A DNA stretch of 64,000 nt from positions 11,861,034-11,925,033 of the forward strand of contig OY755247.1 in the NCBI GenBank assembly GCA_963576725.1, in the 5' to 3' direction. The notes under the pieces were generated by a model. It was not told the DNA's origin, searched no databases, and was given only the letters and a program-made list of their open reading frames with translations. A program made the translations under genes and the position numbers. Origin of the DNA: Azorinus chamasolen (taxonomy: Eukaryota > Mollusca > Bivalvia > Cardiida > Solecurtidae). Position 1 is the stretch's first letter. Each line of letters opens with the position of its first letter. Shown piece by piece: positions 1 to 64,000 of this stretch.

Positions 1-1005
1 TAGTCGTTGATACGCCTTTCCGATAATTGAAACGTTTACCAGTTCTCTTTCCTATGATTCTTTCAAATAATGTTTCATTCGGTTCAATTTCAGAGCAGTA
101 CGCAACAAACTAGTCTGAATGCAGTTTCACAGGATAATCTTATTATGATTTTCCAAGCATATATATTCGTTTCGTACATAAATAATTCAGCTTATTGCAG
201 AAAAGGCCTTTTCTATAACTACAGCACTTGCGGTTTAGATTGATGCTCTTTTTTTAGAAGACACGAAAAGAGCTTTTTACTCATATCTTCTAGACGCTTT
301 GAATGGGGTTGATTACTGTTGCAAAGAATGTTTGCAAGCATCTGCAAGAAAGAACATTGATGACTTGCGATTTGTTTCCCAAAATCCAAGAGAATTTACA
401 TAATTTTGAAGACTGAAAACAACTTTACAGACAACAAAAATGGTATGATGCCGAACAATGAGTTTTATAAAAGTATCTTCGTGTTATTATGCGAGCCTTT
501 ATGAATTTTCAATAACGTTTTCTCTCTCTTTATTCGAACCGGCGAATATTGATAACGTCTTCAACTCTCAGCAAAAGCGTGTTTGCCAATACATTTTATA
601 TGAATTAAAGGCACAGCTTCAAGTGGTGCGACATCCATGTTTCTTTCACATAACAACGGAACTCGTGTTTATTAATGTAACATCTTCCTTTATTTTGGAC
701 AAACTGGCGATTCCAAGTCATTTAACATGCGGGCTCATGACTTCGCATACAGTAGTTCACCTTTGTGTGCTCTAATTTCTAAATGGTGATATCTAGCTAC
801 TTTCGGTTCTTCTTCTTCTTCTTCCAAATAAGAGCCGGGATCCTTAACGATATCCCGGCAGAGTACAAAGGCATTTAAACTGATTTAGGTTAGGACACAC
901 CTATAAATGATTCCTGTTGGGTTGGATTTTCTTCCAGAAAATGACATAATTCTAAAATAAAGACATGCAGTAGTATAGATATAAATTAAATGTATGTACT
1001 TGACA
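1..1005. other. Upstream sequence without a recognised gene
   Basis: I recognise no gene. There is a short TTC run near 808-823 and a small inverted repeat at 834-859 (GCCGGGAT / ATCCCGGC). An ATG followed by GTATGA at 440-445 is a possible, unproven site for the ATG-only first coding exon of the PSMB3 gene downstream. Confidence 0.4.
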
Positions 1006-1007
1006 AG

Positions 1008-1732
1008 AGATCTTCCGAAAGGAGTTATTTTGTGGTCGCTTTTAAACAACTTAATCCATTTCCTCGTAGAGCTTACAGTAACCCCTATATATATTATACT
1101 GGAGTGTATACACTTGCATCACATGACAACAACAGTGTGGGTTTATGAGCATATCTGAGGTCAGTTGTTGATTGAATAACTTAATTGCCATAAAAATGCA
1201 AATTTACATTGAAAATTGGGTCCAACATTACCAGATTTTAAATTAGAAAATTAACGATTTCCACCCCGTATTTGACGTATTATACTATTGCCATGAAAAT
1301 GTAAGACGGCAATCATCACAAAATTAACATGCTGTCCTACAGCTCGCTGATGAGACTAGACTTCACCAGATCTTCCGAAAAGAGTTATTTTGTGGCCGCT
1401 TTTAAACCACTTAATCCATTTTCTCGTAGAGCTTACAGTAACCCCTATATATATTGCACTGGTGTGTATACACTCGCATCACACGACAACAACAGTGTGG
1501 GTTTATGAGCATATCTGAGGTCAATTGTTCAATTTTTGAATAACGTAGTTGCCACAAAAGTGCAGATTTACATTGAAAATTAGGTCCAATATTACCAGAT
1601 TGTAAATTAGAAAATTAACGATTGCCACCCCGTATTTAACGTATAATACTATTGCCATGAAAATGTAAGACGGCAATCATCACAAAATTAGCATGCTGTC
1701 CTACAGCTCGTTGATGAGACTAGACTTCACCA
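1008..1732. repeat. Two-copy tandem duplication, period 360 bp
   Basis: Copy 1 (1008-1367) and copy 2 (1368-1732) both open with AGATCTTCCGAAA and close with GACTAGACTTCACC. They differ by scattered substitutions and a few small indels, so the duplication is not brand new. No coding potential is evident. Confidence 0.9.
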
Positions 1733-2035
1733 AGGTTTTCGATACTGTCCGTCATAGATGTTTATCTAAATCTAAATGTACTACAGTGCAGGGCCAGTTA
1801 AGACATAAACAGCACTGGGAGAGAGGTTGCTACTGATCTAGTAGCATTTGTTGAGAGCCTGGGGAAAGCCCTCAGCTGTGCTGGCACACACTACACTGTC
1901 TGACAAACAGTTCCAGTCGATTATACTGCATTCCTGGTGATTTGTGGTCCTTAAATTTTAAATAATCTTATGAGTATGACATTTGTGCCTTCCAAAACTT
2001 TGAAGTACAAAATATGTAATTCTAAGAGAGGAAAA

Positions 2036-2590
2036 GTTACTGACCTCTACCGGGATTTGAACCCCGGACCTCTCAGCGGTTTTTTTCACCCAATTGGGAA
2101 CGGGTCCGGTACCCTTCAGATTGGGATTTGTAAACTCTTGACAATATCTGTAGATTTATTATCACTGAAGGTAAACCAGTCTCGATGAAGGGGCATGTAT
2201 AGATCTTTGTCAGGACCGTTTCCGAAATTCGGCTGTATTCAGTGGTATGGTTTTATACATACCCCAAACATGTCAGTAGAGTTACATACCTTTGTTTACG
2301 TTCATTGTAGACCTACATTATGGCAAAAGATAAGTTTGAATTTGGATAGTTTGCTATGAATTAAGAGAAAAATGATTTGACATGTTGGGAAATGTGCTTA
2401 TTTTGATTGGGAACGGGTCCGTTATTTGAATTATTTTGATTGGGAAGGGTCCTGTCATCGAATTGGGATGGGTCCGTGTCGAATTGGGAACGTTCCCGGT
2501 ACCGTTCAAAGAAGGGAAAAAAACCTCTGCCTCTGGACTACTAGTTTGACACTTTAACCATGATGCTAAAGGGTTAACCCTACAGCAAGG
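2036..2590 (-). repeat. tRNA-derived SINE remnant, interrupted
   Basis: On the minus strand, 2044-2075 reads as a good tRNA T-arm/B-box (GGTTCAAATCC flanked by CCGG stems). A plausible A-box half (TGGTTAAAGTGTC) lies at about 2550-2565. The two halves are separated by the insertion at 2078-2525. It is not a functional tRNA. I infer a SINE head from the Pol III boxes. Confidence 0.5.
2078..2525. mobile_element. Insertion inside the SINE with GGTTTTTTT-type inverted ends
   Basis: The left end GGTTTTTTTCACCC mirrors the right end GGGAAAAAAACC. The interior repeats GATTGGGAACGGGTCC and variants at 2082, 2405, 2440, 2462 and 2481, along with GGTACC. A related fragment (TTGGGAATGGGTCC) occurs near 42197-42212. 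The family is not recognised. Confidence 0.4.
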
Positions 2591-2799
2591 TGGTTGGAGA
2601 TGCCTTACATAGGCCGATCACTACAACTTTTTTCGTTACATAGTAATATTTGAAAACATTTATTTATCTTGAAATAATAAATTTTCAGATAAAAATCATC
2701 AAAAGTGCTATATAGATCGTGTTGGCTGCTACAAAATCTTGACCTATTTCCTGTTGATTCGCGGTCAATGAGATTATCATACTTTTCTTCTCTTTTCAG

Positions 2800-2984
2800 T
2801 CTATTATGTCATATAATGGTGGGGCCATCATGGCCATGAAAGGCAAAGAATGTGTTGCCATAGCATCAGATCGAAGATTTGGTATACAGGCCCAAACCAT
2901 CAGTACAGAATTTGAGAAAGTCTTTGAGATGGGACCACGGTTATTTATTGGACTGCCTGGACTTGCAACAGATGTACAGACAGT
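2800..2984 (+). CDS. PSMB3: PSMB3 coding exon 2
   Basis: Acceptor TCTTTTCAG precedes 2800; donor GTAAGT begins at 2985. It encodes the N-terminal strands and the DRRFGIQAQ motif and ends after two bases of a Val codon (phase 2). Confidence 0.95.
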
Positions 2985-5900
2985 GTAAGTTGATTGTTTA
3001 TCTGCTGGGCTGCAACAGAATTGTGGGTGAGAAGTAGAGGTCCAGATAAGATGCGTAAATTGAAACATTTTTAAGAATAATGATTTTAGTATTTTGGTAT
3101 GCACCATTATCTGTAGCTCTGGAGAGGTTTATTGTTCTGTCCAAATTTTCCATTTCTCAGCTTAGTCCTATCTTTACACATTCCCTCATATTGACGCCTT
3201 CTCACACCTCTGTAAAAGTCTTTTGTTGAAACCATTGTGATAAATAGAGCATTTGCTCCTATAAGAGCAAATGCTCTATTTATCACAATGGTTTTAAACT
3301 TCAAAATGAAAAAAAAAAATCTTTTTCTCTAGTTAATACTCCTTTTTGGTAGATTTATTCAAAGGGGTAATTGGATCTAAAAATAGCATATGAGGGAATG
3401 GGTTAAATGAAGGGTTTAGAGCAAAGCTATTGAAACTGCATTTGTTAATATTTATAAGCATTCTGGCAATATTTTTTTCTCATCCATTGACTTTTTGTCA
3501 CCTGCTTCAGCAGAGTGACACATAAGTATCACTTCTCAATCATCCATATCTGTAACACTTTTTTGTCCCTTTTTACTGTCACAATTTCAACAGGTGACAC
3601 ATGTTCCTTCATGTTGTCTTTCTTTTCTGTTGAAAAACGCAATCCGAGTGCCAGTTTGAGACCTCGATGAGAGGCCAAGTTACTACACTTTGCATCTGAA
3701 AACTCATCTCTACATTGCCTCATAGATTGTAGTTACAATAAACTCATCAGATTTGCTTCAGGGAGTCTATCCCTTTCCCTAGTCTATATTTATTCCAAAT
3801 TTCAGTACTTACTAAATACTCATGGACAAAATAGTTGTAATGAAATATGGAAGGTGGAACATTGTAGCCATTTTAGAAACTAAAAGAAACATCTATCGAA
3901 TTCCATTAGCAAACAGAGCAGACCCTGATCTGATCTGGGTCTACTCTGTTTGCAAATGCATGAAAGGGTGTTTTATATGAAGGAAAAGGCTATTCTAGTG
4001 AGTTTTGCAATGAAATAGAGAAACATTTATAGAAGATTTCCTATAAATCATGTATTTTATCTGCAGTTGTTTTTTAAACTGTTTTAAATAATACAAATTT
4101 CATAAAAGATAAAAGCAATTAAATATGTGTGAGTGGTACCTTTATTATTGAAAGGAAAGTAAAATCTCAGTACATTGTTTTTCGTTGGTTTAACCCTTAC
4201 TCCATAAGCCTGCATTCCCAAACAGAGTAGACCCAGATCAGACATCTTCTGTAGGAGCTGTCTGATCAAAGTCTGCTATGTTTCTTATATGTAACTGATT
4301 CTTTTACATATACATTCCCATATATTTTTTTTAAAGCAAGATTAGAATTAACTTAATATTCATAATGGGTGGAGTATTGCATAAATATTCATGAAGTAAT
4401 AAAAACAGCTATTACTTTCATGACTTTGTACAGGATTTAGACCTAGTATAGTGAATATGTTGAGTTCTGTAGATTATAAATATTACAGACTCTTCAGGCT
4501 TTGATCAGATGCATACTTTTTTATCATGGTGCAGCTTAATTTAGATATACTTTGATGTTTCTTTCAGATCACAAAGGTTGAAATTCAGGTTGAATTTGTA
4601 TGAGCTAAGAGAAAACAGACAAGTTAAGCCCAAGACATTCCTGAGTATGGTATCAAATCTGCTTTACAGTAGAAGGTAAGACATATTTTTTATCCCACAC
4701 AGAATCAAACAATCTTGTGATTTTCATGTACAAATGCATATGTCAAACATTGATTTGAAATGGTTTGGAGAATATATTAACCCTTTCCTTCATATAAACA
4801 CCTTTTTCACGCATTTGTCCTACACTTGTTTGTTTATGAAATTATAATAGATCTGACTCTACAATATTAAAACTTCCTGTGTACATATGCCATTATAAAA
4901 AAATCAGCTAATAGATTTCATAATGTCATTATTTCTTACATGAATAGTCAACACGGAAAGGGTTAAAGCTTCATTCTTCTTTCATTTTCACCTACAATTT
5001 TATGGAAGTGTTATGTATCAGAATTTGGACAGAGTAAAGTGTGATATTTTTATTCTTTACTCCATAGACATGGCCTTTTAACGTCTTTGCAAACAGAGTA
5101 GACCCAGATCAGATTGCTCCTATAGGGTCTGTCCTGTTTGCTTTTGTAATGATATAGATCTGATTCTGCAGTTTGTGCCATGGTAAAAATTCTCTTGTGC
5201 GCATTATGTTCTATTCCTGGCGATTTGTGTGCCTTAAAGTTTAAATTATATTATGTGTATGACAGTTGCGCAGTCTAAGTCTTTTTTAGTTGTATAGTAA
5301 TCTTTTAAAACATTTATTCATCTTGAAATAATAAATTTTCGGAAGAAAATCATCAAAAGTGTAAACTTTTCTTGCTAAATAGATCGAGTCAGCTGCTATG
5401 GAATTTTGACCTACTTCCTTTTGATTTGTGTGCTCTAATTGGGTCACGGAAATAAACTCTGTGTTGAGAAAACTACGTGATTTCACAATGCACGAATCGA
5501 TAGGGTACCACAAATCCATAGGAATTTGCCATAATGCCATTATAAACATTCAGATAATTAATATTCATACATTCATTATTTGGTACATGAGTAGTCATAA
5601 GATAAGGAGCTCAGGGGTTTAGCCCTCTTCCTCATATAAACACCTTTTCACGCCTTTACAAACAAGAGTAGACCCAGATCAGACGGCTCCTAGAGGAGCT
5701 GTCTGATCAGGGTCTGCTCTGTTTGCTTACGGATTTATATTGATTTAATCCTACAGTTTCTGCCAAGGTTAAAAAAAATCCTGTTGTCATATATCATTGT
5801 AAGAATTAAGCTAATAAATATTCTTATGTCATTTCACACAAATATTGAATAGGAACAGGGTTAAGTTGTAACTTGATATAAAAGGAGTCTTATTCATTCA

Positions 5901-8900
5901 TTGACCATATAGGTTTTGGGTCTTTAAATGGACACATTCTTAGTTTTGAGATTATTTCATTTGTATTTTCTTTAGTATGGTTCAAAGCTGTCTTTTGACC
6001 TAATTATTTAGCATACTCATCAGACTCCAAATTGTTTGACACTTTGTTTAAGGTTGTTAAAAGAAATTTGAGGAAAATCAAGGAAATCAGGAAAATCATT
6101 TCCTCCATAAATACGCCTTTCTACGCCACTGTAAAAATCACTTCTTGAAACTATTGTGATAAATAGAGCATTTGCTCCTATTGGAGCAGATGCTCTATTT
6201 ATCACAATGATTTCAAACAACAAAATTATAAAACTTTACTTTTCTCTAGTAAAGGCTCCTGTTGGGTAGATTCATTCAAAGAGGTTGGGTCTAAAAATAG
6301 CCTATCATGGAGGAATGGGTTAATAGAGATTTGAAGTTAGCATCATGTTTTACAGACACAAGACAGTTCTGTCAATGTGTTTACTATTAAATATACTTTT
6401 TCTGGACATGCCTTACCCTACAATGTTTTCACAGGTTTGGGCCTTATTTTGTGGAGCCTGTTATTGCCGGACTTGACCCGAAGACCAGTGAGCCTTTCAT
6501 AGCCAGTCTGGACCTCATCGGCTGTCCCATGGTGACAGAGGACTTTGTTGTGTCAGGCACATGTAGCGAGCAGATGTATGGAATGTGTGAAACCCTCTAC
6601 AAACCTGACCTGGTATGTGCTTTTGGAAATACAGTAAAAGCTTTCTACAACCATTGAGTAGAAGTCTAATTCGTGGTTTAACTCTCTACCTGATAGATGC
6701 CTATTTTGAGGAAATTTTTTACTTTGACAAAAACTGTAGAATCAGGTCTATTTCATGTCAAAAAGAGGCAGAGGAGACCCTGATCAAATCTATATATCTT
6801 ATATGTATTTAATCAATATGCTAAACTTTGTCTTATATTTACAGGCTGTGTGTTTTAAAGTGTTATTGTTTTATGTTACTATAGTCAGCAAATAGCTTCT
6901 GATATAGCTAATGTTATTTGTTGTAAACTCGACTGCTAGGAGCCCTCTGATCTGGGTCTGCACTGTTTGCAAATTATGACAGCCAACTCATTTTCCTGCA
7001 TTTCAAAGTGTTAACACACTAAAATGTTTTGTTTGTTTGTGTGTGTATGTTCAGGAGCCAGACGATCTGTTCGAGACGATCTCCCAGTGTTTGCTGAATG
7101 CTGTAGACAGAGACGCTGTATCAGGTTGGGGAGGTGTGGTATACATAATGTAAGTTCAAAAAATGAATTTGCTTCACTTTAACCCTTTACTCCATAAATA
7201 CAGTAAAACCTCTCTATAACGGCCACTAAATTGTGTTAATTAGTTGGTATTTAGGGCAGGTGGCTGTTTAAAGCAAGGCGAAAGTAAAACAGAACGCTCC
7301 TATAGGAGCGTTCTGTTTTACTTTCACTTTGCTTTAAGCAACCACCTGTCTTAACACAACATATGTGGTGTAATTTAGTGGTCGTTATAGAGAGGTTTTA
7401 CTGTACGCCTTTCTACGCCTCTGCAAATAGAGTAGACCCAGATCAGATGGTTCCTGTAGGAGCCATCTGATCAGGGTCTGCTCTGTTTGCTTATAATGTG
7501 ATATAGATATGATTCTTCAGTTTCTGCTATGGACAAAAATTTATATTTCCATATGCCATTATAACACTTTCAATAATGAAATTAATATTCATGATGTCAT
7601 ATTTTATTCATGATGTCATTTAATTTCATTCATGATGTCATCATTTTACATGAATCTTCATGGAGTAAAGGGTTAAGGCCACATATAGCCATAATCAATT
7701 TCTCACCCTCTTTCACCAGTAGAAGCCACAATGTGACTAGTGTTTACAAGTATACCGAGGATATTGTTAGTATCATATTCCTTTGAAAAACTTACAACTT
7801 CGAGAAAAACAACAAACAGACCTGAAGAACTTTGATTGACTTAGGAGAGTTGGCATTAGATATAATGCTGAACTATTTGATATGTGTTTTTTGTCTAGAC
7901 TCTCAACAAATGTCATTCTAGATGCAATCGCTGCAAGTTTGAACTTTAGCTTCAGGGCAGAATTCGTTAGGTTTACTGTAATATGGCTAGTCTTGTTATA
8001 CTGGTCTTATGGTATGATTTTGCTTAGTTTGAACTAAGAATTTGTATAGACCCTTTACTGCATAAATAGCGTAGATCCAGATCAGATTTCTCCTGTAGGA
8101 GCCGTCTGATCAAGGTCTGCTCTATTTGCTTGATAGATAATATAGACATGCTTCTACAGTTTCTGCCTTAGTGAAATGTGCCAATATAAAATAATAATCT
8201 AATAAATATTCATAATGTAATTTTATCCAGTCACCAGGCTTCTCTAGTGACATAATAAAGGGGGTGCAAATAAACTTAGGTTTATTAGGTTACTTCCGGT
8301 AGTGGAAGGTTTATTAGGTTAGTAGATCGGCGTAATGATTCTATAACCATGGAACTATTTTAGTTTTCTGTAAATATTCATAAACATGTTGATGGAATAG
8401 ATCTAACAGATCTATTTGGTCACCAGAAGAATTATTTAAATGAGAAAAAATAAAAATAATTGGCTACAGCTGGATTCGAACCCGCACCTGATCCTACAAA
8501 AACTAATTCTAATCTCTCTAGAGACGTCGCCCTTACCGATTACGCCACTGAGGCCATATACAAAATGACGTTGATTTATCACTTTTATTAATTTAATCCA
8601 CCGCTGGCAAACCCCGTTTTTGATAAAATCAAACCTGGAAGCAAAGATTGACAGATAAATAGTAAATGTTTTCTTTTCACTCTCATGATTATTTGATTGA
8701 TAAACTCTTACAGGGGCGGTGATAGTCATAAACCTAAATATAGCCTGTTCAGTTCCATCGATTTCTGAGTGACGTTAGGTAGAATCTAAAAATAGAAACC
8801 GAGACTACGTAACTCAAATTTGACCAAAGAATATAGATGTCTGTTTGAAATAACTTATCGACCCTCGATTCAAATCATCTTATTTTTCAAATTCAATCAC

Positions 8901-10535
8901 GTTTCCCTTCTAGTAATACAGGTATAGAAACTATATTCCTCTGCGGTAGATCATTAGATCTATTTACGTCTAAATGGAAGTGAAAAGGGAGGGATCCGTT
9001 GATCGAAAAACTGCATTTTCAATGTAAATTATTTCAAGAGTGTTATGAGTCTATAAAAAGACACTTAACTATATTGACTGGATAAATCGAATAATAGGTT
9101 AGTGCCGTAGATGGGACGTCTTTATCCGACTCGGAGAGAAAACAGTTGAGGCTCGGCAAGCCTCGCCTCAATGTTTTCTCCCCTCGTCGGATAAAGCGTC
9201 CCATCTACGACACTAACCTATTATTCTCTATATTTCTGACATGATGAATACTGATGGAGATAAGGGTTAAACTTTTCCCTATACTACGTTTATTCCAAAT
9301 TTTAAAATAAAAATAGTAATAATGAAATACATGTAGTAACAATTTAAAAAAAAAAAATAATAATGAAATGTGGAAAGTGGAATATTTATAGCCATTTTAT
9401 AAAGTAAAGAAACAGATCCATCAAATTCCATTAGCAAACAGAGCAGATCCTGATCAGACGGCTCCTATAAGAGCCGTCTGATCTGGCTCTACTCTGTTTG
9501 CAAGAGCGTAAAACATGTTTATATGAGGGAAAAGGTTAATAATAGAGGCTGGGTCTACTCTGTTTGCAAATGTTTTGAAAAATTTCAAAAGCCATCTACC
9601 AAGTCAAGTCATTCTAATATATTGTAATTTTTTCATTGCTGATTTGATTGTCGGATAAAAATGAAAATATGATGCACAAAAACGTTTCATGAAAACTACA
9701 TATTAAAGCAAACAGAGCAGACCCTGATCAGACATTTCCTACAAGAGTTTTCTGATCTGGGTCTACTGAGTTTGCAAAGGCATGAAAGAGGCATTTATAT
9801 GAAGGAAAGGATGAAACTGATAGCGTTTGGTCACACTGTTCTGAAAAACAGTTTTTAAATGTTGAATGAAACCTGATTTGTATGAGTATTTTTAAATCAT
9901 TATATAAAGCCCAATAGAAATGATGGTGGTTCTGTATTTATGATGTTACTTAACCCTTTCCCTCATATAAACGTGTTTTCACGCAATTGCAAACAGAGTA
10001 GACCCAGATCAGAGGCCTCCTAAAGGAGTCGTCTGATCAGGGTCTGCTCTGTTTGCTAATAGAATTTGATAGATCTGTTTCTTTGCTTTCTAAAATGTCT
10101 ACAATGTTCCACCTTCAATATTTCTTATAACTATTTTGTTTACGAATATTCAGTAGGTACTGAAATTTGGAATAAACATAGAACAGGGAAAGGGTTAACC
10201 CTTTCCATCTTCTATGTTTTTTTCAAAATTTCAATACCCGAATATTCATGGAGCATTGTAGCCATTTTAGAAACTAAAGAAACAGATCTGTCGAATTCCA
10301 TTAGCAAACAGAGCAGACCCTGATCAGACAGTTCCTACAGGAGCCATCTGATCTTGGTCTACTCTGTTTGCAGATGCGTGAAAAAGCGTTTTTAGAAGGA
10401 AATGATTAATGTGTATATTCCCTCTTTTGCTTCATTTATATGAGTTTGACAATGACTTTTGATTTTCTTTTTTCACACATTCACAGAGAAAAAGATCAAG
10501 TAACAAAGAGAACATTAAAGGCGAGAATGGATTAA
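2800..10535 (+). CDS. PSMB3: Proteasome subunit beta type-3, spliced gene
   Basis: PSMB3 (beta3) is a non-catalytic subunit of the two inner beta rings of the 20S proteasome, acting in cytosol and nucleus. The visible coding exons are 2800-2984, 4568-4675, 6435-6612, 7055-7149 and 10487-10535, all with GT/AG borders and compatible phases. The protein carries family-typical blocks: [12 protein letters not shown], the DRRFGIQAQ strand, [37 protein letters not shown] with [27 protein letters not shown], and the C-terminal TLKARMD. The beta-3 start keeps Ser-Ile-Met-Ser before YNGG and has no cleavable propeptide with a catalytic Thr, consistent with an inactive subunit. Exon 2 opens in phase 0 at TCT, so the start Met must come from an upstream ATG-ending exon. 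With it, the length is 205 residues, the usual family length. That exon is not placed; Met at 2806 is an alternative start. The introns hold many MITEs. Confidence 0.96.
3030..3120. repeat. Family E fragment
   Basis: It carries the family E end blocks (GGTCCAGATAAGATGCG and ATTATCTGTAGCTCTGG) joined without the central palindrome, consistent with an internally deleted copy. Confidence 0.55.
3179..3406 (+). mobile_element. TTAA MITE, subfamily B (left end degenerate)
   Basis: It contains the B hairpin GAAACCATTGTGATAAATAG with apex CTCCTATAAGAG near 3262. The right end GGGAATGGGTTAA is intact; the left CATTCCCTCATA has lost its TTAACC. It lies in PSMB3 intron 2. Confidence 0.8.
3766..3991 (-). 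mobile_element. TTAA MITE, subfamily A, apex deleted
   Basis: The A arms are present (CAAACAGAGCAGACCCTGAT and its partner), but the CTCC/GGAG apex is missing and both TTAA ends have decayed. Confidence 0.7.
4190..4420 (+). mobile_element. TTAA MITE, subfamily C, degenerate
   Basis: It starts TTAACCCTTACTCCATAA at 4190 and carries the AACAGAGTAGACCC arm. The right half is eroded; ATTCATGAAGTAA remnants lie near 4390-4400. Confidence 0.55.
4568..4675 (+). CDS. PSMB3: PSMB3 coding exon 3
   Basis: Acceptor TTTCAG precedes 4568 and donor GTAAG begins at 4676. It encodes the [18 protein letters not shown] segment through NLLYSRR. The leading A completes the Val codon split from exon 2. Confidence 0.95.
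4777..4966 (+). mobile_element. TTAA MITE, A/C hybrid, hairpin deleted
   Basis: Both TTAA ends are intact (4777-4780 and 4963-4966), but the palindrome arms are gone, leaving CACTTGTTTGTTTATG. A non-palindromic deletion product was thus kept or fixed. Confidence 0.7.
5043..5205 (+). mobile_element. TTAA MITE, subfamily C, 3' truncated by repeat H
   Basis: TTTACTCCATAGACATGGCC, then the GTAGACCCAGATCAG arm and apex near 5125. Its right side is replaced by repeat H starting at about 5208. Confidence 0.6.
5208..5440. repeat. Interspersed repeat H, copy 2 (uninterrupted)
   Basis: It aligns with 1927-2000 plus 2625-2770 and shows the empty-site arrangement of that repeat. AATAATAAATTTTCGG and the following block are nearly identical between copies. 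Confidence 0.65.
5617..5864 (+). mobile_element. TTAA MITE, subfamily A/C
   Basis: The full hairpin has apex CTCCTAGAGGAG near 5693. The right end reads ACAGGGTTAA; the left end is degenerate (TTTAGCCCTCTTCC). Confidence 0.75.
6096..6323 (+). mobile_element. TTAA MITE, subfamily B
   Basis: B hairpin with apex CTCCTATTGGAG near 6178. The right TTAA is at 6320-6323; the left end TTTCCTCCATAAATACGCC is of the variant shared with C. Confidence 0.8.
6435..6612 (+). CDS. PSMB3: PSMB3 coding exon 4
   Basis: Acceptor TTCACAG precedes 6435; donor GTATGT begins at 6613. It encodes [17 protein letters not shown] to ETLYKPDL and ends in phase 0. Confidence 0.95.
7055..7149 (+). CDS. PSMB3: PSMB3 coding exon 5
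   Basis: Acceptor GTTCAG precedes 7055 after a TG-rich tract; donor GTAAGT begins at 7150. It encodes [20 protein letters not shown] through VVYI. Confidence 0.95.
7179..7676 (+). mobile_element. TTAA MITE, subfamily C, carrying a nested family D element
   Basis: The ends TTAACCCTTTACTCCATA (7179) and ATGGAGTAAAGGGTTAA (to 7676) give a terminal inverted repeat of about 17 bp. The C element is split at its TA dinucleotide by the family D copy at 7199-7405. Hairpin apex CTGTAGGAGCC lies near 7455. Confidence 0.85.
7199..7405. mobile_element. Family D palindromic MITE (TA target)
   Basis: Terminal inverted repeats TACAGTAAAACCTCTCTATA and its complement bound a near-perfect palindrome with apex GCTCCTATAGGAGC near 7292. 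TA is duplicated at both borders (7199-7200, 7404-7405). The TA target and short inverted ends suggest Tc1/mariner-type mobilisation (inference). Confidence 0.85.
8050..8225 (+). mobile_element. TTAA MITE, subfamily C, truncated
   Basis: ACCCTTTACTGCATAAATAG, then a shortened left arm, apex CTCCTGTAGGAG near 8091 and right-arm TGCTCTATTTGC. The right end is lost. Confidence 0.7.
8461..8555 (-). repeat. tRNA-like sequence (SINE head or tRNA pseudogene)
   Basis: Reading the minus strand: a 7-bp acceptor-like helix (TGGCCTC with GTAGCCA, 5 of 7 pairs), A-box TGGCGTAATCGG and B-box GGTTCGAATCC. It is 95 nt long, with no clean anticodon stem. Mispairs in acceptor and T stems argue against a working tRNA. 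Confidence 0.55.
9091..9224. repeat. Foldback element, arms about 60 bp
   Basis: The left arm starting AATAATAGGTTAGTGCCGTA pairs with the right arm ending CACTAACCTATTATT. The loop is around TCGGCAAGCC. It differs from the TTAA families and lacks the CTCC/GGAG apex. Confidence 0.85.
9267..9539 (-). mobile_element. TTAA MITE, subfamily A (reverse), expanded
   Basis: TTAA at 9267-9270 and 9536-9539. It is longer than the 249-bp norm because TAATAATGAAAT is duplicated around a poly-A tract near 9340-9360. Apex CTCCTATAAGAG near 9466. Confidence 0.85.
9690..9812 (-). mobile_element. Subfamily A/C hairpin fragment
   Basis: The hairpin arms (CAAACAGAGCAGACCCTGAT, degenerate apex TTCCTACAAGAG) and the GTGAAAG-type right flank remain; no intact TTAA end. 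Confidence 0.6.
9950..10198 (+). mobile_element. TTAA MITE, subfamily A, full length (249 bp)
   Basis: Good reference copy. TTAACCCTTTCCCTCATATA at the left, hairpin from GCAAACAGAGTAGACCC with apex CTCCTAAAGGAG near 10022, a right half carrying GATAGATCTGTTTCTTT and ATTCAGTAGGTA, and ACAGGGAAAGGGTTAA at the right. The final TTAA (10195-10198) is also the first TTAA of the next element. Confidence 0.92.
10195..10409 (-). mobile_element. TTAA MITE, subfamily A (reverse), abutting the previous one
   Basis: It shares TTAA 10195-10198 with its neighbour in inverted orientation. Apex TTCCTACAGGAG near 10338. The right end decayed to GGAAATGATTAA. It ends about 80 bp before the last PSMB3 coding exon. 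Confidence 0.85.
10487..10535 (+). CDS. PSMB3: PSMB3 last coding exon with stop
   Basis: Acceptor TTCACAG precedes 10487. It encodes the [15 protein letters not shown] tail and stops with TAA at 10533-10535. A strong donor-like GTAAGT begins at 10547, eleven bases after the stop, suggesting a 3'UTR intron. Confidence 0.93.
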
Positions 10536-10559
10536 TGCGGTTACAAGTAAGTTTTATTC

Positions 10560-10692
10560 CTGCGGCAGATGCACACATTTTTAGACAATGTATCCTTTAT
10601 TTCTCCACCAAACCCAAAGTTGTGACCACTCTTTAGAACTGTCTTGAACAAAAATAATGCAGAAAGCTCCTAGAGGAGAATTTTTTTCTGCA
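10560..10692. repeat. Family E / D' mosaic fragment
   Basis: TTTATTTCTCCACCAAACCC belongs to family E. ATGCAGAAAGCTCCTAGAGG is a D'-type apex with an imperfect partner TTTTTTTCTGCATTAA. Confidence 0.5.
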
Positions 10693-10931
10693 TTAATCCT
10701 TTCAATCATATAAACACATTTTCACACATCTGCAAACATAGTAGTTCCAGATCAAATGGCTCCTATAGGAGCTATCTGATCAGGGTCTGCTTTGTTTGTT
10801 TAAAGCATTGTATAGATTCGTTTCTGCCAAGTTTAAAAAATCCCTTGTCCATTTTCAGTTTAAATGATTATGTCCTTGAATATTCATCAGGTGATAAATG
10901 TTTAATAAATATTGAACAAGGAAAGGGTTAA
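10693..10931 (+). mobile_element. TTAA MITE, A/C type
   Basis: TTAATCCTTTCAATCATATA at the left and GAAAGGGTTAA at the right; apex CTCCTATAGGAG near 10765. Its last TTAA (10928-10931) is shared with the B element that follows. Confidence 0.85.
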
Positions 10932-11146
10932 CCCATTCCCTCATATTGACGCCTCTGCAAAAGTCACCTGTTGAAACCATTGTGATAAATAGAGCATTTG
11001 CTCCTATAGGAGCAAATACTCTATTTATCACATTGGTTTCAAACTACAAAATACCAAACTTTTCCTTTTCTCTAGTTAATGCTCCTTTTCGGTAGATTTA
11101 TTCAAAGAGATTGGATCTAAAAATAGCCTATGAGGTAATGGGTTAA
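10928..11146 (+). mobile_element. TTAA MITE, subfamily B, abutting the previous one
   Basis: TTAACCCATTCCCTCATATT opens it and TGGGTTAA closes it at 11146. It has the hairpin GAAACCATTGTGATAAATAG with apex CTCCTATAGGAG near 11006. Confidence 0.92.
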
Positions 11147-11510
11147 GCTGCCACCTGTCTCAAATATCCAGAATTAAACTTCTTTTGAATTGTCACATTA
11201 TAGAGGCTTTACTGTACATATGAACGTTGTCATGAGCAAAAGAGCTTCTGGACTTTGTAAACATTGTACACTTGCACACACATGAGTATTATTTAGGCAT
11301 GCTATAGGAAAACCATCTTTTAGGCTTTGCAAATAGTGCAGAACCAGATCAGTTACTATATTTAATTTATAGACTGCTGTGGAAGGATTAGTGAATTGTG
11401 TAACAAACTGTGTAGAGCCTGACACCACATTTTAGTTATCTGTTTCAACAAGGTTTGCAAAGCTTTTAAATGTTTGTTTTTTTTGGTAAGACAGAGCTTG
11501 TTTACACTTA

Positions 11511-11660
11511 ACCCATTCCATCATTTTGGCGCCTTTGATGCCTCTTAAAAAATCTCTTTTTGAAACCATTGTTATTGAATGTGCACTCCTATGGGGCAAA
11601 GGCTATATAAATTTATCACAATGGTTTCATTACTACAATTTCGTTTTAAAGTTTTCATTT
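11511..11660 (+). mobile_element. TTAA MITE, subfamily B, strongly decayed
   Basis: TTAACCCATTCCATCATTTT at the left, GAAACCATTGTTATTGA arm and ATTTATCACAATGGTTTCA partner; the apex is eroded and the right end lost. Confidence 0.65.
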
Positions 11661-12302
11661 TTAGCTCGTCTGTTTTTTTTAAGAAAAAGTCAAGCAGTTG
11701 TGATCACTGGGTCGTAGGCGTTGTTGTATTCGCCATTTTCGCGAGCAAAACCTTTAATGTAGCTCATTACTGGAAAAGTATAAGAGACATCAACATAAAA
11801 TTTCATAGGTAAATAGATCTCATTGAGGAGAAGGCCCCTACATAAGAACCATAACTCTTGATTTCAAACTTTTGGAGCCTTTTATTTTTTTAAAAAAAAG
11901 TTTTAATTTAGCTGGACAAGCACCAAATCAGAGTGGAGTAATGATGATATGAAATTTTGAATTGACGATAAAAAATGGCCGAGATCATGCGACTAAACTA
12001 ATTTTCTGTATACCCTGTGGAAGCCACTGAATATGGTCCTGTACACCCCGGCAGATTTGGCAAACTTACCAATCAAATTCGAAGGATTTACTCTTGATAA
12101 TAAAACTGCTTACCCAAATACTAAAATCGTCATTTCTCCACCAAACCCTATACTGTGACCACTCTTTAAAATCGTCTCGAGCTATTCTTGAAAATGTTTA
12201 AAATTTACGCATCGTATCTAGACCTTTTGTTTTTACATTTGAAACAGGAATTATGCACTGTAGAACCAGTGTTTATTGTGTTGTATTATTTTCTTCTTCC
12301 AG
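11660..12302 (+). other. Rest of presumed PSMB3 3'UTR intron
   Basis: Mostly unassigned sequence. A family E half element lies at about 12110-12235 (ATTTCTCCACCAAACCCTAT, ACGCATCGTATCTAGACC). No coding signal seen. Confidence 0.4.
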
Positions 12303-12630
12303 ATTAGACATTATCATCAGAAGTGCTGTGTTCTTCTCAACTGACTGGGCATACACAAATCTACCAACTGTATAAGATGAATGAACTTTTTATTTACTGA
12401 TTTATTGATACGCTTTGCACGCTATGACACATTTTAAGTTAACTTTCAAATGCATATGTACAGTCTAGTTTGGATTCAGATGAGAGACAAAGTAACCTAA
12501 TGTCTAATCAGGATTCAAACCTGTATGATATCCAAATCAAGTGTAATTTTTTTAAAAGAATTTGCAGGGGTTGAAAATTCTGAAAGTTGTCACTCGTCTT
12601 GTATAATAAACAATGATGGCAAGCCAAAAT
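12303..12630 (+). other. PSMB3: Probable 3'UTR exon of PSMB3
   Basis: A pyrimidine-rich acceptor (TTTTCTTCTTCCAG) ends at 12302. The stretch after it holds no repeat family I recognise, and an AATAAA poly(A) signal sits at 12605-12610. Paired with the donor at 10547 it would make a 3'UTR intron of about 1.76 kb. The exon junction would lie only 11 nt after the stop, so nonsense-mediated decay is not expected. This is inference from splice signals only. Confidence 0.5.
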
Positions 12631-12816
12631 AATTCAATCCTCCTGCAATATAGACAAAGAAGGGGAAAAGCATGCAGAACAAGCGGACAAGTGGAATTTT
12701 CATTCTCTGATTGGATATACACTTCCTTTGAAAATTATGTCAGTGGGCACTTTTTTTCCAGAGAAAAATTACTGAGTTTTGTAATAATTAAATAATGATA
12801 ACCATATTATTTTGCC

Positions 12817-13019
12817 TAAAACCTCACTATAACGACCACTAAATTACATCAAGTATTTTGTGTTAAAGGCAGGTGGCTGCTTAAAGCAAGGTGAAAGTAA
12901 AACAGAACGCTCCTACAGGAGCGTTCTGTTTTACTTTCAGCTTGCTTTAAGCAGCCACCTGCCCTAAATACAAACTAATTAACACAATTTAGTGGCCTTT
13001 ATAGAGAGGTTTTACTGTA
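12817..13019. mobile_element. Family D palindromic MITE
   Basis: Long palindrome, apex GCTCCTACAGGAGC near 12914, arms GCAGGTGGCTGCTTAAAGCA. The right end GAGGTTTTACTGTA is intact; the left has lost TACAG. Confidence 0.85.
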
Positions 13020-13035
13020 ACTGACAGTAAGTAAC

Positions 13036-13150
13036 TTAACCCTTTTGGTTATAGTAGAGGAGTTTAGTGGCATTTGCAAACAGTGAAGATCCAGATCAGA
13101 GGACTCCTAGAGGAGTAATCTGATCAGGGTCTACACTGCTTGTGATTCAA
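13036..13150 (+). mobile_element. A/C-type hairpin fragment
   Basis: TTAACCCTTTTGG at the left, the GATCCAGATCAGAGGACTCC arm, apex CTCCTAGAGGAG near 13112. Truncated after CACTGCTTG. Confidence 0.6.
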
Positions 13151-13400
13151 CATTCTGTAGCAAATTATACCCTTTTATACTGAATGGAATCTATCATTAA
13201 ACAGTGATCAGAGAAATAAGATAAGGTGTGTAAATATTATTTAAAACATTTTCAAGAATAATTCCCCGATATCTCAGCCAAACCTCATGCCATGATCACC
13301 TTTTACAATGGCTTGCATAGGACATACTGAATTGAAACAGATGAGTTTGAAATATGATATTTTGCATGTCACTTTCCTTTATTATCTGTCATTTATGTTG

Positions 13401-13669
13401 TTAACCCTTTACTTATAATAAAACCTTTTCCACATCTTTGCAAACAGAGAAGACCCAGATCAGACGGCTCCCAGAGGAGCCGTCTGATCAGGGTCTGCAC
13501 TGTTTACTTATGAAATTATATAGATCTGATTCTACACTTTCTGGCACGATTCTACACTTTCTGGCACAGTAAAAAAGTCCTATATTGATAATGCTGTAAA
13601 ATAATTCAGCTCATCAATATTCATGATGTCATTATTTCTTACATGAATATTCAACAGGGAAAGGGTTAA
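13401..13669 (+). mobile_element. TTAA MITE, A/C type, full length
   Basis: TTAA at 13401-13404 and 13666-13669. Apex CTCCCAGAGGAGCC near 13475. A 20-bp internal duplication around GATTCTACACTTTCTGGCAC (13527-13566) makes it longer than usual. Confidence 0.88.
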
Positions 13670-14006
13670 CTGTTGGTACAAACATTGGTGTTACAGGAAG
13701 GAAAGAGTTCAAATAGAAGTAAATCAGTAATATGTACAACACACTGTAAGGATTTTAGCTGTCAAAGATATTATAGGGAACAAGTTATTTTTTTCCACAA
13801 GTGAAATTTTAAGTTGTATGCCTATTTTCATTGTGGAATATGACTAATTTTTGTACATTAAAGATATTGATCATCTGTATAGAGTCTTGTTTTGCATGTC
13901 CATCTTACAATAAAAAACCATTGCAGTTGTTTTGCAGGTTGATATGCCATTGCTTGGTGAATATGCATGCAAGAATCTGCCGGAGTCTGCCTATTTTGAA
14001 TATGAT
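13670..14006. other. Unassigned intergenic sequence
   Basis: No gene, palindrome or known repeat recognised between two MITEs. Confidence 0.3.
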
Positions 14007-14232
14007 TTAACCCTTTCCTCCATAAATACGCCTTTCTACGCCTCTGTAAAAGTCACTTTTTGAAACCATTGTGATAAATAGAGCATTTGCTCTTAAGGAG
14101 CAAATGCTCCAAATATCACAATGGTTTCAGAACTACAAAATTCTAAAACAAATTCCTTTTCTCTTGTTAATGCTCCTTTTTGGTGGATTGATTTAAAGAG
14201 GTTGGATCTAAAAATAGCCTATGAGGGAAAGG
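14007..14232 (+). mobile_element. TTAA MITE, subfamily B
   Basis: TTAACCCTTTCCTCCATA at the left; hairpin apex CTCTTAAGGAGC near 14096. The right end TATGAGGGAAAGG runs straight into half of a D' element, so the final TTAA is lost. Confidence 0.82.
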
Positions 14233-14334
14233 AGCTTTCTGCATTACTTTTGCCCTGCATTAAGCTACCACCTGCATCTAGCAGCCAGAATTATATCTCG
14301 TTTAGGCGGTCGCATTAGTAGGGTTTTACTGTAT
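14232..14334. mobile_element. Family D' element, right half only
   Basis: GAGCTTTCTGCATTACTTTT through GGTCGCATTAGTAGGG and TTTTACTGTA. The left half has been replaced by the B element. Confidence 0.75.
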
Positions 14335-14599
14335 TCTATATTCCAGTTTTGATACTGATCAAAGTAATAAATAACTCATATTTCTTTACTGATCATGGTA
14401 ATAAATAACTGACTACAGTATTGTATTTGAATCCTACAAAAGTACTAAACAACATTTGGGCTGAAAACAAAAAGCATAAAGTGGGTGGCAAACAGTTTAG
14501 ACCCAGACCAAAATCAAAACTGAATGGGATAGTAAATCATTAGTAAGGTGTTAGGTGGCCTGTGGATGTTTTAGTGACTAAACAATGTGACTATTGTAT

Positions 14600-14833
14600 T
14601 TAACCCTTTCCCTCATGTAAACGTGTTTTCACGCATTTGCAAACAGAGTAGACCTAGAGAAGCCGTCTGATCAGGGTCTACTCTGTTTGCTAATAGAATT
14701 TCAAAGATCTGTGTCTTTACTTTCTAAAATGGCTACAATGTTCCACCTTCCATATTTAATTTTAACTATTTTGACCATGAATAATCAGTAGGTATTGAAA
14801 TTCGTAATAAACACAGAACAGGGAAAGGGTTAA
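14600..14833 (+). mobile_element. TTAA MITE, subfamily A, apex partly deleted
   Basis: TTAA at 14600-14603 and 14830-14833. The left arm is shortened to GTAGACCTAGAGAAGCCGTC, deleting most of one hairpin arm. Confidence 0.85.
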
Positions 14834-15099
14834 AAGCACCTTTATCACATCTTGTACCCAGGCTTGAGTAAGTGTGAGTCTATTCTGAATTTGTCACCTG
14901 CTTGGCTAATATCCTGATCTGTATACACAAAAATATAATTGACCAAATATCAGTATTTAACTTATAGAGGGTTATTTAATGATTTTGATTATTCAATTTT
15001 AGCATTTTAATACAATTTTTCAATTTTGGCTGAAAAGATAGCTGGCCCAAACGTCCTAGGCCGAAAGATCCGCTAGCCGAAACGTCCTACATTCATTTT

Positions 15100-15885
15100 T
15101 AGCTCACCTGAGCAAAGCACAAAGCTTTAAAGTTTGGGAGACTTGAATGTCCGGCGTCAACAATTTGCTTGTGAACACTCTAGTGGTCACAATTGTAGTC
15201 CAATCTTCATGAAACTTGGTCAGAATGAATGTCTTTATAAAATATCGGACGAGCTCGAAAGTGGGTTAAGTTGGGTTAAAAACCAGGTCAAAAAGTAGGA
15301 AAACCTTATGAACCCTCTAGAGGTCACATTTTTAGCCCAAATTTCATTAAACTTGGTCAGAATGATTGTCTTGATAAAATCTTGGAGGAGTTTGAAAAGT
15401 GGGTTACATGGGGTAAAAAACTAGGTCGAACAGTAAAAAAAACCTTGTGAACACTCTAGTGGTCACATTTTTAGTCCAATCTTCATGAAACTTCGTCAGA
15501 ATGAATGTCTTGATAAAATCTCGGACGAGTTCGAACGTTGGTCAAGTTGGGTTAAAAACTAGGTCACTAGGTCAAACAGTAGAAAAAACCTTGTGAACAC
15601 TCTAGTGGTCACATTTTTTAGCCCAATGTTCATGAAACTTAGTCTTGATAAAATCTCAAACAAGTTTGAAAGTGGGTTATGTAGGGTTAGAATCATTGTC
15701 TTGGTAAAATCAATATACTAAATCTTTGAAATTCTTGTTCTGCAGAACCACTGCTCATGATCCACTATCAACATTGTTCAAATATTGTCCCTAAGGTCAA
15801 TATTGGCCCTACCCATGGGCTACCCAGCAAAATCTTAAATATGTGGTAATCAGGTGAGCGATTAAGGGCCATCTTGGCCCGCTTG
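15100..15885 (-). mobile_element. Pearl-like tandem-core element, complete (reverse orientation)
   Basis: Read on the minus strand it opens CAAGCGGGCCAAGATGGCCC...CGCTCACC and closes CAGGTGAGCTAAAA. The core is several copies of a unit of about 140 bp marked by GTGAACACTCTAGTGGTCAC (15170, 15450, 15594 and a variant near 15310). Conserved unique ends around a variable tandem core match 'pearl'/Helentron-like non-autonomous elements described from bivalves. Family assignment is inference. Confidence 0.7.
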
Positions 15886-16370
15886 TATTTATAACTATGT
15901 CTTGTGATCTGCTGCCATGGTTGTACACATCATGACCCATGGTCAAAAGTGACTCGGCTAGAGTCTAAGACTTCCTTGTTTTACATATATACACATGTAG
16001 GAGAAAGTCAACAAGTCTACTTCAAAAACATAATGACTAAACCTACGGTATGTGGAATATAGCACTGATTACTGGTCATCTGCCAAGATAATTCACACCA
16101 TGAACCTTGAGTCGAAGGCGGGCCAGGACTTCCTAGATTTCCCTTGGCATAACTAGGTAACATACATCTCTTAAAAGGACCCAATGCATGACTTTGTGGT
16201 GAAGGAGAACTTATGAAAAGATGCTTTTCAGGAAATGGTAGTGAAATGATCTGCCTTTCACTTTTTATGATGTAAATTGTTTGCAGACTTCATGAATATT
16301 TCACTATATTATGTTGATTAAAAAGGGTTTAATTCCTTTATTCATACCCAGAAAGTACAAAAAGAATACT
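15886..16370. other. Unassigned sequence
   Basis: No gene or repeat recognised. Confidence 0.3.
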
Positions 16371-16529
16371 ATCTGTTTAAAACCCTTTACCTTCCTCTAT
16401 ATATATTTACATTCGCCCTGCAACGTCCTTATATAACCTTATTCTAAAAAGAAAGTTGCATTTTCCCATGAACGTTCATTTCAATACCCGATCCGTTGAA
16501 ATGTAAGAAATACAATGGAATATAAATAT

Positions 16530-16667
16530 AAGAAATGAATGACGTGCTCTCGGTGTTCATTAGGTTATGCAACGCATACCTTTACGAGCAAAGATTTACT
16601 AACTTTGCTCGTAAAGCTATGCGTTGCATAACCTCATGAACACCGGGATCACGTCATTCATTTCTTA
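16530..16667. repeat. Foldback element, arms about 58 bp
   Basis: AAGAAATGAATGACGTGCTC on the left pairs with the ACGTCATTCATTTCTT right end. The inner arm TATGCAACGCATACCTTTAC is also inverted around a short AT loop near 16600. No CTCC/GGAG apex. Confidence 0.85.
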
Positions 16668-16869
16668 AATAAAGGAACATGGTGTGTCGAAAAGCTATCG
16701 TTTTTTCCTTAAGAAAAAACAATAAACGCAATACAGGATATTTATAGTGTTATAATGAGCCCCCAGACCACAAGTACCTTTAGCACTTTGATTTATGACA
16801 AAATGTAGGAAAACAGGCTATAAGACATCAGCTAATTGTAATGACCATGACGAGGTTAAAATTAAACTC

Positions 16870-17580
16870 TTTCAGTCAGAAATTTGACAACTTCAATTAA
16901 AAACTAGAATTGTTTTTTATACAAAAACTGATGTCTCTGTAATTTCAAAGTCCAATAGCTCTGCCAAAAATCCACCGAAAGTGAACAGGAATTACATATG
17001 CACAACAAGGCATGGTGTTGATCAACGCTACCAAGATTTTTGGTAAAACCGTGCAGACAAAATATTTCATGTAAAATGTTCAAAGTGCCGTTACTCTAAA
17101 AAGGCATGGTGCTGAACGATCTTACCAAGTTTTATCAAAATTGGAACAAGGATTTTGGAAAAACCGCGCGAACAAATTTGTCCATGAAAAAAAATCAAAG
17201 TCCCGCAACTCTAAAAATATCCTAGAACAGGAACAGGAATAAGATATGCACATCTAGGCATGGTGTTGACCAATCCTTTGAAGTTTCATGAAAATCTGAT
17301 CAAAGGTTTTGGAGAGACCGCGCGGACAAAATTTTCCATGTAAAAATTTCAAAAAGTCCCATAACTCTGCAGAAAATCATCGAACCGGAACAGGAATACG
17401 ATATGCACAACTAGGCATGGTGGGGATTAATCCTACGAAGTTTCATGAAAATGGGACCCCAGGTTTTGGAGAAACCGTGCGGACAAAGTAAAATCGGACA
17501 GGCAGACAGACGGACACACAGACAGACGAACGGACGCCACGCACAAAAACAAAATGTCTCCAAAGTATACTGGGTGGGAT
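16870..17580. repeat. Tandem-core element, unit about 155 bp
   Basis: Repeats keyed on GGCATGGTG at about 17008, 17103, 17259 and 17414, with AGTTTCATGAAAAT and CCGCGCGGACAAA blocks. It ends in a GGACAGGCAGACAGACGG simple tract (17496-17540) and TATACTGGGTGGGATATAAT. It resembles the pearl-like architecture, but the ends differ from the CAAGAGGGCC family. Confidence 0.55.
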
Positions 17581-18950
17581 ATAATTAAGCCTTCAAGACA
17601 TTGAACTTCTCTTGAAAATTTCAGTGAGTAAATAAAACGATATATATGAACCCAGATAAGACGTTTATTTATTAAAAACATAACAGACGAGTAGTATTCC
17701 TACTAGTGACAATCTATTATATAACAGCTTCTGACCAGTATCCAAAATGAATTGTTTGTTTCTTCTTTTAGTATGTTTTTTTTTGCTGAAATCGGACAAT
17801 CAAACTTTAATTGCAGAAGTAAAACGAAATATTAATAAAGCTAAAGTTTTTTAATTGTGATATATGTCAAGTAGATACCACTGTTCCCTGATTTATTGGA
17901 TTTCCGGTTTAGCCCCTTTCTCCTCGTGATTGCAGTAATTCAACAAGACCTTAATTACTAGTTAAATTTGGAGGTTACGACACAAAAAGGTCACCACAGG
18001 GTGTGATATATGGTGATAACTTATCTACATTATATGACAAAAAGTTACAAGTTTATTGAAAATAATGTACATGAGTCCTGCTATATGCAGGCATAATATA
18101 TCAGCGACAAAATACACTGCTAGACTGTTACACAAACAATACTGATTATTATAACGCAAAGTAAAATCCTTGATTTTGATTGGTCAGTTAGCCATATATA
18201 AAAGCCGTGTATCCCTCTAAATTCTGATGTATATACGGAGTCATGAGAAACAATGGAATTTCCCCCCGCCGCGGGGCCTCGCTCCCTTCATATAACAAAA
18301 TAAAAATGGCCGACCAGCTTCACTTCGTCGATTCGATTCAAACAACCGCTCTCAAACGAAATAACAAGAGTTTGGGCGGAAAAAAGTTATCCATTTAGAA
18401 ACATTTTTGTTATAGTTGTTGTATAACAATGTAAATGAACCCTGTATGTGGCGAAAGTCTTATTCTGCATTGATGCTGCAAATGTTGTCAAAGTGCTTGT
18501 GCACGTACCGATTAGCCCCCAAACCCCGCTTTTACAAAGATAATCCACACCCAATTCGATTCAGATTTTATTTATGTACATGCACAGTACACGTACCTGT
18601 AAATTGCAGTATAGCCGCTCCTTCCAACGCCCATTGTTTGAATATTATAAAACCGTCATTTTGACGTCATCCAAATGACGCCGGAACTGCGCCAAAATTC
18701 CCTCAATTAAGTTAAATAGTGTCTGCTTAACCGCTGATCTGCTGAAAGTTTTACTAACGTCTGATTCTTTCGATCCTTTGATAAACTAATGCACTTGGAA
18801 GATCCCTTTCTATCCACAAATATAATGAACTGATTATTATACACGATGAACTAGGGTTGCAGAGTGATATATAAGCCCTTACCTTACAGTAAGAGGCCCC
18901 TGAGGGGAAGCAAAACGACGCCTACATTAACAACGCTAATTAACTGCTAC
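17581..18950. other. Unassigned region with promoter-like stretch
   Basis: A TATA-like CATATATAAAAG at about 18193 is followed by a GC-rich patch (18268-18285), and TGACGTCA (CRE-like) occurs near 18663. A 30-codon open frame from ATGGCCGACC (18305) has no homology I can recognise. I do not call a gene. Confidence 0.25.
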
Positions 18951-18980
18951 AAATATTAAACTTTGCAGTATAATAAAATC

Positions 18981-19123
18981 GTTATACAGATCACTGGCGG
19001 GATATCTGACTTTTTATTTCCTGCTGAGGAAAATACATGTAGCCCTCGCCTAACGGCTCGGGCAACATCATTTTTCTCAGCAGGAAACAAAAAGTCAGAT
19101 ACCCCGCCAATGATCTGTATAAC
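18981..19123. repeat. Foldback element, arms about 48 bp
   Basis: GTTATACAGATCACTGGCGG pairs with the right end CGCCAATGATCTGTATAAC; the loop contains CCTCGCCTAACGGCTCGGGC. A smaller hairpin (GGCCAAAGACCTA...) follows near 19191-19243. Confidence 0.85.
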
Positions 19124-19319
19124 TAATAATGTCCATTTGAACGTCCCCTCCCGTCCAAAGAAAAGTTTATAACTTTTCGACAACTCTTTAGGCCAAAGAC
19201 CTAAGGCTATGATAACACATGTTATCATAGGTCTTTGTTTAGGCCTACTCTATGAATATAAATGTAAGAAATAATGTGATCATGAATGTTAATTTAAATA
19301 TTTTTATGATGATATATTA

Positions 19320-19470
19320 ACAGAGGAAATTCGGGGCATATCAGAAACTGTGGAATCATATATATATTGTGTCATAAGCAAACAGAGCAGATCCTGATTA
19401 GACGGTTCCTACAGGATCTGTCTGATCGGGGTCTACTCAGTTTGCAAAGGCATTAAAAGGCAGAAAAGTG
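19320..19470 (-). mobile_element. A/C-type hairpin fragment
   Basis: CATAAGCAAACAGAGCAGAT arm, apex TTCCTACAGGATC near 19410, and CTCAGTTTGCAAAGGC partner. Ends lost. Confidence 0.65.
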
Positions 19471-19639
19471 CAAAATAAAACTTGAAAATGCAATTAAACA
19501 ATATATTTCCACATCCTTCGTTATTCTCGATTTTAAAAAACGTGTGTAATCAAAGTGAAAACAATCAATAATGGATAACAAAGGTGTAACAAAGGACCAG
19601 AGACATATACATGTACATGTATTTTGACATACTCGGTGG

Positions 19640-20655
19640 CAGACGCCAATTCTATTGACATGTTGTGGTCTAAGGGAAACAACTCTTAAAAACTTTCCTA
19701 TATAGTAAAGTACTCCCTTTGATCATGAATATCTGAATTATATAATAGTGATAAATTATTATTATTATTATTAATTAAACTATTTCGTGCTGACTTGTAG
19801 GTCAATACAATGCAATTAGGCCCGTGGTGAGCTGTACTATTTCTTATGGTAAACCGCATTAATTAGCAGTTCGGTGTTGCTCCTTGATTACCTCCCTTAC
19901 ACTTTTTCAGTTGTATTATTCTTCAAATCAATTTTTACGTTTACTAAAATTACTAAAGACGTTTTTTGTATCAACTTTAATCAAACTAAATAATTATTAT
20001 TATTTTACTCAGATAAAAAAAGAAAATGCAAAAAAAAAAACCTATTTTCCTTTTAAATTTATTAAATGTATATTTTAGAATGAAAACAGTTTCTGTTTAC
20101 TACACCTGCAGAAACTACAAAAAATTATCGATCAAAGTGGGACATATAGGTGGGCACTTTCGCAAAAGGTACATTTATATACATTGTACATATAAGTAAA
20201 GAATGAGCGTACTTGGATAAGACATAAATCTACCATAAATAATTATTATCCTCCCAATTTGACCTGAGACTCGATTAAATTTCGGCGTGTTTATCGGGAT
20301 TGTTCGTAATACTCTGTGACAAAACATAGCAAACCAAAAGCCGGTAATAATCATGTTCCACGAGGATTGTACAGTAAACCCCCTCTAATGCGACCACTTA
20401 ATGAATAAACATGACTGTCTTTACAAGCAGATGGATGCTTAATGCAGGACAAAAGTTATGCAAAAAGCTCCTACAGGAGCTTTCTGTATAACTTTCGTCC
20501 TGTATTAAGCTACCACCTGCCTTTGCCACTGTGAATTATGTCTCTTTTTGCTGGTCGCATTAGAGGGGGTTTACTGTATTCTTATAGCGCATTCTTATAC
20601 CTTCGGAAATGTATTCGAAGATTACTGACGATAATACACGGAATATGCATGAGTA
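19640..20655. repeat. Duplicon unit 1
   Basis: First and most complete unit. Markers in order: CCAATTCTATTGACATG, TAAGGGAAACAACTCTT, AGGTCAATACAATGCAATTA, TGCTCCTTGATTACCTCCCT, CAGATAAAAAAAGAAAATGC, CCGGTAATAATCATGTTCCA, a nested D' element (20370-20578) and ATTCGAAGATTACTGACG. Re-found in order at 24700-25740 and in shorter copies between. Confidence 0.85.
20370..20578. mobile_element. Family D' palindromic MITE
   Basis: TACAGTAAACCCCCTCTAAT at the left, ATTAGAGGGGGTTTACTGTA at the right; hairpin apex GCTCCTACAGGAGC near 20475 with ATGCAGGACAAAAGTTATGC arm. Present in the duplicon before its duplication. Confidence 0.9.
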
Positions 20656-21196
20656 TCGTCAATTGGTAGGTCAATACGTCTTTTCAATACGTCATCAATT
20701 ATTGATGACGTATTGTTTGTTCTCGACTTGATCGTTTGATTTACTTTTGTATTATTGTTTTATGTATGCAGTACTGCACGGGTGTATGTTTGCGAATGAT
20801 TGATTCGGGTACATGGCATATATGCGTTTATATTTTCATTAAATATAAATATAAACAGTTGGTTGCTGTGGTCACTATGACGTAGATTTCCCAAAACAAT
20901 AAAAATAATAGTCATAATGATAATAATCTAGTAGATCTAGATCTAGATCTACACTGACCCAAAATGAAAAGTTTACACTTTCTTTGTTGGAATATCTGTT
21001 TTGTTAGCGTACATGTAGGATCTACACATTATCACGATTTCATTGTGGATAATGATTGTACTGTAACTGTTTTCCAAATCCCAGGCCATTTTATGCATCC
21101 ACGCTTACTTTGCACGTGCACTGGACTGTAGGTGTTTCACTTACAGGTTTTTCACCGACAAGTAAGCATTTGCTGCTCAGCACTGATAATGAAAAG

Positions 21197-22913
21197 TTAA
21201 AGACATTCCCTTGGCCGGCTTGGGTCTTTACAGCTAACCTGTGAAAAAGCATGCGGCACATGGTAAGAGCTATAGCGGTCTGCCTGCCAAGAACCACTGG
21301 AGCGTTCCATGTGAGGTCCGTCTCTTACATTTGATGATTTGGAAATGATTAGATTGTCACTAATGCAGTATATGTTTTTATTTTTTACTATGCTCCCTGA
21401 AACTATAAGAAGGAGCATATAGGCCCCGCTTTGTCCGTTCGGCCTGTGAATGTCTTCTAAAGTGCTCAACCTACATTCATGACACTTCACATACAAATAC
21501 ATGTATATCTCATTGAGATCAAGTGCAGGGTGCAGGGGTTAAATTATAACTTTCTGAGCATATTTCAACAAGGTGTATTTTTCTACATTTTACTTCAATG
21601 CATTTGCGTATAGATACTCAAACAAACAAACAAACAAACATGGCATGTATATATGAACACCAGCTCTACAAGACAAAATTGAATTCTCAGCTTTAATTAG
21701 GGCGCCTTTGAACATATTATAGCTCTCCTCCACTGCAGGTTAAATGGATTCTACTGCAGGCCAAATGTCCAGAGTTTTATCTCTGATATACATAAGCGCT
21801 CAGGGTTTTTTTAATGTATTTAATCCTTATAAAATATTCATCTGCTAAATTGCTTGTCTGCTTCAAATGTGAAAGTGCTTCATAGTTTGTAAAGATTTGT
21901 GAAAATGTTGTCTGTCAAATAGCTTGGATCCAGATAAGATGCCGGGTTACTTGACGTCTCATCTGGATCCAACCTGTTTGCATATGGCCCTTTGTTTGTT
22001 AGTGGTAGGCTTCTTAAGGGTTGAACTTCTATTGGGTTCTGACCAACAATGGTCTTTTGAGTGTGTTCCCCTTGACTAATTGTATGTCAGGGCCTCTCTA
22101 GACAGAATGAGACGGCTTGCCATATTTTGCACACTTGTATCATGCTTTTACTGTTACTTTCACGTCTTTAAAGACATTACCCAGGTCCATTCAATGATTC
22201 CCCCCCCCCCATTGTTCTCAATAGGCGTGAAAGTAACAGTAAAAGCATGATACAAGTGTGCAAAATATGGCAAGCCGTCTCATTCTGTCTAGAGAGGCCC
22301 TGACATACAATTAGTCAAGGGGAACACACTCAAAAGACCATTGTTGGTCAGAACCCAATAGAAGTTCAACCCTTAAGAAGCCTACCACTAACAAACAAAG
22401 GGCCATATGCAAACAGGTTGGATCCAGATGAGACGTCAAGTAACCCGGCATCTTATCTGGATCCAAGCTATTTCCAAAAGAGATGTCCCACAGAGTTATT
22501 ATCCTTGGACACAGCTGCCTTTTCTCCCAACAAGGTCTATCAGAATATGTAAATACTGCTCAGAAAGTTATAATTTAACCCCTGCACCCTGCACTTGATC
22601 TCAATGAGATATATTTGTATGTGGAGTGTCATGAATGTAGGTTGAGCACTTTAGAAGACATTCACAGGCCGAACGGACAAAGCGGGGCCTATATGCTCCT
22701 TCTTATAGTTTCAGGGAGCATAATAAAAATAAAAACATATACTGCATTAGTGACAATCTAATCATTTCCAAATCATCAAATGTAAGAGACGGGCCTCACA
22801 TGGAACGCTCCAGTGGTTCTTGACAGGCAGACTGCTATAGCTCTTACCATGTGCCGCATGCTTTTTCACAGGTTAGCTGTAAAGACCCAAGCCGGCCAAG
22901 GGAATGTCTTTAA
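21197..22913. repeat. Giant imperfect palindrome (about 1.7 kb)
   Basis: Left arm 21197-22164 and right arm 22226-22913 are inverted copies around a 61-bp spacer that includes a C10 run (22201-22210). Paired landmarks: AGACATTCCCTTGGCCGGCT (21201) with its complement ending 22910; GCATATGGCCCTTTGTTTG (21979) with the complement near 22390-22410. The right arm lacks about 300 bp present at 21610-21920. Both outer limits are TTAA (21197-21200, 22910-22913). An inner hairpin (GGATCCAGATAAGATGC / GTCTCATCTGGATCC) occurs in each arm. No coding region recognised. Confidence 0.9.
21622..21642. repeat. Microsatellite (CAAA)n
   Basis: About five units of AAAC, lying in the part of the palindrome missing from the right arm. 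Confidence 0.9.
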
Positions 22914-23152
22914 AGGCATTTCGAAAGGAATGTTGACCCATTAACCCCATGCTGTGTATTTTGGGACCCGACTGTCAGGTATCTGATACACAAATTGATA
23001 AGGCGGGCTACCATCACAGAGGATCAATGTATAATTGCATAACTTTATCTCTTATGGCTATGGACCCTGACTGGACACTGCAGGAGCCCAGCTGGATACT
23101 GTGTATATAGGGGGGGGGGTCACTTATATAAGGAGCTTTGAAATGCCTTTAA
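22910..23152. mobile_element. TTAA-bounded small element next to the palindrome
   Basis: TTAAAGGCATTTCGAAAG at the left is inverted at the right as CTTTGAAATGCCTTTAA, giving TTAA at both limits. It shares TTAA 22910-22913 with the giant palindrome. Contains a G10 run (23110-23119). Different from subfamilies A-C. Confidence 0.6.
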
Positions 23153-23195
23153 GTTGTTTTACAAAACGTTTGCGCTTACTAATCAATGTCAAGTC

Positions 23196-23385
23196 TTAAC
23201 CCATTACCGCATAGGCTATTTTAGATATAACCTCTTTGAATAAGTCTACCGAAAAGGAGCATTAACTAGAGAAAAGGAACATCTTAGGATTTTGTAGTTT
23301 GAAACCATTGTGATAAATAGAGCATTTGCTCCTATAGGAGCAACTGCTCTATTTATCACAATGCTTTCATAAAGTGACTTTTTGT
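23196..23385 (-). mobile_element. TTAA MITE, subfamily B (reverse), right end lost
   Basis: TTAACCCATTACCGCATAGG at the left, apex CTCCTATAGGAG near 23334, partner arm ending ACAATGCTTTCA; the remainder is replaced. Confidence 0.82.
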
Positions 23386-23439
23386 TCAACTGGTTGTCAC
23401 AGTTTTTTCATTGTCTTATATCTCACTAACCGCTAGATC

Positions 23440-23622
23440 TATAGCTATTGGCATGGAATTGCATATACAAATTAAACACAATCCATACTTTCATTACGCA
23501 CCCAGCACATGCTGACCACAAGCCCAAGGTCAAGTTCAAATGACTTTGGAATTTTACGTGCAGCTAGGCAAGCACCACCACGGGGGCATCGCTGTGTCTT
23601 ACAGACACAATTTTCTAGTTTT
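23440..23622 (-). repeat. Family F repeat, copy 1
   Basis: Contains TTGGAATTTTACGTGCAGCT, GGCAAGCACCACCACGGGGG and TGTGTCTTACAGACACAATT; the same blocks appear in the opposite orientation at 54761-55090. Interspersed family of unknown type. Confidence 0.65.
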
Positions 23623-24400
23623 TTTATTATTATTATTAAAAACAATAAGAATAAAAAAGAATAAGAATGATAGCAACAATTATGAATATAATAAAAATAA
23701 TCATACAATAATAAAAATAAATATAATAATAACGATAATAATAACACTTTTGCTGCTGATGATAATAAGAATAATACGTTCACCAATTCTATTTACATGT
23801 TGTGGTCTAAGGGAAACAACTCTTTAAAGATTTCCTTTTAGTAAAGTACTGATGCTCTCCCTTTGACCATAAGATATCAATTGATGAAATATATCTGAAT
23901 TATATAATAATGATAAACTATTTTTGTTATTAATTAAACTATTTCGGGCTAACTGGTAGGTCAATACAATGCAATTAGGCCCCGTAGTGAGCTGTACTAT
24001 TTCTTATAGTATACCACATCTCTTGCATCACAAATGTATTTTGGCAGTTCAGTGTGTTGCTCCTTGATTACCTCCCTTTAATAAGTATTGCATTTTTTCA
24101 GGCGTTTTATTCTGCAAATCACTTGTTGCGTTTACTTAAATCGTTTCTTGTATCAAATTTAATCAAGTTGAATAATAATTATTATTTTACTCAGATAAAT
24201 AGAAAAATGCAAAACGTTTATCTATTTTGCTTTTAAATTTATTAAATAATATATACATTTCAATGAAAGTTGTGTAAGTTTTTCTCCTGCGTAAACTACC
24301 ATTAACTGCTGGGCACAGCGGGCCAATATAGACCGTCACTTTCGTAAAAGGTGCATTTAAATAAATAAGGAATGAGCGTACCTGGATAAGATATACTATT
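23623..24400. repeat. AT/AAT-rich tract plus duplicon unit 2 (partial)
   Basis: 23623-23780 is a degenerate ATA/AAT simple repeat. From 23780 the duplicon markers follow (CCAATTCTATTTACATG, TAAGGGAAACAACTC, TGCTCCTTGATTACCTCCCT). Confidence 0.8.
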
Positions 24401-24700
24401 AATAATAATACCAAATAGTAATAAATAATATAATAACAATAAAACTAATAGTAATAATTATGATAATAATAGTTGATAATGATAATAATAAAAACAAATG
24501 TAGTAATAATAATGATAATAATAAACAATTATAATAATAAAATAAAAATAATACTTTCACCAATTCTATTTACATGTGATCTAAGGGAAACAACTCTTTG
24601 CGAACTTTTCTTTTAGTAAAGTACTAAATGCTCTCCCTTTGACCATTACATATCAATTTATGAACTACATGTATATCTGAATCATGATTATGATAATAAT
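24401..24700. repeat. AAT-rich tract plus short duplicon fragment
   Basis: (AATA)-type simple sequence at 24401-24560, then a fragment CCAATTCTATTTACATGTGA to about 24690, cut before the unit repeats again. Confidence 0.75.
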
Positions 24701-25740
24701 AATACTTTCACCAATTCTATATTTACATGTTGTGGTCTAAGGGAAACAACTCTTTAAAGCTTTCCTTTTAGTAAAGTACTGGTGCTCTCCCTTTGACCAT
24801 TACATATCAATTTATGTTCCTTTCAGCAAAGAACTGATTCTCTCCCTTTGACCATGATACATATCAATTGATGAAATGCATCTGAATTATATAATAATGA
24901 TAAACTATAACTATTATCAATAAAACTATTTCGGGCTAACTAGTAGGTCACTACAATGCAATTAGGCCCGTAGTGAGTGTTATTTTTATAGTAAACCGCA
25001 TCTCTTGGATCACAAAGTGTATTTTGACAGTTCAGTGTTGCTCCTTGATTACCTCCCTTTAATAAGTATTGCATTTTTTGGAGGTGTTTTTTCTGCAGAT
25101 CACTCGTTGCACTTACTAAAATTACTAAAAACGTTTCTTGTATCAAATCTAATCAAGTTGAATAATAATGATTATTTTTCTCAGATAAAAAATTAAAATG
25201 CAAAACATTAATCTATTTTGCTTTTAAATTTATTAAATAATATAATTATACATTTCAATGAAAGTTATGTTTCTCTGTACCTGTGGATACTGCCAGTAAC
25301 TACTGGGCACAGCTGGCCAATATGGACCGTCACTTTCGTAAAAGGTGCATTTATATAAGTAAAGAATGAACGTATTATCCTCTCAATTTGACCTGAGACT
25401 CGATTAAATTTCGGCGTGTTTATCGGGATTGTTCGTTATACTCTGTGACAAAACATAGCAAATTAAAAGCCGGTAATAATCATGTTCCACGAGGATTGTA
25501 CAGTAAAACCCCTCTAATGCGACCACTTATTGAATAAACATGACTGTCTTACAAGCAGATGGTTGCTTAATGCAGGAATATATTATGCAGAAAAGCTCGA
25601 TCCTACAGGAGCTTTCTGCATAACTTTCGTCCTGTATTAAGCTACCACCTGCTTTTGCCACAGTGAATTATGTCCTTTTTTGCTGGTCGTATTATTCGAA
25701 GATTACCGACGATAATACACGGAATTATGCATGAGTCTCA
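24700..25740. repeat. Duplicon unit 3, near full length with nested D'
   Basis: Carries all unit-1 markers, including CCGGTAATAATCATGTTCCA (25480), a truncated D' copy (25499-25692, apex GATCCTACAGGAGC near 25613) and ATTCGAAGATTACCGACG. An extra internal TTCCTTTCAGCAAAGAACTG segment doubles its first part. Confidence 0.85.
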
Positions 25741-26640
25741 GGTCAAATTTGTAGGATAATACCTGGATAAGATATACTAGATCTATTAATAATGATAATA
25801 AATAGTAATAAATAAAATAATAACAGTAAACATAATAGTAATAATTATGACAATAATAGTTAGTAATGATAATGATAAAACAAATGTAGTAATAATAATG
25901 ATAATAATAAAGATAATAATAATAATGCTGGTGGTGATAATAATGATGATGATAATTAATACTTTCACCAATTTCATTTACATGTTGTGGTCTAAGGGAA
26001 ACAACTCTTTAAAGCTTTCCTTTATTATAGTACCGGTGCTCTCCCTTTGACCATTACATATCAATTTATGATCCTTTCAGTAAAGTACTGATTCTCTCCC
26101 TTTGACCATGGTACATATCAATTTATGAAATATATATGCTAATTATATATAATAATGATAAGCTATTACTATTATTAATTAAACTATTTCGGGCTGACTG
26201 GTAGGTCAATACAATGCAATAAGGCCCGTAGTGAGCTGTACTATTTCTTATAGTAAACCGCATCTCTTGCATCACAAAGTGTATTTTGGTAGTTCAGTGT
26301 TGCTCCTTGATAACCTCCCTTTAATAAGTATTACACTTTTTTCAGTTGTTTTATTCTGCAAATCACTTGCTGCGTTTTACTAAAATTACTAAAAACGTTT
26401 TTTATGTCAAATTTGATCAAACTGAATAATAATTATTATTTAAATCAGATAAAATCGAAAAATGCAAAACAATAATCTATTTTGCTTTTAAATTTATTAA
26501 ATAATATATACATTTCAATGAAAGGGTTGTATGTTACTCTGTATCTGTGGAAACTACCAGTAACTACCGGGCACAGCGGGCCAATATGGACCGACACTTT
26601 CGTAAAAGAATGAACGTACCTGGATCAGATATACTATTAA
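25741..26640. repeat. AAT-rich tract plus duplicon unit 4 (partial)
   Basis: Simple AAT/ATG sequence at 25780-25960, then a duplicon to AAAGAATGAACGTACCTGG near 26620. Lacks the D' segment. Confidence 0.8.
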
Positions 26641-26848
26641 TAATAATAGCAAATTGTAATAAATAAAATAATAACAATAAAACTAATAGTAATAATTATG
26701 ATAATAATAGTTAATAATGATTATAATAAAAACAAATGTAGTAATAATAATGATAATAATAAACATTTATAATAATGATAATGGTTGTGATGATAATAAT
26801 AACGATAATAATAATAATAATGCTGATGATGATAATAATACTTTCACC
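26641..26848. repeat. AAT-rich simple sequence
   Basis: Degenerate AATA/ATGATA repeat leading into the next duplicon copy, which is split by the hAT-like element. Confidence 0.8.
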
Positions 26849-26856
26849 AATTCTAT

Positions 26857-27449
26857 CAAACTCCTCACAGTGATCTCCCTTGTCACTACGTGAGGTCATC
26901 ACTGCCACCACAAGTTTTTTTTTAGCTAGATTTTAGCTAAAAATTGTTTTTGCATATTTTATTTTTTTGAATGTTGATTTCAATAGTTTTCGATTTTGTT
27001 TCATATTCCAGCACCGGTAAAGCCAGCAAAGTAGAACAATAATCAGCTTTCCTAAAAAAAAGAATTTTGGTAACCTATTACACGTAATTCTCTATATCGT
27101 GGTGACGTCACGATAATGACGGCGCCTTAACAACGTTGAAAACAATAGCTTAGTTACGCATCACTGGTAAACAGCCTTATGCATTTCGGTCAGTTTGGGG
27201 TACCGAGGAAATGGATCTAGATCAGTTTACCAAATTCCTGAACAGCTTAAATGTTTTTAATATTTTCATGCGGGACAGTGTGTAGATCTAATAATAAATT
27301 TACCGGTTGGCTGCGGTAAGAGTTTGCAGCCGAAATAGCGTCTGCCATAGTTTGATCACATGATGTACACCATGGTCACGTGGATGTTGTGGTGGCAGGG
27401 ATCTATCTTCAGCGTAGCGATTAGGGGAGATAACTGCGTTGGAGGTAGC
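26857..27449. mobile_element. hAT-like non-autonomous element, 593 bp, 8-bp TSD
   Basis: Flanked by AATTCTAT on both sides (26849-26856 and 27450-27457); uninterrupted duplicon copies have it once. Imperfect inverted ends share ATCTCCC and CTACG blocks, and an exact 12-bp subterminal inversion CTGCCACCACAA / TTGTGGTGGCAG lies at 26901 and 27389. An 8-bp duplication fits hAT transposition (family knowledge). No transposase ORF. Confidence 0.7.
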
Positions 27450-27910
27450 AATTCTATATGTACATGTTGTGGTCTAAGGGAAACAACTCTTTGAAGCTTT
27501 CCTTTTATAACAGTACCGGTGCTCTCCCTTTGACCATTATTATCACTTTATGTTCCTTTTAGTAAAGTACTGATGCTCTCCCTTTGACCATAATACATAT
27601 CAATTTATGAAATATGTCTGAATTATATATAATAATGAAAAACTATAACTATTATTAATAAAACTATTTCAGGCTAACTGGTAGGTCACTACAATGCAAT
27701 TAGGCCCGTAATGAGCTGTACTATTTCTTATAGTAAACTGCATCTCTTGGATCACAAATGTATTTTGACAGTTCAGTGTTGCTCCTTGATTACCTCCCTT
27801 TTATAAGTATTACACTTTTTTCAGGTGTTTTATTCAGCAAATCAATTGTTGCGTTTACTAAAATTACTAAAAGCTATTTTTGTTTCAATTTAATCACGCT
27901 GAATGTAAAG
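27450..27910. repeat. Duplicon unit 5 (continuation after the hAT-like insertion)
   Basis: AATTCTATATGTACATGTTG through TGCTCCTTGATTACCTCCCT to TTCAATTTAATCACGCTGAA. The 3' part is lost before the LINE. Confidence 0.8.
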
Positions 27911-27982
27911 GTCGACGAAACGACTTTGAGTTTACTATATAAATTATGGTCGATGAACGGGAAGGTCAACAAAACGACCATC

Positions 27983-29293
27983 ACCCATTTTCACACATTC
28001 TCTACTGTTTAAAACTTACAATATGCTTAAAAATGATTTAGATAACGGGTCAAATTATAAAAAAGCAAATTGGGTCTACCACATAAAATGCATTCTAGAA
28101 GAATGTGGTCTGTTTTTTATTTGGCAGAATCAGTTTGACATGCATATAAACTATAACTTGGTGAAACAACGAATAGTAGATATTTATCATCAGACTTGGT
28201 ATACTGAAATTAATAATTCAAGACGCCTAGAAACTTATGCACTGTTTAAACATTCCTTTGATTTTGAAAAGTATCTTGATTTTGTGAAAGAACCTAGGTA
28301 TCGTATAGCTTTAACTAGATTCAGGACGTCATCTCATGATCTTGCTATAGAGAAAGGAAGATATGTGAATGTACCTAGAGAAGATAGAACATGCAATAAC
28401 TGCAATTCAAATTTGGTGGAAAATGAATTTCACTTCCTGATGACATCTACAAAACATTCGGAAAAAAGATCTAAATATATAAAAAGGTATTAGGCCTACT
28501 ATACATGGCCGACATTACAGAAATTTGCCTATCTATTGAAAGAAACCTCTAAACTAAAAATAATAAATTTATCAAAATATATATATTACGCAAATTTACA
28601 GAGGCTGTGATTTGAGTGCAATAGAGAACCACTATCTCAAAACAGTTTGGGCAGAGATAGTTAGGTACCATTGTTTATACAGAACCAAACTGCTTGGAGA
28701 AAATGGACACAGTCTTAAATTCTGGCCATTTAGAGTAAAACTGTTTTGAACTGTACTTATTATGCATGTTAAATGTACTTACTTAATGGATAGTGTAATC
28801 CAATCAAAACAGCAGCAGCAAACGCCATCATCCCAATCACAATAATCCGTGGGAATTCCTACATAACTTACTTTATTTGAGTACACACTCGCTAATTCTG
28901 ATCAATGGGTAACACGTGATTTTCCACACCTGATCGGGATAAACGTGCAAGACGGGCTGTTTTGATTGGCTACATTCATTCATGGATAAACTTACATAGT
29001 TTCATAGTTTATTCAAATTCGCTAACGTGAAATAATGCTGACCCAAATGTCTGGTACTTCCTATGTTTCATTAGCAATTATCCGACCTTTGAATACAGAC
29101 TAGCGAAGAAGTTTAATTGAGAATTAATAAATTAACCATATTTCAAATAAATTCTCTAACCCGCAGTAATTTACCATTCATGTTACCGTAGCTCTTCTGT
29201 TAATTCATGTTTTTGCTTGTGTATGTTTATGTAATCTTGCTCTAAACATACAAATGTATGTTTTACGCATTAAAGAATTGAATTGAATTGAAT
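27983..29293 (+). mobile_element. 5'-truncated non-LTR retrotransposon (LINE)
   Basis: The body holds the 3' end of a reverse-transcriptase ORF followed by about 680 bp of 3'UTR and a short tandem tail (GAATT)n near 29275-29293. Imperfect direct repeats flank it: TATAAATTATGGTCGATGAA (about 27939) and TATAAATTAAGGTCGACGAA (about 29294). They could be an old long target-site duplication. Confidence 0.7.
28023..28610 (+). pseudogene. LINE ORF2 C-terminal region with one in-frame stop
   Basis: 156 codons are open from 28023, then a TAG at 28491-28493 interrupts a frame that continues to a TGA at 28608-28610 (WPTLQKFAYLLKE...). Recognisable features are the RYRIALTRFRTSSHDLAIE block, GRYVNVPREDR, and a zinc-knuckle-like CNNCNSNLVENEFHFL, typical of the end of LINE reverse transcriptases. 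RT catalytic motifs are absent, so it is a dead 5'-truncated copy. The clade is not assigned. Confidence 0.8.
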
Positions 29294-29389
29294 ATAAATT
29301 AAGGTCGACGAACGGCAAGGTCGACGAAATGACCAATTCGTGCATGTATAATGAGAGTTACGTACCTTTGAATTGAGAAAAAAAATGAG

Positions 29390-29707
29390 TGAGCGAGTGA
29401 GTGAGTTGGGGGTTACGTCCGACCAACAGTATTTCAGTTATTTGCAGACGGCACCCGCATGAGACAAGTTATAGTGCTGCCTCACTGGAATACTCCTGCC
29501 GCAGGTACATGGCAAGGGCATCCCTACCAGTCACATTATCCTGACAGCGGGCCGACCAGTCCTAGAACTACACCTTTATTGTCGAGCGTAGACAAGGGAG
29601 CTACTAGTACCAACGTTTAACAAATTTTGGTCTGTCGCGGTCGGGGATCGAACCCACGACCTTCCGTACCGCAGGCGGACGCTCTACCACTGAGCCACGC
29701 GGCCGGT
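29390..29707 (-). mobile_element. tRNA-derived SINE, near full length
   Basis: The head (minus strand, 29636-29704) is tRNA-like: A-box TGGCTCAGTGG, B-box GGTTCGATCCC, and CCGCG helices. The body runs to about 29409 (GGTCGGACGTAACCCCC), and the tail is a (GTGA)n tract at 29390-29408. It fits tRNA-headed SINEs known from molluscs; I do not assign a named family. Confidence 0.8.
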
Positions 29708-31429
29708 CAAAAAACAAGAGGGCCAGAATGGCCCTGAAGCGCTCACCAGACAATCAGAGGAGCAGATTTTCAAAGTTTTTACCATATATGTTTCTATAGA
29801 AAACTAGCCTGCCCTGGGGCGGGGCTAATTTTGACCCATGAGGCACAATTTATATAACTTTTATAGAGGACCTGAACATGATGCTATGTGCCAAATATGA
29901 AAGCTGAGAACCTTCCAGTTTAAGATGAGAAGATTTTCAAAGTTTTCACTATATGTTTCTATTGAAAACTGGCTACCCCTGGGGCGGGTCAATTTTCACC
30001 CAAGGGCCATAATTTCTAAATTTTTTGTAGAAGACCTGAACATGATGCTATGTGCAAAATATGAAAGCTGAGAACCTTCCAGTTTCAGAGAAGAAGATAT
30101 TCAAAGATTTCACTATTTGTTTCTATTGAAAACTGCCCACCCCTGTGGCGGGGCCAATTTTGACCCTGGGGCGGGGCCAATTTTGACCCTGGGGCCATGT
30201 TTTATACATATTTTGTAGAGGACCTGGACATGATGCTATGTGCCAAATATGAAAGCTGAAAACCTTCAAGTTTCAGAGGAAAAGGTTTTCAAAGTTTTCC
30301 CTACATGCATTTATTTCTATTGAAAACTGCCCACCCCTGGGGTGGGGCCAATTTTGACCCAGGGCCATAATTTATATGACTTTTGTAGAGGACCTGAACA
30401 TGATGCTATGTGTCAAATATGAAAGCTGAGAGCCTTCCAGTTTCAGAGAAGAAGATTTTCAAAGTTTTCACTATTCGTTTCTATTGAAAACTGCCCACCC
30501 CTGGGGCGGGGCCAATTTTGACCCAAGGGCCATAATTTATATAACTTTTGTAGAGGATCTGAACATGATGCTCTGTGCGAAATATGAAAGCTGAGAGACT
30601 TCAAGTTTCAGAGAAGAAGATTTTCAAAGATTTCACTATTTGTTTCTATTCAAAACTGCCCAACACCCGGGGTGGGCCAATTTTGACCCCAGGGCCATAA
30701 TTTATATGACTTTTGTAGAGGACCTGAACATGATGCTATGTGCCAAATATGAAAGCTGAGAACCTTCTGGTTTCAGAGGAGAAGATTTTCAAAGTTTTAC
30801 TATTTGTTTCTATTGAAAACAAGGCACCCCTGGGACGGGGCCAATTTTGACCCCAGGGCCATAATTTATATAATATTTGTAGAGGACCTGAACATGATGC
30901 TCTGTGCCAAATATGAAAGCTGAGAGACTTGCAGTTTCAGAATAGAAGATTTTCAAAGATTTCCCTATTTGTTTCTATTTAAAACTGCCCACCCCTGGGG
31001 CGGGGCTAATTTTGACCCCAGGGCCATAATTTATTTAACTTTTGTAGAGCACCTGAACATGATGCTCTGTGCGAAATATGAAAGCTGAGAGCCATCCAGT
31101 TTCAGAGGAGAAGATTTTCAAAGATTTCACTATTTGTTTCTATTGAAAACTGCCCACCCTGGGGCGGGGCCAATTTTGACCCCAGGGCCATAATTTATAT
31201 AACTTTTGTAGAGGATCTGAACACGATGCTATGTACCAAATATGAAAGCTGAGAACCTTCTGGCTTAAGAGGAGAAGATTTTCAAAGTTTTACTATATGT
31301 TTCTAATGACAAGAGGGCCATGATGGCCCTGAAATCGCTCACCAGAGGGAAAGATTTTTAAAGTTTCAACTACATGTATGTTTCTAAACAAAACTGGACA
31401 CCTGTTTTGTGGGGTGTTATTTGACCCTT

Positions 31430-31820
31430 TCTCTGTATAATTATAATGGCAAGCTTTCTGGGATGATTTGCTTTATTATAAATATTTTCTAAGTCCAATA
31501 CCGAACGTTTACCGAACGTTAACTTGGAAAGCATATAACGCACAAAAAATATGTGGAAAAGTTTCATTTTCCATTACATATTACTACGCATAACCTAACA
31601 ACTCCTTGATATATTGCGTATTTAGAAACGAACGACAACTCTTGTAGAGCACGTTTCGTAACAAAACCAGTTCACACCTGAACGTTTCGAACCCCTTCAG
31701 AATTAGAGTACTGATGATTGTTTCAAAGCAGAAATTGTATAAAAATCGTGATTTCAACAATTTATACAAACGGAATTGTTATGGAAATGGAAAATTAAAA
31801 CTTGTTAACAATAACTGGTG
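31430..31820. other. Unassigned insert within the pearl-like region
   Basis: Contains several CGAACGTT motifs (31504, 31514) and CGAACG (31627), but no gene or repeat family I recognise. Confidence 0.3.
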
Positions 31821-31824
31821 ATAA

Positions 31825-33530
31825 TAACCATTGTGATAAATAGAGCATTTGCCTCTTAGTGATAAATAGAGCATTTGCTCCATAAGAGTAAATGTACTAT
31901 TTATCACAATGGTTTCAAATCTACACAATTCAGAAATTTTCCTTTTCTCTATTTAACCCTTTTCCTCATATAAACATGTTTTCACGCATTTGCAAACAGA
32001 GATTTATCTCTTTGAATAAGCAGGCAACATTTCTAACATATGACAACCCTATCACAGCTTAGCAGGACTTAACCAAAATTAGCACACAGTTTGAACTTAG
32101 ATCTGACACATACCGGTATGTAACTTTATATGTGGTTTGTATATGAGTTAATTTACTCCTATGGAGCAAATGCTCTATTTATCACAATGGTTTGAAATCT
32201 ACACAATTCTGAAATTTTCATCTTCTCTAATTAATGCTCCTTATCAGTAGATTTATTCAAAGAGGTAGGATCGGAAAAAAGCCTTTGTGATAAATAGAGC
32301 ATTTGCTAACCATTGTGATAAATAGAGCAAAAGCTCCATAGGAGTAAATGTTCTATTTATCACAAAAGTTTCAAATCTACACAATTCTGAAATTTTCCTT
32401 TTCTATAATTAATGCTCCTTATCAGTAGATTTATTCAAAGCGGTAGGATCTGAAAAAAGCCTTTGTGATAAATAGAGCATTTGCTCCATAGGAGTTAATG
32501 CTCTATTTATCACAATGGTTTCAAATCTACACAATTCTGAAATTTTCCTTTTCTCTAATTAATGCTCCTTATCAGTAGATTTATTCAAAGAGGTATAATA
32601 GTCACTTTATGAAACCATTGTGATAAATAGAGCATTTGCCTTTGTGATAAATAGAGCATTTGCTCCATAGGAGTAAATGCACTATTTATCACAATGGTTT
32701 CAAATCTAAACAATTCTGAAATTTTCATTTTCTCTAATTAACCCTTTTCCTCATATAAACATGTTTTCACGCATTTGCAAACAGAGTAGACCCAGATTTA
32801 CCTCTTTGAATAAGCAGACAACATTTCTAACAGATGACAACCCTATCACTGCTTAGCATGACTTGACCAAAATTAGCACACAGTTTGGATTCTGATCTGA
32901 CACAGACCGGTATGTAACTTTATATGTGGTTTGTATATGAGTTAATTTACTCCTATAGAGCAAATGCTCTATTTATCACAATGGTTTGAAATCTATACAA
33001 TTCTGAAATTTTCCTTATCAGTAGATTTATTCAAAGAGGTAGGATCTGAAAAAAGCCTTTGTGAGAAACAGAGCATTTGCCAACCATTGTGATAAACAGA
33101 GCAAAAGCTCCATAGGAGTAAATTAATGTTCTTTTTGTCACAATTGTGTCAAATCTACACAATTCTGAAATTTTCCTTTTCTATAATTAATGCTCCTTAT
33201 CAGTAGATTTATTCAAAGAGGTAGGATCTGAAAAAAAGCCTTTGTGATAAATAGAGCATTTGCTCCATAGGCGTACATGCTCTATTTATCACCATGGTTT
33301 CAAATCTACACAATTCTGAAATTTTCTTTTTCTCTAATTAATGCTCCTTATCAGTAGATTTATTCAAAGAGGTAAAATAGTCACTTTATGAAACCATTGT
33401 GATAAATAGAGCATTTTCTCCATAGGAGTAAATGCTCTATTTATCACAATGGTTTCAAATCTACACAATTCTGAAATTTTTCAAGAGGCAGATTCTGAAA
33501 ATATCCTATGAGGGAATGGGTTAAAAACAG
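31825..33530. repeat. Amplified cluster of subfamily B hairpins
   Basis: At least eight full or half B hairpins (GTGATAAATAGAGCATTTGC) occur near 31835, 32165, 32285-32370, 32460-32520, 32610-32700, 32955, 33060-33150, 33240-33300 and 33390-33450. A larger block is duplicated with a period of about 785 bp: TTAACCCTTTTCCTCATATA at 31954 and 32739, followed by the same AGCACACAGTTTG and ACCGGTATGTAAC segments. The final B ends GGGAATGGGTTAA at 33525. Confidence 0.85.
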
Positions 33531-34242
33531 TGTGAGCAAACAGAGACTAATTCTGAAGCAGAGTTTTGACCAGAAACTTGACCTATTCAGTGATTATGCA
33601 ACACAGATGGAGTGACCTCAATCCCTCTAGTTCAGAGGAACCTTTATAGTGTAAAATAATATTTTAAAGTATAACCAACAGGGCAGGGCCAATTTTAACC
33701 TCAGAACTATGATATTTACCAATGTCAATAAGGAGTACTAAGTAAATCTATACACCAAATATCTAAGCTCTGTGACATGTAGTTTTTGACAAAAAGATTT
33801 TTGAAGTTTTCCCCATGCCTAACCTAAGTGAGCCCAGCATTCTGCTACTTGTACAGAAAACAACAGTCAGCTAGAAAAAACTGGCCACCCCTGGGACCGT
33901 GGCAGAGCCAATTTTGACTCCAGGGACATAATTTATATAACTTTTGTAGAGGACCTATAGGTGATGCTATGTGCCAAAGATGAAAGCTGAGAACCCTGTA
34001 GATTCAGAGGAGAAGACTTTTAAAGTTCAAATTGTTGACGACGCACACCACACGACGCACGACGCACACCGCACGACGCACGACAAACGCCGACAGACGA
34101 CGGACATCAGGCGATCACAAAAGCTCACCCTGAGCACTTTGTGCTCTGGTGAGCTAAAAAAATGAACAAAAAAAATTACTTTTTGATATAAATAGAAAGT
34201 TTCTGAGCTCGAACGGACACACGAACACCCCAGAACTTTTGT

Positions 34243-35194
34243 GACGAATTACGGTCGTTTCGTCAAATGCCAGTTCGTCAAAAAGGCGATATATAGTTTT
34301 GACGAAAGACGTTTCGTCAAAAAGGATATATTACCTGATATATATGAATAGTATTTCAATAAATCTGTTAAATGTATATGTTATTTTGGTGAATTATTAA
34401 ACCAGAAAAATTAACTGATCCCCCAAATTATATAGGGCTATGAGTAATTCTCGCACAACAAACAGATTTTTTGCGTATGCGGAACTATCGAGTTTGGAAA
34501 TAATAGGACATTATTTGTGCAAAAATTACACGTGTTAGTCGAATTGCTTTTTCACACCTACAAACCAATTAGCGACACGGGTTCGGCGGCACAAATTTTT
34601 ATCAACACTTTATTGTGTAATTAATGTTAATCCCCCTTCCTAATCAATCATCACCGCTAGTGAAACTGGTGCGTGATCACTTTAATGTGCCCTTTTCGGA
34701 TTATGCAGAAAACTGACAAATGCCATCTTCTGCATGTATAATCACACTTCAAAAATGTATTATCCTTCAGTTTCCTATGTAATTGTCCTCGGCAAAATTC
34801 GTCAAAAATGTCATTATAAAATAGCACCGAATGTCAAACAGTTTATGCAAATCTTTTCTGGATCCAAACTATTTGCAACAATAATAACGCCTTCAAAATG
34901 GCTAACATTCTGTTTGCTAATTCAGTGCCGCCATGAGTTAATTATCGTGGATGTGCCATTAAATAGCCTCCGAGTATCATCTGTATCTAAACTATTCGAA
35001 ACAGTAATCACGAATTGGCCCGTAGCGTGCATAAAGTATACGGTACTGTCCATTCTTCACTATTTCTGAGTTAATTAATCACCACAAAGCATACAGTTCT
35101 GATCAAGATCTCATCTAGATCAAAACTAAGGTTAATAAATCTAATCATATAGGTCATTTCGTCAAACGACCGTTACCCTTTGTGACACGTAGTG
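34243..35194. mobile_element. Possible 0.95-kb inverted-terminal element
   Basis: Left ACGGTCGTTTCGTCAAATG and right CATTTCGTCAAACGACCGT are imperfect inverted copies, with GTGAC / GTCAC farther out. Short TTCGTCAAAAAGG repeats follow the left end. Related GTCGACGAAACGAC motifs occur near 27910 and 29305. No transposase. Confidence 0.5.
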
Positions 35195-35426
35195 TAATGT
35201 GTGTGAAACATGATTACACAAATAATAATCATCATCATTACTATAATTATTATTATTTTAATTATTATTATTAGTCGGTATTATTGTCGGTAAGGTTTGA
35301 CCTGGCACTGTATGAATATAGTATGAATATTCCGCCTTTTTCTGTAAGCAATTCTTATCACACTTTCTTCTATGCACCACTACACAATGACTCTAGTACC
35401 TTATAAGCTTTGCAATGTAGTACAAG

Positions 35427-35500
35427 CGTTGGTGGCTCAGTGGTTTAATCACAGCAATACCAATATAAGGGTCGTAGGTTCGAGCCCCGTAGTAGTTGGT
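35427..35500 (+). repeat. tRNA-like SINE head
   Basis: A-box TGGCTCAGTGG and B-box GGTTCGAGCCC, correctly spaced, but acceptor and anticodon stems do not form. Confidence 0.55.
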
Positions 35501-35801
35501 TTGATTTATTTTTAAGATATGAGACTTTTTAAATCTTTTGGTCAAATGGACTCGTGCTTACCACGAAAACAAATCATTTCAAAGAGATCCAACATCTTGA
35601 ATACTATTAAAGATATAATCAAAATAATGAATCTAATTGATATTCATGGTAACTTTATTTCTGCCATGGATATTCATGGAGTAAAGGATTATAGTTATAT
35701 TCTGCCCATTATTCACCAACTAATAACAACTTTGTACACATACTCACATGGCCCATTTGTTCATGTAATAAATGTGAATGTATTCAGCTAAATATTACCT
35801 A

Positions 35802-36008
35802 TACAGTAGGACCTGTCTTAAGCGACCATAAAAAAGAGGTATAATTATGGGCCTATCAGGCAGGTGGTAGCTTAATGCAGGTCTAAAGTAATGCAGAAAG
35901 CTCCTATAGGAGATTTCTGCATTACTTTTGCCCTGCATTAAGCAACCACCTGCTTTTAAGGTTTCTGTGTCCAATCAATACATGGTCGCTGAAGACAGTT
36001 CTAATGTA
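35802..36008. mobile_element. Family D' palindromic MITE
   Basis: TACAGTAGGACCTGTCTTAA at the left, GAAGACAGTTCTAATGTA at the right; arms CAGGTGGTAGCTTAATGC and apex GCTCCTATAGGAGA near 35908. Confidence 0.85.
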
Positions 36009-36436
36009 TTGTAATACCGACTAAATCCTTAGAAAACTGCCAACTGTTTCCGTTTATACTAAGGAAACAAATTGACATGTTCAACAAAGCTCTGATCGAC
36101 TATGAATCAATTTTGGATCAACGCTAAGAATATTGATAGGTAGTTTTAATGGTTTACAGTCTTACAAGTACATTAAAAGTTTTTTTAACATTGTTGCAAT
36201 TTTCCAGTGAATGGCGGACATGTTTCTGCTGGTTTATGTAGCAATCAAGTTTTCTAATATTTTCGATACTAACAACTCTTTCCTAAGCATGCTCTACTGA
36301 GCCATAAGTTGATATTGGGTCAACTGGATACTTTTTCTGAAGTCATTTTGTTACACAAAGTATTCAAGCATATGAGCATCTTTCAAATATTGCATCTGAA
36401 AATCTTTTTTTTTTCCAGAGTATTATTTCTATATGT
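36009..36436. other. Unassigned sequence
   Basis: No gene, palindrome or known repeat recognised. Confidence 0.3.
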
Positions 36437-36900
36437 ATTAAACCTTTCCTTTTCTACACCTTTGTAAACAGAGTAGACCCAATTCAGACAGCTCCTTTAG
36501 GAGCCATCTGAGCAGGGCTTGCTCTATTTAACCATTCCCTCATGGGCTACATTTAGACCCAACCTCTTTGAATAAATCCACCGAAAAGGAGCATTTACTA
36601 CAGAAAAGGAAAATGTTACAATTGTGTAGTATTGAAACCATTGTGATGAATAGAGCATTTGCTCCTATGGAGCAAATGCTCTATTTATCACAATGGTTTC
36701 AAGAAGTGACTATTTCAGAGGCGTAGAAAGGCGTGCTTATGGAGGAAAGGGTTAATGTGTATGGAATGATATCGATATGATTCTTTAGTTCCTGCCATGA
36801 CCAAAAAGTTCCTTGTTAACATGCCGTTATGAAAATCCAGCTAATTGATATTCATTAATCATTTACTCCATTAATATTCATGTAAGAAATAATGACATAA
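36437..36900 (+). mobile_element. Subfamily C MITE interrupted by a B MITE
   Basis: Left part AACCTTTCCTTTTCTACACC with hairpin apex CTCCTTTAGGAG near 36500. The right part resumes at 36756 (TGTGTATGGAATGATATC) and decays toward 36900. The interruption is exactly the B element below. Confidence 0.78.
36528..36755 (-). mobile_element. TTAA MITE, subfamily B (reverse), nested in C
   Basis: TTAA at 36528-36531 and 36752-36755, apex CTCCTATGGAGC near 36668. It interrupts the TTTGCTTATG region of the host C element, so it inserted later. Confidence 0.9.
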
Positions 36901-37136
36901 TGAATATTTAGATTAATTGAAATTATAGCAGTCATGAACACAGGAAGTTTTGGTCATGACAGAACTCAATCGGAGGTATTTTGAAACAATTGGTTGCCAT
37001 GGAAACAGGGTGGTGGCCTCTAATTGGACATAATCTAGATCTTATTCGTTTTCGCTGAAAAGCTGTAAGTAGGGATATATTGGTCCCCCAATCTTTTATG
37101 GCAGATTAAGGACAATTATAATTTCCTATAGGAACC

Positions 37137-37200
37137 CCCGATCAGGGAATACTCCATTTGCAAAGGGGTGAAAGAGCGTTTACATGAGGGAAAGGGTTAA
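37137..37200 (-). mobile_element. Subfamily A right-end fragment
   Basis: CCCCCGATCAGGGAATACTC then TTTGCAAAGG and GAGGGAAAGGGTTAA; only one arm remains. Confidence 0.6.
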
Positions 37201-37339
37201 CCCGTTATCAGTCAAATATTCATGTAAGAAATAATGATCAAAGTCTGCTCTGTTCGCTTATAAAATAATGTAGATCTAATTCTACAGTTTCTGCAATGGT
37301 GTAAACTTATTGAATATGTATATTCATGAGGAAAAGGGC

Positions 37340-37571
37340 TAACTCCATGAATATTCATATAAAATGCCATGAATATTAATTAGATTCATTATTAAAATAG
37401 CCTATGGACACAGGTATTTTTGGCCAGGGCAGAAACTATAAAATCATATCTATATTATATCCAAAGCAAAAAGAGCAGACCCTGATCAGACGGCTCCTAC
37501 AGGAGCTGTCTGATCTAGGTCTACTCTGTTTGCAAAGGCGTAGAAAGGAGAATTCATGGAGTAGAGGTTTA
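37340..37571 (-). mobile_element. Subfamily C MITE (reverse)
   Basis: CTAACTCCATGAATATTCAT at the left; apex CTCCTACAGGAG near 37498; ends CATGGAGTAGAGGTTTAA. Confidence 0.8.
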
Positions 37572-37720
37572 AGAAAACATACTGGGTGGTTAATTGAATA
37601 CAAGAGCAATTCTTTTCACCTATGTGTAAAAGACTATTGGAGATTGAAAAAAGACACATATTGAAACATTGTTTACAAATTATGTTTAATATGACACTTT
37701 TCTTACACACCTTATATATA

Positions 37721-38975
37721 CGAGGGTTGTTCAATATGTATTGTGTATTATCTTAAAAGGAACCGACTCAACTTTAAATGGTTAAATTAAGTTTACATCC
37801 CTTGGAAGTATTCTCTGTGGTTGAAACTTCAGTCTTTGAATCCACTTCTGGAATGCGTCAGGGTAGGCCTCTGAAGCACTGGCTGATGGCTGAGCCAAAG
37901 GCTTGTCTGGAGGCCAGATAAGAACTTTTTCAGTTTTAAAAATAAAAAGGCGCAGGGGGCTAGATCTGGAGAGTATGTGGGTGTGGCAAGATGGTTACTT
38001 TCTCTTACTGTCACTTTAGAAATTGCTTTATAATTCCAGATATATGTGCTGGGGCATTATCATGCAATAGAGAAACATATTGAAATCCTGTCATTGGACG
38101 TCGTTTCTAGTAATATATTTTTAGCTTTTTCAGTACCACATCACACTAATATCGCCCAGTGACACTTTTGCCTTTTGGCACTGCAACTTGTATAGCTATA
38201 TTGTCACATGAGAATATAGTACAGAGGACCTTCTTTAAGTTCATTGTCCTTTTGGCAACTACATGTCGTCTACCATGTCTGATGCCATATCTTGTTTCCT
38301 ATTTTCCTAACTGGTTTGAAATAGTGCACCCATGTCTCATCTCCAGTAACAAAGTTTGCGATTTGCCTTTGGTTGAACTTTGGAATTTTTTTAAGCAATT
38401 GCTTGGCCGTTTGTGCGCATACCCTTTTTTGTTCATCTGTCAATAGATGGGGTATCCATCTGGCAGAGAGCTTTCGTACTTTCAACCTACACTTCAGAAT
38501 GAAATGTACTCTCGATAGTGATATGGTGTACTTTCATTGATTTCCCTAACTTTTGAGACTTTCTTCTTGCCTGTTGCTGTTACAGGTCGTCCTGATTTTG
38601 CAGCATCTTTAACAGACTCTGTGCCAGTGTGTAATTTCTTTCTTCATCTCATAAGAAACATCAAGAGACCCATAAACTTCACCGCAATTCAGTAAAAATC
38701 TGCTTTACCGAATGACCGAGTTTTGTTCAATCTTTTATGTACACTCTTATTTCTTCAATATTCTCAACATGTTCTCCAACCATTTTTACAAAAGTGGTCA
38801 ACGAATGGCCCTATTGAAATGGGGATTAATTTAAAACCGTGTTTAACAAACTATACACTGACATACCATTGTAAACGTATTGAATAAGGTTAACCAGATG
38901 TATCAATATTGCTGAAATCATGCACACAGTTCTCGTGCTGTTGTACAATACACAATACATATCGAACAACCCTCG
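37721..38975 (-). mobile_element. mariner-family DNA transposon, 1255 bp, inactive
   Basis: Terminal inverted repeats CGAGGGTTGTTCAATATGTA (37721) and its near-complement ending CCCTCG (38975), differing at a few positions, flanked by the TA target on both sides. The length is typical of mariner. It carries the broken transposase described next. Confidence 0.9.
37800..38783 (-). pseudogene. mariner transposase remnant
   Basis: Minus-strand pieces in order: an N-terminal helix-turn-helix piece starting MVGEHVENIEEIRVYIK near 38783, then KSGRPVTATGKK around 38600, ARWIPHLLTDEQK around 38465, the catalytic-core VTGDETWVHYF around 38320, and YSPDLAPC around 37975, followed by FQKWIQRLK around 37845. 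Motif order is that of the D,D34D mariner clade. Frameshifts and stops separate the pieces, and no continuous ORF exceeds 71 codons. Confidence 0.88.
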
Positions 38976-39278
38976 TATCATGAATTCGAATATCACAAGG
39001 AATTCATTCATATGTTACGAATTTGAATACTGGTATCACAATGAATTCACATCTGTACACAATATGAATGAGAACATCACAATGAATTAACACTTGTATA
39101 CAATATGAATTAGAACATCACAGTGAATTCAAAGTTGTACACACATTATGCATTAAAACATCACAATGAGTTCAAAGTTGTACAATGTTATGAATTCAAA
39201 TATCACAATGAACTCGAACATGTACAATTCCTTGTTATAAACTTGTACAACTTATAGTATAAGTCATATAACAACACC
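38976..39278. repeat. Degenerate tandem repeat, unit about 60 bp
   Basis: Around five loose copies of a unit containing ATCACAATGAATTCA, TTGTACA and ATGAATTCGAATA. Confidence 0.55.
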
Positions 39279-39498
39279 TTAAACTCATTCCCTCATATTG
39301 ACGCCTTTGTAAAAGTCACTCTTTGAAACCATTGTGATAAACAGAGCATTTGCTCCATAGGAGAAAATGCTCTATTTATCACAATGGTCTTAAAAACTAT
39401 GCTGTCGCAAAATTTTCATTTTTCCTAGTTAGTGCTCCTTTTCAGTAGATTTTTTCAAACAGGTTGGGTCTAAAAATAGCCTATGAGGCAAGGATTAA
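39279..39498 (+). mobile_element. TTAA MITE, subfamily B
   Basis: TTAAACTCATTCCCTCATAT at the left, apex CTCCATAGGAG near 39357, TTAA at 39495-39498. Confidence 0.85.
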
Positions 39499-39544
39499 GG
39501 CAGAAAATTCATATAATTAATGCATTACACAAATTTTTCAAAAA

Positions 39545-39717
39545 ACAAGAGGGCCATGATGGCCCTGATATTGCTCACCAGACAATCTGATAATTTATAT
39601 AACTTTTGTAGAGGACATGAATATGATGCTATGTGCCAAATATAAAAGCCCTCTTATCTGGGTCTACACTGTTTGCAAAGGATATTCATGACTTGTCTTC
39701 CACACAGAAAGGGTTAA
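39545..39717 (+). mobile_element. Pearl-like 5' fragment joined to a C-type right end
   Basis: CAAGAGGGCCATGATGGCCC start and one partial core (ATGATGCTATGTGCCAAATA), then a C/A half hairpin (TCTGGGTCTACACTGTTTGC) ending AAAGGGTTAA at 39717. Confidence 0.6.
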
Positions 39718-39744
39718 AGTAATTAATGGTCATATACATTGTAT

Positions 39745-39950
39745 CATGCATTTGCAAACAGTGTAGACCCAGATCAGATGGCTCCTCTAATAGCTCTGCT
39801 CTGTTTGCTAATAGAATTTGATAGATTTGATTTGTTGCTTACTAAAATGTCTACAATGTTCCACCTTCCCTATTTCCTTCTAACTGTTTGTTGATGAATA
39901 TTCAGTAGGTATTGAAAGTTGGCCTAAATACGGAACAGGGAAAGGGTTAA
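39745..39950 (+). mobile_element. TTAA MITE, subfamily A, damaged hairpin
   Basis: Left end lost; arm GCAAACAGTGTAGACCCAGA, apex eroded (CTCCTCTAATAGCTC); right end intact to TTAA at 39947. Confidence 0.78.
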
Positions 39951-40016
39951 AGTAATTAATGATCATATATACATTGTATACATTATTTCTTGCATGAATA
40001 TTCAACTGGTAAAGAG

Positions 40017-40231
40017 TTAACCTTATATACATGTTTTTCACAGCTTTGCAAACAGAGTAGACCCAGATCAGCTGTTTGATCAAGGTCTGCTCGGTTTGCT
40101 TGTAAAATTGTAATAGATCAAACTCTACAGTTTCTATCAATATAAATAAAATCTGTGTACATTATAAAAATTCAGCTAATTCATTTTGTCATTATTTCAC
40201 CTTCAAATATTCAACGGTGAAAGGTTTATAA
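40017..40231 (+). mobile_element. A/C-type MITE with shortened hairpin
   Basis: TTAACCTTATATACATG; left arm ACAGAGTAGACCCAGATCAG joined directly to TTTGATCAAGGTCTGCTC, so the apex is deleted. Right end degenerate. Confidence 0.7.
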
Positions 40232-40311
40232 CAGAAGAGTCTCCCAGCTGGCTTGTAATAAGTCAGTGGTTCTATCTAGATGTTCTGCTCACAATACGAC
40301 TGAATTTTTTT

Positions 40312-40560
40312 TTAATCCTTTCCTTTACATAAATGCCTTTTTACTTTTGCAAAACAGAGAAGACCCAGACCAGATGGCTCCTAGAGGAGCCATTTGTTCA
40401 GGGCTGCTCTGTTTGCTAATGGAATTTGATATATCTGTTTCTTTACTTTCTAGAATGGCTACACTGTTCCACTTTCCATTTCATTATAAAAAAAAAAATT
40501 GTCTATGAATATTAAGTAAGTATTGAAATTTGTAATAAACTAGAACAGAGAAAGGGTTAA
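40312..40560 (+). mobile_element. TTAA MITE, subfamily A, full length
   Basis: TTAA at 40312 and 40557-40560; apex CTCCTAGAGGAG near 40384; a poly-A expansion at about 40488. Confidence 0.88.
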
Positions 40561-40771
40561 ACAGTGTAAAAACCCAATACAATACAAACAAATAATACAG
40601 AAAAATCTATCATAATACAAAACAGCTATCATAATACAGAAAAACTATCAAAATTCACATATATAAAGCTATCAATGACTGAAAAATAATGCCATAACAC
40701 TGTACTAAAACTATGCTGAATTTTCAAAGTCAAATGGTCTATTATTCTCGAACAGCGGAGTCAAAGAGGGA

Positions 40772-41002
40772 TTAACCCATTACCTCATAGGCTATTTTCA
40801 GATACAACCTCTTTGAATAAATCTACCGAAAAGAAGCATTAACTAGAGAAAAGTTGGTTTTTTTAGAATTTTGTAGTTTGAAACCATTATAATAAATAGA
40901 GCATTTGCTCCTACAGGAACAAATGCTCTATTTATCACAATGGTTTCACAAAGTGACTTTTACAGAGTCGTCAAAAGTCGTCAATATAAGGGAATGGGTT
41001 AA
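40772..41002 (-). mobile_element. TTAA MITE, subfamily B (reverse), full length (231 bp)
   Basis: Good reference copy: TTAACCCATTACCTCATAGG at the left and GGGAATGGGTTAA at the right, apex CTCCTACAGGAAC near 40914, arms GAAACCATTATAATAAATAG and partner. Confidence 0.92.
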
Positions 41003-41029
41003 ATTGCCAGAAATATTTAAAAAGATGGT

Positions 41030-41095
41030 TGTAGACCCTGATCAGAGGGCTCATTCAGGGGCCCTCTGATCTGGGTCTGCCATGTTTGTAAAAAC
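41030..41095 (-). mobile_element. A/C hairpin fragment
   Basis: TGTAGACCCTGATCAGAGGG with partner CCCTCTGATCTGGGTCTGCC; apex altered to CTCATTCAGGGG. Confidence 0.6.
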
Positions 41096-41154
41096 ACTAA
41101 TTTCCTGTACTCAGTAACATAACTCTTTGAATGATAATTGTTTTCTGCTAAATA

Positions 41155-41345
41155 CTACCGAGGTAAGATGTGTAAATTAAAACATTTTCAAGTATAACTT
41201 CTTTATTTCTCCGCCAAACCCTATATTGTGACCACTCATTAGAATGGTCTCTTTGAGACGATTCTAAAGAATGGGCACAACATAGGGTTTGGTGCAGAAA
41301 GGAGCATTTTAGTATCTGAGTATGCACCTTTATCTGTAGCTCTGT
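41155..41345. mobile_element. Family E palindromic element
   Basis: Palindrome around AATGGTCTCTTTGAGACGAT; ATTTCTCCGCCAAACCCTAT mirrors ATAGGGTTTGGTGCAGAAA. Its right end feeds the 40-bp satellite. Confidence 0.75.
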
Positions 41346-41584
41346 ATTTTAGTATCTGAGTATGCACCTTTATCTGTAGCTCTGTATTTTAGTATCTGAG
41401 TATGCACCTTTATCTGTAGCTCTGTATTTTAGTATCTGAGTATGCACCTTTATCTGTAGCTCTGTATTTTAGTATTTGAGTATGCACCTTTATCTGTAGC
41501 TCTGTATTTTAGTATTTGAGTATGCACCTTTATCTGTAGCTCTGTATTTTAGTATCTGAGTATGCATCTTTATCTGCAGCTCTG
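41305..41584. repeat. 40-bp satellite, 7 copies, derived from the family E right end
   Basis: Unit TATTTTAGTATCTGAGTATG + CACCTTTATCTGTAGCTCTG, exact period 40, copies ending at 41344, 41384, 41424, 41464, 41504, 41544 and 41584. The copies are nearly identical, so the expansion is recent. The unit equals the outer end of family E. Confidence 0.95.
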
Positions 41585-41678
41585 AAATTGTTATCCTCTT
41601 TGATTCTCAAAATTTGTGAAGGAGTTAGAATAGTTTTGCACCAAGTCCTCGACTTGGTCTTTCATGTTGTTCTAAACT

Positions 41679-41875
41679 AGAGCTCCAGATAAAGATGCGT
41701 ACCAACATACTAAAACCATAATTTCTCCACCAAATACTTTACTGTGACCATTCTTTAGAATCGTCTATTCGTGAGATGATTCTAAAGAGTGCTCACTGTA
41801 TAAGGTTTGGTGGAGAAATGAAGGACCTATGCCTGAAAATGTTTAAATTTATGCATCTTATCTGGCTGGAGCTCT
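41679..41875. mobile_element. Family E palindromic element, complete
   Basis: AGAGCTCCAGATAAAGATGC at the left and GCATCTTATCTGGCTGGAGC(TCT) at the right. The central palindrome TTCTTTAGAATCGTC / GATGATTCTAAAGAG is flanked by CTCCACCAAA and TTTGGTGGAG. Confidence 0.85.
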
Positions 41876-42258
41876 GTGAACTATTTTTAAATTATTACAA
41901 ACTAACTCTGACATGCAAAGTGACAAGTAACTAAGGTAGTCAAATCTTGTTTGGCTCAAGATGCATGAAAATGTCTGAAAAATTAACTTAAACACAACAG
42001 TAGCTATGTATATCCAGACCTTTTTCTGGCAAATTTGTGAAACAAGTATTCTTATAATTGGGAATTCTTTCACATGTAAAACTCAATGATTTGGAAAGTA
42101 TTTTTAACTTATTTTTTCAATTTTTAGCATTTTAATTAAAATTTGGCATCTATTGGAATTTTCCCCTAAATTGGGAAAAATGTTACCTATTTTGCATTGG
42201 GAATGGGTCCTTTTAATGGACCTAAGTTGACACCAGAAAATGCCAAACGTATAAATAA

Positions 42259-42720
42259 TGTTATCATGCAACGTCACGAAATACAGTCACTTCCTACTAG
42301 CATAATATTTTCCACGTCGGCGCTGTATTTTGTGAGGTACAGTGCATGTGTACTGACCCGACTGGAATGCAAATTTGGTTCAGCCAATAGGAGGAAAACA
42401 GAAGGACGAAAAAGGCATAATTAAACATAAACATCAAATGAACACATTTTCTCACCTTTGTCTCAACTATCTGCCCATATAAAAGGACTAAATCAAGTTT
42501 GTTTTTGTTGTAAAATCGATGACATCACTGCATGCCAACATGACGTCATGTAATTCGTACTTGCATGTATTTTCATCCAGGGGACGAAACCGCTTTAGCA
42601 ATCTTTCTATTTCTTCATTTTTTCCATTTTTCTTGGTGTTGCATGATAAAAGAATTACTATGCTAGTAGTTTGGAAGTTCAGCTGTATTTTGGCTTGTCA
42701 GAAAAGTAGTTTTCAGTAAT
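42259..42720. repeat. Dispersed repeat J, copy 1
   Basis: TTATCATGCAAC (42259) is inverted at GTTGCATGATAA (about 42638), and CTACTAGCATAAT is inverted at TTACTATGCTAGTAG. The body is shared with 58527-58980 at high identity. A foldback-ended non-autonomous element is likely; no transposase. Confidence 0.7.
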
Positions 42721-42788
42721 TATCCCGGAATATTCACAGTAAGCTTGACCTTTGGAATAGTCCATTTGAAAATTCAGAGTTGAAAGGG

Positions 42789-43017
42789 TTAACCCTTTAC
42801 CTCATAGGCTATTTTTAGATACAACCTCTTTGAATAAATCTACCGAAAAGGAGCATTAACTAGAGAAAAGGAATCTTTTAGAATTGTGTAGTTTGAAACC
42901 ATTGTGATAAATAAAGCATTTGCTCCTATAGGAGCAAATGCTCTATTTATCACAATGGTTTCACAAAGTGTCTTTTACAGAGTCGTCAAAAGTCGTCAAT
43001 ATGAGGGAAAGGGTTAA
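42789..43017 (-). mobile_element. TTAA MITE, subfamily B (reverse), full length (229 bp)
   Basis: TTAA at 42789-42792 and 43014-43017, apex CTCCTATAGGAG near 42928. Its left TTAA follows a CTTTGGA...GAAAGGG remnant, so it probably abuts an older element. Confidence 0.92.
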
Positions 43018-43404
43018 TGCAAAAAGAGGAACACTGCATTCATTCTTTCCACCATGTTTGATGTAGGTACAGAAATGAGATCTTTCGGCATGTGCTGCCA
43101 TCTGAAGGAATGATATTTGTATTTAATCTTGAAATGTTACAATGATCTGAAAGTGTTTGTCTAATATGTCAAAAATGTTGCGAAAAATGTTTTGAATTTT
43201 TCAAACCTTTCAAATGGGTTGGAGTGTGTCACCCTGATACAAACTTGAATTGAGAATTAGATCCTGGACTCCCGTGTACTGAAGCAGGTCTTTTGATAAT
43301 GAACATGCGTGTATAATTTCATGAACATTTGTATTTTGAAATCATGCACTCTAAACTAATCAGCTTATTGGTCTTGAAGTATGAGTTTCACATAGACATC
43401 TTGT
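43018..43404. other. Unassigned sequence
   Basis: No gene or repeat recognised; a hairpin fragment of A/C type follows at 43405-43480. Confidence 0.3.
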
Positions 43405-43493
43405 TTGCAAACAGAGTAGATCCAGATCATATGGTGCCTGTAGGATGGCTTCTACTGGAGCCTGACTAGTCTACACTGATGTAAAAAGATGAC

Positions 43494-43743
43494 TTAACCC
43501 TTTCCCTGTTCTGTATTTAGGTCAAATTTCAATACCTACTGAATATTCCTTAACAAAATAGTTATAATGAAATATGCAAGGTGGAGCATTGTAGACATTT
43601 TAGAAAGCAAAGAAAAAGATCTATCCAATTCTACTAGCAAACAGAGTAGACCCTGATCAGAAGGCTCCTCTAGGAGCCGTCTGATCTGGGTCTACTCTGT
43701 TTGCAGATGCGTGAAAACACTTTTATATGAGGGAAAGGGTTAA
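43494..43743 (-). mobile_element. TTAA MITE, subfamily A (reverse), full length (250 bp)
   Basis: TTAACCCTTTCCCTGTTCTG to GAGGGAAAGGGTTAA; apex CTCCTCTAGGAG near 43670. Confidence 0.93.
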
Positions 43744-44087
43744 TCAGGTAAAATAACTGAAAACAATAAAAGTTTGCGTTACAAAGAAATTGAACATACA
43801 TTTTACGTAACAAAAAATTTGAACATACATTTTTGGTAGCAAAGGAAATTGATCATACAGTTTAGGTAACAAGGTAATTGAACATACATTTTATGTAACA
43901 CATACATACAATTATGTACCAAAGAAATTGACCATACAGTTTAGGTAACAAGGTAATTGAACATACATTTGATGTAACACATACATACAATTATGTACCA
44001 AAGAAATAGAACATACATTTTATGTAACACATACATACAATTATGTACCAAAGAAATTGAACAAATATTTTATAAATATCAATATTT
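43744..44087. repeat. Degenerate tandem repeat, unit about 70-75 bp
   Basis: Repeats of GAACATACATTTTATGTAAC, CATACATACAATTATGTACC and AAAGAAATTGA, five to six copies with variable spacing. Confidence 0.7.
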
Positions 44088-44306
44088 TCCTTCAAAAATA
44101 TTCATGTAAGAAATAACAAGACCATGAATATTTATTAGCTGAGTTTTCCTAACAGTACATTAACACAGGATATTTGGGTTTTGGCAGAAAATGTAGAATT
44201 AGATCGCAGACCCAGATCAGACTGTTCCAACAGGACCCATCTGATCCTAGTCTTCGCTTTTTATAAAGGTGTGTAAAGGTGCCTATTATATGAGGGAAAG
44301 GGTTAT
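44088..44306 (-). mobile_element. Subfamily C MITE (reverse), decayed
   Basis: AATATTCATGTAAGAAATAA at the left; degenerate hairpin around TTCCAACAGGAC near 44228; ends GAGGGAAAGGGTTA. Confidence 0.72.
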
Positions 44307-44344
44307 GGTCAATATACAAAGATACTGGAAAAAACACTGATGTT

Positions 44345-44892
44345 TTAACCCTTTGCTAAATAAATATGCCTTTCTATGCCTTTGCAAACAGATTAGACCC
44401 AGATCAGAGGGTTCCTGTAGGAGCCGTCTGATTAGGGTCTACTCTGTTTGCTTATGATATAGATATAGAGGATCTGTTGGGAGTTGTCTTTTAAGATCAC
44501 ATGTTCCTAAACGAGCCTTAGAAAATGTCATTAAGCGAGCCAGGAACATGTGATCTTAAAAGACAACGAGCATCAGATTCTTTTTCTCACATATCAAAAA
44601 AGTGCATTTTCGCCGTTTAAATGACATTTTAACGTCGCTTTCCATGGTTTGATGTCATATATATGACGTATGACGTCATATATGTTCCAAAGTGATCTTA
44701 CACGTGTTACAGATACGGAAATATTAACCCGTTGTTCTAACTCAGAGATAAGGGAAGATATGTGAGAAATAGTTCTCTACAGTATCTGCCATCGCCAAAA
44801 CTACATGTGTCAATGTGCTATTATATCCATTAACCTAATTAATGCTCATGGTGTTATTATTTCTTACACGAATATTCATAGATTAAAGGGCT
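44345..44892 (+). mobile_element. Subfamily C MITE with nested foldback
   Basis: TTAACCCTTTGCTAAATAAA at the left, apex TTCCTGTAGGAG near 44413; the right part resumes at about 44769 (TTCTCTACAGTATCTGCC) and ends ATTAAAGGGCTATT. The break is filled by the next entry. Confidence 0.78.
44474..44768. repeat. Foldback insertion inside the C MITE
   Basis: GTTGTCTTTTAAGATCACAT (44483) pairs with the arm ending at 44567; two TGACGTCA-like motifs near 44665-44690; an outer AGATATGTGAGAAATA echoes TTTCTCACATATC at 44583. Family not recognised. Confidence 0.7.
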
Positions 44893-44929
44893 ATTAAGAT
44901 ACTTCTGCCTTTTGACATTAACCCTTTAT

Positions 44930-45558
44930 CTCATGAATATTTATACAGGAATTCATCATAGCATGACTATTCATTACTTTAACTTGATAAAGGTATGTGA
45001 ATACAAAATGTTTAAACCTTCATTGTGGCAGAAACTCCAGAATCAAATACACATAATTTCATAAGCAACAAGAGGGCCATGAGGCCCTGAAGCACTCACC
45101 TGAGGCAACTACCAGGATGGGGTCATTTTGGACCCAGATGTAATCATTTGTACAACCTTGGTAGAGAACCATAAGGCAAAGCTGCACACCATTAAATAAA
45201 AGTCTAAGCCTTATGGTTTCAGAGAAAAAATAATATTTATCCATGAAAAACTGAAAAGCCCCAGGGCAGAGCCAAGTTTGGCCCAGAGGCCGGGGTCGTA
45301 CGTTGAACATTCTCGGCAGAGGACCACAAGGCAAAGCTACATACCAAATATGGAAGGTATGGGTCTAATGGTTTCAGGGACAAAGATTTTTTTAAGATTT
45401 TTCTTATCATAAAGTATGTCTATGAAAAATTAATATGCCCCAGGGCGGGGCCATTTTTTACCAGGTAATGTTCTTGTACTACATGTTTATTTATAACAAT
45501 TAATCTAATTAATATTCATATCATTTTTTCTTACATAAATATTCATGAAGTAATGGGT
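44930..45558 (-). mobile_element. Subfamily C MITE (reverse) split by a pearl-like insertion
   Basis: TTAACCCTTTATCTCATGAA to TTTCATAAGCAA, then CAAGAGGGCCATGAGGCCCT at 45069 begins a short pearl-like element (to about 45470). C-type sequence and a TAATGGGTTAA end follow near 45550-45560. Confidence 0.6.
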
Positions 45559-45606
45559 TAAGACAGGTTATGCTGTATGTATAAAACAGATTTATTCAAA
45601 TACTAT

Positions 45607-45831
45607 TTAATCCATTCCCTCATATTGACGCCTTTTGATGTCCCTGTAAAAGTTATTTGAAACCAGTGTGATAAATAGAGCATTTGCTCCTATGGAGCAA
45701 ATGCTTTATTTATCACAATGGTTTCAAAAGTACTGAATTCTAAAAATTCCTTTTCTCTAGCAAATGCTTCCTTTCTGAAGATTTGTCCAAAGAGGTTGCA
45801 TCTTAAAATAACCTATGAAGGAATGAGTTAA
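45607..45831 (+). mobile_element. TTAA MITE, subfamily B (first of three in a tandem block)
   Basis: TTAATCCATTCCCTCATATT; apex CTCCTATGGAGC near 45691; ends GAATGAGTTAA. Confidence 0.88.
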
Positions 45832-46537
45832 AGGCGACATCAGCAAATGTTACTTAATAACTTAAATTCAAAAAGCACATTTTAAAGCATAAACATAAGC
45901 ATACAAAGGCATTCTTACTATCACAAAAAGTTGTTGACAAGGCTTTATAATAATATACACATCAATGTTAAGCTCTTTAAATATTGTTTCGGCCATAAAT
46001 TCAAGCTTGGACAAACTTGGCGGGAAACTTAAAGTTGATGATATAGGCTATGAGCTGTTTTTGCCAAAACTTCCTGCTATTGAATTCTTGGCCAAGACAA
46101 AACTTAACCCATTGTATCATATTGATGACTTTTGACGCCTCTGTAAAACTCACTTTTTGAAATCAGTGTGATAAATAGAGCATTTGCTCCATAGGAGCAA
46201 ATGCTTTATTTATCACAATGGTTTCAAATTCAAAGAGGTTGGGTCTAAATATAGCCTCCTATGAGAGAATGGGTTAAAGGCAGACATCAGCAAAAGTTAC
46301 TTATAACTTACTCTCACAAAGCACAAAAGCATACTAACACATTCCTGCTACCACAAGAAGCGGTGCACAATTATATAAAATTGAAGGCTTTATAATAATA
46401 TACATATCAATGTTCAGTTCTTTAAATATTGTCTCGGCCATCAATACTAGATTGGAAATTTTTTAAGGGGAACATGCAGTTGATAATATAGACAATGAGC
46501 TATTTTCCTGCTATTCAATATTTGACCCAGACAAAAC
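45832..46537. repeat. Duplicated spacer between B MITEs
   Basis: Spacer 1 (45832-46103) and spacer 2 (46277-46537) align throughout: ACATCAGCAAA, GGCTTTATAATAATATACA, TCTTTAAATATTGT, CCAGACAAAACTTAACCC-like ends. With the B elements they form a tandem unit of about 450 bp. Confidence 0.85.
46104..46276 (+). mobile_element. TTAA MITE, subfamily B, internally deleted (second of three)
   Basis: TTAA at 46104 and 46273; apex CTCCATAGGAGC near 46193; the right flank is shortened from TTTCAAATT directly to CAAAGAGGTT. Confidence 0.88.
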
Positions 46538-46762
46538 TTAACCCATTCCCTCATATTGCTGGCTTTTGACGCTTCTACAAAAATCACTTTATGGATCTAT
46601 TGTGACAAATAGGACTAGTGCTCCATAGGAGCAAATTCTCTATTTACATATAACACAATGGTTTCTAAACTATCCAATTCTAAACTATTCCTTTTTTCTA
46701 GAAAATGATCCTTTTCTGTAGATTTATTATAAAAGTCTAAAAACCTATGAGGGAATGGGTTA
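46538..46762 (+). mobile_element. TTAA MITE, subfamily B (third of three)
   Basis: TTAA at 46538 and 46759; more diverged arms (TCTATTGTGACAAATAGGAC), apex CTCCATAGGAGC near 46627. Confidence 0.85.
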
Positions 46763-47010
46763 AAGAATCAAAAACTGATATGTACTTCTATGTAGATAAT
46801 TATAAGGTCTCACGTTTTAAAATAACATTAAAAAAACAAAACATTTATTACAATGCAGTAGTGTGAATGTATTTGTTGTCAACATGATATACGTTCAATA
46901 TGCATGATATACAATAAATGAATGCACAAGAATTTATATGTTCCATGTACATTAAACATACCTAGATGCTTGATACGATACACAATGATTTTCTGTTACA
47001 TGATATGTGA

Positions 47011-47238
47011 TTAACCCTTTCTTCCATAAATACGCCTTTCTACGCCTCTGTAATAGTCACTTCTTGAAACCATTGTGATAAATAGAGCATTTGCTCCTAT
47101 AGGTGCAAATGCTCAATTTATCACAATGGTTTCAAACTACAAAAAATCTAAAATGTTCCTTTTCTCTAGTTAATGCTCCTTTTCGGTAGATTTATTCAAA
47201 CAGGTTAGATCTAAAAATAGCCTATGGAGGAAATGGTT
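47011..47238 (+). mobile_element. TTAA MITE, subfamily B
   Basis: TTAACCCTTTCTTCCATAAA; apex CTCCTATAGGTGC near 47099; the right end mutated to GGAAATGGTTGA. Confidence 0.85.
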
Positions 47239-47475
47239 GACGATAGGGATATTCAAATACATACAGATTTACACTGACAGAAGTCGGGCATTTCTTAACA
47301 GCTGGATGTGGCAGAGCTTGCCTTCCTTGTATTGATATTCATTTCCAAATTTTTTTCCCCACAAATTAAAACCTTGGATTTAGGTGTACTGCTTGAAAAT
47401 TTTAAATGTTTAAAGGAAATGGTTGCAAACTGAAAGCATATACATTCTTGGCAGATAAAGTGAATATGCCCTGGA

Positions 47476-47935
47476 AAAGGTGTGAATGCCCATGTACCTG
47501 TAGCAAAATGTGTAGATGTCCATGTACCTGTAGCAAAAGGTGTAGATGCCTATGTACCTGAAGCAAAAGGTGTGAATGCCCATGTAACTGTAGCAAAAGG
47601 TGTAGATGCCTATGTACCTGAAGCAAAAGGTGTGAATGCCCATGTACCTGTAGCAAAAGGTGTAGATGCCTATGTACCTGTAGCAAAATGTGTAGATGCC
47701 TATGTACCTGTAGCAAAATGTGTAGATGCCTATGTACCTGTAGCAAAATGTGTAAATGCCCATGTACCTGTAGCAAAATGTGTAAATGCCCATGTACCTG
47801 TAGCAAAATGTGTAGATGCCTATGTACCTGTAGCAAAAGGTGTAGAGGTCCATGTACCTGTAGCAAAATGTGTAGATGCCCATGTACCTGTAGCAAAAGG
47901 TGTAGATGCCTATGTACCTGTAGCAAAATATGTGG
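47476..47935. repeat. 30-bp minisatellite, about 15 copies
   Basis: Unit ATGTACCTGTAGCAAAATGT + GTAGATGCCC, exact 30-bp period, with two or three alternating variants (GCAAAAGG vs GCAAAATG; CCCATG vs CCTATG). Because 30 is divisible by three, several frames on both strands stay open for 100-190 codons. I regard these frames as by-products of the period. Confidence 0.95.
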
Positions 47936-47957
47936 AGAGGTAATGCAAAGCCCTGTT

Positions 47958-48182
47958 CAACCCTTACTCCAAGAATATTCAAACATCAATTAGATGAACT
48001 GTTATAATAACACATGGACGCAGGAACATTTGGCCAAGGTAGAACTTGTAGAATTATATCTTTATTATACCATAAGCAACCAGAGCAGACCCTGATCAGA
48101 CAGCTCCCATAGGAGCTGCCTGATCTGAGTCTACTCTGTTTGCAAAGGTGTAGAAAGGTGTATTTATGGAGTAAAGGGACAA
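47958..48182 (-). mobile_element. Subfamily C MITE (reverse)
   Basis: ACCCTTACTCCAAGAATATT; apex CTCCCATAGGAGC near 48108; ends TATGGAGTAAAGGGACAA. Confidence 0.8.
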
Positions 48183-48584
48183 TGCCCTAAATGGTATGCA
48201 TGTAAAGTTTCAAATACAAGATATGTAAGCCTTATAAGGTGTAAAAAGCCTTCAAAAGATAAAGCCCAATCCTTACCAGACTGCATTCTGTAGCACTATG
48301 GTGATGTGTAATACTATTAACTTGGGAGTTAAGTATTTTTTTAGTGGATATATCAATCATGCCTTGTATTGAATTCAATAGAAACCTATAGCATGACAAA
48401 TACATCAATGATATATACAGATGTTGTATAAACGTACAATATAGATAAATGTATGCATATGTTCCCTATATGCAGAATTTGACAACTAACACTTACACAC
48501 TACTACAAAATAGTAATATAATAGCATTTCACAAATATAATTTTATCTAATTTATTTTACAACATCAAACTCGGATGTCTTCCT
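48183..48584. other. Unassigned sequence
   Basis: No gene, palindrome or known repeat recognised. Confidence 0.3.
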
Positions 48585-48798
48585 TTAACCCATTCCCTCA
48601 TAAGCTATTTTTAGATCCAACCTCTTTGAATAAATCTACCGAAAAGGAGCATTTGTCAGAGAAAAGGAAATATTTAGAATTGTGAAGCTTTGAAACCACT
48701 GATAAATAGAGCATTTGCTCCTATGGAGCAAATGCTCTATTTATCACAATGGTTTCAAACACTGATTTTTACAGAGACCTCAAAAGGGAATGGGTTAA
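48585..48798 (-). mobile_element. TTAA MITE, subfamily B (reverse)
   Basis: TTAACCCATTCCCTCATAAG to AGGGAATGGGTTAA; one arm shortened (GAAACCACTGATAAATAGAG), apex CTCCTATGGAGC near 48721. Confidence 0.88.
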
Positions 48799-49216
48799 TC
48801 CTTTCACTGTTCAAATTTCAATATTTATGGAATATTCATAAATATCATAAGTCGTGGAGTAAAAAAGAAGTTATACTTGAAAATATTTTAATTCACACAT
48901 TTTATCTGGAGTTCTGCATGACGTTAGAGAATGAGATCTGTAACATATTAGCAAATTACATTCCTTTGTTCATGATGCTGTTCTAAATATTCATCTAATT
49001 AATATTCATGATGTCATTTTTTCTTGCAAGTATTATTTTAACTCATAGCAACACTAAGAGACCTTTGTGTGCATAAGTTGTCTGCTTTAGTCATCACTGA
49101 GACCTTGACCTTTAATCCATCGACCTTGACCTTTAATCCATCGCTATAGGTCTTACATGTAACACATCCTCTACCTATGGTAATCATATATGCCAAATAT
49201 TGAAATCCAAACATGT

Positions 49217-49446
49217 TTAACCCATTCCCTCATAGACTATTTTTTAGATCCAACCACTTTGAATAAATCTACCGAAAAAGAGCATTTACTAGAGAAAAGG
49301 CATATTTTAGAATTTTGTAGTTTGAAACCATTGTGATAAACAGAGCATTTGCTCCTATAGGAGCAAATGCTCTATCTATCACAATGGTTTCAACAGGTGA
49401 CTTTTACAGAGGCATAGAAAGGGGTATTTATGGAGGAAAGGGTTAA
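49217..49446 (-). mobile_element. TTAA MITE, subfamily B (reverse), full length
   Basis: TTAACCCATTCCCTCATAGA to GGAGGAAAGGGTTAA; apex CTCCTATAGGAG near 49356. The last TTAA (49443-49446) is shared with the next element. Confidence 0.92.
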
Positions 49447-49673
49447 CCCGTTACTCCATAAATACGCCTTTGCAAACACAGTAAACCAGACAGCAGCTCG
49501 TGTAGGAGCTGTCTGATCAGGGTCTGCTCGGTTTGCTTATGATATAATATAGATATAATTCTACAGTTCCTGCCATTGCTAAAAACGCCTGTGTCCATGT
49601 GCCATTCTAACAATCTAATTAATATTCGCAATATCATTATTTCTTACATGAATATTCATGGAGTAAAGGGTTC
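49443..49673 (+). mobile_element. Subfamily C MITE abutting the B element
   Basis: TTAACCCGTTACTCCATAAA to CATGGAGTAAAGGGTTCA; apex CTCGTGTAGGAGC near 49502; the left arm has a deletion. Confidence 0.88.
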
Positions 49674-49877
49674 ACAAAGTTATGGTCTAGAAATGAAATA
49701 ACACTTTTCAAACATACATACACATTTATGGCACAAGTGAATTTAAAATAAAGTCTGAGAGTCAACCACTCCGATACGACACTGAGTTTCTTTTCATTTC
49801 ATATGGATCCAAACTGTTTATTGCATTAACCTTTTTCCTGTTGAATATTCTTGTAAGAAAAAAAGCATGAATATCTA

Positions 49878-50126
49878 TTAACCCTTTCCCTGTTCTATAT
49901 TTAGCCCAAATTTCATACCTATTGAATATTCATTAACAAAATAGTTATAAAGAAATATGAAAGGTGGAACATTGTAGACATTTTAGAAAGCAAAGAAACA
50001 GATCTTTCAAATTCTATAAGCAAACTGAGTAGACCCTGATCAGATGGCTCCTCTAGGAGCCGTCTGATCTAGGTCTACTCTGTTTGCAGATGCATGAAAA
50101 CACGTTTATATGAGGGAAAGGGTTAA
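49878..50126 (-). mobile_element. TTAA MITE, subfamily A (reverse), full length (249 bp)
   Basis: TTAACCCTTTCCCTGTTCTA to GAGGGAAAGGGTTAA; apex CTCCTCTAGGAG near 50053. A small C-end remnant lies just upstream. Confidence 0.93.
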
Positions 50127-50265
50127 TTGTTTTTGATCATGGCATATGTGTACAGATAGACCAACTTATTTTGGAACAAAACATGACCTACTCTAATGTA
50201 AACAAAATGAAGTGACTATGCGCTTCCTAATTTTTAAAAGACTTTGCAAGCCCTTCAAAATAATT

Positions 50266-50336
50266 TTTGTGGTGCAATGGATATGTATCTGGGCTTGCAT
50301 GCGGTGGGTCTCGAGTTCGATTCTGACCAGTGGCCA
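50266..50336 (+). repeat. tRNA-like sequence, left member of an inverted pair
   Basis: A-box-like TGGTGCAATGGATA and B-box GAGTTCGATTC; shares GGATATGTATCTGG and CTTGCA with the inverted partner. No CCA or clean stems. Confidence 0.55.
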
Positions 50337-50490
50337 ATATTTCTTTTATTATTAATTAATCGTCCATACAAAACAACAATAAATATAACATTTAATAATT
50401 AATAAAATATTAACATATAATTCAAAACGACTGAAAATTTAAAAGATGATTACAAATAGCAAATCATTTTTGTTTTAAAAAAAAGAAAAC

Positions 50491-50559
50491 TGCATAGCCT
50501 CGGATTTGAACCCATAACCCCCTGTTTGCAAGACCAGATACATATCCATTAGACCAAAG
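50491..50559 (-). repeat. tRNA-like sequence, right member of an inverted pair
   Basis: Minus strand: A-box TGGTCTAATGGATA, B-box GGGTTCAAATCC, acceptor-like ends. TTGCAAA could be read as an anticodon loop with GCA (Cys), but the supporting stem is poor. Confidence 0.6.
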
Positions 50560-50716
50560 CCCAGTACATTATTTGTGGCAACTTACTACAATATGTTGTC
50601 TGGTCCTATAGTTGTGTTCTGTTATGTAAACAACAAAATAACAACAAGTCTCAATATAGCGTGGTTTACCTGTACATGATGCTTTGGTATTGGCGGATAC
50701 TGGTTGAGTTAGACCT

Positions 50717-50912
50717 GGGTCCATGCTTATAAAGCTTTTAGCTGAGTCTGAGTTTCGTTCTCAAGCTTTTGATTGGTCAGATTTGAGTTCTCAAGATTTG
50801 ATTGGTTAGATTTGAGCCAAAGGCTGACCAATCAAATGCTTGAGAACGACTTTGGCTCAAATCTGACCAATCAAATACTCAGACTCAACTAAAAGTTTTA
50901 TAAGCATGGATC
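50717..50912. repeat. Foldback family G, copy 1
   Basis: GGGTCCATGCTTATAAAGCT is inverted as TTTATAAGCATGGATCC; the interior repeats GATTGGTCAGATTTGAG in both orientations, five times. The second copy is at 61936-62113. Confidence 0.85.
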
Positions 50913-51211
50913 CTGTTCTAATTTCATAAGGAACCAAACCAAACCCAAAATAGACGTCTGATCAGGGTCTACTGATTGCAAAAGCATGAAAGGTTATTCA
51001 TATGATGGAAAGGGTTAAGTCACCTGCTGATTCATCTGAATCTAAACTGTTCTCAACTACTGGTCAACAGTGTTGAAAGGTTGTACCTATTGTATTTACA
51101 TGCCATGTAGACCCCAAACAGTAACTGCATCCTAAAACCAGGAACTAGTCTGGATGTAAACAGTTTTCAAAATCAAAACTGTAATTTACTTGTGGTGTGG
51201 CTTTTATTTGA

Positions 51212-52152
51212 TCAACCTTCACTGTTTTGTGAGTCAAAAATACTTAGATCCGGTATGTTAGGTGCATGTACATTGACATTTATGCTTTCAGGTCTGGCAG
51301 CCATGTTTCTGCTAACATTATCATTGGTGTCTTCATCCCCACTAGCCACGTTACTGTTAAAATCATTTTGTTCTCCATCTGATTCCCTGGATGCATTGTT
51401 ACCTCCGCTTTGAAGATCTGTTTCTTCAGTACTTGATATCAATTCAGCTGGCACTGTTTGACCTGCAATGGAAACATCAGGACTTTGATCTTGGTTTGCG
51501 TCTGTAGTTTGCTGGATATCAGTGAAACTACCAAGAGCCGAAGGGTGGTCATCCAGCTGATGAATTCTGTCATTTCTAAGCTTCTCAGCATCTGCCTGTT
51601 GATCTGGTACAGCTCTGTATCTCTCAGCAACAGGCTGAATAGCTTGTGTTCCCTTCAATGATTCATCTGGAATTGTCTCATAATTTGTGTTGGACACAGT
51701 TTGACTTTCAGTTGCCATGGAAACATTAGGACTTTGATTTTGGTTTGTGTCTGTACTTTGCTGGATATCAGTGTAACTACCAAGAGCCGAAGGATGGTCA
51801 TCTAGCTGATGAACTCTGTCTTGTCTAAGCTTCTCAGCATCTGTCTGTTGATCTGGTACAGCTCTGTCTCTCTCAGCAACAGGCTGAATAGCTTGTGTTC
51901 CCTTCAATGATTCATCTGGAATTGTCCCATAATTTGTGGCGGTACTATAACTGCTGAATTCAATACTGTTGCTCACAGCTGCCTGTATGTAAGATGTTGG
52001 GATATTCACTGACTGAGCACTGGCATCAGTGGAGTCATCTGTGTATGTGCTCATTGATTGATCTGGAACATCTTGCTGAGAGGTTTCTCTTGTTCCTTCA
52101 TTGGTCGAATTGTCTTGCCTAGCAGTGAACTCGATACCCTCTTCTCTGGGAC
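51212..52152 (-). CDS. Death-domain-like gene, last exon with 84-residue repeats
   Basis: Acceptor TGATTTTAG; 313 codons to a TGA at 51214-51212, with AATAAA on the minus strand at 51208-51203 right after the stop. Two copies of a block from NYGTIPDESLKGTQAIQPVA to the DIQQST..NQ.QSP segment lie with a period of about 252 bp (about 51945-51693 and 51693-51450). The tail is Asp/Asn/Ser-rich. Read-through with splicing at GTTGAT is a weaker alternative. Confidence 0.78.
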
Positions 52153-55100
52153 CTAAAATCACAGTTAGTATTTATTTAACCCTTTCCTTCATACAAACAC
52201 ATTTTCACACATTAGCAAACAGAGTAGTCCCAGATCAGATAGTTCCTATAGGAGCCATCTGATGAGGGTCTGCTCTATTCGATAGTTCTGTTTCTTTACT
52301 TTCCAAAATGGCTATAATTTTCCGCCTTCCATATTTCATTTTATCTATTTTATCCATGAATATCCAGTAGGTATTGAAATTTTGAATACACACAGAACAG
52401 GGAACCGGTCAACGTTCCTTGACCCCTTTACTTGATGAATAGTCATGTAAGACATCGCCCATTATGACTATTAATTAATTCTCAGTGCTAGTATTTAACC
52501 CTTTCCCTTATATAAAAGTGTTTTCACACATTTGCAGACAGAGTAGACCCAGATCAGATGGCTCCTAGAGGAGCCATCTGATCAGGGTCTGCTCTGTTTG
52601 CTAATAGAATTTGATAGATCTGTTTCTTTACTTTCTAAAATGTCTACAATGTTCCAACTTCCATATTTCTATTAACTATTCCGTTAATGAATATTCAGTA
52701 GGTATTGAAATTTGGCCTAAATACAGAACACGGAAAGGGATAAATGCACTGCTATGGTATACAGTCCAAAATCAGATCTGTAAATCATAAGCAAACAAGA
52801 GGGCCGTGATGACCATATATTGCTCATCTAGTAAGTAGGAAAAGTAGTGATCCACTATATACATCTACTATTAATCGTGCTACTGTATTTCACTTTGATA
52901 TAGAAGCATCAAAGGCTCATCCCAAAGAAGTTTGATCAATTTTTATTCTGCAATTCAAGAGAATTAAATTCAAGAAATTATTCTTTGTAATTCATTTTAG
53001 CTCATGTGTCATGTTTATCCCTTTGCTCCATAAATACGCCTTTCTACGCCTTTGCAAACAGAGTAGACCCACATCAGATCAGATGGCTCCTATAGCAGCC
53101 GTCTGATCAGGGTCTGCCCTGTTTGCTTATGATATAATATAGATCTGATTCTACAGTGTCTGCTAGTGCCAAAAACTCCTGTGTCTATATGCTGTTATAA
53201 CAAATTTATGTTATTAGTATTCATGACATCATTATTTCTTACATGAATATTCACAGAGGAAAGGGTTAAATAGCCACATATATAAGTTCGCTACTGGACT
53301 ATCTAAGAATCATTCCTGTGAAGTTTTGCCCAATCCCATTCAGGGGTTTCGAAAGAGATATTGTTTAAAAACTTGTTTATTAAAATCTATTATTAGCTAC
53401 TGTGACCTACTTATACATCTACAGAGGGTGACTGGGTCACCTGATGATTATTCCAGTGAAATATGGTGGAAATCCATTCTGACAGCATTGAAAAGATGCA
53501 TTTACAGAAATTGTTTGTTAAACAGTCTATTTTTTAACTCCTGTGACAAACTTATTACAGTTATACAGCCGACCGCAATGATTTACACAACTCTGAGAGA
53601 CAGTCATCAGAAGACTATTCCTTATAAATTCCACTCAAATTGGACCGTCAGTTTTGGAGAAGAGATTTTTAAAGGTTTTCTACAGTTATATAAGGAAATC
53701 TAGTCCCACCAATGGCGGCCATGTTTTTTTAGATATAAAAATGAGTTCAGCAATTTAACAGAGAGTCAAAAGAAGACTATTCCTATCAAATATTCTATTT
53801 TGAGCACTGGTGTTGGAAAAAAAGATTTTACTTTTGGTTGCCATGGCAACCAGAGTTCTACATGGATCCAGCTTTAGCAATTTTGATATAGCATGATGCT
53901 TAGGTCATTTATGTAAAATTTGGTTACATTCTGCCTTGTAGTTTCAGAGCAGATGTCATTTAATTAAAGCAATTGTTGATGGACGGAAGGACAGACGCCG
54001 GACAAAAGCTCACCTGAGCCAACTCAAAAATCACACACATCTGTACTACTAACCCTTGGCAGTTGATTCTTGAATATCCTTAAATTTGTTTAAAACAGGA
54101 TTGTCCTTATCTGCCTGGAGTTTTAACACGTCCATAGAAGGATTTGGAGAGGAACTTTCTCCCACTGGATCACCCACTGACTGGATAGGCTGTCTTTCCT
54201 TTATGTTCATGTCATACACATTTGAGTTACTGCTGCTGCTGACTAGAGATGAAACTGAGCTTGTGTCCGTCAGGGAACCTCGAGAACTGGAGACCTGTAT
54301 AGGCTGTAATTCTTCATCTGTGTCTGAATCAAGCAAAACAGTAAAATCCCTATAAAGCAATCACTCAAAAGGTCAGTAACTATTGTCCTGCATTGCATTA
54401 AAACCTATTCCTTCATACCTTTCGATGCCTGTGTAAAAGTCAACTTTTGAAATCATTGTCATAAACAGAGCATTTGCTCTAAAGGAGCAAATGCTCTATC
54501 ACAATAATTTCAAAACTACAGAATTCTAATTTGTTTCTAGTAAATGGTCCTATCTGTAGATTTATTGAAAGAGGTTGAGTTTAAAAAAATAGCCTATGAG
54601 GAAATTGTTCAAAGAATGTTTATTCAGTAAGTGGTCACATTTGAACCCTTTACTCCATGAATATTCATGTAGGAAATAATGACATCATGAATAATCAATA
54701 GATTAATTTTCTAAACATATTAATGTATGACCATAGCTGTAACTGTTGAATCATAATCAACTAGAAAATTGTGTCTGTAAGACACAGTGATGCCCCTGTG
54801 TAGGTGCTTGCCTAGCTGCACGTAAACTTTCTAAGTCATTTGACCTTGGGCTTGTGGGCAGCATGGGATGGGTGTGCAATGAAAGCATGGATGGTGTTTA
54901 ATGTGTATATGCAATTCCATGGCAATAGCTACAGTGGTTAGGGAGGTATAAGACAATGAAAAAATTGTGACAAAAAACTGCACGTAAATGTGACAACCAA
55001 CTGCACGTAAAATTTCCAAGTCATTTGACCTCGACCTTGGGCTTGCGGGCAGCATGGTTGGGTTGCCAAATGATAGCAGAGATGATAATTGATGTAATTG

Positions 55101-58100
55101 ACTGCAGGAGCCATCTGATCTGGCTCTATCCTGTTTGTAATGGCATAGAAAGTTGTATTTATGGAGTAAAGGATTAATCTACAAAAAGTATTCCATATGT
55201 AATGCAACTGACATTGATTCATGCCATTAACCCTTTCCCTGTTCTATATTTAGCCCAAATTTCAATACCTACTGAATATTCATTAACAAAATAGTTACAA
55301 ATAAATATGAAAGGTGGACCATTGTGGACATTTTAGAAAGCAAAGAAACAGATCTTTCAAATTCTATTAGCAAACAGAGCAGACCCTGATCAGACGGCTC
55401 CTCTAGGAGCCGTCTGATCTGGGTCTACTCTGTTTGCAAATGCGTGAAAACACGTTTATATGAGGGAAAGGGTTAATACATGCGGAGAAATATAATTTCA
55501 AGGTAAAATAAACGCTGCTTTAAGATCAACACAATGATACCAAATAAATGTGTCATTGTCTTATGAAAACCCTGTTTGAAACACAGTTGATGGTTGGAAC
55601 TTAACAACATATGTTTGTAAAAAGCATGCACTAAATGGTTGCTAGCCCATAATTCTGACCTTGACTAACACCACTAAAAACTTGCAGCTTCATGAGATAA
55701 GTAAGCATGCCAGTATTACTTCTTTATTTCTACATCAAACAAACCCTTTGTTGTGATCACTCTTTAAAATCATCTCAGGAAATACGGAATCTAAGCCAGT
55801 CATACCAGTCCATACACCTTGCCAAATGTAATTAATATGTAATTAATATTATTCAATTTTGTTGAATGACAGATTTCTGGTTCTTGTTGAAGAATGGAAG
55901 TGATTAAAATTTGCTCGGCATCTTATGCCCATGGACATCAGAACTGCTGCAGTAATCAATATACCTGAAAGAGACACTTGTTGTAAACAGGCTAGACCTT
56001 GTAGGAGCCATCTTATCAGGAAAACTATGCTTACTTATGGAATTATATGATTCTAGCCGGGTTAAAGGCTAAAGCAGAACATTTCTTGTCAGTAATTCAA
56101 ATACCAACATTCTGAAGTTATGGGATTTCTAGCTGTGATTAAAACTAGCTGTGTCCATGTGCTGTTATAACAATTAATAACAAAGATATAACAATTAATA
56201 CAATATAATACAATTACATTTATATAGCGCTAAAATTATTATGCAATATTCACTTGTGTTTTACATATTCCTATTTTCAAAGCTCTCAAGATGTGTTAGT
56301 TGAGGAACACACTGAAAAGATAAGTCTTAAGTTTGGCTCTGAATTGGTGTTCACTTTGTAAGCACTTAAGGTCTTTTGGAAGTCCATTCCACCATATCGG
56401 ACCAACCACAGCTATGGAACGATCAGCCAATTTCGTTCTGTTTCTGGGAATGTTTAAGTTAATTTGGTCTGTTCATCTTAGTCTATATTTTGGTTGTTGC
56501 TGACATCATCTCTTGTATAAGTCAGCAGCGTAGCTGAATCCAAATGCAATGTACGCACTGTGGCTATTGGGACATGCTCCCCCGTGAACATTTAGAATTG
56601 TATAGTTTTTAAACCACTGTGATAAATAGAGCATTTGCTCCTATAGGAGCAAATGCTCTATTTATCACAATGGTTTCAAAAGATGACTTTATGTCAAGTC
56701 TACCTCCTGAACTTTCGAACTTTGTTCCGTTTTGGTCATAATAATGTTTTCACCTTTCAAATTGATGTTACGCACGTGCGTAAGTGCGTATCGCTAGCTA
56801 CGGGCCTGTAAGTATTCATGGAGTAAAGGGTTTAAACCCTTTCATTTTTCAATATTCATGTGAGAAATAAGGATATCATGAACATGTATAAGATGAATTA
56901 TAATGTAAAGGATTCGTGTTTGCTTTGACAAGAACTGTTGAATCAGATCTATACCATGTTCAAAGCAAACAGAGCAGACACTGATCAGACCGCTCCTATA
57001 GGAGCCGTCCGATCTGGATCTACTCTGTTTGCGAATGCCTGAAAAAGAGTTTATATGAGGGAAAGGCAAAACATTTCTTGTCAGTAATTCAAATACCAAC
57101 ATTTTGAAGTTTCTCGGTAAGTATTTCCATCTGATCAGGCTCTGCTCTGTCTGCTTATGAAATACTATAGATCTGACTCTACAGTTTTGGCAATGACCTG
57201 CAGCTCCTCTATTCCAGTGTCATTATAAAGATGATCTAATTAGTATTCATGATGTCATTATATCTGAATATTCATTAAGTAAAGACTTAAAGTTAAACAA
57301 CTAAGCATAAAATAAATACTAACTAATTGTCCATTTATTCAGAAAGGTTGGCAAGGAGTGAGATTGTTCCTGCAGGTCTCCCATTCCTAATTCAATATTC
57401 TTGCTCTTAAAAGCCTCATCTTTGTTGTCCCTGGAGCTTGCCATGTTAAGGTTATTGCTTCGCATCCTGTTATCTGGCTTGGCACCTGAAAAAGAGTGTA
57501 TGTCAAGTACCGTAAAGCCTCGCTGCAACAATCACTCAAAGTAAGTCTAATTCGTATTTTTAAACCAATGGTAGCTTAATGCAGGACAGAAGTTATTCAA
57601 AAAGCTCCTACAGGAGCTTTCTGCATTACTTTTGCCCTATATTAAGCAAACTGGTGTTAAACTGTTAAGCAAACTGGTATACAACACTATAGTGCTATTC
57701 CAAGATACATCTAATCAAATATAATATTGGTATTCCTAGGTGTAGCTTAGAAGAAAGCACCAGAAATATAAGTATGACTGAGGGTCCTGATGCTGTGAAC
57801 ATTTCGAGGGCTTGGTACAAAACTATTGTAACTCCTTCACAAAGTGAAGGAGTTACAATAGTTTTGCACCAAGCCCTCAATTTGTGCTAGGTTATTCCAA
57901 AATCCATACATGCATGTCAGAGTTACAGAACTTCGTTCCCAATGTACAACCCTGACATATATGTATTGGACCTGGGTCTTGCATGTGACATGTTGCCGTG
58001 AATATTTGTGCCTGATATTTCAAAAATCCATACATGCATGTCACAGTTACAGAGTGTATATGAAAGTGGGAAGTAATAACTTTTGGTCCCAAAGTGCAGC

Positions 58101-60587
58101 CTTGATCTTTGAGGGAAGGATGTCAGTCTTATGCTCAACATGTTATTGCAAAATCCATACATGCATATAAGCATTACAGAACAGATGCAAACAAGAGCAC
58201 CACAAGCGGGTGCAACGCTCGTCTGTCGTCATTGTCAAGATGAACATGCATACCAAAAATGAAGGTTGTAAATGAAAAATCTAAGAAGTTATAGTCAATA
58301 TTAAGATTTCAGACGATAACGACGACAATGATGCCGGAGTTATGACAATAGATCGTGATTTCTTCGAAACAGACGAGCTAAAAATGGATGCACAGATGGA
58401 GGAACAGAAAGAAAAGCAGAAAGACAGTTCAAGTACTATATGTCACCCTTTATTCAAAGGGCATCATAAAAATGTATTTCATGATTTCAAGTAGACAACT
58501 TTTGTTTTTCGCAGATGAAAGTTACTTTATCATGCAACATTACGAAATACAGTCACTTCCTACTAGCATAATATTTTCCACATCGACGCTGTATTTTGTG
58601 AGGTATAGTGCATGTGTACTGACCCCACTGGGATGCAAGTTTGGTTCAGCCAAAAGGAGGAAAACAGAAGGACGTAAAAGGCATAATTAAACATAAACAT
58701 CAAATTTAACACATTTGCTCACCTTTGCCTCAACTATTTGTCCAGATAAAATGATTAAATCAAGTTTGTTTATGTTGTAAAAGTCGATGACGTTACTGTA
58801 CGCCCACATGACATCACATATATCGCACTTACATTTATTTTCATTCAGGGGACGAAACCGCTTTAGCAATCTTTCTTTTTCTTCATTTTCTCCATTTTCC
58901 TGGGTGTTGCATGATAAAAGAATTACTATGCTAGTATATTGGAAGTTAAGCTGTATTTCGGCTCGTCAGAAAAGTAGTTAAATGCTCGCCAATGCTCGCA
59001 TTTAACAACTTTTCAAACTCCACAAAATACAGCTGAACTTCCAAACTACTAGCATAGTAATTCTTATTTACTCTTCCATGTGAGAAATAATGTCATCATT
59101 AATATATGAATTAGATTAATGTTTATAATGATACCTGAACACAGCATTCTGGCTCACATAAAAACTGTGGTATCAGATCTATATTATACTATAAGCAAAG
59201 AGAGCAGGCTCTGATCAGACAGCTCCTGTAGGAGCAGTGTAATCTGGGTCTACCCTGTTTTGTCTAAAAGGCATTTATATGAAGGAAAGAGTTAAAGCTC
59301 AGTTTTAATGCTATTCACAGAGGTCCAGATGATATGTGTGTGTTAATAAAACATTTTCAAGAATAACTTCTTTATTTCTCCACCAACCCTATGTTGTAGC
59401 CTCTCTTTAGAATTGTCTTGAAGAGACGATACTAAAGAGTGGTAACACCATAGTATTTCGTTGAGAAATGATTCTTTTAGTTCTTTAGTATGCACGTTTA
59501 TCTGTTCAATATATTAGACCTCACCTTCAGTCTCAATTGTTCTTATGAAAGCAACAGCATCATCCATTTTCAACCGCTCCAACATTGTTCTCAAATCTTC
59601 CAGATCATAGTCATGTTGATGAAGCCAATGTAAAAACCCTTTTCCAGACTCCTTGGAATTATCTAACAGGAAAAAGAAATAAAGATAACTAGAAAACTGA
59701 CTCAGTCAGAGAGGGCCCTACAGACGATCATTTGTTGAATGTGGCAATTTTGATAAATAAAGGACAGATAACTCTGGACATGGTGATCTCATTAAACCCA
59801 CAAACTATAGGTATCTTCCTCTCATAGTCATAATACTAAGTATATGCCCTTAATATGAGCCAAATATGTAAAGTACTGTTTGAAGAATCACTTCACATCC
59901 AAAGTGTTGACCAAATTTTATGGCATTTTGGATGAATCAAGGGCATATAACTCTAGACATAGCTAACTGATTCAAGCCAAAAACAATAGGGGTCTTCCTC
60001 ATGTGATACTAAGCATATGCCCTTAATATGAAACCAATAAATAAAGTACTATTTGTGTTATCACGCTTCATCGAAAGGTTTTGTTCAAAATTGTCAAATA
60101 AAAATTAGCCACATACAATAGATGAGAACAAAAGATCTTTTGTTCCCATAGTCACATAAACAGGAATTGTTAGCTTGGACAGACAGACTGACGGACAGAC
60201 AGAAAATGTGATTCCTATACGACTCCTGTATTTTCAATGCAGAGCCCTTATAATAACTTCTGAAACAATATGAAAATAGTTTATAATTATCAACCCCCAC
60301 CTAGCCCATATTCTTCAAAAATAGAGAGATATGCTTGAAACACTATGCCAAATGAAAGGTATTTGCATAGAGTCAGGTGTTTTTCCTTCTGTTAAATTTT
60401 AAAAGATAAGATCCATGCAGGTGCTTACCTATTTTGTCTATTTCATCAGCGGTAATATCCAAATTAATATTTTCATCATCAGCTATTGCCATCCATATGA
60501 CTTCATCATCTTCAGTTTTCTTCTCCAACTCTTTTCCAAGTCGCTTATACGAACTTCCCTTCAGTAACTTCAATGACTTGCCAGAGC
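51212..60587 (-). CDS. Death-domain-like gene with repeated acidic/Gln-rich tail (5' incomplete)
   Basis: I do not recognise a named gene. Five minus-strand exons join in one frame: 60587-60429, 59662-59525, 57485-57324, 54323-54054 and 52152-51212, about 555 residues. Every visible internal border is phase 1, so exons are symmetric. Exons 1-2 together resemble a death domain: a Trp-Met-Ala-Ile-Ala helix, DITADEIDKI, SKESGKGFLHWLHQH, then LEDLRTMLERLKMDDAVAFI, matching the Trp / DEI..I / LL..W / L..L..l..D pattern of the fold. Death domains mediate homotypic assembly in innate-immune and cell-death signalling; the exact role here is unknown. The tail is disordered: Ser runs, QPIQ repeats, and an 84-residue block present twice plus a weak third trace in exon 4. 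No transmembrane segment seen. The first visible exon needs an upstream phase-1 exon that I could not find. Confidence 0.7.
51450..51945. repeat. Coding tandem duplication, period about 252 bp
   Basis: Landmarks: GGAATTGTCCCATAATTTGT (about 51920) and GGAATTGTCTCATAATTTGT (about 51668); CCAAGAGCCGAAGG occurs twice. The frame is preserved, and several differences between copies change an amino acid conservatively (Gln/Asn, Val/Ile, Tyr/Phe), suggesting constraint. Confidence 0.88.
52176..52412 (+). mobile_element. TTAA MITE, subfamily A
   Basis: TTAACCCTTTCCTTCATACA begins only 23 bp upstream (in transcription sense) of the last exon of the minus-strand gene; apex TTCCTATAGGAG near 52248; right end decayed to GGAACCGGTCAA. 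Confidence 0.85.
52495..52743 (+). mobile_element. TTAA MITE, subfamily A, full length (249 bp)
   Basis: TTAACCCTTTCCCTTATATA; apex CTCCTAGAGGAG near 52569; right end mutated to GGAAAGGGATAA. Confidence 0.9.
52796..54025 (+). mobile_element. Pearl-like element in an intron of the minus-strand gene
   Basis: CAAGAGGGCCGTGATGACC at the left, core copies keyed on GAGAGTCA.AAGAAGACTATTCC (about 53600 and 53760), and a right end GGACGGAAGGACAGACGCCG + CAAAAGCTCACCTGAGCC. A C MITE is nested at 53016-53269. A 125-codon open frame at 53326-53703 runs through the core and is not convincing. Confidence 0.7.
53016..53269 (+). mobile_element. TTAA MITE, subfamily C, nested in the pearl-like element
   Basis: ATCCCTTTGCTCCATAAATA at the left, apex CTCCTATAGCAGC near 53092 with a small GATCA duplication, TTAA at 53266-53269. 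Confidence 0.85.
54054..54323 (-). CDS. Death-domain-like gene, fourth visible exon
   Basis: Acceptor TGCTTGATTCAG, donor GTTAGT (same donor type as the previous exon). Encodes DEELQPIQ, a Ser-rich run, ERQPIQ, and NKFKDIQEST, which echoes TDIQQST of the last exon. A pearl-like element end lies about 30 bp past the donor. Confidence 0.7.
54398..54609 (+). mobile_element. TTAA MITE, subfamily B, decayed
   Basis: TTAAAACCTATTCCTTCATA; arm AACAGAGCATTTGCTC, apex CTCTAAAGGAGC near 54480; right end ATGAGGAAATTGTTC. Confidence 0.78.
54645..55176 (-). mobile_element. Subfamily C MITE split by family F
   Basis: ACCCTTTACTCCATGAATAT on the left, then family F from 54761 to about 55090, then AGGAGCCATCTGATCTGGCT and TATGGAGTAAAGGATTAA (end 55176). 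Confidence 0.75.
54761..55090 (+). repeat. Family F repeat, copy 2, with internal duplication
   Basis: CTAGAAAATTGTGTCTGTAA opens it; GCACGTAAA..TTCCAAGTCATTTGACCT occurs twice (about 54820 and 55005), each followed by GGGCTTG.GGGCAGCATG. Opposite orientation to 23440-23622. Confidence 0.75.
55227..55476 (-). mobile_element. TTAA MITE, subfamily A (reverse), full length (250 bp)
   Basis: TTAACCCTTTCCCTGTTCTA to GAGGGAAAGGGTTAA; apex CTCCTCTAGGAG near 55403 with perfectly matched GACGG / CCGTC around it. Confidence 0.94.
55477..56194. other. Unassigned intron sequence with repeat debris
   Basis: A family E fragment (TTCTTTATTTCTACATCAAA) at about 55720-55800 and a decayed C-type MITE at about 55990-56190. 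A possible minus-strand exon near 55963 was considered and not accepted. Confidence 0.35.
56195..56560 (-). pseudogene. L2/CR1-like LINE 3' end remnant
   Basis: On the minus strand, the frame RTKLADRSIAVVGPIWWNGL followed by PKDLKCLQSEHQFRAKLKTY (56455 to about 56310) matches the conserved 'GP.LWN.LP..L......F...LKT.LF' end of LINE reverse transcriptases. A stop lies just upstream of TDQINLNIPRN. It is followed by GCGCTATATAAATGTAATTG, a typical 3' end of L2/CR1-type elements, and an AATTGTATTATATTG tail. Only the last 50 or so codons survive. Confidence 0.8.
56588..56697 (-). mobile_element. Subfamily B hairpin, flanks replaced
   Basis: TTTAGAATTGTATAG, the B hairpin with apex CTCCTATAGGAG near 56645, then AAGATGACTTT. 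Ends lost. Confidence 0.8.
56829..57069 (-). mobile_element. C/A-type MITE (reverse)
   Basis: TTTAAACCCTTTCATTTTTC; apex CTCCTATAGGAG near 56998; C-type left, A-type right (TATATGAGGGAAAGG), a recombinant of the two subfamilies. Confidence 0.8.
57129..57291 (+). mobile_element. Subfamily C MITE, right half
   Basis: CATCTGATCAGGCTCTGCTC with TATTCATGATGTCATTAT and TTCATTAAGTAAAGACTTAA; the left arm is missing. Lies 33 bp from the third exon. Confidence 0.7.
57324..57485 (-). CDS. Death-domain-like gene, third visible exon
   Basis: Acceptor CTCTTTTTCAG, donor GTTAGT. Encodes a polar segment (AKPDNRMRSNNLNMASSRD...LPTFLNKWTI). Without splicing the frame ends at TAG 57321-57319. The phase match with the neighbours favours splicing. 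Confidence 0.65.
57564..57657. mobile_element. Family D' hairpin
   Basis: ACCAATGGTAGCTTAATGCA arm, apex GCTCCTACAGGAGC near 57611, partner TGCATTACTTTTGCCC; terminal TACAGTA ends lost. Confidence 0.8.
57806..57878. repeat. Near-perfect 73-bp palindrome
   Basis: GAGGGCTTGGTACAAAAC pairs with GTTTTGCACCAAGCCCTC; centre CTTCACAAAGTGAAG. A related half (AGAATAGTTTTGCACCAAGT) occurs at about 41628. Confidence 0.9.
57890..58180. repeat. Tandem repeat, three copies, unit about 125 bp
   Basis: AAAATCCATACATGCATGTC.GAGTTACAG recurs at about 57898, 58022 and 58150 with an intervening TTCCCAA / TTGGTCCCAA.GTGCAGCC block. Confidence 0.8.
58192..58384 (+). mobile_element. Core-less pearl-like element
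   Basis: CAAGAGCACCACAAGCGGGT + GCAACGCTCGTCTG at the left and AAACAGACGAGCTAAAA at the right: same start and end logic (CAAGAG ... GAGCTAAAA) as the larger elements but with different hairpin stems and almost no core. Confidence 0.65.
58527..59065. repeat. Dispersed repeat J, copy 2, with inverted end
   Basis: Aligns with 42259-42720 from TTATCATGCAAC through GCTGTATTTCGGCTCGTCAG, then the AATGCTCGCATTTAAC segment inverts the end (ATACAGCTGAACTTCC and ACTAGCATAGTAATTC), forming a terminal foldback. Confidence 0.75.
59067..59296 (-). mobile_element. Subfamily C MITE (reverse)
   Basis: TTTACTCTTCCATGTGAGAA; apex CTCCTGTAGGAGC near 59225; ends GAAGGAAAGAGTTAA. Confidence 0.78.
59320..59515. 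mobile_element. Family E palindromic element
   Basis: GAGGTCCAGATGATATGTG at the left; palindrome around TAGAATTGTCTTGAAGAGAC; ends GCACGTTTATCTG about 10 bp from the donor of the second exon. Confidence 0.7.
59525..59662 (-). CDS. Death-domain-like gene, second visible exon
   Basis: Acceptor TTTCCTGTTAG, donor GTGAGG. Encodes NSKESGKGFLHWLHQHDYD and LEDLRTMLERLKMDDAVAFI, the C-terminal helices of the proposed death domain. Confidence 0.75.
59663..60428. other. Intron of the minus-strand gene
   Basis: Contains two loose copies of a unit with GGACAGATAACTCTGGACAT / GGGCATATAACTCTAGACAT (about 59761 and 59941) and a GGACAGACAGACTGACGG tract near 60177, resembling tandem-core element debris. 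Confidence 0.5.
60429..60587 (-). CDS. Death-domain-like gene, first visible exon
   Basis: Acceptor CTCTGTTAG, donor GTAAGC. Encodes SGKSLKLLKG...IWMAIADDENINLDITADE. It could instead be a first exon starting at an in-frame ATG at 60600, since the frame is open through the acceptor. Confidence 0.65.
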
Positions 60588-60604
60588 CTAACAGAGACAT
60601 ATAT

Positions 60605-60849
60605 TAACAATTTCTCTCATATAGATGCCTTTACATGTTTTTGCAATCAGAGTAGACCCTGATAAAATGCCTCCTGTAGTAGATCAGGGTCTGCTCTGTT
60701 TGCTTATATATAAATAATATAAATTTGAGTCTACAGTTTCTGTCTACAGTTTCTGTCTGAGCCAAAATGTCATGTTCATATGCCATTATAAAATATGATC
60801 CATAAATATTCATGATGTCATTCATTTCTTACATGAATATTGAACAGGT
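60605..60849 (+). mobile_element. Subfamily C/A MITE adjoining an exon
   Basis: TTAACAATTTCTCTCATATA starts 17 bp from the acceptor of the first visible exon; apex CTCCTGTAGTAG near 60674; decayed right end ATTGAACAGGTAAG. Confidence 0.78.
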
Positions 60850-61549
60850 AAGTGACCAGCTAACAGAGGACCCTAGATGAGTGTTCATTACAAATTGACC
60901 CTCAGGCCTCGAAAATTTCTCTAGAAGTCACTCCTCCTAATCACGAGTGATTAGGAATTCTTACTCATCCTCCAGAAAAGTAACTTGTCCTATTTATTCA
61001 GGCAAACACTGATATACTGTCAAATTACTTGAAAATAACTTTGATCAGATTGAGTCATTAATTCGAAAGTAGGCTTAGAATGGTATAACAAATTGTGGGT
61101 ACAAATATGTGGACTTGCGTAAATGGGGCTTTATACATGTATGCTACGCTTTTCTTTTCATTGTTTTCTCTTTCACCCCTCCTGTCGTCATCTCTCCCAC
61201 CACCAAAGAATGTTGTTATCGGTCACCGAATTGTCATTTGGGTTTAACACCAGTGCTCGCGATAAAGCGGTGTTGATATAAACGGGTCTCCCTATTTACC
61301 GGCAAGAACAGTCAAGAACCGACAAGAACAGACAAGAAGTAATAATAATTCCTTTTAAGACTGAAAAATTAGAATAATATATATATATATATATGCACTA
61401 GTATTAAGATAATGATTTAAATGCTAAAAATGCATTTTTGGAGCTTATAAACCCCTAAATATCCCGTAATACCTTTACCGACAAGAGATTCTGCTGACCG
61501 CACATACAGACAAGAAATTCGTAAGCCCTATTGCATAGGACAATGTTCC
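60850..61549. other. Unassigned sequence
   Basis: Small inverted repeat CTAATCACGAGTGATTAG near 60938, a few ACAAGAACAG repeats (61305-61335) and an (AT)n run at 61376-61394. No gene recognised. Confidence 0.4.
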
Positions 61550-61720
61550 TATAAAAATATAATAAAATGTGGGAGGTGGAAAATTGTAGCCATGATAGAA
61601 AGTAAAGAAACATATCTTTCAAATTCCATTAACAAACAGAGCAGATCCTCCTATAGGTCAGATCTGGGTCTCATCTGTTTGCAAATGTGTGAAAGCATGT
61701 TTATATGAAGAAAAGGGTTA
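61550..61720 (-). mobile_element. Subfamily A MITE (reverse), left end missing
   Basis: ATGTGGGAGGTGGAAAATTG; the hairpin is shortened to CTCCTATAGGTCAGATC; ends AGAAAAGGGTTAA. Confidence 0.72.
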
Positions 61721-61770
61721 ATGTACAGTGAAAATCAATGTGAAAACTCCCAAAGGACTTTTAGCCTACA

Positions 61771-62175
61771 TTAACCCTTTCCTCCATGAATATTCATGTA
61801 AGACATCATGAATATTAATTAGATAAATTGTTATAATAGCACATGAACATAGATGTGTTTGGCTACAACAGAAACTGTAGAATCATATCTATATTACATC
61901 ATAAGCAAACAGAGTAGATCCACCAGGAGTCGTCTGGGTCCATGCTTATAAAACTTTTAGTTGAGTCTGAGAACGTTCTCAAGCATTTGATTGGTCAGAT
62001 TTGAGCCTTTGGCTCAAATCTGACCAATCAAAAGCTTGAGAACTCAAATCTGACCAATCAAAAGCTTGAGAACGAAACTCAGACTCAACTAAAAGCTTTA
62101 TAAGCATGGACCCAGATCAGGATTTACTCTTTTGGCAAAGGCATAGAAAGGTGTATTTATGGAGCACTGGGTTAA
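61771..62175 (-). mobile_element. Subfamily C MITE (reverse) carrying foldback G
   Basis: TTAACCCTTTCCTCCATGAA to ATGGAGCACTGGGTTAA. The hairpin arm CCACCAGGAGTCGTCTGGGT is interrupted at 61936 by family G and resumes with CCCAGATCAGGATTTACTC. Confidence 0.85.
61936..62113. repeat. Foldback family G, copy 2, nested in a MITE hairpin
   Basis: GGGTCCATGCTTATAAAAC is inverted as CTTTATAAGCATGGACCC; interior GATTGGTCAGATTTGAG in both orientations. High similarity to 50717-50912. Confidence 0.88.
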
Positions 62176-62208
62176 GCAGTCACTTGTCTTCAACAATATA
62201 TGCTTTCC

Positions 62209-62385
62209 TTAACCCTTTCCCTGTTCTATACTTATTTAAATTTTCAATACCTCCTGAATATTCATGGACAAAATAGTTAAAATGAATAGAGAAGGTATAA
62301 CATTGTAGCCATTTTAGAAACTAAAGAAACAGATTCAATTACTTAGCTACTAGAGCAGACCCTGATCAGATGGCTCATCTCAAGA
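62209..62385 (-). mobile_element. Subfamily A MITE (reverse), 3' truncated
   Basis: TTAACCCTTTCCCTGTTCTA through GAGCAGACCCTGATCAGATG, cut at the apex (GGCTCATCTC). Confidence 0.75.
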
Positions 62386-62569
62386 TTGGTTTCAAAGTTT
62401 GGTGTTCATAAAAGTTCTGTCTCAAACTTGATCCTAATACCAGTCTCAATTTGAGAAAGATTCATGTACACATGTAAGAAATAATGTCATCATGAATATT
62501 AATTAACTAATACTTTTATATTGGCATTGAATACATGTAATTTAGACCATGTCAGCAGAATCAAACTGA

Positions 62570-62798
62570 TTAACCCTTTCCTCCATAGGCTAATTTTAGA
62601 CCCAACCTCTTTGAAATAATCTACCGAAAAGGACTATTAACTAGAGAAAAGGAAAATTTTAGAATTTTGTAGTTTGAATCCATTGTGATAAATAGAGCAT
62701 TTGCTCCTATAAGAGCAAATGCTTTATTTATCACAATGGCTTCAAGAAGTGACTTTTACAGAGGCATAGAAAGGCGTATTTATGGAGGAAAGGGTTAA
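62570..62798 (-). mobile_element. TTAA MITE, subfamily B (reverse), full length (229 bp)
   Basis: TTAA at 62570-62573 and 62795-62798; apex CTCCTATAAGAG near 62711. Confidence 0.92.
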
Positions 62799-62913
62799 AA
62801 AGCTCCTGTAGCAGACCTTTGATCAGGGTTTGCCAGAGGTTTGCTTATGGTAATATATAAATCTTATTCAGTATCTGCAATGTTTTCAAAAGCTATTATA
62901 AAAACTCAACACA

Positions 62914-63158
62914 TTAACCCGTTTATTTCCATATAAATGTGTTTTAATGCAAATGCAAACAGCATAGACCCAGATCAGAAGGCTCCTATTCGAGCTATCT
63001 GATCAGGGCCTGTTCTGTTTGCTAGTGGAATTTGAAAGATTGGTTTCTTTACTTTCTAAAATGGCTACAATTTATCACCTTCCATGTTTCATTATAGCTA
63101 TTTTGTCTAGGAATGTTCTGTAGGTATTGCAATTTGGAGTAAATATAGAACTGGGAAA
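62914..63158 (+). mobile_element. TTAA MITE, subfamily A, right end cut by a B element
   Basis: TTAACCCGTTTATTTCCATA; apex CTCCTATTCGAGC near 62987; runs to AGAACTGGGA and then directly into B sequence. Confidence 0.82.
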
Positions 63159-63361
63159 TAAATACGCCTTTCTACGCCTCTGTAATAGTCACTTCTTGAA
63201 ACCATTGTGAAAAAAATAGAGCATTAAATTTTGCTCTATTTATCACAATAGTTTCTATACTACACAATTATAACATTTTCCTTTTCTCTAGTAAATGCTT
63301 CTTTTCAGTAGATTCACTCAAAGAGGTTGGGTCTAAAACAGCCTATGGAGGAAAGGGTTAA
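63159..63361 (+). mobile_element. TTAA MITE, subfamily B, left end missing
   Basis: AATAAATACGCCTTTCTACG; hairpin altered at the apex (GAGCATTAAATTTTGCTC) so CTCC/GGAG is lost; ends GGAGGAAAGGGTTAA. Confidence 0.82.
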
Positions 63362-63641
63362 CAGTAGATTCACTCAAAGAGGTTGGGTCTAAAACAGCCC
63401 ATGGAGGAAAGGGTTAACAGTAGATTCACTCAAAGAGGTTGGGTCTAATACAGCCTATGGAGGAAAGGGTTAACAGTAGATTCACTCAAAGAGGTTGGGT
63501 CTAAAACAGCCTATGGAGGAAAGGGTTAACAGTAGATTCACTCAAAGAGGTTGGGTCTAAAACAGCCCATGGAGGAAAGGGTTAACAGTAGATTCACTCA
63601 AAGAGGTTGGGTCTAAAACAGCCCATGGAGGAAAGGGTTAA
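63306..63641 (+). repeat. 56-bp satellite, 6 copies, made from the B MITE right end
   Basis: Exact 56-bp period: copies start at 63306, 63362, 63418, 63474, 63530 and 63586. Each runs CAGTAGATTCACTCAAAGAG to GGAAAGGGTTAA, i.e. the outer 56 bp of the B element including its TTAA. Copies differ at only one or two positions (TATGG / CATGG). Confidence 0.96.
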
Positions 63642-63734
63642 GGAAACCACATCCAGATCTTATTTAGGAACCCAACCAGTTTTCATGTTGAGGAGGAACA
63701 GCAAACAAAACATTGGCTGGTATTTACATGGGTT

Positions 63735-63812
63735 CACCAAACAGAGCAGACTCTGATCAGAGGGCTCCTTCAGGATCCCTTTGACCTGCATCTACACTGT
63801 TTGCCTATCTGT
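63735..63812. mobile_element. A/C hairpin fragment
   Basis: CCAAACAGAGCAGACTCTGA arm, apex CTCCTTCAGGATC near 63768, partner CTACACTGTTTGCC. Confidence 0.65.
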
Positions 63813-63813
63813 T

Positions 63814-64000
63814 TTAACCCATTCCCTCATAGGCTATTTTTAGATCCAACCACTTTGAATAAATCTACGAAAAAGGAGCATTAACTAGAGAAAAGGAAAT
63901 TTTCAGAATTTTGTAGTCTGAAACCATTGTGATAAATAGAGCATTTGCTCCTATAGTAGCAAATGCTCTATTTATCACAATGGTTTCAAGAAGTGGTTAT
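63814..64000 (-). mobile_element. TTAA MITE, subfamily B (reverse), cut by the window end
   Basis: TTAACCCATTCCCTCATAGG at the left, apex CTCCTATAGTAGC near 63951, partner arm ending CACAATGGTTTCAAGAAGTG. Confidence 0.9.

What the first reader, a model, noticed from the sequence alone, without database searches (positions are those of the whole stretch)
7199..64000. Unrelated palindromic MITE families share one hairpin apex, CTCC-TNNA-GGAG
A/C arms (CAAACAGAGTAGACCC), B arms (CCATTGTGATAAATAGAGCA), D arms (GGTGGCTGCTTAAAGCA) and D' arms (ATGCAGGACAAAAGTTATG) have no obvious similarity, and the ends and target sites differ (TTAA vs TA). Yet all are centred on GCTCCTATAGGAGC or a close variant; the two middle bases vary (TATA, TACA, TAGA, TCTA, TTTA, TGTA). 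Family E and the other foldbacks lack it. A common apex on different arms is not explained by ordinary MITE descent. It could mark a shared origin by arm replacement, a hairpin-processing or replication-priming site, or a target of a host factor. This is the strongest candidate here for something undescribed.
Basis: seen in the sequence. Interest (0 to 1): 0.8.

Follow-up and report, generated by a model that had tools for sequence, protein, structure and literature searches.

The report
Shared hairpin tip across mosaic MITEs
Three very abundant groups of short palindromic jumping-DNA elements in what looks like a clam genome have different arms but the same hairpin tip, best explained by elements built from exchanged modules around an old tip; a working role for the tip is not excluded.

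Summary
CTCCTNNAGGAG occurs 25 times in the window (0.04 expected) and 473,213 times in the 1.72-Gb source genome; reversed control 604. In 348 kb examined, its arms form three clusters plus 7 single arms. A and B have TTAA/CCC ends (piggyBac-like); D has TA, pogo/Tigger-like ends. D and D' are one family. A/B/D arms align little or no better than shuffles, yet six stem bases are identical; 85 unrelated pairs reach at most 4 of 6. Copy number overstates this: it is two coincidences.

The elements are mosaics: a2 and b2 share 36/38 end bases and the apex, but not arms or tails; A-like arms occur with other ends and other apices. Best reading: one old short inverted repeat, inherited or captured, with arms replaced and made symmetric by fold-back copying. 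Against it: no hybrid-armed copy in 117 sites. The apex is slightly better conserved than the arms in A and D, not in B; families F, E and G lack it. Coral CMITEs are a published precedent for TTAA MITEs sharing interiors under different ends.

The parts
5687..5698 (.). apex CTCCTAGAGGAG in A (a2-type, TTAA) element about 5620-5863
7297..7308 (.). apex CTCCTATAGGAG in D (TA, pogo-like ends) element about 7200-7404
8090..8101 (.). apex CTCCTGTAGGAG in A element about 8061-8227
10017..10028 (.). apex CTCCTAAAGGAG in A (a1) element about 9951-10197
10667..10678 (.). apex CTCCTAGAGGAG with only the inner D core around it (TAATGCAGAAA arms); no D element ends
10760..10771 (.). apex CTCCTATAGGAG in A (a1) element about 10694-10930
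11001..11012 (.). apex CTCCTATAGGAG in B (b1) element about 10929-11145
12910..12921 (.). apex CTCCTACAGGAG in D element about 12817-13018; 85 of 99 arm positions pair
13104..13115 (.). apex CTCCTAGAGGAG in A fragment about 13037-13146
23329..23340 (.). apex CTCCTATAGGAG in B element about 23197-23382
35901..35912 (.). apex CTCCTATAGGAG in D (D') element about 35803-36000; its end matches its own inverted inner arm (0 of 1000 shuffles)
36492..36503 (.). apex CTCCTTTAGGAG in A fragment about 36449-36530, next to a B element
37494..37505 (.). apex CTCCTACAGGAG in A (a2) element about 37340-37571
40378..40389 (.). apex CTCCTAGAGGAG in A (a1) element about 40313-40559
42923..42934 (.). apex CTCCTATAGGAG in B (b1) element about 42790-43016
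43665..43676 (.). apex CTCCTCTAGGAG in A (a1) element about 43495-43742
49352..49363 (.). apex CTCCTATAGGAG in B (b2) element about 49218-49445
50048..50059 (.). apex CTCCTCTAGGAG in A (a1) element about 49879-50125
52562..52573 (.). apex CTCCTAGAGGAG in A (a1) element about 52496-52742
55398..55409 (.). apex CTCCTCTAGGAG in A (a1) element about 55228-55475
56638..56649 (.). apex CTCCTATAGGAG in B fragment about 56587-56690
56993..57004 (.). apex CTCCTATAGGAG in A element about 56835-57066
57605..57616 (.). apex CTCCTACAGGAG in D fragment about 57509-57653
59223..59234 (.). apex CTCCTGTAGGAG in A element about 59075-59294
32151..33523 (+). tandem B-type units, some with odd-centred apex CTCC-ATA-GGAG

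Best explanation
The apex is one old module (a short inverted repeat, GCTCCT-NN-AGGAGC) carried inside high-copy non-autonomous DNA transposons that are mosaics of ends, arms and apex. A and B are TTAA (piggyBac-like) MITEs, and D is a TA (pogo/Tigger-like) MITE. Shown: the shared apex, arms without detectable similarity, two kinds of ends, re-pairing of ends with arms within the TTAA group, and subfamily consensuses whose arms changed together on both sides. Inferred: new families arise when recombination or template switching places new sequence beside the apex, and the short inverted repeat then folds back and primes copying of one side onto the other, giving a new near-perfect palindrome on the old apex. 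D inferred: a pogo-type end came to lie beside such an apex, possibly with a little A-type core (CAGAnn), and was inverted and duplicated.
For: Three arm clusters around 116 apex sites in 348 kb (232 arms: 145 A, 42 D, 38 B, 7 single). Mosaic: a2 and b2 share 36/38 end bases and 14/14 apex bases, while arms (288 of 1000 shuffles as good) and tails (261 of 300) are at chance; a1 and a2 share 28/28 arm bases but only 28/38 end bases. A2 keeps A-like arms (22/28) and the apex stem under an end at chance (191 of 500). A-like arms also sit on other apices (F: GCCGAGTTACTCGGC, 16 sites; a CCTTTTCAAGG type, 4 sites). Subfamily consensus changes are mirrored: 4 of 4 right-arm changes from A to A2 recur on the left (which has one more), and D1, D2 and D3 left and right consensuses are identical. 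In 30 B copies private mutations are not mirrored (3 sites hit on both arms, 2.8 expected, 1 mirrored), so in B symmetry dates from the founding of the lineage. A and D agree at up to 10 of 12 stem bases. L118:419 has the apex with no recognisable arm on one side; L112:3395 leaves the A arm after 7 bases and continues as B flank. Fold-back at natural 3-15 bp inverted repeats is described for inverted duplications in yeast mutants (PMC10622511, passages read).
Against: Of 117 exact apex sites, 112 have both arms from one group, 5 have one unassigned side, and none is an A/B, A/D or B/D hybrid at the apex. I noticed no palindrome freshly extended from the apex, though I made no separate search for one. 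No fourth arm group was found: 0 and 166 sites genome-wide for two exclusion patterns, which by my own estimate about 9% and 32% of random arm families would pass; 14 of the 166 were fetched and all are A, B or D variants. A/D similarity beyond the six apex bases is weak (4 of 6, P about 0.05; gapped tests 44 to 1000 of 1000 shuffles as good). Mirrored subfamily changes would also follow from selection for base pairing, and the copies were picked by both arms resembling a seed, which favours symmetry. In D2 and D3 double hits exceed expectation and are mostly mirrored (10 of 13, 11 of 14): unresolved subfamilies or copying after insertion.
Confidence: 0.5

Rival explanations
1. Functional constraint: the hairpin tip is bound or processed by something that A, B and D elements all use (host factor, shared accessory protein or a hairpin intermediate), so it is kept while arms and ends drift.
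For: It is shared across two end types, TTAA and TA. The stem is identical in the a1, a2, A2, B and D consensuses while the loop pair changes. Apex stem identity is above the arms in A (0.913 v 0.866/0.858, 121 copies) and D1 (0.923 v 0.868/0.863, 25 copies). The three largest clusters among 146 palindromes (59, 36, 30) are the ones that carry it, though 42 of the 348 kb were chosen for apex density and the largest cluster also holds F-type palindromes.
Against: In B the apex is not better kept than the arms (0.958 v 0.970/0.948, 30 copies). F, with A-like arms and another apex, is found at 16 sites; families E and G, less common (6 of 146 palindromes each), also lack it. Its predicted DNA hairpin stability is ordinary.
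Confidence: 0.2
2. Descent for A and B, coincidence for D: both TTAA families inherited the apex from one ancestor, and the pogo-like family reached the same six stem bases by chance.
For: A and B share ends and layout. A six-base stem match has P of about 3.5e-4 per pair, so one coincidence among many palindromic families is not absurd.
Against: Among 85 unrelated (partly non-independent) family pairs in this genome the best match is 4 of 6. D also shares CAGA at the same spacing as A (up to 10 of 12 in all).
Confidence: 0.17
3. One diverged family: A, B and D arms are homologous but too old to align.
For: Shared apex and, for A and B, shared ends.
Against: a2 and b2 ends are 36/38 identical while arms and tails are at chance; divergence alone is hard to square with that. 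A/B/D arm alignments are little or no better than shuffles (the best are 75 of 1000 for A/B and 44 of 1000 for A2/D2).
Confidence: 0.05
4. Assembly or tandem-array artefact, or low-complexity chance.
For: Local tandem arrays exist.
Against: 473,213 sites genome-wide against 604 for the control; sites in 18 of 20 ten-kb stretches placed by me on 11 contigs.
Confidence: 0.01

Closest known systems
Coral CMITEs (Wang et al. 2010, PMC2872659; abstract, sections 10 and 15, and passages read)
   Same: TTAA target sites, mostly CCCTT ends, interior more conserved between families than the ends, tandem arrays of units.
   Different: CMITEs are about 100 bp with one 75-base interior and an estimated 1600 copies in A. 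millepora; here the shared piece can be as small as the hairpin tip, arms differ too, exact tips alone number 473,213, and the tip also occurs in a TA/pogo-like family.
piggyBac/TTAA MITEs
   Same: A, A2 and B start TTAACCC and end GGGTTAA, with short inverted ends; F has TTAACCC ends too.
   Different: No piggyBac transposase parent was identified here (the PF13843 search did not complete), and they carry a strong central palindrome.
pogo/Tigger (DDE_1) MITEs (name recalled; DDE_1 from Pfam)
   Same: D has TACAGTAAAACC... ends at TA; a DDE_1-coding locus in the same genome (L103) has, by eye, a related end TACAGTCAAACCTGG..AACGGCCAC.
   Different: A profile of half of D found no hit in the 12 DDE_1 loci examined, so the parent is not known.
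Fold-back inverted duplications at short inverted repeats (yeast; PMC10622511, passages read)
   Same: Palindrome centred on a natural 3-15 bp inverted repeat.
   Different: Described there for chromosome rearrangements in nuclease-deficient yeast, not for MITE birth; here inferred from structure only.

Membership tests
piggyBac/TTAA MITE (A, A2, B) | TTAA target site on both sides | tested here: met
   Consensus begins TTAACCC and ends GGGTTAA for a1, a2, A2, b1, b2; many window copies keep both. No empty site was compared.
piggyBac/TTAA MITE (A, A2, B) | CC[C/T]T terminal motif in inverted ends | tested here: met
   a1, a2, A2 and b2 read CCCTT; motif as stated in PMC2872659. b1 reads CCCA and does not fit strictly.
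piggyBac/TTAA MITE (A, A2, B) | autonomous parent with piggyBac transposase and the same ends | not tested
   PF13843 search of the own genome did not complete.
pogo/Tigger-like MITE (D) | TA target site and CAGT-type inverted ends | tested here: met
   D consensus TACAGTAAAACCTCTC... to ...GGTTTTACTGTA; window copies. That these ends define the group is recalled.
pogo/Tigger-like MITE (D) | DDE_1 parent with the same ends | tested here: inconclusive
   151 DDE_1 matches counted in the genome (a lower bound); 12 loci examined, L103 has a related end by eye, profile search with half of D found none.
coral CMITE kind | interior better conserved between families than the ends | tested here: met
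   a1/a2 arms 28/28 but ends 28/38; A2/a1 arms 22/28 with ends at chance. The opposite pattern holds for a2/b2.
coral CMITE kind | sequence homology to the CMITE interior | not tested
   The CMITE interior is shown in a figure, which is not held.
fold-back inverted duplication | near-perfect palindrome centred on a short inverted repeat | tested here: met
fold-back inverted duplication | one-sided precursor or freshly made palindrome seen | tested here: inconclusive
   5 of 117 sites have one unassigned side (L118:419 breaks at the apex edge), no hybrids; fresh extension not separately searched.

The most novel reading that the evidence does not exclude
GCTCCTNNAGGAGC is a palindrome seed: a short inverted repeat that, once spread by one MITE family, repeatedly founds new palindromic MITE families by fold-back copying of whatever lies beside it, across transposon superfamilies (TTAA and TA), so that hundreds of thousands of hairpins with different arms and different transposases descend from one tip.
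Probability: 0.25. Interest if true: 0.75.

Novelty: new variant of a known kind. Interest (0 to 1): 0.5.

Why it matters
How palindromic MITEs are born is an open question. A dense set of families that re-pair ends, arms and apices in one genome gives a natural experiment: breakpoints can be mapped and the fold-back model tested with hundreds of thousands of copies. If true, it would also show that a piece of one transposon superfamily can seed another, and it warns that family definitions based on ends alone or interiors alone can split or merge such elements wrongly.

Tried and rejected
Chance or low complexity: rejected. One diverged family: not supported for A/B/D arms, accepted for D and D'. 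Special hairpin stability: not supported, 744 of 4096 stems (308 of 960 with equal GC) are more stable. Apex strongly more conserved than arms within copies: not supported. Further arm families: two exclusion patterns gave 0 and 166 sites; the 14 of 166 fetched are A, B or D variants. My idea that D is two pogo MITEs flanking a captured A core: one copy supports it (35906, 0 of 1000 shuffles), three copies do not (875, 112 and 55 of 1000) and the consensus does not (371 of 2000) (one search stopped on an error after the consensus test). Apex in phages: 81 viral matches, highest palindrome score 14, none with long arms. A/B arms and the A/D core outside the genome: 0 in viral contigs; 3 bacterial matches to a B 20-mer, none palindromic. 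Host genes: no Pfam hit in 5 ORFs, no scored relative of one ORF. Sequence strings in papers: one unrelated paper for the apex (judged by title and abstract start), none for six arm and end strings.
Full report
What was checked. The pattern CTCCTNNAGGAG occurs 25 times in the 64-kb window, 0.04 expected from shuffles. The sites fall to three arm kinds: 14 A, 5 B and 6 D, the D site at 10667 being only a core without element ends. There the pattern occurs 473,213 times, against 604 for the same pattern read backwards. In 20 stretches of 10 kb placed by me on contigs C1-C11, 18 of 20 hold an exact site and 36 of 100 palindromes carry the exact apex. Genome size, GC and what look like 19 large contigs resemble the hard clam assembly described in PMC8905726 (passages read: 1.86 Gb, 19 chromosomes, 35% GC), so a venerid clam is my inference, not a result.

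How many families. In window plus 200 kb, all 72 exact apex sites match A (42), B (16) or D (14). In 348 kb (window, the 200 kb, 12 DDE_1 loci and 12 stretches chosen for apex density) the 232 arms of 116 sites form three clusters of 145 (A), 42 (D) and 38 (B), with 7 single arms, mostly from damaged or rearranged copies. D and D' are one family. Patterns that exclude A, B and D inner arms gave 0 sites and 166 sites (control 2). Of the 166, 14 were fetched, and all are B variants, D variants or damaged A or B copies. By my own estimate such patterns would pass only about 9% and 32% of random arm families, so a further family is not excluded.

Are the arms unrelated? Alignments anchored at the apex are little or no better than shuffles for A, B and D consensus arms (the best, A with B left arms, is equalled by 75 of 1000) and for subfamily arms (the best, A2 with D2, is equalled by 44 of 1000 with one A2 arm and 104 with the other). 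Counting stem bases outward from the loop, A, B and D share 6 of 6, and A and D share up to 10 of 12. Among 85 unrelated family pairs, not all independent, the best is 4 of 6 and 7 of 12. A six-base match has P of about 3.5e-4 per pair. So the sharing is real but rests on two coincidences, not on 25 or 473,213. Beyond the first six bases A and D match at most 4 of 6 (P about 0.05), in A with D1 and D2 the CAGA at the same spacing: suggestive only. A and B match 0 of 6 there.

What the elements are. The A, A2 and B consensuses start TTAACCC and end GGGTTAA; F copies also have TTAACCC ends. This fits the hallmarks of piggyBac/TTAA elements quoted in PMC2872659 (TTAA sites and a CC[C/T]T end), with b1 reading CCCA. 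D starts TACAGTAAAACC and ends GGTTTTACTGTA; its copy at 12817-13018 pairs at 85 of 99 arm positions. A DDE_1-coding locus of the same genome, L103, has by eye a related end, but a profile of half of D found no hit in 12 such loci. A, B and D hits sum to 17,127 bases of the 64,000 in the window (102 hits).

Mosaic structure. Consensus sequences from 70 a1, 47 a2, 14 A2, 33 b1 and 24 b2 copies were compared by segment. a2 and b2: ends 36/38, arms at chance (288 of 1000 shuffles as good), apex 14/14, tails at chance (261 of 300). a1 and a2: ends 28/38, arms 28/28, tails 91/141. b1 and b2: ends 28/38, arms 28/28, tails 99/104. A2 and a1: arms 22/28, apex 12/14 (the loop pair differs), ends at chance (191 of 500). 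A-like arms also occur with other apices. In 246 palindromic sites found by arms alone, A arms had the shared apex at 73 and other centres at 77, most of those by eye decayed forms of it; F arms had the F apex GCCGAGTTACTCGGC or close forms at 16 and other centres at 24; four A-arm sites had a CCTTTTCAAGG centre. F and the CCTTTTCAAGG type have their own TTAACCC ends. So ends, arms and apex have been re-paired, and A and B are neither one diverged family nor independent. Mosaic repeat families in general are known (PMC1431705, passages read).

Symmetry and conservation. Copies were found by their arms alone, with the apex ignored. The stem bases of the apex agree with consensus at 0.913 in A (arms 0.866 and 0.858; 121 copies), 0.958 in B (0.970 and 0.948; 30) and 0.923 in D1 (0.868 and 0.863; 25). 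The A and D arms contain subfamily-variable columns, so the excess there is small. The loop pair is much less conserved in A (0.56 and 0.64). Between subfamilies, arm changes are mirrored: 4 of 4 right-arm changes from A to A2 recur on the left, which has one more, and D1, D2 and D3 have identical left and right consensus. Private mutations in 30 B copies are not mirrored: 3 sites hit on both arms, 2.8 expected, 1 mirrored. Other groups are less clean: A 131 double hits, 80.6 expected, 32 mirrored; A2 10, 4.9 expected, none mirrored; D1 1, 0.5 expected, 1 mirrored; D2 13, 6.0 expected, 10 mirrored; D3 14, 5.6 expected, 11 mirrored. A and A2 arms can be read in either orientation, which mixes two columns; D2 and D3 probably hold unresolved subfamilies, but copying between arms after insertion is not excluded. 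Copies were picked because both arms resembled a seed, which favours symmetry. My reading is that symmetry is set when a lineage is founded, by fold-back copying or by selection for pairing.

Mechanism. Inverted duplications in nuclease-deficient yeast are centred on natural 3-15 bp inverted repeats and ascribed to fold-back annealing (PMC10622511, passages read). A 6-bp stem with a two-base loop is such a repeat. I propose that this repeat, spread by the TTAA elements, became the centre of new palindromes when new sequence came to lie beside it. Shown: shared centre, different arms, mosaic ends, mirrored subfamily changes. Inferred: fold-back as the copying step, and capture by the pogo-like D. 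Missing: of 117 exact sites, 72 are A/A, 20 B/B, 20 D/D, 5 have one unassigned side and none is a hybrid. Of the five, L118:419 has no recognisable arm on one side right up to the apex, and L112:3395 leaves the A arm 7 bases from the apex and continues as B left flank. The genome-wide hybrid count was asked for repeatedly and never answered.

Function of the apex. Its hairpin stability is ordinary, and F, E and G do without it. For a role speak its presence under two end types and the fact that the three largest of the palindrome clusters carry it (59, 36 and 30 of 146, sample partly chosen for apex density). A role is not excluded.

Precedent and novelty. Coral CMITEs are TTAA MITEs whose interior is more conserved between families than the ends, with tandem arrays and an unexplained interior (PMC2872659; abstract, sections 10 and 15). 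The TTAA part here is the same kind of thing on a far larger scale. New to me are the reduction of the shared piece to a hairpin tip on different arms and its presence in a TA element. My searches for the sequences in the open-access library found nothing relevant. Searches on MITE palindromes, MITE chimaeras and MITE mosaics showed no such report among the titles and abstract starts listed (25 of 98, 15 of 214, 6 of 6); the coral paper came up only through a search for end sequences (25 of 58 listed). Most subscription papers and the repeat databases were not searchable.

Noticed in passing
window 31855-33523 and 63306-63641: Tandem arrays built from B-type MITE units (about 150-178 bp) and from a 56-bp B right-end unit (6 copies, 98%); coral CMITEs also form arrays.
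   Followed up: partly
window 10196, 10929, 49444: TTAA MITEs sit back to back sharing one TTAA (GGGTTAACCC junctions), as if inserted at each other's TTAA ends.
   Followed up: partly
L118:5756, L119:679, L126-L130: B copies carry inserts of a few bases at one point close to the hairpin tip (such as GCAT|CAAAT|TTTG), in one or both arms; some resemble the opposite arm, as if copied by a template switch inside the hairpin.
   Followed up: partly
L131-L134, L138: D1 variants in which one or both arms lack GA at the same place (AAAACAACG), in several copies on both arms.
   Followed up: partly
L112:3395: A palindrome whose right arm breaks after CCATCTG into the left flank of a B element, with TCTG shared at the joint: a natural A/B junction.
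   Followed up: partly
L091:9648: D palindrome without the apex: the 12 bases are gone between AGCT repeats (AAAGCTTT), as expected from slippage across a hairpin.
   Followed up: no
window 21917-22473: Large inverted repeat, 258-nt arms, 98% complementary, 41-nt spacer; F-type palindromes at 21947 and 22441.
   Followed up: no
window 47475-47928: 15 copies of a 30-bp tandem repeat that keeps reading frames open on both strands.
   Followed up: no
window 29633-29703: tRNA-Arg-like sequence on the minus strand (Rfam 37.6 bits).
   Followed up: no
window 62008; L083:5109; L096:2089: Other palindromic families (E: GAGCCTTTGGCTC tip; G: tips such as GTCTCTTTGAGAC) with GC-rich stems at a short loop, without the shared apex.
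   Followed up: partly
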